DNA from: Treponema sp. | GTDB lineage: Bacteria > Spirochaetota > Spirochaetia > Treponematales > Breznakiellaceae | Assembly: GCA_031281025.1 (NCBI GenBank) | Contig: JAITFY010000005.1 | Span: 1 to 32,907, forward strand | Length of the DNA: 32,907 bases | Direction: 5' to 3' | Shown here: positions 1-32,907 of the stretch, piece by piece | Layout: each line of letters starts with the position of its first letter | Numbering within the stretch: the stretch's first letter is position 1 | Notes under the pieces: model-generated | The model's database searches: none | Seen by the model: only the letters and a program-made list of their open reading frames with translations | Told to the model about the DNA's origin: nothing | Made by a program: the position numbers and the translations under genes

Positions 1-1406
1 ATCTCCAACATTCTTTTTGTGCCGATTTTACAAAAGGTACATTTGCCGCACGATTCCGCCTGGGTAAAATTCAAAAAGTACCTTGCAATATCCACCATGC
101 AGTTGTCTTCGTCCATGACTACCATGCCGCCCGAACCCATGATAGCTCCGGTTTTGGCAAGCTCGGCATAGTCAATGACAGTGTCCATCAAACTGGCAGG
201 AATACAGCCGCCGGACGGCCCGCCAATCTGAACCGCTTTAAATGGCTTCCCGGAATTTGTGCCGCCGCCAATGTCAAAGACAACTTGTTTAATTGTCATC
301 CCAATGGGTATCTCTACCAACCCGCCTCTTTTAACTTTGCCTGCCAATGCAAACACTTTTGTTCCATTACTTTGATCTGTTCCAAATACAGTAAATGCAT
401 CTGCGCCTTTTCTGATTATCCAGCCGATGTTTGCAAAAGTTTCCACATTGTTAATATCGGAAGGCTTGCCAAAAAGCCCGCGTTCGGCGGGGAACGGCGG
501 CCGTATCCTTGGCATTCCTCTGTGTCCTTCGATGGATTCTATCAAGGCGGTTTCTTCGCCGCATACAAAAGCGCCTGCGCCTTCCTTGATTTGCAAATGA
601 AACTTTAGCCCCGTACCCAAAATATTGTCGCCCAAAAACCCATGTTCCTGCGCTTGCTTAATTGCAATTTTTAATCTGCGAATGGCAACAGGATATTCCG
701 CTCTGATATAGATGTACCCCTCGGTTGCTCCAATGGCATAACCGCCGATAATGATACCTTCGATTACGCTGTGCGGATCGCCTTCCAGAATACTTCTGTC
801 CATAAACGCACCGGGGTCGCCTTCGTCTGCATTGCAGATAATGTACTTTTGGTCGCCACTATACCCAGCCGCAAATTTCCATTTCATGCCTGTTGGGAAT
901 CCCGCCCCTCCGCGCCCCTTTATCCCGGACTTTAATACTTCTTCGATTACCTGAACGGGAGTCATGGATTTAATCGCTTTTTCAAGACCTTTGTAGGCAT
1001 CTGTTTTAAGAGCGTCATCGATAGACTCTGGATCGATATTTCCACAGCGTTCCAGTACAATTCGTTTTTGATTGGAGATAAAACAAGTCTCTGAGCCGCC
1101 AGACCAATTAGACTCGCCGCCACCGGTACTTAAAACGATTTTATCCGTTAGCGGGGTACCGTTTACAACATGGCTTTCAAAAATGCTACGGGCAGTTTTT
1201 TCATCGACATCTCCGTAAATTGACCGTTTGCCGTTATCATCAGCAATTTCAATCATGGGCTCTTTGTAACACATGCCCATACATCCGGTTTCACTGACAG
1301 AGACATTGAGTTTTGATTCTTCTGCCAGAACCTTTAGAGTTTCCTTGATTTTAATTCCGCCGGAAGCAATACCACAAGAACCCATTCCAACAATTATTCT
1401 ACTCAT
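1..1406 (-). CDS. hydB: NuoF-like flavoprotein subunit of [FeFe]-hydrogenase/NADH complex (HydB/HndC type), 3' end outside window
   Basis: This subunit binds NADH and FMN and passes electrons through iron-sulfur clusters in NADH-dependent or bifurcating [FeFe] hydrogenases and related soluble complexes. The reading frame is open from the ATG at 1406 to the left edge (468 codons). Residues 1-90 look like a thioredoxin-fold 2Fe-2S domain, with Cys11, Cys42 and Cys46 (TGCMGMC). The NuoF core follows, with the nucleotide/FMN motifs GRGGAGFPTGMKW and CNADEGDPGAFMDR, then GAGAFVCGEETAL. At the edge ESCGKCTFCKIG carries the CxxCxxC of the N3-type 4Fe-4S cluster. Family members normally continue into a C-terminal 2x[4Fe-4S] ferredoxin domain, which would lie outside. 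The gene starts 40 bases after the NuoE-like gene and is presumably co-transcribed. HydB is favoured over respiratory NuoF because of the N-terminal ferredoxin-like domain and the absence of other nuo genes; the catalytic HydA is not in view. Confidence 0.93.
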   Translation of the reverse strand, partial: MSRIIVGMGSCGIASGGIKIKETLKVLAEESKLNVSVSETGCMGMCYKEPMIEIADDNGKRSIYGDVDEKTARSIFESHVVNGTPLTDKIVLSTGGGESNWSGGSETCFISNQKRIVLERCGNIDPESIDDALKTDAYKGLEKAIKSMTPVQVIEEVLKSGIKGRGGAGFPTGMKWKFAAGYSGDQKYIICNADEGDPGAFMDRSILEGDPHSVIEGIIIGGYAIGATEGYIYIRAEYPVAIRRLKIAIKQAQEHGFLGDNILGTGLKFHLQIKEGAGAFVCGEETALIESIEGHRGMPRIRPPFPAERGLFGKPSDINNVETFANIGWIIRKGADAFTVFGTDQSNGTKVFALAGKVKRGGLVEIPIGMTIKQVVFDIGGGTNSGKPFKAVQIGGPSGGCIPASLMDTVIDYAELAKTGAIMGSGGMVVMDEDNCMVDIARYFLNFTQAESCGKCTFCKIGTKRMLE

Positions 1407-1446
1407 AAAATATCCTCTATTTGCTATCTATAATATTTGCTATCTG

Positions 1447-1932
1447 TTAACTGTTCTCTGATTTAAAGTCTTTAATAACTTTTCTGGCTGAGTCCGGGGT
1501 AAGCCGCCCGTGAGTTTCGTCATTTATCATGACAGCGGGAGCCAGCGAACAGCATCCTATACATGCGACAGATTCCACCGTAAACATTTTGTCTTCTGTT
1601 GTTCCGCCCAGCTCTATACCTAGCTCCCGGCAGATTGAATCTGCGATATTTTCCGCTCCAACCACATGGCAAGCCGTGCCAAAGCAAATTCTGACGATGT
1701 TTTTACCGATGGGCTGCAACCTGAATTGTGAATAAAAAGTGACAACACCCATGATTTGAGATACAAATATACCGGTTTTTTCCGATAATTTTTCTATCAC
1801 ATCCCTTGGCAGGTACCCATAAGTTTCCTGCAATTTTTGAAGAAGGGGGATCAACTGCGATTGCGCCCCTGTATAGTTTTTCATTACATCTTCAAATAAA
1901 TCCCAATATTTGTTAGTTTCGCAATTACACAT
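1447..1932 (-). CDS. hydC: NuoE-like [2Fe-2S] subunit (HydC/HndA type)
   Basis: A 161-residue thioredoxin-like 2Fe-2S protein, the small electron-transfer partner of the NuoF-like subunit. The cluster ligands are visible as CFGTACHVVGA (C-x4-C) and CIGCCSLAPAVMIN (C-x3-C). The N-terminal helical bundle contains QLIPLLQKLQETYGYLP, typical of the family, and the length is normal for NuoE/HndA. The ATG at 1932 has GGAG 6 bases upstream (1939-1942). A promoter with 17-base spacing lies immediately before it, so this is the first gene of the hyd-like operon that runs off the left edge. Its role in an NAD(H)-linked hydrogenase is inferred from family and neighbour; a formate dehydrogenase or NADP-reducing variant is possible. 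Confidence 0.93.
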   Translation of the reverse strand: MCNCETNKYWDLFEDVMKNYTGAQSQLIPLLQKLQETYGYLPRDVIEKLSEKTGIFVSQIMGVVTFYSQFRLQPIGKNIVRICFGTACHVVGAENIADSICRELGIELGGTTEDKMFTVESVACIGCCSLAPAVMINDETHGRLTPDSARKVIKDFKSENS

Positions 1933-1950
1933 CTTTTACTCCGTAAGTTT

Positions 1951-1979
1951 AGTATACATAACTTTATTATTTTCCTCAA
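1951..1979 (-). promoter_or_regulatory. Sigma-70-type promoter of the hyd/nuoE operon
   Basis: Read on the minus strand, -35 TTGAGG (1974-1979) and -10 TATACT (1951-1956) are separated by exactly 17 bases. Transcription would begin near 1944, leaving a 5' leader of about 12 bases that just contains the GGAG ribosome-binding site. Confidence 0.6.
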
Positions 1980-2029
1980 GTAGCTTATAAAGTATATTTT
2001 TCTTCCGATATTTAAAGTAGGAGACAATC

Positions 2030-2419
2030 ATGAATATCGAATCTGTACCATATCAAGCATTTCCCAGCGTTGGTTACGCATTAAATGCATCCAGTAACGG
2101 CAGAATGTCCCTTCCGGTTGCACCTGGTATGGTAATTTATTCGCATTTTAAACATATTTCGGGAACTCCTGCCCCAGAAGGCACCCAAGGTGTAAATATC
2201 TCCAGATTAAAGATTCTAAACACTTTAATTGACCAGTTGGAAAAAACAGGAAGCCAAGCCGCGTTAGATTTAGATTTTGGTAATTTGGATGGGAACGATG
2301 AACAGCGAATTAACATATTAATCGAACAATATCAAAAACAAATAAAAGCAGCCCACTCTACCGGTGTTTATGCCCCTACGGCGCCTGCTTCCGGGCTGCT
2401 GTTTAATATTACGGTGTAA
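2030..2419 (+). CDS. Small protein of unknown function (129 aa)
   Basis: I do not recognise this protein. It has no signal peptide, membrane segment or cysteine. The N-terminal third is rich in Ser, Pro and Gly. The middle (about residues 55-110) is probably helical, with the segments RLKILNTLIDQLEK and RINILIEQYQKQIKAAH, suggesting a small soluble protein that might oligomerise. The start is well supported: AGGAG at 2019-2023 lies 6 bases before the ATG. It stands alone between the divergent hyd operon and a convergent lipoprotein gene, and an imperfect hairpin follows its stop codon. Coding status is inferred from the strong ribosome-binding site and the absence of a better reading frame. 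Confidence 0.75.
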   Translation: MNIESVPYQAFPSVGYALNASSNGRMSLPVAPGMVIYSHFKHISGTPAPEGTQGVNISRLKILNTLIDQLEKTGSQAALDLDFGNLDGNDEQRINILIEQYQKQIKAAHSTGVYAPTAPASGLLFNITV

Positions 2420-2473
2420 TCTGTTAAAACCGGCAGCCTTTATGGTATTCCGCTTTATGCTCTGGTAGAAAAC

Positions 2474-2512
2474 CACTTTAACAGGCTCCGGTAACCAGAG
2501 CCTGTCGAAGTG
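2474..2512. repeat. Imperfect hairpin between convergent genes (possible bidirectional terminator)
   Basis: ACAGGCTC (2481-2488) pairs with GAGCCTGT (2498-2505). After a 2x2 internal loop, CACTT (2474-2478) pairs with AAGTG (2508-2512). A competing arrangement pairs CTCTGGT (2460-2466) with ACCAGAG (2494-2500). The structure lies exactly between the two converging stop codons, but no T run follows on either side, so it is not a textbook intrinsic terminator. Confidence 0.5.
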
Positions 2513-2523
2513 ATACCTAGTTC

Positions 2524-5055
2524 TTAGTTGCGTATTAAGCTGTTTTGCCTCACTCTGTTACCACGTCTGGGTTCCGGTTCGATACCGGAAGACATGGGTG
2601 CAATTATGCTTCGTCCTCCGCCTCCGGGTCCTCCGCCGGTTATGTTACCAAGATCAAGGGTTATTCCTGTTTTGGCTGTGTCTAAAGGTGAGACCTCTGT
2701 AGGTGTTAAATCATATTCTCCAAATAACCAGCCCTCATACGGATCATACCCATTAACATCAAAAGTTACAGTAATTGTTTTTGTAGGAGCAGGTATCATT
2801 ATTGACCAAGCAGCGCCTAATGCTGGTGATCTTAGTTCTGTCCAACCTAGAGAAATCCAATCATGATTATCATCATCCCACCACCATGCTGAAATCCCTA
2901 CTTCAGGAACCGGCACTCCATCGTATGTAACATTGAGAGTCCCGCTTAAGGTAACAGTCTTTAAGCTTACCGGGCCTAATGCTCCAACAACACCAGGTTG
3001 GCTTTGATTGATCGTTTTTGGCTCCGAGATAGATATTTCAAATGAATCTCCGGTTACAGTGGACATGACCCATAGAACAAAGTAACATTCAAACTCCACA
3101 TCGGGAATAAAACCATCGTTTTCATATACAGGTATTGACCAGTTAAAGGTTCCACTGGAAGAACTACCTGTTATATTTACTCTGCCGCCCCAAGAATCCC
3201 ACTCATCATGGACATGACCATCAAAATGATAGCCCCAAACTCCTATTTGTATTATTGGAGCCGGGCTGGGAATATCGGTTAGGGTAATTGTGCCGGTAAG
3301 TTCGCCAATTTTTTCGCCGCGATCCTCTCCAAAAGGAAATTCGCTGTAGAATATTGTGTCGCTGAATATCGTATCGCCGCCTGTGAATGGAATAGTCAAT
3401 TCTGAATCTTTAAAAAGAATATCGCCCTCAAACGTTACGATTAGGTCATAGTTAATTCCAAATATCAAAATAAAGAAGGCATTCAGAGTCATTCCGCCGG
3501 GCGGTATTACAATACCCTCCCTTTCTGCCAATCCACCCGCTGTTATGGAAAATGCAGGAGGCACAAATGCCTTAAAACCTGTACTAAAGTTAATCGATGG
3601 GTTTGTTTCCGATGCCGTCCAGGTAACAGCATTATTGCTGATATAATACTCATCTCGATCGTAGGTTTGAACCCCTAAACCCACAAACCAGGAGCCGGTT
3701 CCAATCCAGGGGTCGATTAAATCATACTTAGAATCATAAATGTATAATTCAACTTTGAGTGTTCCATTATCAATTCGCCCCCATCCATAGATTTCAGGAT
3801 CTTCTATTTCGCTGGCACTTGGATTTGCGCTTTTAAAGAGTCCAACATTTACCCACTCACCATCATATTTATTGTCCCAGCCGGTAATCGTTATGGAATT
3901 CTGCCGTTCTCCGGGGCCATTTTCGAATACATCATCCAAAAATTCGCCTATTGCAATGCCCAATTCTGTTTCTGCTTCGTCAACCATTTTTTTTGTCGCA
4001 TTGGTATTGCTCATTACTTCAAGCGCTTCTTGATAAGCAGCATCTAAAAGAGCCCATTGTGCTGGAGTTACCCATTCAGAACCCAAAGGCGCTTGCTGTG
4101 CATTTGCGGCGACAGCTACAGTTCTGAGTAACTCAGCAGCATCGTTAATATCCAAAAGCAAATTATATCGGTCAGGTTCTGTTCCAAGCTCTTTGGCATC
4201 ATTAAAGTTATTTAATGCTGTTACAAGCGCTTGGTATGCACCATCGTAATCACCGGAACCTAAAACATCATCTGCATCAGATATTGCAGTTTCAAAAGCT
4301 GCCAAATCCCCTGCTGTTACCCAGAAAATCGAAGGGGGTACATCATCGCCGTTTTCATCACTGGTTTCAATCCCTTCTTTGGCTGCTTCTGCTATGGCAA
4401 TTAAAGCAATAAGTTCATCTTCTGTAAAACCTGACGTTTTGCTTCCTTCTGTTGTTGCATTATCAAAAGCAGTTATTGCTGCTTCGAGAGCGGTAACTGC
4501 CGCATTCACTGCCCCCTGAGTTGCCGCAGTTCGGGCATTTATTGCTGTAGTAATTGCAGCTTCAAAAGTTGCCAAATCCCCTGCTGTTACCCAGAACATA
4601 CCCTGTGCAACATTTTCTGCATCTGTATTTACAACTACACTGTCTCTTAAAAATTCAGCCTCAGCTATTCTTGCATTTAGAGTTACATAGTTAACAGGGG
4701 GCGCACTTCCTGCAGTCCTTAAACCATTAAAGACAGTAATTGCACTTGTTAGAGTGGTTACGGCGGTATTTACCTGCGATTGGGAGGTTGCGGTATCCAC
4801 AACATTTTTTGCCGCAGAAATAGCGTTCTCAAAGGTAGTCTTTTGCGCAGATGTAACCCACTGTGCGGTTACTGGCACATCGCTTCCGCTTACGGAAGTT
4901 AACGTTGAAGCAGCCAAATCTTCCGCTTCTGTGATTTTTGCTTCAAGAACGGAAGTGTCTACCTCGCCGTCTCCAGAGCCTTCGCACCCGGCAAAGACCA
5001 GGCCAAAAACCAGCAAAATTGCCAGTATTTCCCACATTTTTTTCTTTTTTTTCAT
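2524..5055 (-). CDS. Large surface-type lipoprotein with four FIVAR-like repeats
   Basis: An 843-residue predicted lipoprotein. A very basic N-terminus and hydrophobic stretch end in the spirochaete-style lipobox VFAGC (Cys24). Four helical repeats of 80-90 residues follow (about residues 35-380), each with a WVT-A motif (AQWVTSAQ, FWVTAGDLATF, FWVTAGDLAAF, EWVTPAQ) and a following AI..A helix. This resembles FIVAR domains of cell-surface proteins. The rest is beta-rich and aromatic-rich, perhaps several immunoglobulin-like domains, ending in a Gly-rich linker (GGGPGGGG) and a basic tail. The start is the ATG at 5055, because GGAGG sits 6 bases upstream; the GTG at 5088 lies upstream of that site and is unsupported. 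The codons right after the ATG form an A8-G-A7 run, a possible slippage site. The gene appears to be transcribed alone. The function is unknown; adhesion or carbohydrate binding is a guess from architecture. Confidence 0.88.
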   Translation of the reverse strand: MKKKKKMWEILAILLVFGLVFAGCEGSGDGEVDTSVLEAKITEAEDLAASTLTSVSGSDVPVTAQWVTSAQKTTFENAISAAKNVVDTATSQSQVNTAVTTLTSAITVFNGLRTAGSAPPVNYVTLNARIAEAEFLRDSVVVNTDAENVAQGMFWVTAGDLATFEAAITTAINARTAATQGAVNAAVTALEAAITAFDNATTEGSKTSGFTEDELIALIAIAEAAKEGIETSDENGDDVPPSIFWVTAGDLAAFETAISDADDVLGSGDYDGAYQALVTALNNFNDAKELGTEPDRYNLLLDINDAAELLRTVAVAANAQQAPLGSEWVTPAQWALLDAAYQEALEVMSNTNATKKMVDEAETELGIAIGEFLDDVFENGPGERQNSITITGWDNKYDGEWVNVGLFKSANPSASEIEDPEIYGWGRIDNGTLKVELYIYDSKYDLIDPWIGTGSWFVGLGVQTYDRDEYYISNNAVTWTASETNPSINFSTGFKAFVPPAFSITAGGLAEREGIVIPPGGMTLNAFFILIFGINYDLIVTFEGDILFKDSELTIPFTGGDTIFSDTIFYSEFPFGEDRGEKIGELTGTITLTDIPSPAPIIQIGVWGYHFDGHVHDEWDSWGGRVNITGSSSSGTFNWSIPVYENDGFIPDVEFECYFVLWVMSTVTGDSFEISISEPKTINQSQPGVVGALGPVSLKTVTLSGTLNVTYDGVPVPEVGISAWWWDDDNHDWISLGWTELRSPALGAAWSIMIPAPTKTITVTFDVNGYDPYEGWLFGEYDLTPTEVSPLDTAKTGITLDLGNITGGGPGGGGRSIIAPMSSGIEPEPRRGNRVRQNSLIRN
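4301..4326. repeat. 26-base direct repeat, copy 1 (inside lipoprotein repeat 3)
   Basis: This 26-base stretch is identical to 4571-4596, and the flanking bases also match apart from two substitutions. It encodes the FWVTAGDLA segment of the FIVAR-like repeat. The two copies are 270 bases (90 codons) apart. Confidence 0.85.
4571..4596. repeat. 26-base direct repeat, copy 2 (inside lipoprotein repeat 2)
   Basis: Second exact copy of the 26-base unit at 4301-4326. Identity at the DNA level, while the other two protein repeats have diverged, points to recent duplication or gene conversion between repeats 2 and 3. Confidence 0.85.
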
Positions 5056-5083
5056 CTTTTTCCTCCAAATTTTTTTTATTTTT

Positions 5084-5151
5084 ACCACTAACTACACGAA
5101 TGATACGAATCTGCAATTTGATATCTTGCTGTAATTCGTGAGGTTCGTGGT
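5084..5151. repeat. 18-base imperfect inverted repeat in the lipoprotein leader
   Basis: ACCACTAACTACACGAAT (5084-5101) matches the reverse complement of 5134-5151 at 15 of 18 positions, with 32 bases between the arms. It lies between the G run and the ribosome-binding site of the lipoprotein gene, so if transcribed it would form a stem-loop in the 5' leader. The TTCGTG-rich words resemble short dispersed intergenic repeats. Confidence 0.6.
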
Positions 5152-5196
5152 AGAATCTTTGAATTTTTGTGTATAACCGCTGTAAATTAATGTATA

Positions 5197-5209
5197 GGGG
5201 GGGGGGGGG
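5197..5209. repeat. Homopolymeric G13 tract (C13 on the lipoprotein strand)
   Basis: Thirteen consecutive G, an extreme outlier in this AT-leaning intergenic sequence. On the lipoprotein strand it reads TTTGT-C13-TATACA, placing the run directly upstream of a -10-like TATACA (5191-5196). Length changes by slippage would alter the spacing to any upstream -35 element. Homopolymeric G tracts that vary in length occur upstream of tpr genes in Treponema pallidum. Confidence 0.85.
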
Positions 5210-5337
5210 ACAAACTCCGGGCTGGAACAAAGAAGTGAGAGTTTAAATCTTTTCGCGAATTTTGCCGCATGATACAGGTAATATATCGCAAGCAGAAAAA
5301 ATTGTCAATTTCGTTCTATATTTTTTTAAAAGTCGAA

Positions 5338-5366
5338 TTGCATATTTTTTTTAATTGATATACAAT
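5338..5366 (+). promoter_or_regulatory. Candidate promoter of the sugar isomerase/epimerase gene
   Basis: TTGCAT (5338-5343) and TACAAT (5361-5366) are separated by 17 bases. The predicted start near 5373 would leave a short leader carrying GAGGAG at 5375-5380. Confidence 0.5.
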
Positions 5367-5388
5367 ACCGCTAAGAGGAGAATCCGTA

Positions 5389-6252
5389 TTGCAGATGCAA
5401 ATTGGCCTTAGAGCCCACGATTATGCAAATAATGTTTCGCCGGAAGAATTGGCGGAAATACTTGCTGTATACCATCCCGCTTCTATTCAGCTTGCTTTGG
5501 CAAAAGCGCTGTCCTGTGGTTCTGCACCTGGGCAATTAAGCCCCGGTTTTGCCCGTAGGATACGGCAAATCCTGGAAAAAAAGGATATTTCCATTGCAGT
5601 GCTGGGCTGCTACATTAATCCTGTACATCCCGATCCGCAAGAGCGGGAAAATCAACTGCGCAGATTTGAAGAACATTTACGTTTTGCCCGCGACTTTGGC
5701 TGCGCTCTTGTTGGAACTGAAACCGGCTCATGCAACGGCAACTGCTCGTTTCATCCCGACACGGAAAAGAGCTCAACCTTTGATTTGTTTTGCTCATCTC
5801 TGGAGCGGCTGCTCAAAACTGCGGAAAAATGCGGTTCCATTGTTGCAATTGAAGCAGTAGCGGATATACACACTATTTCCACTATCGAGAAAATGGAACA
5901 GGTTCTGCGCCGTCTTGCTTCTCCCGCACTAAAAGTTATTTACGATCCTGTTAACCTTATTCCAAATGCCGGCTTAACCGAAAGCCATGAGCAGTTTTTT
6001 ACAAGGGCGTTTAACGCTTTTGGAAACGAAATTGCCGTCATTCACGCCAAGGATTTTCGCATAGAGGAAAACAAAAAAAATGGAATGTTGCCTGCAGGCA
6101 CAGGCGAACTGGATTACCCTGCTCTACTGCGAATTATTATGGCTCGCAAAAGCGGCATCGATATTTTGCTGGAAAACACAAACCCTGCTTCCGGCTTTAA
6201 AGCAATGGAGTTCCTAAAGGCTCAAATGGAACTCGGGACACCACAATCTTGA
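5389..6252 (+). CDS. Sugar phosphate isomerase/epimerase (xylose isomerase-like TIM barrel)
   Basis: A 287-residue protein of the AP-endonuclease-2/xylose-isomerase-like TIM-barrel family, which interconverts sugars, keto-sugars or inositol derivatives using a divalent metal. Characteristic strand ends carrying acidic and His ligands are visible: ALVGTETG (about residue 110), VAIEAVAD (about 150), VIYDPVNL (about 185), AVIHAKDF (about 222) and DILLENTNP (near the C-terminus). The length is typical. The chosen start is the TTG at 5389, because GAGGAG ends 8 bases before it; the nearby ATG at 5395 would be 14 bases away. It is transcribed alone, ahead of cysS. The substrate cannot be read from sequence; tagatose/D-psicose epimerase-like or hydroxypyruvate isomerase-like activity are both possible. 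Confidence 0.88.
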   Translation: MQMQIGLRAHDYANNVSPEELAEILAVYHPASIQLALAKALSCGSAPGQLSPGFARRIRQILEKKDISIAVLGCYINPVHPDPQERENQLRRFEEHLRFARDFGCALVGTETGSCNGNCSFHPDTEKSSTFDLFCSSLERLLKTAEKCGSIVAIEAVADIHTISTIEKMEQVLRRLASPALKVIYDPVNLIPNAGLTESHEQFFTRAFNAFGNEIAVIHAKDFRIEENKKNGMLPAGTGELDYPALLRIIMARKSGIDILLENTNPASGFKAMEFLKAQMELGTPQS

Positions 6253-6277
6253 TTCTTTTGCAGTAATCCCCTACCCT
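6249..6277 (+). promoter_or_regulatory. Weak candidate promoter directly before cysS
   Basis: TTGATT (6249-6254) and TACCCT (6272-6277) are separated by 17 bases, and the -10 hexamer ends 6 bases before the cysS ATG. No Shine-Dalgarno sequence is present. The -10 is poor, so this is a suggestion supported mainly by the same geometry at other genes in the window. Confidence 0.3.
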
Positions 6278-6283
6278 ATATAT

Positions 6284-7711
6284 ATGACATTCACTTTTTA
6301 CAACACTTTAGGCCGCGAAAAACAAATGTTTAAACCCCTGCAGGAAGGAAAAGTGGGATTTTACGGCTGCGGGCCGACAGTTTATAACTATGCCCATATC
6401 GGAAATCTGCGCGCTTATGTGCATCACGATATATTGGTTCGCTCTTTGCGCCGTTCTGGTTTTGATGTAAATCATGTGATGAATATTACCGATGTCGGAC
6501 ATCTTTCCGGCGATAATGACGACGGCGAAGATAAAATGGTAAAAAGCGCAGAAGAACGGGGCAAAAGCGTTTTGGAAATTGCGGATTTTTATACGTTGGC
6601 TTTTTTTAACGATACTGACAGAATGAATATCACACGTCCAACGGTAGTTTGCAAAGCAACAGAGCATATTAACGAAATGATAACATTGATCCAGCGGATC
6701 GAAAAAAACGGTTTTACATATTTTGCAGATGGCAACCTTTACTTCGATATCATGAAGTTTCCAACTTACGGCGAACTAGCGCTTTTGCGTTTGGATGAGC
6801 AAAAAGCCGGTACACGCACAGTTCAGGATAAAAACAAACGTAACCCCGGCGATTTTGTACTTTGGTTTACAAAAAGCAAATTCGAAAATCAGGCTCTCGT
6901 ATGGGACAGTCCCTGGGGCCGGGGTTATCCGGGCTGGCATATCGAATGTTCCGCAATGAGTATGAAATACCTGGGTACTGCCTTTGATATCCATGCCGGA
7001 GGTATCGATCATGTTCCAATTCATCACACAAATGAAATCGCGCAGAGCGAAGCGGCTACTGGGAAAAAGCCTTGTGTATATTACTGGCTGCACAATGAAT
7101 TCCTTGTAATGGATAAGGGTAAAATGTCCAAATCAACAGGCGGTTTCCTTACTTTGCAAAGCCTTATTGATGAAGGTTTTGACCCTCTGGATTACCGCTA
7201 CTTTTTGCTTGGCGGCCATTACCGCAGCCAATTACAATTTTCTTTTGAAAGCCTAAAAGGTGCGAAAAATTCCCGCAAAACATTGATGGACAAAATAAAG
7301 TCCAAGTTTTCTCTTACACCGCTGCCTCAAGGAACGCAGAGCTTACAGTACATGGAAAACTTTGATAAAGCAATTGAAGATGACCTAAATACACCGCGGG
7401 CATTGGCGGAATTATGGGGATTACTGCGCGATGGGCCTGCAACACAGGAAGCTTTTAAAGCTATTTTAGATATGGACACAATTTTGGGACTTAAACTTGA
7501 GGAAGCTGTTAAAAACAGCGAAAATGACGGGAAAAACAGCATAAACGAAGAATTTGTACAAGAAATCGAAGAACTTATCACCAGGCGCACGGAAGCAAAA
7601 AAGACAAAAGATTTTGCAACAGCAGATAATATAAGACAAAGCCTAAAAGATCGTGGTATAGTATTGGAAGACAGTTCTAATGGAACTGTCTGGAAACTAT
7701 GTAACAATTGA
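6284..7711 (+). CDS. cysS: Cysteinyl-tRNA synthetase
   Basis: Charges tRNA-Cys with cysteine in the cytoplasm. A 475-residue class I synthetase of normal length. The N-terminus MTFTFYNTLGREKQMF and the zinc-ligand region YGCGPTVYNYAHIGNLRAY, which includes the HIGH-type motif, are diagnostic. Further family signatures are MNITDVGHLSGDNDDGEDKM, the zinc/cysteine site WHIECSAMSMKYLG, IHAGGIDHVPIHHTNEIAQS, and the KMSKS loop KGKMSKSTGG (about residue 275). The C-terminal DALR-type helical region contains RRTEAKKTKDFATADNIRQS. No ribosome-binding site precedes the ATG. The stop codon overlaps the ribosome-binding site of the downstream sigma factor gene, so cysS and the sigma/anti-sigma module may be co-transcribed. 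Confidence 0.98.
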   Translation: MTFTFYNTLGREKQMFKPLQEGKVGFYGCGPTVYNYAHIGNLRAYVHHDILVRSLRRSGFDVNHVMNITDVGHLSGDNDDGEDKMVKSAEERGKSVLEIADFYTLAFFNDTDRMNITRPTVVCKATEHINEMITLIQRIEKNGFTYFADGNLYFDIMKFPTYGELALLRLDEQKAGTRTVQDKNKRNPGDFVLWFTKSKFENQALVWDSPWGRGYPGWHIECSAMSMKYLGTAFDIHAGGIDHVPIHHTNEIAQSEAATGKKPCVYYWLHNEFLVMDKGKMSKSTGGFLTLQSLIDEGFDPLDYRYFLLGGHYRSQLQFSFESLKGAKNSRKTLMDKIKSKFSLTPLPQGTQSLQYMENFDKAIEDDLNTPRALAELWGLLRDGPATQEAFKAILDMDTILGLKLEEAVKNSENDGKNSINEEFVQEIEELITRRTEAKKTKDFATADNIRQSLKDRGIVLEDSSNGTVWKLCNN

Positions 7712-7720
7712 GGAAAAAGC

Positions 7721-8344
7721 TTGTTTAAAAACATAGAGGGTAAATTGGAAGATGACGCGAACATTGTACAAGCAGGCAATGATGAAACTACAAATGAATC
7801 TGCAGCAGAGTTCGATCGGAATTTCCAGCGGAATTTCCGGCAGCTCTATGATTCAACCTTTCAGCTCCTATTCAGGGTAGCTTTCAGAATTACCAATAAC
7901 TCAGAGGCAGCGGAGGATCTTTGCCAAGAAAGTTTCTTTAGCTTGTACGATAAAAAAATGCTTTTTCCAAATCCAGAGGAGGCAAAATACTGGTTAATTC
8001 GAGTTGTAAAAAACGCTGCCTTGAATTATGCAAAACGAAAAGAGAGGGAACGCAAGGCATATCAACGCGCATTTAAAGAAGATTACAGGCAGGTAGAAAC
8101 CGGAGAAGTATTGCTTGTAAAAAAAGAGACAACCGAAGAAGTACAAAATGCCCTTGAAGAATTACCGGAAAACTTGCGAATGGTGCTGGTATTTAAAGAG
8201 TATGCTGATATGAACTATAAGGAAATTGGCAGAGTACTTGGCATTAGCGAAGGAAATGTAAAGGTGCGGGTATTCAGAGCCCGCGAGCGGCTGGAAAGTT
8301 TGCTTGTAAAAAAACAATATAGGGGTGAAACAAATGTGTCCTGA
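7721..8344 (+). CDS. ECF-type RNA polymerase sigma factor
   Basis: A 207-residue group 4 (extracytoplasmic function) sigma factor that directs RNA polymerase to envelope- or stress-related promoters. Region 2 lies at about residues 43-110 (LYDSTFQLLFRVAFRITN, AAEDLCQESFFSLYD, YWLIRVVKNAALNYAKR). Region 4 lies at about 140-200 (ALEELPENLRMVLVFKEY, MNYKEIGRVLGISEGNVK, VRVFRARERLESLL). The TTG at 7721 is the start, with GAGG at 7710-7713 overlapping the cysS stop. A roughly 35-residue polar N-terminal extension precedes region 2. The 3' end overlaps the zinc-finger anti-sigma gene by 11 bases, implying translational coupling and a sigma/anti-sigma pair. The regulon is unknown, but the envelope proteins encoded next are obvious candidates. 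Confidence 0.94.
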   Translation: MFKNIEGKLEDDANIVQAGNDETTNESAAEFDRNFQRNFRQLYDSTFQLLFRVAFRITNNSEAAEDLCQESFFSLYDKKMLFPNPEEAKYWLIRVVKNAALNYAKRKERERKAYQRAFKEDYRQVETGEVLLVKKETTEEVQNALEELPENLRMVLVFKEYADMNYKEIGRVLGISEGNVKVRVFRARERLESLLVKKQYRGETNVS

Positions 8345-8954
8345 TCCACAACTTCTTTCAATTTATTTGGATGGCGAATTGCCCTCTCCATGGAAAGAAA
8401 AAATGCAAGAGCATTTTGCACAATGTCCAAAGTGCAAAGAAAAACTTGAAAATTTCAAGAGGCTTCAGTATTTATTCAAAAAAGAGACTTCGGCAGACCT
8501 GACATTCGTAGAGCACACAAAAGAGAGAGTATGGGAAAAAATCGAAAATAAAATCGATGCCAAGCGGCATTTTGCACCTCGTAGTACAATGTGGAGGCGC
8601 AGGCTTTCCATACCGCTGCCCGTAGCAGCGGCGGCAGCAATTGTTATAATGTTACTGACAACAATATCCTTACGCGAACCTATTAATAACAGAGTTGCCA
8701 TGCAGCAAGCACAACTAGGCGTTGGCTTAATGCCCATAGAAAGTACAAGTTTCACCATTGCAACAGAAATGGAAAAATTCGAAGAAATTCCCGGTATTTT
8801 ACCTACTGCAGACATAAGCGGAATTCTGCAATTTTTAACTCCCAATACCGGAACCAATATAATTATTCTGCAATTACCAGAAAGCAAAAACTTTTTTAGA
8901 GCAGGCGATCCAACGATTGTCAGAGCCGCCGATTTTTCACGGAGAATGCCATAA
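8334..8954 (+). CDS. Membrane-anchored zinc-finger anti-sigma factor
   Basis: A 206-residue predicted single-pass anti-sigma factor. The N-terminal zinc-binding anti-sigma domain shows CPDPQLLSIYLDGELP and the H-x3-C-x2-C motif HFAQCPKC (His27, Cys31, Cys34), with Cys2 as a possible fourth ligand. A membrane segment follows at about residues 86-108 (PVAAAAAIVIMLLTTISL), then about 95 residues that would face the periplasm. It is expected to hold the upstream ECF sigma factor inactive. The ATG at 8334 is preferred because AGGGG (8321-8325) sits 8 bases upstream; an alternative GTG at 8325 overlaps that site. The gene overlaps the sigma gene by 11 bases and is followed after one base by the next gene. 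Confidence 0.9.
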   Translation: MCPDPQLLSIYLDGELPSPWKEKMQEHFAQCPKCKEKLENFKRLQYLFKKETSADLTFVEHTKERVWEKIENKIDAKRHFAPRSTMWRRRLSIPLPVAAAAAIVIMLLTTISLREPINNRVAMQQAQLGVGLMPIESTSFTIATEMEKFEEIPGILPTADISGILQFLTPNTGTNIIILQLPESKNFFRAGDPTIVRAADFSRRMP

Positions 8955-8955
8955 T

Positions 8956-9471
8956 ATGAACCAGCGCTTATTTCTTGTCAGTATTATTTGTTTATTAACA
9001 AACATTCTTGCCGCCCAAGAGTATTCGGAAGTAATCGAAGAAATGAGTGAAACAAACCCAGGCAGAAGACGGGCGGTAGTTCTGGACATTAATGCCAGAG
9101 TACTGGATGGAGAAGATATTGTAAGCTGGAGCGAATCCGATCAAAAAACTACAATCCCCGGCACTCCTGTAAGCATTCAGCTTGTTGGAGCAAACGTAGT
9201 TGTTGTAGTACAATTTACTCCGTTTATACGCCGTGATGGCAATGTGCTTGTCGCTCAAGGACAAGTCTGGATAAACGATCCTGATAATGGAGTTGGTTAT
9301 TTTACATCAATTCAAACCATTCCAATGGAATTTGACGAACCCATTCACTTCTTTCCGCTTGGTCAATCAAGTGAATTAGACGCATTATCATCAATCGAAA
9401 TTATATTAACAGTAAATCCATACAGAGATGCCGAAAATCCACGCGGTCATCATCATCAACGCAGACAATGA
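8956..9471 (+). CDS. Secreted protein of unknown function in the sigma/anti-sigma unit
   Basis: I do not recognise this 171-residue protein. It begins with a clear signal peptide, MNQRLFLVSIICLLTNILAA, with likely cleavage before QEYSE. The mature part is beta-rich (VSIQLVGANVVVVVQF, VLVAQGQVWIND, SIEIILTVNPY) with no cysteine and a His/Arg-rich tail (GHHHQRRQ), suggesting a small periplasmic beta-sandwich. The start is the ATG at 8956, two bases after the anti-sigma stop, with GGAG at 8941-8944; a longer frame upstream would bury the signal peptide. Its stop overlaps the next start as ATGA. Its position suggests a role in the sensing arm or output of the sigma system. Confidence 0.8.
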   Translation: MNQRLFLVSIICLLTNILAAQEYSEVIEEMSETNPGRRRAVVLDINARVLDGEDIVSWSESDQKTTIPGTPVSIQLVGANVVVVVQFTPFIRRDGNVLVAQGQVWINDPDNGVGYFTSIQTIPMEFDEPIHFFPLGQSSELDALSSIEIILTVNPYRDAENPRGHHHQRRQ

Positions 9472-11147
9472 AAACTAAAACTTTTAATCCGCTAATCTAC
9501 TCCTTATTAGTTATTTTTATTCTGCTGTCCTGTAAGGTAAATGTGCCTGTTATTTCATCAATAGATCCCAGTATTGGCAGAATAGGAGAATTCATTACCA
9601 TTACGGGATCTAATTTTGGAGATTCCCGTGATGAATCTTATGTAACTATTGCAGGTATTGCGCCAACCAGTTCATCTTATGATTTATGGCAAGATGATAA
9701 AATAATTGTAAGAGTTCCCGAATTGGGAGAAGCAGGGCTGGTTTATGTGCACTCAAAAGGAAGAAGAAGCAATGGTATGCTTTTTTCAAATACAGCAAAT
9801 GTACCACGGCCTGTCGATGGCGAAGAGCTCGGTCTTCAGCCCAGAATTACTTCTGTAAATCCGCAGGCAGCAGCTATAGGAACATTAATAATTATAAACG
9901 GCAGCAATTTTGGCGTAACACGGGAAAACTCGATGCGCGCATCGTCAATGTCCGGCGTTTTCTTTTCCTGGGATTTTAGCACAGGTTCATTTAATCCGCA
10001 TATTATTAGAGAGCCGGAGTTTATCGAAGCAGCGGAAATTGAAGCTGGATACGAATTCTGGAGTGCACGTGAAATACATGTCCGTTTGCCGGATGGTGCA
10101 GTAAGCGGCAATCTTGAAGTCAGGACTCAGCATGGAAGATCCAGACCGGTTTTCTTTGATGTCAGCAGCAGACCAGGTTATAAAAACTTTAAAGACAAGC
10201 GCAGTTATTCTATAAGTTACTCCGTTGATATCAGGGTTAATAATGCGACAAGACCAAATTCCCTATATCTATGGATACCAATGCCTGTCACTTCTCCTTC
10301 GCAAAGAAATGTCACTCTTATTTCGCATAATACTGAACCCTTTATAGAAAATCACCGCGGAGTAAGGCTGTATAAACTTGATAACCTTGGCCCAGGTGTT
10401 AACCATTCTATCTATCTCTCTTTTTTGGTAGAAGTATATGCTGTAGAAACAGAAATAAGACATCAGTCCATCAGACAGGAATTGTCGTCTGCGTTATCTG
10501 CAATGCATACTCAAAGTACAGAACTTGTGCCCAGCGATAATCCGGCAATAATAACACAGGTTAATTCGATCATCGGCAGAGAGCCAAACCCATACTTAAA
10601 AGCAAGAGCTATTTATGATTGGATATTAAAAAACATAGAGTTTGTAGAAACATCCTCTGATGTAGTAAATGCACTTGAAAACAGACAGGCCGACATTTAT
10701 ACCTCTATTTTGTTGTTTACCGCAATGGCTCGAGCGGCAAGAGTGCCATGCATACCGCTTGCAGGTGTATTGATAGACCGAAACGGACAAACATTGCGCC
10801 ATTATTGGGCGGAGTTTTGGATCGATGGTTTTGGCTGGCTCCCTGTTGATCCTGCAATGGGAGCGGGAGCTGTAACAATAGAAGAACCTTATAACCCGCT
10901 TTCTCCCTTACAGGAAAACAGTGCAAGCGAAAGAGACTTGGCTGCTTTCTACTTTGGAAATTCTGACAACAGGCGTATTGCTTTTTCAAGGGGAGAGGTT
11001 ATCCTTTCGCAAATGGAAAATCGCGGCAGGCTTGTATCCCATACACCATCCTACTCCATGCAAAATATTTGGGAAGAAGCAATAGGCGGGCTTGAATCGT
11101 ATTCCAGCCTTTGGAGAGATATCACAATTACCGGTATATACCAGTAA
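9468..11147 (+). CDS. IPT/TIG and transglutaminase-fold lipoprotein lacking the catalytic Cys
   Basis: A 559-residue predicted lipoprotein with signal YSLLVIFILLSC (lipobox Cys about 22). Two IPT/TIG-like beta domains follow: one around residues 28-110 (ISSIDPSIGRIGEFITITGS, NFGDSRDESYVTI), the second around 125-230 (ITSVNPQAAAIGTLIIINGS). A transglutaminase-like domain lies at about 370-465 (RAIYDWILKNIEFV, LLFTAMARAARVPC, LRHYWAEFWIDGFGWLPVDP). The His (445) and Asp (461) of the papain-type triad are present. At the position where active members carry Cys after Gly/Ala-Asp, this protein reads ADIY, with Ile410. It is therefore probably a non-catalytic binding or scaffold version. It overlaps the preceding secreted-protein gene by four bases and is the last clear member of the sigma/anti-sigma unit. 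Confidence 0.86.
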   Translation: MKTKTFNPLIYSLLVIFILLSCKVNVPVISSIDPSIGRIGEFITITGSNFGDSRDESYVTIAGIAPTSSSYDLWQDDKIIVRVPELGEAGLVYVHSKGRRSNGMLFSNTANVPRPVDGEELGLQPRITSVNPQAAAIGTLIIINGSNFGVTRENSMRASSMSGVFFSWDFSTGSFNPHIIREPEFIEAAEIEAGYEFWSAREIHVRLPDGAVSGNLEVRTQHGRSRPVFFDVSSRPGYKNFKDKRSYSISYSVDIRVNNATRPNSLYLWIPMPVTSPSQRNVTLISHNTEPFIENHRGVRLYKLDNLGPGVNHSIYLSFLVEVYAVETEIRHQSIRQELSSALSAMHTQSTELVPSDNPAIITQVNSIIGREPNPYLKARAIYDWILKNIEFVETSSDVVNALENRQADIYTSILLFTAMARAARVPCIPLAGVLIDRNGQTLRHYWAEFWIDGFGWLPVDPAMGAGAVTIEEPYNPLSPLQENSASERDLAAFYFGNSDNRRIAFSRGEVILSQMENRGRLVSHTPSYSMQNIWEEAIGGLESYSSLWRDITITGIYQ

Positions 11148-11172
11148 AACATTTTTATATAAGAGGAAAAGT

Positions 11173-11874
11173 ATGGTAACAGTAATATCATTGGGCGGCT
11201 CGATTGTGGCGCCGGATAATATTGATGTAGAATTCCTTAAAAGTTTTGTGAATCTTATTCGATCATTTATCAAAGAGGACTCCAACAGGAATTTTATTTT
11301 TGTAGTCGGCGGCGGCGCTCCTGCACGCCTCTACCAAAAAGCATACAGGGAAATTACAGCCGGTTGTATCCACAATAAATGTAATGCAGACAATGAGGCA
11401 GACTGGATCGGGATTATGGCAACACGGCTGAACGCTCAGCTCGTCAGAGCTCTAATGAGCGAATGGTGCAGCCAGGAAGTTGTAACAAACCCAATGGAGG
11501 CGGAACCTCTGTGCGGCAATGTCCTTGTGGCCGCCGGCTGGAAGCCTGGTTTTTCTACAGATTACGATGCAGTTCTTTTGGCAGAACGTTTTGGAGCAGA
11601 TATGGTAATAAACCTATCCAATATCGAAAAAGTATTCACTGCCGATCCCAAAATTGATCCCAATGCAAAACCTATTGATAAAATCACATGGGCAGATTTT
11701 CGTATCATGGTTGGCGACGAATGGGTTCCGGGGAAAAACGTTCCGTTCGATCCTGTGGCAAGCCGCCATGCCCAAAAAATAGGATTAAAAGTAATTTGCG
11801 CCGGCGGCAGAGACCTTGATAATTTGGAAAAAATTCTTCGTGGAGAAGAATTTATTGGGACAGAAATACATTAA
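11173..11874 (+). CDS. pyrH: UMP kinase, archaeal-type amino-acid-kinase fold
   Basis: Phosphorylates UMP to UDP in pyrimidine nucleotide synthesis. A 233-residue amino-acid-kinase-fold protein with the N-terminal loop ISLGGSIVAPDNID, the glycine loop VVGGGAPARLYQKA, and the UMP/ATP segments NEADWIGIMATRLNAQLV and GFSTDYDAVLLAERFGAD. NLSNIEKVFTADPKIDPNAK is also typical. The short form and the GGSIVAP and DWIGI.ATRLNA signatures match the archaeal-type UMP kinase family better than the usual bacterial PyrH, which begins with a KLSGE motif. The ATG at 11173 has GAGG 6 bases upstream; longer starts would overlap the preceding lipoprotein gene, which ends 25 bases earlier. Its stop codon directly abuts the stop codon of the convergent downstream gene. 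Confidence 0.88.
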   Translation: MVTVISLGGSIVAPDNIDVEFLKSFVNLIRSFIKEDSNRNFIFVVGGGAPARLYQKAYREITAGCIHNKCNADNEADWIGIMATRLNAQLVRALMSEWCSQEVVTNPMEAEPLCGNVLVAAGWKPGFSTDYDAVLLAERFGADMVINLSNIEKVFTADPKIDPNAKPIDKITWADFRIMVGDEWVPGKNVPFDPVASRHAQKIGLKVICAGGRDLDNLEKILRGEEFIGTEIH

Positions 11875-12744
11875 TCAGCTAAAAAGCCAAACTCCGGCAT
11901 CGTCAATGTACTTTTTAATTACAGCAATATGTATTTCTCCGCCTAATTTTGCAACTTCTTTGTTCCATTTCTGAGCATTTTTTAATGTATTTACAACACG
12001 CAGACGCCCCCTTTCTGCATCGGCACGGCATTCATCGGGACTATCACATTTTTTTGCAATCGAATTGTGCAGAAAAAATGCAGATAATCCAACTGCAACA
12101 GCGTCACGGGAGGTATTAATTGTCGATATAAATTCAAGCCGGGCATTGTCAAAATTACCTGCCAACAATAAAGAAAAGCCGTAATACCAATGTACCCACA
12201 CATCTTTTTCGCTAGTTTTACCGTTGCGTTTTTCCAGGTATGTTTTAAAAAAGACTATTGCTTCTGCATGATTGCCGCTTAAAACTCTGGCAGCGCCAAA
12301 AACAAGTATATTTTTATCAATTACGGAAGATTTTGCCAGCATTGCTTTGTTTTCCAGTTTTAAAACTGAAGCAAAATCCGACACAACCAGATAGGAACTG
12401 GCCAATAACCGTACAAAACGATTTTTATACTTGCCTTTTACATAGATCTTTTGCTCTAAATAATATGCCAAAGCCGGCCAATCTTCTCTTTCAAGGAGTA
12501 AAAGAAGCCGATAATTAAAAAAGAAAAATATTCCCATGCACCCCAGGAGTAAAACCATGACCAAAAGCAGCGGCATGATTATCAGGCGGAAATTAGCCGC
12601 AAAAAAAGAGGAAGTACCAAGGGAGTCATTTCCTTGCAGAATATTGGCCGCTGGCCTGGCAATAAATAATGGCACAAGAATAGTAACTAAAACAATAAAA
12701 ACTGTTATAATGCTAAATACAATGATTAAATATTTAAATTTCAA
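11875..12744 (-). CDS. Membrane protein with TPR-like helical repeats, unknown function
   Basis: A 289-residue protein I cannot assign to a named family. Two hydrophobic segments near the N-terminus (about residues 5-28, LIIVFSIITVFIVLVTILVP, and about 53-75, RLIIMPLLLVMVLLLGCMG) suggest anchoring in the inner membrane. The remaining 210 residues look like paired helices of TPR type (AIVFFKTYLEKRNG, WVHWYYGFSLLLAGNFDNA, RLEFISTI), so it may be a protein-protein interaction platform. The start is a TTG with GGGG about 8 bases upstream. It is divergent from the HD-GYP-like gene, and its stop codon touches the UMP kinase stop with no bases between. Confidence 0.75.
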   Translation of the reverse strand: MKFKYLIIVFSIITVFIVLVTILVPLFIARPAANILQGNDSLGTSSFFAANFRLIIMPLLLVMVLLLGCMGIFFFFNYRLLLLLEREDWPALAYYLEQKIYVKGKYKNRFVRLLASSYLVVSDFASVLKLENKAMLAKSSVIDKNILVFGAARVLSGNHAEAIVFFKTYLEKRNGKTSEKDVWVHWYYGFSLLLAGNFDNARLEFISTINTSRDAVAVGLSAFFLHNSIAKKCDSPDECRADAERGRLRVVNTLKNAQKWNKEVAKLGGEIHIAVIKKYIDDAGVWLFS

Positions 12745-12817
12745 TATAGATACCCCTATAATTACCTATTGTAGGAATCATAAAAGAAAGGAACTATTAC
12801 GTCAATGGAGATAAAGC

Positions 12818-13972
12818 ATGAATAGTTATAATATAAAGGACATTCCATCAAACGGATATTTTTCAAAAGCAGTCTATCTTGATGAAGCTTTTATTATTAC
12901 CGCTCCTGAAATGCCGTTTTCCAGTGAAATAGCTTTACTTCTTGATAAATGGAAATATCATGAAGTAATAAGCGAAGGTGAACCTACCAAAGAATATACC
13001 GGCTCAAATGAGGTTGATTCTACTGCTATTACTGCTAGTGAAGATACATATGTGATATCTTCACAGAATTCAGATTTGGACAAACTGGAAAAAGCAAGAA
13101 AGTTTTATACAGGCTTAATTATTTATTTAGAAAGAATGTTTGATAGAATAACAAGGGCTGACGAATTTGACTACAAAGAAGTAATAGATAAAATTAAAGA
13201 TATGGTTGATTATATCAAAGAAGACCGTCGTTTTTTAATGAGAATAATAAAGAGCATTGAACCAGGGATTGATAAAAATTATCTTGCAATTCATTCTGTA
13301 CGCTCGACTATTTTATCAATTATAATTGGAACTTATCTAAAGCTTCCAAATCATAGATTGATTGAACTTGGAGCTGCTGCACTATTGCATGAAGTAGGTA
13401 TGTTAAAGCTGCCTGCTACTGTATATCTAAGCAATAGAGCATTAACACCTACAGAGCAAAAAGCAATACTTACTCACCCAATACTTGGATACAATATACT
13501 TAAATCCTTTAATTTTCCTCTTACTGTTTGTCTTGCTGCTCTTGAACACCATGAACGGGAAAATGGGTCTGGTTATCCACAGCGTTTATCAAGCGAAAAA
13601 ATAAGCCTTAATTCCAAAATTATTGCAGTAGCCTGTTCTTATGAAGCGCTCAGTACAAAAAGACCGTTTAAAGATGCCAAGGATGGTTATACAGGGATGC
13701 TTGAACTGTTAAAGAATGAGGGAAAACAATATGATGATACTATAGTAAAAGCGCTTGTTTATTCCCTTTCGATTTACCCAATAGGTCTTTATGTTTTATT
13801 ATCAAATAACAAAAAAGGCCAGGTTGTTGATATTAATCCCGAAACTCCGCGTTTTCCTATTGTACAGATATTTGGCGAAGTAACACCAGACGGAAAAATC
13901 AAAACAATGCAAACATCAGCAAATGGGCTTTCGATTGTACGGCCGCTTCAGCGCTCCGAGATAGAAAATTAA
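12818..13972 (+). CDS. HD-GYP-like phosphohydrolase domain protein with altered motifs
   Basis: A 384-residue protein. The N-terminal ~150 residues are not recognised. An HD-GYP-like domain, the fold of cyclic-di-GMP phosphodiesterases, spans about 150-310. It keeps His159 (AIHSVRST), THPILGYNIL (His220) and HHERENGSGYPQRL (His244, His245, GYP 252-254). The signature HD is His191-Glu192 (LLHEVGML), the following Lys is Met195, and the Asp of HHExxDGxGYP is Asn249. It could be a catalytically weakened c-di-GMP binder or an enzyme with different metal preference. The C-terminal ~80 residues include a small beta-type segment. The ATG has GGAG 7 bases upstream. The CorC-like gene starts one base after the stop, so the two are probably one operon. 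Confidence 0.86.
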   Translation: MNSYNIKDIPSNGYFSKAVYLDEAFIITAPEMPFSSEIALLLDKWKYHEVISEGEPTKEYTGSNEVDSTAITASEDTYVISSQNSDLDKLEKARKFYTGLIIYLERMFDRITRADEFDYKEVIDKIKDMVDYIKEDRRFLMRIIKSIEPGIDKNYLAIHSVRSTILSIIIGTYLKLPNHRLIELGAAALLHEVGMLKLPATVYLSNRALTPTEQKAILTHPILGYNILKSFNFPLTVCLAALEHHERENGSGYPQRLSSEKISLNSKIIAVACSYEALSTKRPFKDAKDGYTGMLELLKNEGKQYDDTIVKALVYSLSIYPIGLYVLLSNNKKGQVVDINPETPRFPIVQIFGEVTPDGKIKTMQTSANGLSIVRPLQRSEIEN

Positions 13973-13973
13973 C

Positions 13974-15260
13974 ATGGAGCCCTTAATAGCAATTACACTT
14001 GCTTTTTTACTGATAATAACAAGCGGTATTTTTACTCTTTTCGATTCTGCTATTAATTTATGCAAAAAATCACGCTTGGAAAAAGAACGCTCTTTACGTT
14101 ATAAAGCTGTTCTTAAAGCGCTGGAAGATTCTTCTGATGGTTTGTTAAACATATTAACTGATAGACAAAACTTATCGCTTGCCTGCCGTTTGTGGTGTAA
14201 TATGCTCAGGGTTCTTGCAGTGCTTTTTACAGGAATGTCTTTAATAAACAGGAGTTATTTGCCATCAGTTTTTATTATAATATCCACATTGGTTTTAGGA
14301 ATACTCATAACATTATTAAGTGATGTTTTACCAAAATTCATTTCCCGTACTAAACCAGAAAAAATAACTGCTTTCTTTTTGCCGGTAATGAAAATCATAT
14401 CCATTCCAATGATACCCATTACTTTACCTGTTTTAAAACTTGTTTCGTTTTTTAATTCGGCAATCCGTTCGGAAAATGATGAACATTGTATAACCGAAGA
14501 ACAACTTCAGGATGATCTGCGTTTCACTCTTTTGGAAGGAGAAAAATCCGGCATTGTCGACAGCAAAGAACGTTCTATGGTTGAAGGTGTTTTTTATCTT
14601 GGCGACCGCCCTGTCGCTGCTTTTATGACACATCGTTCCGAAATTCAACTATTCGATATTAATACCCCGTATGATGAAGTAAGGCAAAAAGCTCTGGAAC
14701 ACCGTTCTCAGCGCTGCTACCCTGTTGTAGACGGAAGTCCGGACGAAATTGCAGGTGTTGTTTACCTTGAAGATATAATCCTTGCTGCAGACGGGCTGCG
14801 CAAAATAATGAAAAAAGCCCAGTTTGTGCCAGAAACCATGACAGCTTTAAAAGCGTTTGAATCTTTCAAGCAAGGGCAGGCTGATTTTCTTCTGGTTATG
14901 GACGAATACGGAGGATTGGCCGGTATCATTTCCATCAGAGCGTTAGTTGAAGAAATCGTAGGCGAACTTTCGGCGACTGCTGCCAGCGAAAAACCGCTAA
15001 TCGTTCAGGAAGACGGAAGCTACTTGGCGGACGGTACTCTTAACATTGACGATGCGGCCAAAGAGCTTTCCCTTACAGAACTTGGCGAAGGGGACGATTT
15101 CCACACAATCGCAGGATTTATTTTACACCTTGCTGGTGAACTGCCCGGCATCGGCGACCATTACGAGTATCAGGGGTACAAGTTTACTGTAAAAGAGATG
15201 GACGGGAACAGGATCGACAAATTGCTGATTACCAAAATTGAGCCTTTACCAGTCAAGTGA
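13974..15260 (+). CDS. CorC/HlyC-type transporter-associated protein (membrane domain, CBS pair, CorC_HlyC domain)
   Basis: A 428-residue member of the hemolysin-related CNNM/CorC family, linked to divalent-cation (Mg/Co) efflux or homeostasis. The N-terminal half is hydrophobic with about three to four membrane segments (IAITLAFLLIITSGIFTLF, VFIIISTLVLGILITLL, IISIPMIPITLPVLKLV). The family linker GIVDSKERSMVEGVFYLGDR is followed by two CBS motifs (MTHRSEI to GVVYLEDIIL, and FVPETMTALKAFESFK to MDEYGGLAGIISIRALVEE). The C-terminal CorC_HlyC domain carries GDDFHTIAGFILHLAGELP. It begins one base after the preceding stop with no obvious ribosome-binding site, so translation is probably coupled. 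Its last 15 bases overlap the end of galM on the other strand. Confidence 0.93.
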   Translation: MEPLIAITLAFLLIITSGIFTLFDSAINLCKKSRLEKERSLRYKAVLKALEDSSDGLLNILTDRQNLSLACRLWCNMLRVLAVLFTGMSLINRSYLPSVFIIISTLVLGILITLLSDVLPKFISRTKPEKITAFFLPVMKIISIPMIPITLPVLKLVSFFNSAIRSENDEHCITEEQLQDDLRFTLLEGEKSGIVDSKERSMVEGVFYLGDRPVAAFMTHRSEIQLFDINTPYDEVRQKALEHRSQRCYPVVDGSPDEIAGVVYLEDIILAADGLRKIMKKAQFVPETMTALKAFESFKQGQADFLLVMDEYGGLAGIISIRALVEEIVGELSATAASEKPLIVQEDGSYLADGTLNIDDAAKELSLTELGEGDDFHTIAGFILHLAGELPGIGDHYEYQGYKFTVKEMDGNRIDKLLITKIEPLPVK

Positions 15261-16280
15261 AAATACTGCTCTTTCGTGGTACTCTGTTCCTGGTTCAACT
15301 ATACATGATGGAAAATTACTATTGTTTGGCGAATCCGGGAAATGCTGAGTTTCCAGGCAGAAACCTGTATATTTTGTATAAAAGGAACCGTATTTACCCG
15401 CAATTACATTAAGGAAGTTCCCTGTATAAAGCTGGACACCAGGCTGGGACGTATAAACTTTCATTGAACGGCCGGAATAAGGTTCAAAAACTTCAGCACA
15501 GGGACGCAGCTGTCCCGGCTCTCCATCCACAACAAAGCAATTATCATATCCTTTAAAACATTCCAAAAGAGCGCTGTCTGGAAGTATTTTTCTTCGTGTG
15601 GTGAAATCTAAATCAGTATTTTCTACCGGAAGCAGGCGGCCTGTAGGAATAAGAGATTCGTCAACTTCAATATATGACGAAGAATAAATTTGCACCTCAT
15701 GTGAAAGAATATCCCCTTTCCCCTCACCTATTAAATTAAAATACGCATGGTTTGTTATATTTATAGGACAGCTCCGGTTTACTTTTGCACGATAATCACA
15801 GATTATTTCATTTGATTTTGTAAGACCATAACTGACTACTGCCTTTAACTTACCAGGAAAACCGCAGTCTCCATCCGGGCTTTCAAGCTCAAATCTTATG
15901 TAAACGCCTTCGGCCTCTTCGTATGCTTCGGATTTCCAGCGGCGTTTGGCAAAATTTCTATATCCCGAATGAAGTGTATTTTCGCCATTATTTTTATCAA
16001 GACGATACGTTTTCCCATTCAAACTAAAAGCAGCTCCCTTGATACGATTGGCAACACGTCCAACTGTAGAGCCAAGATACGGCTCATTGCTCAGGTAACC
16101 ATCCAGTCCCGGGAAACCAAGCAGTATATCATCCTTACCATAACGTGAAGGAACAATTAAACTTGTCCATGAAGCGCCAATGTTTGTCAAAGAAAGCTTT
16201 AAATCGCCGGCGCTAAGCGTATACAATTTAGCTTTCTTTCCATTAGAAAGAATTCCAAATCTTTCTTTTTCAATGTTCAT
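15246..16280 (-). CDS. galM: Aldose 1-epimerase (mutarotase)
   Basis: Interconverts alpha and beta anomers of glucose or galactose ahead of sugar metabolism. A 344-residue protein of normal length. The mutarotase signatures include GSTVGRVANRI, His104 (NTLHSGYRNF), the catalytic acid His178 (ITNHAYFNLIGEG), and the catalytic base Glu310 (GFCLETQHFPDSPNN), with the usual Phe-Pro-Asp-x-Pro-Asn context. No Shine-Dalgarno sequence precedes the ATG; instead a TATAAT ends 7 bases upstream, implying a leaderless message. It is a monocistronic minus-strand gene whose 3' end overlaps the CorC-like gene by 15 bases. Confidence 0.97.
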   Translation of the reverse strand: MNIEKERFGILSNGKKAKLYTLSAGDLKLSLTNIGASWTSLIVPSRYGKDDILLGFPGLDGYLSNEPYLGSTVGRVANRIKGAAFSLNGKTYRLDKNNGENTLHSGYRNFAKRRWKSEAYEEAEGVYIRFELESPDGDCGFPGKLKAVVSYGLTKSNEIICDYRAKVNRSCPINITNHAYFNLIGEGKGDILSHEVQIYSSSYIEVDESLIPTGRLLPVENTDLDFTTRRKILPDSALLECFKGYDNCFVVDGEPGQLRPCAEVFEPYSGRSMKVYTSQPGVQLYTGNFLNVIAGKYGSFYTKYTGFCLETQHFPDSPNNSNFPSCIVEPGTEYHERAVFSLDW

Positions 16281-16287
16281 GATAGGG

Positions 16288-16316
16288 ATTATATGCCTTT
16301 ATGCGTTTTTTGTATA
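16288..16316 (-). promoter_or_regulatory. galM promoter with leaderless geometry
   Basis: On the minus strand, -35 TATACA (16311-16316), a 17-base spacer and a perfect -10 TATAAT (16288-16293). The -10 ends 7 bases before the galM ATG, so transcription should begin at or within a base or two of the start codon. Confidence 0.65.
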
Positions 16317-16332
16317 GATAACACAGTTATAT

Positions 16333-16932
16333 CTAAAAACTATACCCAAGTCCCAAACCATAAAAATTATATGAATAGTTCTGAGGCGACGTACTGCCGT
16401 TTGAAAAATGATGAAAAAATATTTCTGTGCGCCAATTTCCGGTAAAGTTATATCCTGTAAACAATTTTAACCCAACAAGGAATTTCGTGCTGATACGCTC
16501 GTTTTCGCTTGCCTGAATTCCGGTGCCAATTCCAGTACCAAAATACCACTTATTTGTCCATACCATAACAACATCAGTCGATAGGAATGCAATTCTGGTA
16601 GTAAAATCCCGCCAGTTCCATGTATCATACGGACATTCACTTTTACCATACCCTATTGTCTGAATAACATTGGCAGATAAACGTGCAGGCAGACGGAAAA
16701 ATTCAATCGGTTGCGAATATTGGAAATGAAACATTATAAATGGAACAGGTTTTTCTGGCAGTTCGAGCATCCATGTTCCCGCTATCCCCTGACCTATATT
16801 AAGCATAAGCTGGTTTTCTTTGTCACCAAACAAAGGATTCCAGGACTTTTCGGTACGGGCAAAAAAACGAAACTCTGCCTCTGCGACGAAGACAGAAAAA
16901 AGCAACATAAACACTGATAATACTATTTTCAT
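16333..16932 (-). CDS. PagL-like outer-membrane beta-barrel (acyloxyacyl hydrolase/lipid A deacylase family)
   Basis: A 199-residue predicted outer-membrane protein with signal peptide MKIVLSVFMLLFSVFVAEA and a C-terminal Phe (GLGLGYSF) typical of barrels. Near the end it carries FFHHFSNGSTSP, matching the His-x-Ser-Asn motif of PagL lipid A 3-O-deacylases (His175, Ser177). At the spacing of the third PagL catalytic residue (a Glu in the characterised enzyme) there is Asn189. The length and strand pattern (FTTRIAFLSTDVVMVW, WYFGTGIGTGIQA, FLVGLKLFTGYNF) fit an eight-stranded barrel. The family assignment rests on this motif and the architecture; the substrate in a spirochaete, which may lack classical LPS, is uncertain. 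GAGG lies about 10 bases before the ATG, and the gene has its own promoter after the upstream barrel gene. Confidence 0.75.
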   Translation of the reverse strand: MKIVLSVFMLLFSVFVAEAEFRFFARTEKSWNPLFGDKENQLMLNIGQGIAGTWMLELPEKPVPFIMFHFQYSQPIEFFRLPARLSANVIQTIGYGKSECPYDTWNWRDFTTRIAFLSTDVVMVWTNKWYFGTGIGTGIQASENERISTKFLVGLKLFTGYNFTGNWRTEIFFHHFSNGSTSPQNYSYNFYGLGLGYSF

Positions 16933-16953
16933 TTTTGCGCTTCCTCGTTATGA

Positions 16954-16982
16954 ATAATACAATTTTTTTTCTATCGTGTATA
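16954..16982 (-). promoter_or_regulatory. Promoter of the PagL-like gene
   Basis: On the minus strand, TATACA (16977-16982), a 17-base spacer and TATTAT (16954-16959). The -35 hexamer is the same as in the galM promoter. The leader would be about 14-16 bases and contain GAGG. Confidence 0.5.
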
Positions 16983-16995
16983 CTAATTTAGCGTA

Positions 16996-18150
16996 TCAAA
17001 ATCTAAGCCGGATTTTCGCAGTACAAATAACACCAGAAAATTCATTGGTATCAAAAGGCGTTTGTACCATAAATGTAAATACTACACCCTGAAAAAAATT
17101 GTGATTCAAAGTGATCATCGGTGTAAAAAAAGTATCCTCAAAGTTAATATCATCATAACCAGAAACAAGCACTATGTTCATATTTTTAAAACTGGAAACC
17201 AACGCAACGTTTAAATTTGTAAAATCGTTAAAACGCCATGTAAAGCCAGTATACAAATTATGTTTAAAAGGCGACTCATACAAATTCTTTTCTGAATTAA
17301 ATGCAGCGGTTGAAGATTTCCCGCCATTATATAAATACTCCGCCAAAACAAGTAAACTACCGTCAAAAAAAGAGTAGTCTGCGCCTAGACTTAACGAAAG
17401 CCCATCGGAGTCAAAACCCGCATTGTAGTCATAAGAATAAAGCGCATCAATGACAAGGCCAATTTCCACATCAGCTTTTATCGAAAGCCCTGCACGGTGA
17501 ATCCCAAGTGCGGTACCTGTATTGGGTGTCTCAAATGAGTATAACGCCTGCACGCTTGCCGCATTCCAATTATGATTTACAGAAAAACCAAACAAAGAAC
17601 CTTTACCTTCCACTGACAAGGAGTCGCGCGGAGATGCAAAAAAGCCAAGCAGCTTAAGTTCATCGGTTGGGAACCAAGTGAGAGAAACGCCAAGTATACC
17701 ACGCGGACGGGCATCTGGTTTTAGAGGGTTTCTGGGATTAAGGAAATCCGTAGAGCCCCACACCTGACTATATCCAAATGGCAGACGCATGAGGCCTCCG
17801 TCAAAATCGATATGATCGCCGCGCAAGCGATAATGCAGCCGTTCCAGCTCTATCGCTGCAACGAAATTTTCATCTGTGGGAGTTCCCAAACCTTCTAAAT
17901 TAATAGCATAAATTCCAGAAGCGGCAATAAGATTCACTGCGCCAAAAATAGTTCCGCCTTCCCTAAGCCTGGATTGAAAACGCATATTAGCAAATTGTTC
18001 AAAACCATAAGTGAAGTCTGGCAGGTCGCTTTCATTTTTTCCTGCATTCAAACTGATAGTAGAGTCCAAAAGACCAGAAACAGTCATCTGCGCTGAAACA
18101 CCACTGATTAGAAAAACTACTAATACACAAGAAATAATTATTTTCTTCAT
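16996..18150 (-). CDS. Outer-membrane beta-barrel (porin-like), last gene of the Lol-like operon
   Basis: A 384-residue predicted outer-membrane protein. A signal peptide (MKKIIISCVLVVFLISGVSA, cleavage before QMTVSG) is followed by an almost continuous series of amphipathic beta-strands: MTVSGLLDSTISLNAG, LRVGGL-type turns, HLYTGFTWRFNDFTNLNVAL and IVFTFMVQT-like strands. It ends in RLRF with the C-terminal Phe used by the barrel assembly machinery. The motif FGYSQVWGSTDFLNPRNPL resembles porin- or alginate-porin-like proteins. I cannot assign a substrate. AAGGAG lies 7 bases before the ATG. It follows the LolA-like gene by 39 bases with no obvious terminator, so it appears co-transcribed with the ABC system and may be its outer-membrane partner or client. 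Confidence 0.83.
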   Translation of the reverse strand: MKKIIISCVLVVFLISGVSAQMTVSGLLDSTISLNAGKNESDLPDFTYGFEQFANMRFQSRLREGGTIFGAVNLIAASGIYAINLEGLGTPTDENFVAAIELERLHYRLRGDHIDFDGGLMRLPFGYSQVWGSTDFLNPRNPLKPDARPRGILGVSLTWFPTDELKLLGFFASPRDSLSVEGKGSLFGFSVNHNWNAASVQALYSFETPNTGTALGIHRAGLSIKADVEIGLVIDALYSYDYNAGFDSDGLSLSLGADYSFFDGSLLVLAEYLYNGGKSSTAAFNSEKNLYESPFKHNLYTGFTWRFNDFTNLNVALVSSFKNMNIVLVSGYDDINFEDTFFTPMITLNHNFFQGVVFTFMVQTPFDTNEFSGVICTAKIRLRF

Positions 18151-18189
18151 AAAGTTTCTCCTTTAATTTCTCGCAGAGTTAATATCGAC

Positions 18190-18939
18190 TTATCTCTCCA
18201 GGTTTCTATCACTAAACACTGAATCCGCTATGGGCCTGTCCAGTATTACATTTCTCATAACAAAAGTAGTATTTATTCCGCCTTGAATATCGCGCATTTC
18301 TCCTTTTACCGGAAAACGGCGGTTGCCTATAACTTGAACCTCGAGCATTTCGTATTCTTTAAGCAATGCGCCGGAAAGAGCAAATAGCTCATAACGTAAA
18401 ACATCATCGTTTTCCTTGTCGATCCACAGTTTGCGCCTGGCGTAGTACTCTCTGGTTCGATCAATGGCGTTAAGCTCCAGCACCCAGACATCACGATTGC
18501 CATTGGGCCTTGTTACTGTTTCCGAACCTAAAAGAACAGGATTGTAACGTCTGGATAACGGAGCATTATCCAGAGTATCTTCGTAAGACATTGCCGATCC
18601 CATCATTGAGTCCCTTAACATATGACCTGATATAAGCATCACACCTTCGTTATCTGGAGAGTAGACCATCAACCTGCCGTCTCTTCTAAGGTACCTTGTT
18701 CCCCTGTCTTCCCGGTTTGTAAATTCAATAAAGCTGTGGGTATTTCCCCTTGCCCATGCGTTAAATGTTATTACAAACTGGCGCCCCCTGCGTTCATTGA
18801 TAATTTCGCCTTCGTACTGAATAGTGTTAAAAATCTCGTTGTTATCTACCCTGCGCAAAATTTCCACAGCAGAAGGCGTCTGCGAAAAACCAAGACCTGC
18901 AACCGCAAACATAAAAACAATTAAAAACAAATTCTTCAT
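18190..18939 (-). CDS. LolA-like outer-membrane lipoprotein-sorting protein
   Basis: A 249-residue periplasmic protein with signal peptide MKNLFLIVFMFAVAGLGFS. The mature part matches the 'outer membrane lipoprotein-sorting protein' family: EILRRVDNN at the N-terminus, the strands GEIINERRGRQFVITFNAWA and THSFIEFTNREDRGTRYLR, then SAMSYEDTL, VWVLELNAI and LWIDKEND followed by ALLKEYEMLEVQVIG. These proteins share the half-barrel LolA/LolB fold that shields acyl chains. There is no lipobox, so it is expected to be soluble and carrier-like. The start at 18939 has GGAGG 7 bases upstream; a longer frame would overlap the permease gene. It sits 22 bases after the second permease, matching the idea that the ABC transporter hands cargo to it. 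Confidence 0.9.
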   Translation of the reverse strand: MKNLFLIVFMFAVAGLGFSQTPSAVEILRRVDNNEIFNTIQYEGEIINERRGRQFVITFNAWARGNTHSFIEFTNREDRGTRYLRRDGRLMVYSPDNEGVMLISGHMLRDSMMGSAMSYEDTLDNAPLSRRYNPVLLGSETVTRPNGNRDVWVLELNAIDRTREYYARRKLWIDKENDDVLRYELFALSGALLKEYEMLEVQVIGNRRFPVKGEMRDIQGGINTTFVMRNVILDRPIADSVFSDRNLER

Positions 18940-18961
18940 AAAACAACCTCCAAAAGAATAC

Positions 18962-20230
18962 TTATCTCCTAAGAGCCTCGACAGGCTCAACAAAAGCGCT
19001 CTTCAGTGATGGAATCAACGTGAAAAGCGAAGCGATTACAACACCCATTACCCATGCCCGTATAAGTATGAACGAATTAAATGCCAAAAAGATCGATTGA
19101 CTCATTGGCATTTCCGAAAAAGTATTCCCGTACATGTCTCCTATACGAATGGGGTTCTGAGAAAAGATGCCGGTAATTGTTCCGCCAATAATAATCCCTG
19201 CAAGAGCGCCAATAGCAGCCATGAAAATGGACTCAAAGAAAAATACCTTGACAATTTCCGTACGAGTCATGCCAAGACAGCCCATCATTCCAATTTCCTT
19301 TATTCGTTCATGAATGATCATTACAACTGTATTGATAATAAGGAAACTTGCCACAATCAAAAAAATCAAAAACACAATTACATAAACAGGCTCTACCATT
19401 CTCATTATTGCAACCCAGTAGTTATCACCCCATTCCGTAACGACATTACCTTCACCTAACATTTCCTGCACAGCAGCAGTGATAACACCGCTTTTTCTGT
19501 CATCATCGGCATAAATCACCAGTGATTGTGTTCCTTCGTCCATTACCAATAGCCGTTGGAGCCGCTCAAAATCTACAATGATGTATTGCTCATCAATCTT
19601 GATATAATCAAAACTAAATATGCCGGTAATAACAGGACTCCAAAATCTTTCCGAATAATTAGCCGAGATTGTCCTTAACGGAATCCGATCTCCTATTTCC
19701 AATCCTGCTTTATCGGCAAAAACTCTTCCGATGGCAGCTTCGTTGGCATCAACAGGCCATTCTCCGTCCAACAAACCATCACTGCGGTTAGTCATGTTAA
19801 AATAGTTAGCCGCCATTTCTTTTCTGATATCCAAACCCCACAAAATTGCATGTTTTATCGAACTTTCCTGTAATGTTGCCATAGTAGTAATCCGCGGCAT
19901 TACAGCCCGCACTCCTGGAATTTGATAAATCTCCTGTGCAAGTTCTTCCCAATTTCTTCCATCTGCAACAGGAAACTGCACAGGCATATATTCGCTTTCT
20001 GCTTCGAATTCGGATGACACTATTTTGACATGTCCCAGCTCATAAATTTGTACAGTGTCATTTATACTCTTGATCATTCCTTCAATCATGGAAGAATAAA
20101 AAACAATAAAGAGTACAGCAATTCCCACCGCAGTAAAACAAAAAATTGTACGTCGTTTATTCCGCCAAATATTGCGGAAAGCAATTTTAATTAAAGCTCC
20201 CGTACCGCCTTTTTCATATTTATTTGTCAT
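18962..20230 (-). CDS. ABC transporter permease, MacB/LolC-LolE type (second permease)
   Basis: A 422-residue FtsX-like permease. The layout is typical: one N-terminal membrane segment (TIFCFTAVGIAVLFIVFY), a periplasmic domain of about 220 residues, and three C-terminal segments (VYVIVFLIFLIVASFLIINT, IGALAGIIIGGTITGIF, VMGVVIASLFTLIPS). The coupling helix contains HERIKEIGMMGCLGMT, and the C-terminus ends in PVEALRR, as in many LolCE/MacB permeases. Such permeases extract lipoproteins or other cargo from the outer leaflet of the inner membrane. The start is the ATG at 20230, with GGAGG 5 bases upstream; the ATG at 20242 has none. It follows the first permease after 15 bases. Confidence 0.92.
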   Translation of the reverse strand: MTNKYEKGGTGALIKIAFRNIWRNKRRTIFCFTAVGIAVLFIVFYSSMIEGMIKSINDTVQIYELGHVKIVSSEFEAESEYMPVQFPVADGRNWEELAQEIYQIPGVRAVMPRITTMATLQESSIKHAILWGLDIRKEMAANYFNMTNRSDGLLDGEWPVDANEAAIGRVFADKAGLEIGDRIPLRTISANYSERFWSPVITGIFSFDYIKIDEQYIIVDFERLQRLLVMDEGTQSLVIYADDDRKSGVITAAVQEMLGEGNVVTEWGDNYWVAIMRMVEPVYVIVFLIFLIVASFLIINTVVMIIHERIKEIGMMGCLGMTRTEIVKVFFFESIFMAAIGALAGIIIGGTITGIFSQNPIRIGDMYGNTFSEMPMSQSIFLAFNSFILIRAWVMGVVIASLFTLIPSLKSAFVEPVEALRR

Positions 20231-20245
20231 AACACCCTCCATTCA

Positions 20246-21994
20246 TTATTCAAACCTTAAGCTGTCGGTTATGGGTTTTTTCACCGCTCTTTTTGTCGGG
20301 AAATAAGCCATAAAAGATGCAAGCAATGTTGCAACAACACCCGAACCGATAATCACAGGAATGTTCCACATACTTCGGAAAATTGCAGTTGTGCGAAAGC
20401 CAATACCTCCATCCAGCAGATCTCCCATTGCGCTAAAATCAATCCCATGTTCTACCATTGGATAATTGATCAGACAACCCGCTATTATTCCCAAAATTGA
20501 ACCGATAAGTCCCAATGAACCTGCTTCCATCATGTATGTAAGAATCATCTGCCTGTCTGTCATGCCCATTGCACGCATCATGCCAATTTCTTTGGTACGT
20601 TCCAGTATCGCCAGCAAAATGGTATTGGAAATTCCCAAAAACGAAAGAATAAGCAAAAGGAATGCCAGAATTTGCGGAGCGCCAACCTGAAGCGCTTCAT
20701 ACCCAAGATAGTCAGCCATGTAGTCCTGCCAGGTAAACACGCCAAGGAAGCCGGGCATTGCTATTCCCATGGATGCCAGCCCTCGTTCCAATGCAGCAGC
20801 AATAACTTCAGAGCTTTCGCTTACTCCAGGAAGACGTGTATCGGGAACGCCCCTTTCTCTGATGATCAACTCTGTAACTGCGCCGCCAAGCATCATGCCC
20901 TTTTCGTCCTGCAAAATATCCAGCGGAATAAAAGCAGTGTTGCCGTTTGGAAGCGGCGCCGGCGAGTTAATTATTCCAACAACCGTTACATCCAGAAGCT
21001 GATTCACATGGCGTACCGCTCCTCTGTAACCTGCCCTAATCATGGCATCCAAAACTTGCCGCAGTTGTTGTTCGTCTTCCTCGATAAGAAAATATCTATC
21101 AAAGGATTCATTATGCTGATACGCGGCTTTAACCAAAGCGATATCTTCGTATCGCAATTCTGGCATTAACTCTCCATCCCATCTGTCCGCCCGAATCATT
21201 TCCGGTACAGCCTTTATATCTATAACAGCATTGATACGCATATTGTTACGGCCGGAAGCTGCAATTAAATCCCAATATCGATCAAGTTTTTCTTTCATTT
21301 CCGGCGACTTATCTCTGTTAAGGATCATTCGTTCGTTACCCGCTATAATTCTTTCCGCCGGAGAAAAAATATCTCCCCCGCCGCGTGCAGAAGGCGCTTC
21401 ATTATAAAGTGACCAAATAAAATCCTCAACCAAAGGATCTTGTGTTATGGATTTAATCAGTTCATCCAGCTCTTGCCGCAAAGGACGAGTGGGAATACCA
21501 ACCCTAAGTCTTTCGGCAGCCACAGTTCCCAAAACAATTTCAAAATTGCCATTCTGAACAAAACGCCCAAAGTCAACATACGATGCATAACGCAGGACTT
21601 CATGATCTATGTCAGGTTCAATACCAAAAAACATAATGGGAGCCGAACCCGATAAAGAAAATAACGTACCTGCAAATGTAAAACGCGGAGCGCTGACATA
21701 ACCTTCACGTAACAGAGCTTCCCTGTAGATTTCCCAATTCATAAAACTTTCATAACTGGGCATTTCGTCTTTCCTATCAAAATAGAGAAGCGTTTGCAAT
21801 TTGGCAGCTCCTATTTCAAAGTTAACGATATTCCTGCGGGATTCAATTTGCATACCGCCCAGCCAACTATTTAGAAAAATATAAACAGCTACGCTTACCA
21901 TGATCGCCAATGAAGTAAGAATTGTTTTTGTTTTGTGGCGGGCAAGATTTCGCATTGCCATTTTTTTTAATTGCCATATACCTGATAATTTCAT
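20246..21994 (-). CDS. ABC transporter permease, MacB/LolC-LolE type, enlarged periplasmic domain (first permease)
   Basis: A 582-residue FtsX-like permease. The N-terminal segment follows MRNLARHKTKTILTSLAIMV, and three C-terminal segments include ILAFLLLILSFLGISNTILL, GLIGSILGIIAGCLINY and VIIGSGVVATLLASFMAYF. The coupling motif LERTKEIGMMRAMGMTDRQ is classical. The periplasmic part is about 150 residues longer than in LolC/LolE. It contains an apparently helical insertion (around AERIIAGNERMILNRDKSPE and DEQQLRQVLDAMIRAGYRG) that may dictate cargo or partner specificity. The ATG at 21994 is 7 bases past the stop of the ATPase gene; the longer frame from 22081 would overlap the ATPase and lacks a membrane-protein-like start. 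It presumably forms a heterodimer with the second permease. Confidence 0.9.
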   Translation of the reverse strand: MKLSGIWQLKKMAMRNLARHKTKTILTSLAIMVSVAVYIFLNSWLGGMQIESRRNIVNFEIGAAKLQTLLYFDRKDEMPSYESFMNWEIYREALLREGYVSAPRFTFAGTLFSLSGSAPIMFFGIEPDIDHEVLRYASYVDFGRFVQNGNFEIVLGTVAAERLRVGIPTRPLRQELDELIKSITQDPLVEDFIWSLYNEAPSARGGGDIFSPAERIIAGNERMILNRDKSPEMKEKLDRYWDLIAASGRNNMRINAVIDIKAVPEMIRADRWDGELMPELRYEDIALVKAAYQHNESFDRYFLIEEDEQQLRQVLDAMIRAGYRGAVRHVNQLLDVTVVGIINSPAPLPNGNTAFIPLDILQDEKGMMLGGAVTELIIRERGVPDTRLPGVSESSEVIAAALERGLASMGIAMPGFLGVFTWQDYMADYLGYEALQVGAPQILAFLLLILSFLGISNTILLAILERTKEIGMMRAMGMTDRQMILTYMMEAGSLGLIGSILGIIAGCLINYPMVEHGIDFSAMGDLLDGGIGFRTTAIFRSMWNIPVIIGSGVVATLLASFMAYFPTKRAVKKPITDSLRFE

Positions 21995-22001
21995 AATGGG
22001 C

Positions 22002-22685
22002 TCACTTAAGATCGTCGGACTCGATTTGTCCGTCACGAATACGCACCAGGCGGCGGGCATAATCCATGACCATTTGATCATGGGTGGAGAAAATGAACGT
22101 AGTCCCTTCGGATTTGTTCAGTTCCAGCATAAGTTCCAGAATCTCGCGCCCAATTTTTGAATCAAGGTTTGCAGTCGGTTCATCGGCCAAAATAAGAGCC
22201 GGCTTTTTGACAAGCGCCCGGGCAATAGCAACACGCTGCTGCTGACCGCCGGACATTTCCTTAGGACGCCGCTTTGCCATATCCTCAAGGCCTACATCCC
22301 TTAAAACTTTGGCAGTGCGTTCTTTAATTTCCTTTTTCCCAACACCCATGAGAGTAAGCGGGAAGGAAACATTTTCTTCTACAGAGAGCACTGGGATAAG
22401 GTTATAAGCCTGAAAGATGAAACCAATACTATGCCGCCGCAGGAGCGCCAATTGTTTTCGGGTCATCTTTGCTGTGTTTGAACCGCCAACGATTATGTCT
22501 CCCGATGTGATTGTGTCCAGACACCCAACCAGATGCAGGAAAGTAGACTTTCCGCTTCCCGAAGGGCCTGCAATGGCGGAAAATTCTCCACTCTGGAATT
22601 CCAGATTTACACCTCGCAGGGCATGCACCGTTTGTTCTTTTAAACCGTAGTCTTTTACTACATTTTCTGCTTTTACAACTGTCAT
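22002..22685 (-). CDS. ABC transporter ATP-binding protein, LolD/MacB type
   Basis: A 227-residue ATPase powering the two downstream permeases. All nucleotide-binding motifs are visible: Walker A AGPSGSGKST (residues 40-48 region), Q-loop GFIFQAYNLIP, signature MSGGQQQRVAIARAL, Walker B LILADEPTANLDSK, and the switch His in FSTHD. The pattern IFQAYNLIPVLSVEENVSFP is typical of the LolD/MacB subfamily. GGAGG lies 7 bases before the ATG. It is the first gene of the five-gene export operon and begins 37 bases after the toxin gene, so transcripts from the toxin-antitoxin promoter could read into it. Confidence 0.95.
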   Translation of the reverse strand: MTVVKAENVVKDYGLKEQTVHALRGVNLEFQSGEFSAIAGPSGSGKSTFLHLVGCLDTITSGDIIVGGSNTAKMTRKQLALLRRHSIGFIFQAYNLIPVLSVEENVSFPLTLMGVGKKEIKERTAKVLRDVGLEDMAKRRPKEMSGGQQQRVAIARALVKKPALILADEPTANLDSKIGREILELMLELNKSEGTTFIFSTHDQMVMDYARRLVRIRDGQIESDDLK

Positions 22686-22722
22686 CTTTTTCCTCCAATT
22701 AATTTTATTAGTTCATTATTCA

Positions 22723-23103
22723 CTACACCACCATAACCAAAGAGGAATATTCTCCTAAAATGGCATCGCTTGTTACAAGCCGCATTGGACAGGTGATAGC
22801 TTGAGCCAGAAGCATGTGGTCAAACGGGTCTTTGTGTAATTGCGGCAATTCGAGGTATGTTTTGGTGTAGTCGGCGGTTATTGGTAAATCAATGTAATTA
22901 TAATTTTTAGCAAGAGATCGAAGAATACTATATTCAATAGGTAATTTTCCGCTCCGTAATTTAATCGCTATTTCCCACCAGGAAACAGCGCTGATAAAAA
23001 GCTGTGTTTCTTCTGAAAATAATAAAGGTTTTATCTTGCTTATTCTTGGATTATCCTCAGAAAGCCAAATAACTATATTTGTGTCTAACAGAAATTGGGT
23101 CAT
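22723..23103 (-). CDS. VapC-like PIN-domain toxin
   Basis: A 126-residue PIN-domain ribonuclease of a type II toxin-antitoxin pair; relatives cleave tRNA or rRNA and are neutralised by the neighbouring antitoxin. Acidic active-site signatures are present: LLDTNIVIWL (Asp7), the Glu of SWWEIAIKLRSGK, HKDPFDHMLLAQA and LVTSDAIL. The length is typical. Start and antitoxin stop overlap by four bases (ATGA), the usual arrangement for coupled expression. It reads as an intact gene with no frameshift. Confidence 0.93.
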   Translation of the reverse strand: MTQFLLDTNIVIWLSEDNPRISKIKPLLFSEETQLFISAVSWWEIAIKLRSGKLPIEYSILRSLAKNYNYIDLPITADYTKTYLELPQLHKDPFDHMLLAQAITCPMRLVTSDAILGEYSSLVMVV

Positions 23104-23396
23104 TTTTTTTCAAAGTCCTCTAGTCCGCGCATACTATAAAACATTTCTTCGATTTCCTCATCTGTGAAAGGATCATCCCAGCCTTCATTAAGCACAACTT
23201 TTCCTTTCATGCAGCCAATAAATCCTTTGCGATGCTCAGCATCAATTTTTTTTTGATTAGCAGCTGAAAGTATCACTTCCGGTTTTCCATAAGCGCCAAT
23301 GTAGATTGTCTCTCCTGTCGCTGCCCGTTTAACCAACCTTGAGAAGTTGGTCTTTGCCTCGTGAATTGGAATGGGTTTTACTGCATAAGCCATCAT
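23100..23396 (-). CDS. Phd/YefM-type antitoxin
   Basis: A 98-residue antitoxin that neutralises the adjoining VapC-like toxin and probably binds its own promoter. The N-terminal DNA-binding signature is PIPIHEAKTNFSRLVKRAA, followed by GETIYIGAYGKPEVIL, as in Phd/YefM proteins. The acidic, helical C-terminal half (DDPFTDEEIEEMFYSMRGLE) would wrap the toxin. The ATG at 23396 is chosen because AGGTGA lies suitably upstream. A longer form from the ATG at 23429 (12 extra, acidic residues) is possible: it sits 6 bases after the -10 element, so it could be used from a leaderless message. Confidence 0.87.
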   Translation of the reverse strand: MMAYAVKPIPIHEAKTNFSRLVKRAATGETIYIGAYGKPEVILSAANQKKIDAEHRKGFIGCMKGKVVLNEGWDDPFTDEEIEEMFYSMRGLEDFEKK

Positions 23397-23435
23397 AGGC
23401 TCACCTACAAAAAGTTCTTCGTCTTCCATAACACA

Positions 23436-23465
23436 AGCTTAGTCCATGCTGGGCTAAGCTGTCAA
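23436..23465 (-). promoter_or_regulatory. Toxin-antitoxin promoter overlapped by a 25-base palindrome (candidate operator)
   Basis: On the minus strand a perfect -35 TTGACA (23460-23465) is followed after 18 bases by a weak -10 TAAGCT (23436-23441). The palindrome at 23436-23460 has arms AGCTTAG/CTAAGCT plus inner CCA/TGG around TGC, with one mismatched pair. It fills the space from the last base of the -35 to the -10. Antitoxin binding here would occlude RNA polymerase, the usual autoregulation of such operons. Confidence 0.65.
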
Positions 23466-23503
23466 GTAGAATAACAGATAAAAGTGCTAGCAGCTACAAC
23501 AAT

Positions 23504-24727
23504 CTAATTTAACACTTCTTCACGATCGGCCAGCGTGACATTCACGGAGGATGCTTGTCCGCCTCGTATAAACTCCACTCTGACTACATCTCCAGGCCTT
23601 GACGCTTCCAGTGACGCATAAAGATCGGCCAGAGTATCTGTCTTAAAACCGTTCACAGACGTGATGATATCCCCGCCAAGGTAGATTACAGACCTGCCGT
23701 GTTGAACAGGTTCGGTGCCTTGCCTTAAACCTGCCCTTTCCGCAAGCCCCCCTCTTCGGGTACGCGAAACAAGAAGCCCCTGATTAACAGGCAAATTGGC
23801 ATGACGGACAAGGCTTGGAAAAAGCTGAACCACGGTTGCATCAATCCAGCCGCGCCGTACTCTTCCGTGCAGAATAATCTCGTTTACAACACGTATTGCA
23901 GTGTTGACAGGAACGGCAAAACCAATACCAACAGAACCTCCCGATGGAGAATAGATCATCGTATTGATACCAATCATCCTGCCCTGAGTATCCAAAAGCG
24001 GGCCGCCGGAATTGCCGGGATTTATCGATGCGTCAGTTTGAATCATGTCGCGGATTATATGGTTTCTTGATGCTTGAATTGGACGGCCCAGCCCTGAGAC
24101 AATCCCCACCGTCAAAGTTCGTTCAAGTGCAAAGGGGTTGCCAATAGCCAGAACCTTTTGCCCCACACGCAGATTCGAAGAATCGCCGTAAGGAATCGTT
24201 GTTAATTCCAAACCGGCAGGAGGATCAAACTTTAAAACAGCAATATCGTTTTCTGCATCAACACCGATAATAGAACCTTCAAACTGGCTGCCATCGGCAA
24301 GATTAATAAAAACCCTATGGGCATTGCGAATCACATGATTATTGGTAAGAACATAACCCCTAATATCAATTATGGAACCAGAACCGGAACTGCCTTCCTG
24401 CGGAACAGGCTCTAAAAACCAGTTAATTGCCATTATTTCGGTGGTAATATTAACAACAGCGACATTCAATCTTTCATAAATTGCTATATTTTCGCGTTCA
24501 CCTTCCGAGAATTGAACCAGATCAGATGTATTTAATGCAAGATGATCAGATTGCAGCAATTTAAACTCATTTAGATTATCATCCAACACCAGGAAATTTG
24601 CTTCTTGACCAATCCCTATTTTGGATTGAAATGGCGTAAAAAAACCTAACCCAATTACAAAAAACAAAACAATAAGACCGCTTAGTATCGAGAAAAATAA
24701 AACCTGTCTACGGCTATACAATTTCAT
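23504..24727 (-). CDS. HtrA/DegP-type serine protease with one PDZ domain
   Basis: A 407-residue envelope protease/chaperone that degrades misfolded periplasmic proteins. One N-terminal membrane anchor (VLFFSILSGLIVLFFVIGLGF) places it in the periplasm, tethered to the inner membrane as in DegS/HtrA. The trypsin-like catalytic triad is complete: His131 (LTNNHVIRNA), Asp161 (AENDIAVLKF) and Ser240 (NPGNSGGPLLD). A single PDZ domain covers about residues 290-400 (GLLVSRTRRGGLAERAGLR, GGDIITSVNGFKTDTLADLY). The ATG at 24727 is preferred since GGAGG lies about 7-8 bases upstream; the frame extends to 24748 without support. It is divergent from the NlpC/P60-like gene and followed by the toxin-antitoxin pair. 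Confidence 0.95.
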   Translation of the reverse strand: MKLYSRRQVLFFSILSGLIVLFFVIGLGFFTPFQSKIGIGQEANFLVLDDNLNEFKLLQSDHLALNTSDLVQFSEGERENIAIYERLNVAVVNITTEIMAINWFLEPVPQEGSSGSGSIIDIRGYVLTNNHVIRNAHRVFINLADGSQFEGSIIGVDAENDIAVLKFDPPAGLELTTIPYGDSSNLRVGQKVLAIGNPFALERTLTVGIVSGLGRPIQASRNHIIRDMIQTDASINPGNSGGPLLDTQGRMIGINTMIYSPSGGSVGIGFAVPVNTAIRVVNEIILHGRVRRGWIDATVVQLFPSLVRHANLPVNQGLLVSRTRRGGLAERAGLRQGTEPVQHGRSVIYLGGDIITSVNGFKTDTLADLYASLEASRPGDVVRVEFIRGGQASSVNVTLADREEVLN

Positions 24728-24795
24728 ATCACTCCCTCCAGATTCCATCCTGCTTCTATTATTTTAGTTTATTTATGCCGATAATAGAAGAGGAT

Positions 24796-26163
24796 ATGTA
24801 TAAATTTTTACTCATTTTACTGATTTTCCTGGGCAATTCTGCGGTTTACAGTCTTGATCTGCCTGTAGCTCAAATATCCGATGACTCAATTTTAAGGCAC
24901 AGATTGAAGGATACATGGTTTTTAGATCCTCCCCACAGGGTATTATCCGACTACACAAGAATCGAATCCTTGCAAACCGGTGAAAGAGTACAAGTGAGTG
25001 CAGTAGAAGGCAGAGAAGAAATCATGATTATCCTTGCACGCGAACGGATGATAGGCAGGGTAACCACTGATACTGCCCCTGCTGCAGAACGCAGACCCAC
25101 AGGGCAATTTCCCGGATGGGAACAAGGGTCGTGGATGCTGACAAGGAATAAAGCAACAGGAGCCGGCACCTTGATCAGAATATTCCTTCGCAGTGATCAA
25201 TATACATATATTCAATTCCGGCCTTTTAATGCAGAAAGAAGCCTGATGGATGCCGTCCTTCACGGCGGTTATATAACACGTTCTTTGCCGGTAGCAATCC
25301 CTTTTGATCGCCTTTACACAACTCCGTTAAACGACATTTTAAAACTTGTAGAAGGCAGGTTCCCATTAAGGTACTTCGAGCCCGATCCCGCCGTCTACAA
25401 AGATACCCGTACACTCGTAACAAATGTGCGCCGGCATCTTGACCGCCTGCGTTATGCAGACGACGGCGCGATTGATGAAAACGGCAACTTTGTTTTAATT
25501 AACTCCCTGCAAAGTCAAAACCAGGCTGCTGCAGGCCTTAACTGTTCGGGTTTTGTCAAATGGCTCATTGACGGTATACTCCGTCCTGTAACCGGACAAA
25601 GGCTGCCAATCCCGCCGCTTAAAGAACCCTTTGGGCAGCGTGGTTCATCCTTCACCATTAATTGGGAGGAAAGGCGTGATGTTTTTTTTGGTCTTGACTG
25701 GAACAGAAATCTCGCAGCAGAAGCAAACAGAGCTTTACGTTCAGCGTCTTACAGTGTCCTTGACGAATTTGAGGTGCGAAACGATGGTTTTTCATTTGTC
25801 ATGGTAAGCGAAAACAGCGCTTTTATTGCCCGTTCATTTCCGGGTTTCCTTTCGGAAGCTGGATACGAAATTGACGAATTGCGCCCGCTGCTCTACACTC
25901 TTGCTATCGACGAGCCATACAGTTTTTATCTTGCTGCTGTAAACAATGAGATAGCAACTCCAACAAGTCCTCGAGGCACGCCACGTCTTAGGCAATACTT
26001 TCATGTAGCGGCTATAATCCCTTATTTTGACGAATTTGGTATTTTCCGTATTGTAGTATTAGAAAGCGCTGCAGAAACTTCGTTTAACGCATTTCGCAAT
26101 CGTTATCCCGGGCATCATGTCAATCTTGTGAGGATACCGGTTTCGCCGGAGTTTGAACCTTAG
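24796..26163 (+). CDS. Secreted protein with NlpC/P60-like Cys-His signatures
   Basis: A 455-residue exported protein not assigned to a named family. The N-terminus MYKFLLILLIFLGNSAVYS is a signal peptide. Near the middle, GLNCSGFVKWLID (Cys250) resembles the DCSGFV nucleophile motif of NlpC/P60 peptidoglycan peptidases. A later strand pair RQYFHVAAIIPYFDE (His403) supplies a plausible His, so a papain-like cell-wall hydrolase is inferred. The usual Asp before the Cys is Asn. An upstream ATG at 24775 adds seven residues (acidic) and also lacks a ribosome-binding site. 24796 is preferred because it gives a normal signal peptide, though its GAGG is only two bases away. It is divergent from the HtrA-type protease gene. 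Confidence 0.72.
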   Translation: MYKFLLILLIFLGNSAVYSLDLPVAQISDDSILRHRLKDTWFLDPPHRVLSDYTRIESLQTGERVQVSAVEGREEIMIILARERMIGRVTTDTAPAAERRPTGQFPGWEQGSWMLTRNKATGAGTLIRIFLRSDQYTYIQFRPFNAERSLMDAVLHGGYITRSLPVAIPFDRLYTTPLNDILKLVEGRFPLRYFEPDPAVYKDTRTLVTNVRRHLDRLRYADDGAIDENGNFVLINSLQSQNQAAAGLNCSGFVKWLIDGILRPVTGQRLPIPPLKEPFGQRGSSFTINWEERRDVFFGLDWNRNLAAEANRALRSASYSVLDEFEVRNDGFSFVMVSENSAFIARSFPGFLSEAGYEIDELRPLLYTLAIDEPYSFYLAAVNNEIATPTSPRGTPRLRQYFHVAAIIPYFDEFGIFRIVVLESAAETSFNAFRNRYPGHHVNLVRIPVSPEFEP

Positions 26164-26175
26164 GGGGTTCTAGGC

Positions 26176-26204
26176 AAGACATTCCACCATAAAAGTGCTA
26201 TACT
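26176..26204 (+). promoter_or_regulatory. Promoter of the HAD hydrolase gene, leaderless geometry
   Basis: AAGACA (26176-26181), a 17-base spacer and TATACT (26199-26204). The -10 ends six bases before the ATG at 26211, and no Shine-Dalgarno sequence is present. Confidence 0.65.
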
Positions 26205-26210
26205 AAAAAA

Positions 26211-26918
26211 ATGCAAAACAACATCAAAGCCATAACATTTGATCTGGACGGGACATTATATCCAAACTACCGTATAAACATCAAACTAATACCATTTACA
26301 TTGAAGCAATGGCGGCTATTATCAACTTTTGGCAAGGTAAGAAAAATTATTCGCCAGGAGCAGGAAAAAAACTTGCAGGATTCCCCGCAGCTTTTTGCTC
26401 CATGCAGTGATATATACGAATATCAGGCACAGATGACTGCAAAAATCCTTTCTGACAATCCTGAACAAATAAGAGAAAAAATCGACCGCTTAATTTATCG
26501 AGGATGGGAGCCGCTTTTTAAAACTGTCAAACTTTTTAAGGGAGTACATGAAACGCTTGAGACCTTTCGTAAAGCCGGTTACAAGCTGGGACTTATGTCG
26601 GACTTTCCTCCCGAAACAAAATTGAAAAACTTAAAGGTAAACGACTGTTGGGATACCGTACAATGTTCTGAACGCTGCGGCGCGCTTAAACCTCATCCCT
26701 TGCCTTTTATCAAACTTGCCCAGGCATTATCCCTGCCGCCGCAAAATATACTTTACGTGGGAAATAGTTATTCTTATGATGTGGTTGGCGCTGCCAGAGC
26801 GGGAATGAAAACAGCATGGCTTAAACCGGCATTTGCCCTTAATAGCAAAAAAATGAGCATAAAACCTGATTTTTCTTTTAATAACTATCGCCAATTGCAT
26901 GACTTTGTGATAAGATAA
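26211..26918 (+). CDS. HAD-superfamily hydrolase
   Basis: A 235-residue haloacid-dehalogenase-like phosphatase, cytoplasmic. The four motifs are in order: I, FDLDGTLYP (nucleophile and acid Asp at about residues 11 and 13); II, GLMSDFPPETK (Ser); III, CGALKPHP (Lys); IV, YVGNSYSYDVVGAARAG (Asp). A helical cap domain lies between motifs I and II (about residues 20-110). The class resembles phosphoglycolate phosphatase or YjjG-like nucleotidases, but the substrate cannot be named. The start has no ribosome-binding site and lies directly after a promoter. It is separated from the next gene by 42 bases that contain a perfect TATAAT. Confidence 0.9.
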   Translation: MQNNIKAITFDLDGTLYPNYRINIKLIPFTLKQWRLLSTFGKVRKIIRQEQEKNLQDSPQLFAPCSDIYEYQAQMTAKILSDNPEQIREKIDRLIYRGWEPLFKTVKLFKGVHETLETFRKAGYKLGLMSDFPPETKLKNLKVNDCWDTVQCSERCGALKPHPLPFIKLAQALSLPPQNILYVGNSYSYDVVGAARAGMKTAWLKPAFALNSKKMSIKPDFSFNNYRQLHDFVIR

Positions 26919-26948
26919 CTTAGATAAAGGTATTATTCGGGGAGGGTG

Positions 26949-26954
26949 TATAAT
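26949..26954 (+). promoter_or_regulatory. Perfect -10 element six bases before the giant coiled-coil gene
   Basis: TATAAT at 26949-26954 is followed by six bases and the ATG at 26961. I see no good -35 at 16-18 bases. A strong ribosome-binding-like GGGGAGGG (26939-26946) lies upstream of the -10. It would be used only on transcripts reading through from the HAD gene. Confidence 0.5.
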
Positions 26955-26960
26955 ACTGTG

Positions 26961-29900
26961 ATGTTTACAATAGGAAATTTAATAACACTTGGTTTAGCTG
27001 CTTGTTTCCTTATCTTTTACCGGGTAACGGACAAAAACAACCGTTCTCTTGATAAGGTGAAAAAATTCGCAGACAAGTGCAAGGACGAGATTGCCGCTTA
27101 CGTTGATGAAAAAGGCATGGCAGTTAAGAATTTTGGCATTGACCTGGAAATCGAAAAAAAAGCAGCCGTCCAGTTAATGAAAAATATTCAGCAGCTTACC
27201 GAAGAAGATCTTGCAAAAAAGTCAGAAACCATAGCTCGTATAGAAGGACATATTAAAGCCTTTGAGTTATCGCTAGAAGAACTATTCGGAATGACAGACA
27301 GAGTGCAGGAAAACCTCAGCCGCATCCGGGATGAATCTGCCTTTGTGGAAAATACAAACAAGCGGGTAAGCGAAGCCAAAGACAAATTTGAACACGTAGA
27401 AAAAGCGCTTCTGGCAGCAGTAAAAAATCTTAAGGATACCGAAGCGTATCTTGAAAAAAAGAATGTCGAACATCTGGAACAAACTGCACAGGAAGTATTA
27501 ATATCGACAAAATCATATATATCCGATTTTGAAGTTACTGCTCAGGTAATTGAACAAAAAATCGAAGATCACCGGGAAGCTGTAATAAAAATAGAACGCG
27601 AGCGTGAAGCAATTCTAAATCACGATATGGAACAGGTAAAAAACCTTTTAAAGGATGTTCTTGAAAATGCAGGAAAACGTGCAGACAAACTGGAAGAGGC
27701 CGCTTTAGTAAAATTACGTGAACAGGCTCAGGAAAGAGTAAACCAGATAAAAGTTTTTTTTGAAGAAAAGATAAAAAACACACAGGATACGCTTAAAACA
27801 GAGCATGTAACAATCAACGAAAAAATAAAAACAATTCATGATAAATGTAATACAGAGATCCTTGATATCAGCACAAAACACAAAAACACACATCAGGAAT
27901 GGATAAAAGGATCCGCCGAATTAGACAATATGGCAAAAAAACAAAAAGAAGAAATTATTACTTCTCTTGCACGCCAACAGGAAGAAATAACAAATGCGCT
28001 TACAAAAGAACGGGAAGCTATCAATACATCTTTGGTGCAGCAGCAAAATGACTGGAAAAATAATTTTTACGAGTTTAAAAGAGTAGCAGAAAAACAACGC
28101 ATGGATCTGGAAGGAAATTTAACTTCAACCAAAACAGAATTAAACCAATCGATAATTGAACTGCGTACAAAATCCGAAGCAGTAATAAAACAACAGCATG
28201 ACGAACTGGATACAGCTATTAAGCTTCACCAAAAAGAAATTGTTACCTCCATAGCAGAACATAAAGAAAACTCTGCTGCTGCTGTCAAAAAACAACAGCA
28301 AGAAACAGGCGAAATTCTTTCCAAGCTTAGTTCATCGCTTTCTAATTTACAGGCACAATCAAATGATATAAAAAATCAACACAGTGAGCAGCTTGGCGTT
28401 ATACTTAGCCAAGTCAGAGAAAAGTCCAATGCAGCTGTAATTCAGCACGAAAAAGAACTGTCCGAAATTATCAATGAACTTAAAGCAAATTCCGGCGTTG
28501 CTGTAAATCAACAGCAAAATGAAATTAATTACACCCTTAAAACTTTAAAGGAAAATACAGAAGCTGCCGTAAGATCACAGCAAAACGAACTTACAACAGT
28601 ACTCAAAGAATTAAAAGAAAACGCAGAAAATCTGGTTAGTTCCCAACAAGAAGAATTATCATCAGCGCTCACTGAATTAAAAAACAAAACACAGATGTCG
28701 GTTAAATCTCAACAAGAAGAATTGTCATCAGAGCTCAGTGAATTAAAAGAAAAAACAGAGACGATTGTTTTATCTCAACAAAATGAATTATCATCAACAA
28801 TTAGTGAATTAAAGGAAACTTCGGAAACACTGGTTAGAACTCAACAAAACGAGCTGTCATCAGCGCTTAAAGTATTAAAAGAAACATCAGATATGTTGGC
28901 TAGTTCTCAACAGGAAGAGCTCTCATCAACACTTAGAGGATTAAAAGAAAACTCAGAAACATTGGTAAGAGCTCAACAAAACGAGTTATCATCAGCAATC
29001 AGGATATTAAAAGAAAGCTCGGAAACGTTAATTAGTTCTCAACATGAAGAGATATCTTCGGCGCTTATGGAATTAAAAGAAAGCGCAGAGACAAAAATTT
29101 TATCTCAGCAAAAAGAGCTGTCATCAACTCTCAGTGAATTAAAAGAAAAAACAGATACTATTGCAAGAACCCAACAAAACGAGTTGTCATTAACACTTAG
29201 GGGATTAAAAGAAAACTCAGAAACTTTAGTTAGCTCTCATCAAGAAGAGCTGTCATCAACTCTCAGGGAATTAAAAGAAAACTCAGAGACGAAAATCTTG
29301 TCTCAGCAAAACGAGCTGTCATCGACACTTCAAAAAATCAGACAGAATACCGAAACTGCCGTAATACAGCAGAAAAACGAAATTGATCTTTCGTTAAAGG
29401 AACTTAAAGAAAAATCAAACGCTTCTTTTACAAATCAAATTGAAGACTTAAGCGGCTCTCTTAATAAACAGATGGAAGAATGGAAACTTCTTTGCAAGGA
29501 TACAGAGCAAAATATCATTTTTGCAAACGAAAAAAGACTTGATGAATACAGTAAAACACACGAAGAAGCTGTAAAACAGCTTATCAATCTGGCAGATGAT
29601 GCGGCAACACTGGAAAACGAACTTCGTAAATCCATGCAGGAAGTAATTACAAGAATTAAAAACGATTTCTCCGGATTCGAAAATGAATCCAGCGTAAACA
29701 TGGAAGCTGCCGCCGCTGCGTTTGAAACACAGGCTTTAGCCTTACGCAAAGAGATTGAAGATACAAACAGGGAACTTGACGACATAAGGAAGCAGGCTTC
29801 CAATAATGTTTCGGAAAAACTTATCTCCTTTGAAAACACTTTTACAGCAGAGCTTGGAAAACGCGCATCCGAAATGGGAAGACAAATTGCAGACTGGCAA

Positions 29901-31364
29901 ACCGGCATCCTGGAACGTTTCGCAAACAGCGAGGAAAAAATCACGCAGGATTGGCAGACAGCCGAGCAGCGTATCAGTTTGGAGCAGAGGAATTCTGTCT
30001 CTGCAATGGCTGATAAATTAACAACAGACCTTGAAAGACTCAAGCAGGAAACATCTGCGTTTGAAATGGGCATTCGGGAAGAATTGCGCAGCGTTGATGA
30101 AGCGCGCGCATCATTGATAGTGCAGCGCAAGCACGACCTTGATGAAATTCGCGTTTCTGCAGAAAACGAAGTTAAAACACAAATTGGTCAATATCAAATA
30201 TCCATGCAGGAGATATTGCGGCAAAAACAAAGAGAATTGGAAAAAGAACTAGAAGATATCAGTATCCGCTGCAGCAACGAATATACATCACTCGAAGATA
30301 CTGCGCGTAATACACGGCAAAGCCTTGACGATTGGCAGGCTCAGTATTTAGCCAGAATGCGCGAAATGGATGAAAGCCTGGAAAAACTTGGCAGACATTC
30401 AAGAGAAGCTGCATCCGAGAATGACGACCGGTTTGCTTTATTCCGCACAAACCTGGAAGATATCCGCAAGGAACTTAGTATTCAGAAAAAGATCATCGAC
30501 CAGACAGAAGATTTAAACTCTGTACTTGAAAGGCGCAAAGAAGAAATCAATACCGATCTTAACAGGCTGGATCAAAGAAGAAGCGAAATTGCCGAGCTTG
30601 AAAATCAATTGAATCATGTAAGAAGGCTTGGAGATGATGTAAACAACAAGATGACCCGCTTCCTCTCCGAAAACCGGCGTATAGAACTTATGGAAGAAAG
30701 TTTTGGCAGGCTGTTAAAAACATCCGCCGTAGTGGAAGAAAATCTAAAGTCTGTTACATCTTCGAATGATATTCTCCAGGCAGAACAGGTAAAAATACGA
30801 AAACTGGAAGAAGCAATAAAAGATGTCGAAGAAAAATACCAGCGTGTAGAAAAGAAAAACGAAGTACTCGAAGAAACCTCCGAAGCAATCGACCGTAACT
30901 TTAAAGCATTGCAAAAAACTGAAGGCTCAGTTAAAAATGCAGAGCAGACAATTTCCATGCTTTCTGGCCAATTTGATAACATACATTCATCAATCGAAGA
31001 TTTAGCTGCACAAAACGAAAAGGCAACAAATGCCATTGATAAAATTACCGTTCTTGATGAATCTCTTGTCCAGATTGAAAAGCGCATCAATGACATGAAC
31101 GTTGCCCGTGAATGGGTTGCAAAAACAGAAACCAGGTTAAATGAACTTAACAAAGAAGCAAAAGAACATGTTAAATTGATCAAGGGCCTTTTTGAAAGCG
31201 AAAAAGGAAAAACCCCTGTAAACGAAGGGGCTCCGCCGCCGCAGGTTCGCGACAATATCAGAAGGCTGTACGAGCAGGGATGGAAAACCGAGGAGATTGC
31301 AAAAGCCATGCAGCGTTCCGTTGGCGAGATTGAACTGACTCTGGAGATAATAACCAGAAGATAA
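26961..31364 (+). CDS. Giant coiled-coil membrane-anchored protein (SpiroCoCo-like) with 22-residue repeats
   Basis: A 1467-residue protein resembling the very long coiled-coil proteins of treponemes. A single N-terminal membrane segment (MFTIGNLITLGLAACFLIFY) is followed by almost uninterrupted charged helix. The central part, residues 496-825, is 15 tandem repeats of exactly 22 residues with consensus QQNELSSTLRELKENSETLV plus two residues. Because 22 is two hendecads, the coil is expected to be nearly straight rather than a classical left-handed heptad coil. More irregular coiled coil follows. After a short linker (GAPPPQV) the last 40 residues form a helix-turn-helix-like module (IRRLYEQGWKTEEIAKAM, SVGEIELTLEII). 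A structural role under the inner membrane, near cytoskeletal filaments or flagella, is a guess. The ATG at 26961 is chosen from its spacing to TATAAT; a GTG at 26946 overlaps the GGAGG. Its stop overlaps the next start (TAATG). Confidence 0.88.
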   Translation: MFTIGNLITLGLAACFLIFYRVTDKNNRSLDKVKKFADKCKDEIAAYVDEKGMAVKNFGIDLEIEKKAAVQLMKNIQQLTEEDLAKKSETIARIEGHIKAFELSLEELFGMTDRVQENLSRIRDESAFVENTNKRVSEAKDKFEHVEKALLAAVKNLKDTEAYLEKKNVEHLEQTAQEVLISTKSYISDFEVTAQVIEQKIEDHREAVIKIEREREAILNHDMEQVKNLLKDVLENAGKRADKLEEAALVKLREQAQERVNQIKVFFEEKIKNTQDTLKTEHVTINEKIKTIHDKCNTEILDISTKHKNTHQEWIKGSAELDNMAKKQKEEIITSLARQQEEITNALTKEREAINTSLVQQQNDWKNNFYEFKRVAEKQRMDLEGNLTSTKTELNQSIIELRTKSEAVIKQQHDELDTAIKLHQKEIVTSIAEHKENSAAAVKKQQQETGEILSKLSSSLSNLQAQSNDIKNQHSEQLGVILSQVREKSNAAVIQHEKELSEIINELKANSGVAVNQQQNEINYTLKTLKENTEAAVRSQQNELTTVLKELKENAENLVSSQQEELSSALTELKNKTQMSVKSQQEELSSELSELKEKTETIVLSQQNELSSTISELKETSETLVRTQQNELSSALKVLKETSDMLASSQQEELSSTLRGLKENSETLVRAQQNELSSAIRILKESSETLISSQHEEISSALMELKESAETKILSQQKELSSTLSELKEKTDTIARTQQNELSLTLRGLKENSETLVSSHQEELSSTLRELKENSETKILSQQNELSSTLQKIRQNTETAVIQQKNEIDLSLKELKEKSNASFTNQIEDLSGSLNKQMEEWKLLCKDTEQNIIFANEKRLDEYSKTHEEAVKQLINLADDAATLENELRKSMQEVITRIKNDFSGFENESSVNMEAAAAAFETQALALRKEIEDTNRELDDIRKQASNNVSEKLISFENTFTAELGKRASEMGRQIADWQTGILERFANSEEKITQDWQTAEQRISLEQRNSVSAMADKLTTDLERLKQETSAFEMGIREELRSVDEARASLIVQRKHDLDEIRVSAENEVKTQIGQYQISMQEILRQKQRELEKELEDISIRCSNEYTSLEDTARNTRQSLDDWQAQYLARMREMDESLEKLGRHSREAASENDDRFALFRTNLEDIRKELSIQKKIIDQTEDLNSVLERRKEEINTDLNRLDQRRSEIAELENQLNHVRRLGDDVNNKMTRFLSENRRIELMEESFGRLLKTSAVVEENLKSVTSSNDILQAEQVKIRKLEEAIKDVEEKYQRVEKKNEVLEETSEAIDRNFKALQKTEGSVKNAEQTISMLSGQFDNIHSSIEDLAAQNEKATNAIDKITVLDESLVQIEKRINDMNVAREWVAKTETRLNELNKEAKEHVKLIKGLFESEKGKTPVNEGAPPPQVRDNIRRLYEQGWKTEEIAKAMQRSVGEIELTLEIITRR
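28446..29435 (+). repeat. Fifteen tandem 66-base repeats in the coiled-coil gene
   Basis: Fifteen consecutive in-frame 66-base units (28446-29435 is exactly 15 x 66) encode the 22-residue coiled-coil repeats. Units have diverged, but words such as the one encoding GLKENSETLV recur in units 8 and 12. Neighbouring pairs also resemble each other, suggesting expansion by unequal exchange of blocks larger than one unit. No unit carries an insertion or deletion. Confidence 0.92.
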
Positions 31365-32113
31365 TGGATTATACTGCCTGGAATAACTTTGTAAAAGCAA
31401 GAGAAAGTTTTCGCAATACAGTTGAGGATTTGTCGTTATCCCTGCCAAACTTAAAGGGTATCCAGCAAAAATTTGCAAACAGCCGCGGCGAAAATTGCGC
31501 CTATACGGTGGAAACTCCGGTTGTGTATAATACTGCGCTTGATGACATAACCAATAAAGATAAAGTAAAGCTAATTTTGGTTGCAGATAATCCGGGACGC
31601 AGAGAACAAGCCGCAGAAAACAGGCGCTACCTTGTTGGTCCGTCCGGAAAGATAGCGGGCAAATTTTTCCGCGACAACCCTTCACTTGGCATTGACTTTC
31701 AAAAAAATGTAATTATCCTTAACAAGACGCCGGTTCACAGCCCCCGTACAGTAGAGTTACGCGAATTATGCCGCATGGAAACTGCCAACGGACAATTAAC
31801 TGCTGCACTTGAAAATTCGCAAAGAACCATGGCGGAATTGCTTATCAACTTTCATGAAACGCTTGAATGTCCTGTGTGGATAACAGGTTATTCGGAAATG
31901 CGAAAAAATGGAATCTTTGAAGTTTACACAGAATCCCTAAAAAAGCTGTATGCGGACAAGAAGGACTTGTACAAACAACTTTTTGTTTTCCGCCATTTTT
32001 CCATGAATCAGTTTACTATTGACTTAAAGCAGCAAGCTTTGCCTGGAGAAAGTGTCGCAAAAAGCTTAAAGCGGATTGGCGCGGCGTATAGGGACAGGAT
32101 ATTGTATATGTAA
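31364..32113 (+). CDS. Uracil-DNA-glycosylase-fold protein
   Basis: A 249-residue protein that I place in the uracil-DNA glycosylase superfamily by motif. LILVADNPGRREQ (about residues 70-82) corresponds to the GEAPGxxED motif A, with RRYLVGPSGKIAGKFF matching the following 'F.G..G..L' loop. VIILNKTPVHSP matches the 'vyitNvvkhrPp' strand, and FVFRHFSMNQ matches the HPS-type motif near the C-terminus. The acidic catalytic position of motif A differs (Asn-Pro-Gly, then Glu-Gln), so glycosylase activity is not certain. Its ATG overlaps the coiled-coil stop as TAATG with no independent ribosome-binding site, so expression is translationally coupled to that gene. About 65 N-terminal residues precede the fold and are not recognised. 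Confidence 0.72.
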   Translation: MDYTAWNNFVKARESFRNTVEDLSLSLPNLKGIQQKFANSRGENCAYTVETPVVYNTALDDITNKDKVKLILVADNPGRREQAAENRRYLVGPSGKIAGKFFRDNPSLGIDFQKNVIILNKTPVHSPRTVELRELCRMETANGQLTAALENSQRTMAELLINFHETLECPVWITGYSEMRKNGIFEVYTESLKKLYADKKDLYKQLFVFRHFSMNQFTIDLKQQALPGESVAKSLKRIGAAYRDRILYM

Positions 32114-32127
32114 GGTAAAAAGCTGCC

Positions 32128-32157
32128 TTGCTTATAATTACACCCCCATGATACAAT
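32128..32157 (+). promoter_or_regulatory. Promoter of the tandem HD-domain gene, leaderless geometry
   Basis: TTGCTT (32128-32133), an 18-base spacer and TACAAT (32152-32157). The -10 ends six bases before the ATG at 32164, and no Shine-Dalgarno sequence is visible. Confidence 0.6.
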
Positions 32158-32163
32158 ACTCTC

Positions 32164-32907
32164 ATGACAATTAGAATGGATTCACTTATTCAAATACTTG
32201 CTCAGGCTCTGGACATGGTTGAAATAGCCTATTTGGGAAGGACAACCAACCATGGCAAGCGGATAGCGGTTTTATGTGCAGCAATGGCACGACGGCTGGG
32301 TATGACAGAACCTGAAGTTTCGGATGTAGTTTCATGCGCCCTGTTGCACGACAATGCTTTGACAGAATTTATTTTGCTGCAACAAGGGCGGGAAAAGGAC
32401 GAAAAAAACTTTGGCGTACACTGTGTAATTGGCCAGCAAAATGTGGAAATTCTCCCCTTTAACGGAAACATTGATGGATACATTCAATACCACCATGAAC
32501 AGGCTGACGGACTTGGACCTTTCAAATTAAAAGAAGGAAACTTTCCATTGGGAGCAGAGATCATTGCAGCAGCGGACTTTGTTGATACCCGGTGGAATTT
32601 GGAAACTGTTTCTCTGGAGAAACTGCCGTTAGTGCTAGAATATATCGAAACAGAAATTCACCGCCATTTTACAAAACGTGCCGGAAATGCGCTATTGGAA
32701 ATACTGGACGAGAGAATGTTAGCTTCCCTGCAGAATGGTGTAATTTACGATACTGTCCTGTACAGTATTCCTGTCTGGATCATGGATACAAATGATCCTG
32801 CGCTGTTACCATTTGCAGAGCTTATCTCCCGTATCATCGATTATAAATCAGCATCGACAGGTATCCATACACAGCAAATTGCAAACCGCATCTGGCTGAT
32901 GGCCGAA
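32164..32907 (+). CDS. Tandem HD-domain phosphohydrolase, 3' end outside window
   Basis: The frame is open from the ATG at 32164 to the right edge (248 codons). The first HD-type domain covers about residues 20-150: His30 (TTNHGKRIAVLC), the HD pair His62-Asp63 (ALLHDNALTEF), His96-region GVHCVIGQQNV, and HHEQADGLGPF, a GYP-like loop that lacks the Tyr-Pro order. IIAAADFVDTRW follows as in HD-GYP proteins. The last 25 residues, IIDYKSASTGIHTQQIANRI, look like the start of a second domain (compare DAKxxYTxGHSxRVA), so the full protein probably has two HD domains. Likely roles are cyclic-di-GMP or other nucleotide hydrolysis or binding. It starts 50 bases after the glycosylase-fold gene with its own promoter. 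Confidence 0.85.
   Translation, partial: MTIRMDSLIQILAQALDMVEIAYLGRTTNHGKRIAVLCAAMARRLGMTEPEVSDVVSCALLHDNALTEFILLQQGREKDEKNFGVHCVIGQQNVEILPFNGNIDGYIQYHHEQADGLGPFKLKEGNFPLGAEIIAAADFVDTRWNLETVSLEKLPLVLEYIETEIHRHFTKRAGNALLEILDERMLASLQNGVIYDTVLYSIPVWIMDTNDPALLPFAELISRIIDYKSASTGIHTQQIANRIWLMAE

Follow-up and report, generated by a model that had tools for sequence, protein, structure and literature searches.

Promoter spacing points to leaderless mRNAs for roughly one tenth of the genes of a treponeme

Where does translation begin on a message whose promoter lies directly against the start codon? The question is raised by a 32,907-nt stretch (the window) of the genome of Treponema sp. (GCA_031281025.1), probably from a termite gut. 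In this window, several genes carry a −10 hexamer ending six or seven bases before the ATG and have no Shine–Dalgarno (SD) sequence. RNA polymerase usually initiates 6–7 nt past the −10 element, so this arrangement would place the mRNA 5′ end at the A of the AUG or within 1–2 nt of it. A preliminary description of the window proposed that genes of this type coexist with SD-led genes. Our analysis supports the proposal through an excess of −10 hexamers at a spacing of six, its split by SD, the coupling of a −35 element at 17 bp and the genomes of relatives. Roughly one tenth of the genes very probably have a promoter placed for a predicted leaderless mRNA, alongside the SD-led genes.

The preliminary description gave promoter geometries for five genes, and all five agree with the sequence (Table 1). 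As leaderless examples, four of them hold under the promoter model described below: galM (P 0.97), the HAD gene (P 0.87), the last HD gene (P 0.99) and cysS (P 0.98). The ATG of cysS falls outside the interval 16278..32166 over which the arrangement had been reported. The coiled-coil gene, one of the four main examples, was rejected. It does not belong to the genes lacking an SD; GGGGAGGG lies upstream, the model gives its ATG a P of 0.036 and its GTG one of 0.001, and its relatives begin one to three codons earlier, where no TATAAT stands at a spacing of 6. An additional leaderless-type case, the Phd/YefM-like antitoxin (P 0.975), had been overlooked. In total, 29 window starts were scored. 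One of the six high-scoring starts was an error of the gene caller: ATG 7958 (P 0.94) was discarded as a leaderless start, since sigma region 2 of the encoded sigma factor begins upstream of it.

Table 1. Genes and start regions in the window, with the promoter elements read at each start
Feature	Positions	Strand	Details
galM promoter and start	16278..16316	−	−35 TATACA 16311-16316; −10 TATAAT 16288-16293; ATG 16278-16280; TATACA-17-TATAAT-7
galM (aldose 1-epimerase)	15246..16280	−	Pfam Aldose_epim 6e-85
HAD gene promoter and start	26176..26213	+	−35 AAGACA 26176-26181; −10 TATACT 26199-26204; ATG 26211; AAGACA-17-TATACT-6
HAD-like hydrolase gene	26211..26918	+	Pfam HAD_2 3e-20
Last HD gene promoter and start	32128..32166	+	−35 TTGCTT 32128-32133; −10 TACAAT 32152-32157; ATG 32164; TTGCTT-18-TACAAT-6
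HD-domain gene, truncated by window end	32164..32907	+	Pfam HD_5 3e-6
cysS promoter and start	6249..6286	+	−35 TTGATT 6249-6254; −10 TACCCT 6272-6277; ATG 6284; TTGATT-17-TACCCT-6
cysS (cysteinyl-tRNA synthetase)	6284..7711	+	Pfam tRNA-synt_1e 3e-96
Phd/YefM-like antitoxin promoter and start	23427..23465	−	−35 TTGACA 23460-23465; −10 TAAGCT 23436-23441; ATG 23427-23429; TTGACA-18-TAAGCT-6
Coiled-coil gene start region	26939..26963	+	GGGGAGGG 26939-26946; TATAAT 26949-26954; GTG 26958; ATG 26961; no −35

The wider sample comprised 766,742 bases, about one third of the genome (labelled G000), with the window included. Gene starts were called blind to SD and promoter by our own dicodon-based caller; an earlier caller was dropped after yielding 223 genes in 358,310 bases, with several known genes absent. 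A score threshold of 15 returned 574 genes and a threshold of 9 returned 630, and the value was lowered to 9 before any profile was viewed. Starts that were 5′-open or close to a contig end were left out, so that 593 or 592 starts remained. SD assignment was a simple word match which divided the starts into 316 without and 277 with an SD (276 in the model-based counts). The number of nucleotides separating the end of the −10 hexamer from the start codon is termed d.

According to the preliminary description, its proposal would fall if −10 hexamers showed no genome-wide excess at spacings of 6–7. In the third of the genome tallied here, the excess is strong and sharp at 6: −10-like hexamers occur at 33 of the 593 starts for d = 6 and at 12 for d = 7, every other spacing between 0 and 44 has 2 to 13, and the mean of the dinucleotide shuffles is 5.0 per position. 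Nearly all of the d = 6 excess comes from starts that lack an SD (31 of 316 vs 2 of 277 with one), a contrast which is partly forced by geometry because the SD and the −10 element share bases (about −12 to −7). For no-SD starts, the local background amounts to 3.6 hexamers per position, and the 31 at d = 6 exceed it with a Poisson p of 6e-19. Furthermore, a −35-like hexamer is found at a spacer of exactly 17 in 14 of these 31, and at 0–4 of them for each other spacer between 12 and 23. When in-frame ATGs inside these genes are profiled instead, d = 6 does not stand out (15 of 4634; 4 to 45 at the other values of d from 0 to 20).

A promoter model made of two blocks (−10 and −35) and a spacer was trained on the starts of this genome and recovered TATAAT, TTGACA and a spacer of 17. 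A leaderless call required P > 0.8. On held-out loci, calls were made at 61 of 316 no-SD starts vs 1 of 276 SD starts (33/163 and 28/153 vs 0/132 and 1/144 in the two halves), which amounts to about 10% of starts (61/592) by a method that also uses the −35 element. Held-out shuffles were called at 0.5% and 0.9% for no-SD and at 0.8% and 2.1% for SD starts, and 34 of 4541 internal in-frame ATGs were called. E. coli K-12, run through the same caller, gave 0 of 243 starts under the strict hexamer rule and, with the weights of the treponeme model, an expectation of 0.6 among 119 no-SD starts. The excess over composition-matched controls is confirmed across shuffles, internal ATGs, held-out loci and E. 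coli. A free fit to E. coli was not used; it converged on GATAAG / CTGCTG, which is not a promoter motif, and gave d 5–8 shares of 0.096 without and 0.202 with an SD. In-sample, 69 no-SD genes were called and 247 of the 316 no-SD starts fell short of P > 0.8. The start codon is ATG in 67 of the 69 called genes vs 214 of these 247 and 256 of 276 SD starts, in calls from a program which itself favours ATG.

We propose that roughly one tenth of the genes would be driven by sigma-70-type promoters (TTGACA-17-TATAAT) whose −10 element ends 6–7 nt before the initiation codon. The promoter geometry predicts an mRNA 5′ end at the AUG, and these SD-less messages would enter the leaderless route of translation. 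In other bacteria, this route relies on recognition of a 5′-terminal AUG by the 70S ribosome or by a 30S–IF2 complex. The other genes would have the same type of promoter farther upstream, together with a GGAG-type SD.

The alternative that survives best, which we nevertheless regard as rather unlikely, accepts the promoters as real and lets transcription start 1–4 nt before the AUG, leaving very short leaders. A minority of genes would suit it: the model places expected counts of 14.0, 7.7 and 10.6 at d = 7, 8 and 9, and galM itself has d = 7. However, the peak of 47.7 falls at d = 6, the spacing that corresponds to precisely one polymerase step to +1. In addition, 54 of the 69 called genes have a pyrimidine at position −1, vs 133 of the 247 other no-SD and 160 of the 276 SD starts; this preference would be expected of transcripts beginning with the A of the start codon.

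A second alternative, which appears improbable, concedes that the promoters exist and derives most of the message from promoters farther upstream, so that translation would proceed mainly from SD-less leadered or operon mRNA. Alternative promoters are common in bacteria, and cysS illustrates a suitable setting, as a gene on the same strand ends 31 nt before it, with a stop that overlaps the −35 element of cysS. Against this, the called genes are rarely found just 3′ of a same-strand gene: only 9 of the 69 have one within 20 nt, vs 98 of the 247 other no-SD and 120 of the 276 SD starts.

Promoters placed for leaderless mRNAs are also seen in sampled relatives. The peak recurs clearly in two of them (G030 and G019) and weakly in a third (G031). 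Under the strict rule at d = 6–7, hexamers precede 13 of 169 no-SD and 0 of 127 SD starts in G030, 9 of 70 and 0 of 81 in G019, and 6 of 72 and 0 of 79 in G031, where d = 6 alone is not significant (2/72, p 0.11). The −35 element at a spacer of 17 accompanies 8 of 9 hexamers in G019; its presence is weak in G030 (3/10 at d = 6, 0/3 at d = 7) and in G031 (0/2 and 1/4). A free fit to G030 assigned a promoter to 159 of the 169 no-SD starts and was not relied on. G019 belongs to another family of the order, and its share of leaderless-type starts (16 of 151) is similar to that of the genome studied here. Across the order, TATAAT-N6-ATG outnumbers TATAAT-N9-ATG in 120 of 146 genomes, with fewer in 21 and equal numbers in 5, in a comparison of two spacings that includes non-start ATGs. 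Spacing 9 served as comparator because it is in phase with 6, and a reversed-pattern control was unmatched for codon phase. Few ortholog pairs are available: between G000 and G030, 3 of 38 are leaderless in both genomes and 4 in a single one; the six genome pairs together give 3 leaderless in both, 6 in one and 65 in neither.

Orthologs of the window genes were collected as the best-scoring 30 loci per search rather than as a random draw. For galM, 30 loci (48 of 58 genomes matched) and 21 of 80 further loci were combined, and removal of 4 short or duplicate upstreams left 47 distinct orthologs: 9 are of leaderless type, 32 have an SD and 6 have neither. The 30 cysS loci divide into 9, 15 and 6, respectively; the absence of a class with both signals in galM and cysS is largely forced because SD and −10 overlap. 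The HD set retained 18 of 30 loci after weaker or partial matches were omitted (7 leaderless type, 3 SD, 8 neither). From 30 HAD loci, 29 distinct orthologs remained (17 leaderless type, 12 neither, 0 SD), for some of which a start up to 10 codons off the aligned position was chosen. The coiled-coil set also comprised 30 loci.

These alignments bear on whether the start codons themselves are misplaced, with true starts downstream behind their own SD and promoters followed by normal leaders. The caller does err elsewhere (ATG 7958), but the SD-led orthologs of galM and the HD gene, and all but one of those shown for cysS, share the start codon of the leaderless-type ones, and misplacement would not account for a peak located precisely 6 nt upstream of the called codon; we consider this account very improbable. 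Judging from sequence, we tentatively suggest that leaderless and SD-led initiation may be interchangeable states of one gene across the treponeme order, with the galM and cysS families flipping at the same start codon. In such families, bases −12 to −7 would be occupied by a −10 box in some members and by an SD in others; leaderless status might then be a heritable and perhaps regulatory layer of treponeme gene expression. The HAD family shows no flip. Lastly, that composition alone yields TATAAT-like words in AT-rich upstreams (for example ribosomal protein S1 sites) is scarcely credible: upstreams of no-SD starts are indeed AT-rich, and AT bias from −20 to −10 is, in the account given by PMC5397173, not simply attributable to leaderless promoters, but the peak is one base sharp, has its −35 partner at 17 bp in 14/31 and is missing from dinucleotide shuffles and internal ATGs.

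If promoter placement is read correctly, translation starts without a leader in about one in ten genes of this treponeme and in much the same proportion of those sampled in G019. SD-based annotation could then misplace such starts, and expression constructs which add a leader may behave differently. Leaderless translation would moreover be common to treponemes, Leptospira and Borrelia.

Our search of the open-licence PubMed Central literature found no description of leaderless genes as a theme in treponemes, in agreement with the preliminary description; for the phylum, the phenomenon is not new (PMC5243855, PMC10618245, PMC3160421). One tabulated value points the other way: PMC5397173 lists a mean of −3.25 for 6 Spirochaetes in its third column, taken as the leaderless/S1-related PC3, and we take this to mean no leaderless-type bias on average. 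In the computational survey of Zheng et al. 2011 (PMC3160421), genes whose start is preceded by TANNNT at a distance of about 12 bp are termed TA-led and read as leaderless. They were reported in 6 of 18 Spirochaetes genomes (mean 3.9%, range 1.8–6.9%), compared with about 10% here by a different method which also uses the −35 element; the word Treponema is absent from the main text of that survey. It also gives leaderless shares of about 20% of genes for Actinobacteria and about 40% for Deinococcus-Thermus, which likewise place a −10 box at the start codon with no SD, whereas the share here is lower. Among spirochetes, Borrelia burgdorferi is comparable through a single sentence of a ribosome-structure paper, according to which its leaderless transcripts are highly frequent (PMC10618245). 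In Leptospira interrogans, as reported from dRNA-seq (PMC5243855), 430–450 genes have a 5′ end no more than 10 bp from the start codon, beside leadered genes, and the end falls exactly at the start codon in 184 and 170 genes at two temperatures. Leptospira belongs to the same phylum and a different order, and its leaderless ends are measured, whereas those of the present treponeme are predicted from promoter placement. Leaderless genes, already known in other bacteria including these spirochetes, thus seem to extend to the treponemes.

A standard promoter whose expected 5′ end falls at the start codon is present in genes of this genome that lack a Shine-Dalgarno (SD) sequence. The draft assembly (G000) comprises 2,353,476 bases in 175 contigs and is 82.3% complete. 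Among named genomes, the best galM matches are MAGs labelled as Treponema, as Spirochaetia or Spirochaetaceae bacteria and, in one case, as Brevinematales. Their isolate names, which we take to point to termite guts, make a termite-gut treponeme the probable source of the window.

The preliminary description had proposed such promoters for galM, a HAD gene, a coiled-coil gene, the last HD gene and cysS (at 6284, beyond the interval it gave), and the sequence agrees with all five geometries at every base. Four of the genes, galM (Aldose_epim), HAD, cysS and HD, have supporting Pfam domains, and the matches of the coiled-coil gene are weak and all below cutoff.

Stretches of G000 totalling 766,742 bases, the window included, were examined after gene calling with a dicodon coding model blind to SD and promoter. 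Hexamers resembling the −10 box (TAnnnT, at least 5/6 identity to TATAAT) end 6 nt before the start codon in 33 of 593 starts and 7 nt before it in 12, while each remaining spacing from 0 to 44 holds 2 to 13; the shuffle mean is 5.0. The genome-wide excess over shuffled sequence that had been proposed as a check is thus present. Starts without SD contribute 31 of the 33 (31/316 versus 2/277 with SD), and the hexamers of SD starts lie mostly at least 14 nt upstream. However, this contrast alone is not independent evidence, since a −10 box competes with an SD for position. Independent evidence is provided by shuffles, internal ATGs and coupling to the −35 box. Internal in-frame ATGs show no peak at 6 nt (15/4634). 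In E. coli K-12 the same caller and strict rule gave 0 of 243 starts, and the G000 weights yielded 0.6 expected among 119 no-SD starts.

Coupling is seen in the no-SD cases at 6 nt, 14 of 31 of which carry a TTGACA-like hexamer (at least 4/6 identity) at a 17-bp spacer, compared with 0–4 at other spacers from 12 to 23. A two-block promoter model, seeded with the standard consensus hexamers and fitted to the full set of starts, retained TATAAT and TTGACA and gave spacer 17 a weight of 0.72. It assigns promoters at 5–8 nt to 25% of no-SD starts (80 of 316 expected, 48 of these at 6 nt), to 0.4% of SD starts and to at most 0.1% in three shuffles. When the model was trained on half of the loci and the other half scored (P > 0.8), calls were made in 33/163 and 28/153 no-SD starts and in 0/132 and 1/144 SD starts; shuffled sequences gave 0.5% and 0.9% (no-SD) and 0.8% and 2.1% (SD). 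With the in-sample prior fixed, 23 of 1580 shuffles and 34 of 4541 internal in-frame ATGs exceeded the cut. Held-out calls amount to 61 of 592 starts (69 in-sample), so that about 10% of all starts are called as this predicted leaderless type.

The 69 in-sample calls share several traits. ATG is the start codon in 67, a codon the caller itself favours. A pyrimidine occupies position −1 in 54 (78%) versus 54% among the remaining no-SD starts and 58% among SD starts, and a same-strand gene lies within 20 nt upstream in 9 versus 98/247 and 120/276, respectively. These traits fit transcription from the A of the start codon in first genes. The message would be leaderless, with ribosome entry by the 5′-AUG route, and some genes may carry a leader of 1–4 nt. 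The leaderless-mRNA interpretation offered earlier is well supported by these sequence statistics.

Relatives were scored by the strict rule at 6–7 nt. No-SD and SD starts gave 13/169 and 0/127 in G030 (same genus), 6/72 and 0/79 in G031 (one contig; another genus of the family; excess at 6 nt alone not significant, p 0.11), and 9/70 and 0/81 in G019 (from a different family in this order; a single 2.78-Mb contig, sample GC 38%). A −35 at 17 bp accompanies 3/13, 1/6 and 8/9 of these, respectively. Counts across the order (146 genomes) are 5973 for TATAAT-N6-ATG versus 3849 for TATAAT-N9-ATG; N6 exceeds N9 in 120 genomes, falls below it in 21 and equals it in 5. N6 outnumbers N9 by a factor of 1.68 within the own genus, 1.50 across the remaining family, 1.59 in family f3, and 1.41 and 1.21 in f5 and f4, both with few matches per genome. 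Comparison of the sampled genomes gives consistent but sparse evidence that the leaderless state is conserved: among 38 reciprocal G000–G030 pairs with aligned starts it is found in both members in 3, in one in 4 and in neither in 31, and 74 ortholog pairs from all six genome pairs gave 3, 6 and 65 (Fisher p 0.005).

Individual genes were followed among the best-scoring loci of each search. The 47 distinct galM orthologs comprise 9 of leaderless type, 32 with SD and 6 with neither; the three closest (66–70% identity) have TATAAT at 6–7 nt, and both kinds occur at 63% identity or less. HAD orthologs (29) divide into 17 leaderless and 12 neither, with SD in 0/29, and HD orthologs (18) into 7 leaderless, 3 SD and 8 neither. 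The cysS example, previously rated weak, is well supported, because 9 of 30 orthologs are of leaderless type (15 SD, 6 neither) and TTGATT is kept at a similar distance in several no-SD relatives. The coiled-coil gene has to leave the set. Its own P is 0.036, an SD word occurs in five rows including its own, and six relatives reach P 0.60–0.92, but the −35 behind these scores is formed by the conserved 3′ end of the HAD gene. The start in relatives lies one to three codons further upstream, so the true start may be GTG 26958. HAD and long coiled-coil genes (26211–31364) adjoin in many genera of the family, and the length of the coiled-coil open frame varies between 389 and 3294 aa across the relatives tabulated, some possibly cut by contig ends.

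Other features are listed below. The antitoxin at 23429, whose Pfam match is just under cutoff, is preceded by a leaderless-type promoter and is a new candidate (P 0.975). In treponemes, G tracts near promoters can be phase-variable. The sigma-70-family gene, starting at TTG 7721 with an SD, and its neighbour look like a sigma/anti-sigma pair. The same TATAATGCAACTCCCATG (9-nt spacing) occurs in at least six genomes of the family (G031, G055, G146, G142, G129, G040) and is a conserved start with slightly longer spacing.

Additional features of the window
Feature	Coordinates	Strand	Remarks
Toxin-antitoxin-like pair	22726-23429	minus	Phd/YefM-like antitoxin, then PIN-domain protein
13-G run	5197-5209		between divergent genes 2524-5088 (minus) and 5395-6252 (plus)
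Sigma-70-family factor and zf-HC2 zinc finger gene	7721-8951		adjoining

Judging by titles and abstract openings, our literature search found no work on leaderless mRNA in treponemes, and none on Treponema combined with transcriptional start site and RACE. A computational survey predicts leaderless genes in 6 of 18 Spirochaetes genomes (1.8–6.9%), and the word Treponema is absent from its main text (PMC3160421). Another paper gives its 6 Spirochaetes a negative mean in a column taken as leaderless/S1-related, which argues against a leaderless signal on average by that method (PMC5397173). Leaderless genes are already known from other spirochetes: in L. interrogans the mapped 5′ ends of 430–450 genes lie no more than 10 bp from the start codon (PMC5243855), and leaderless transcripts are said to be frequent in B. 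burgdorferi (PMC10618245). They were mapped in Leptospira, predicted in Spirochaetes and reported in B. burgdorferi; here we infer them from sequence, which would bring treponemes into the range of this known mode of gene expression.
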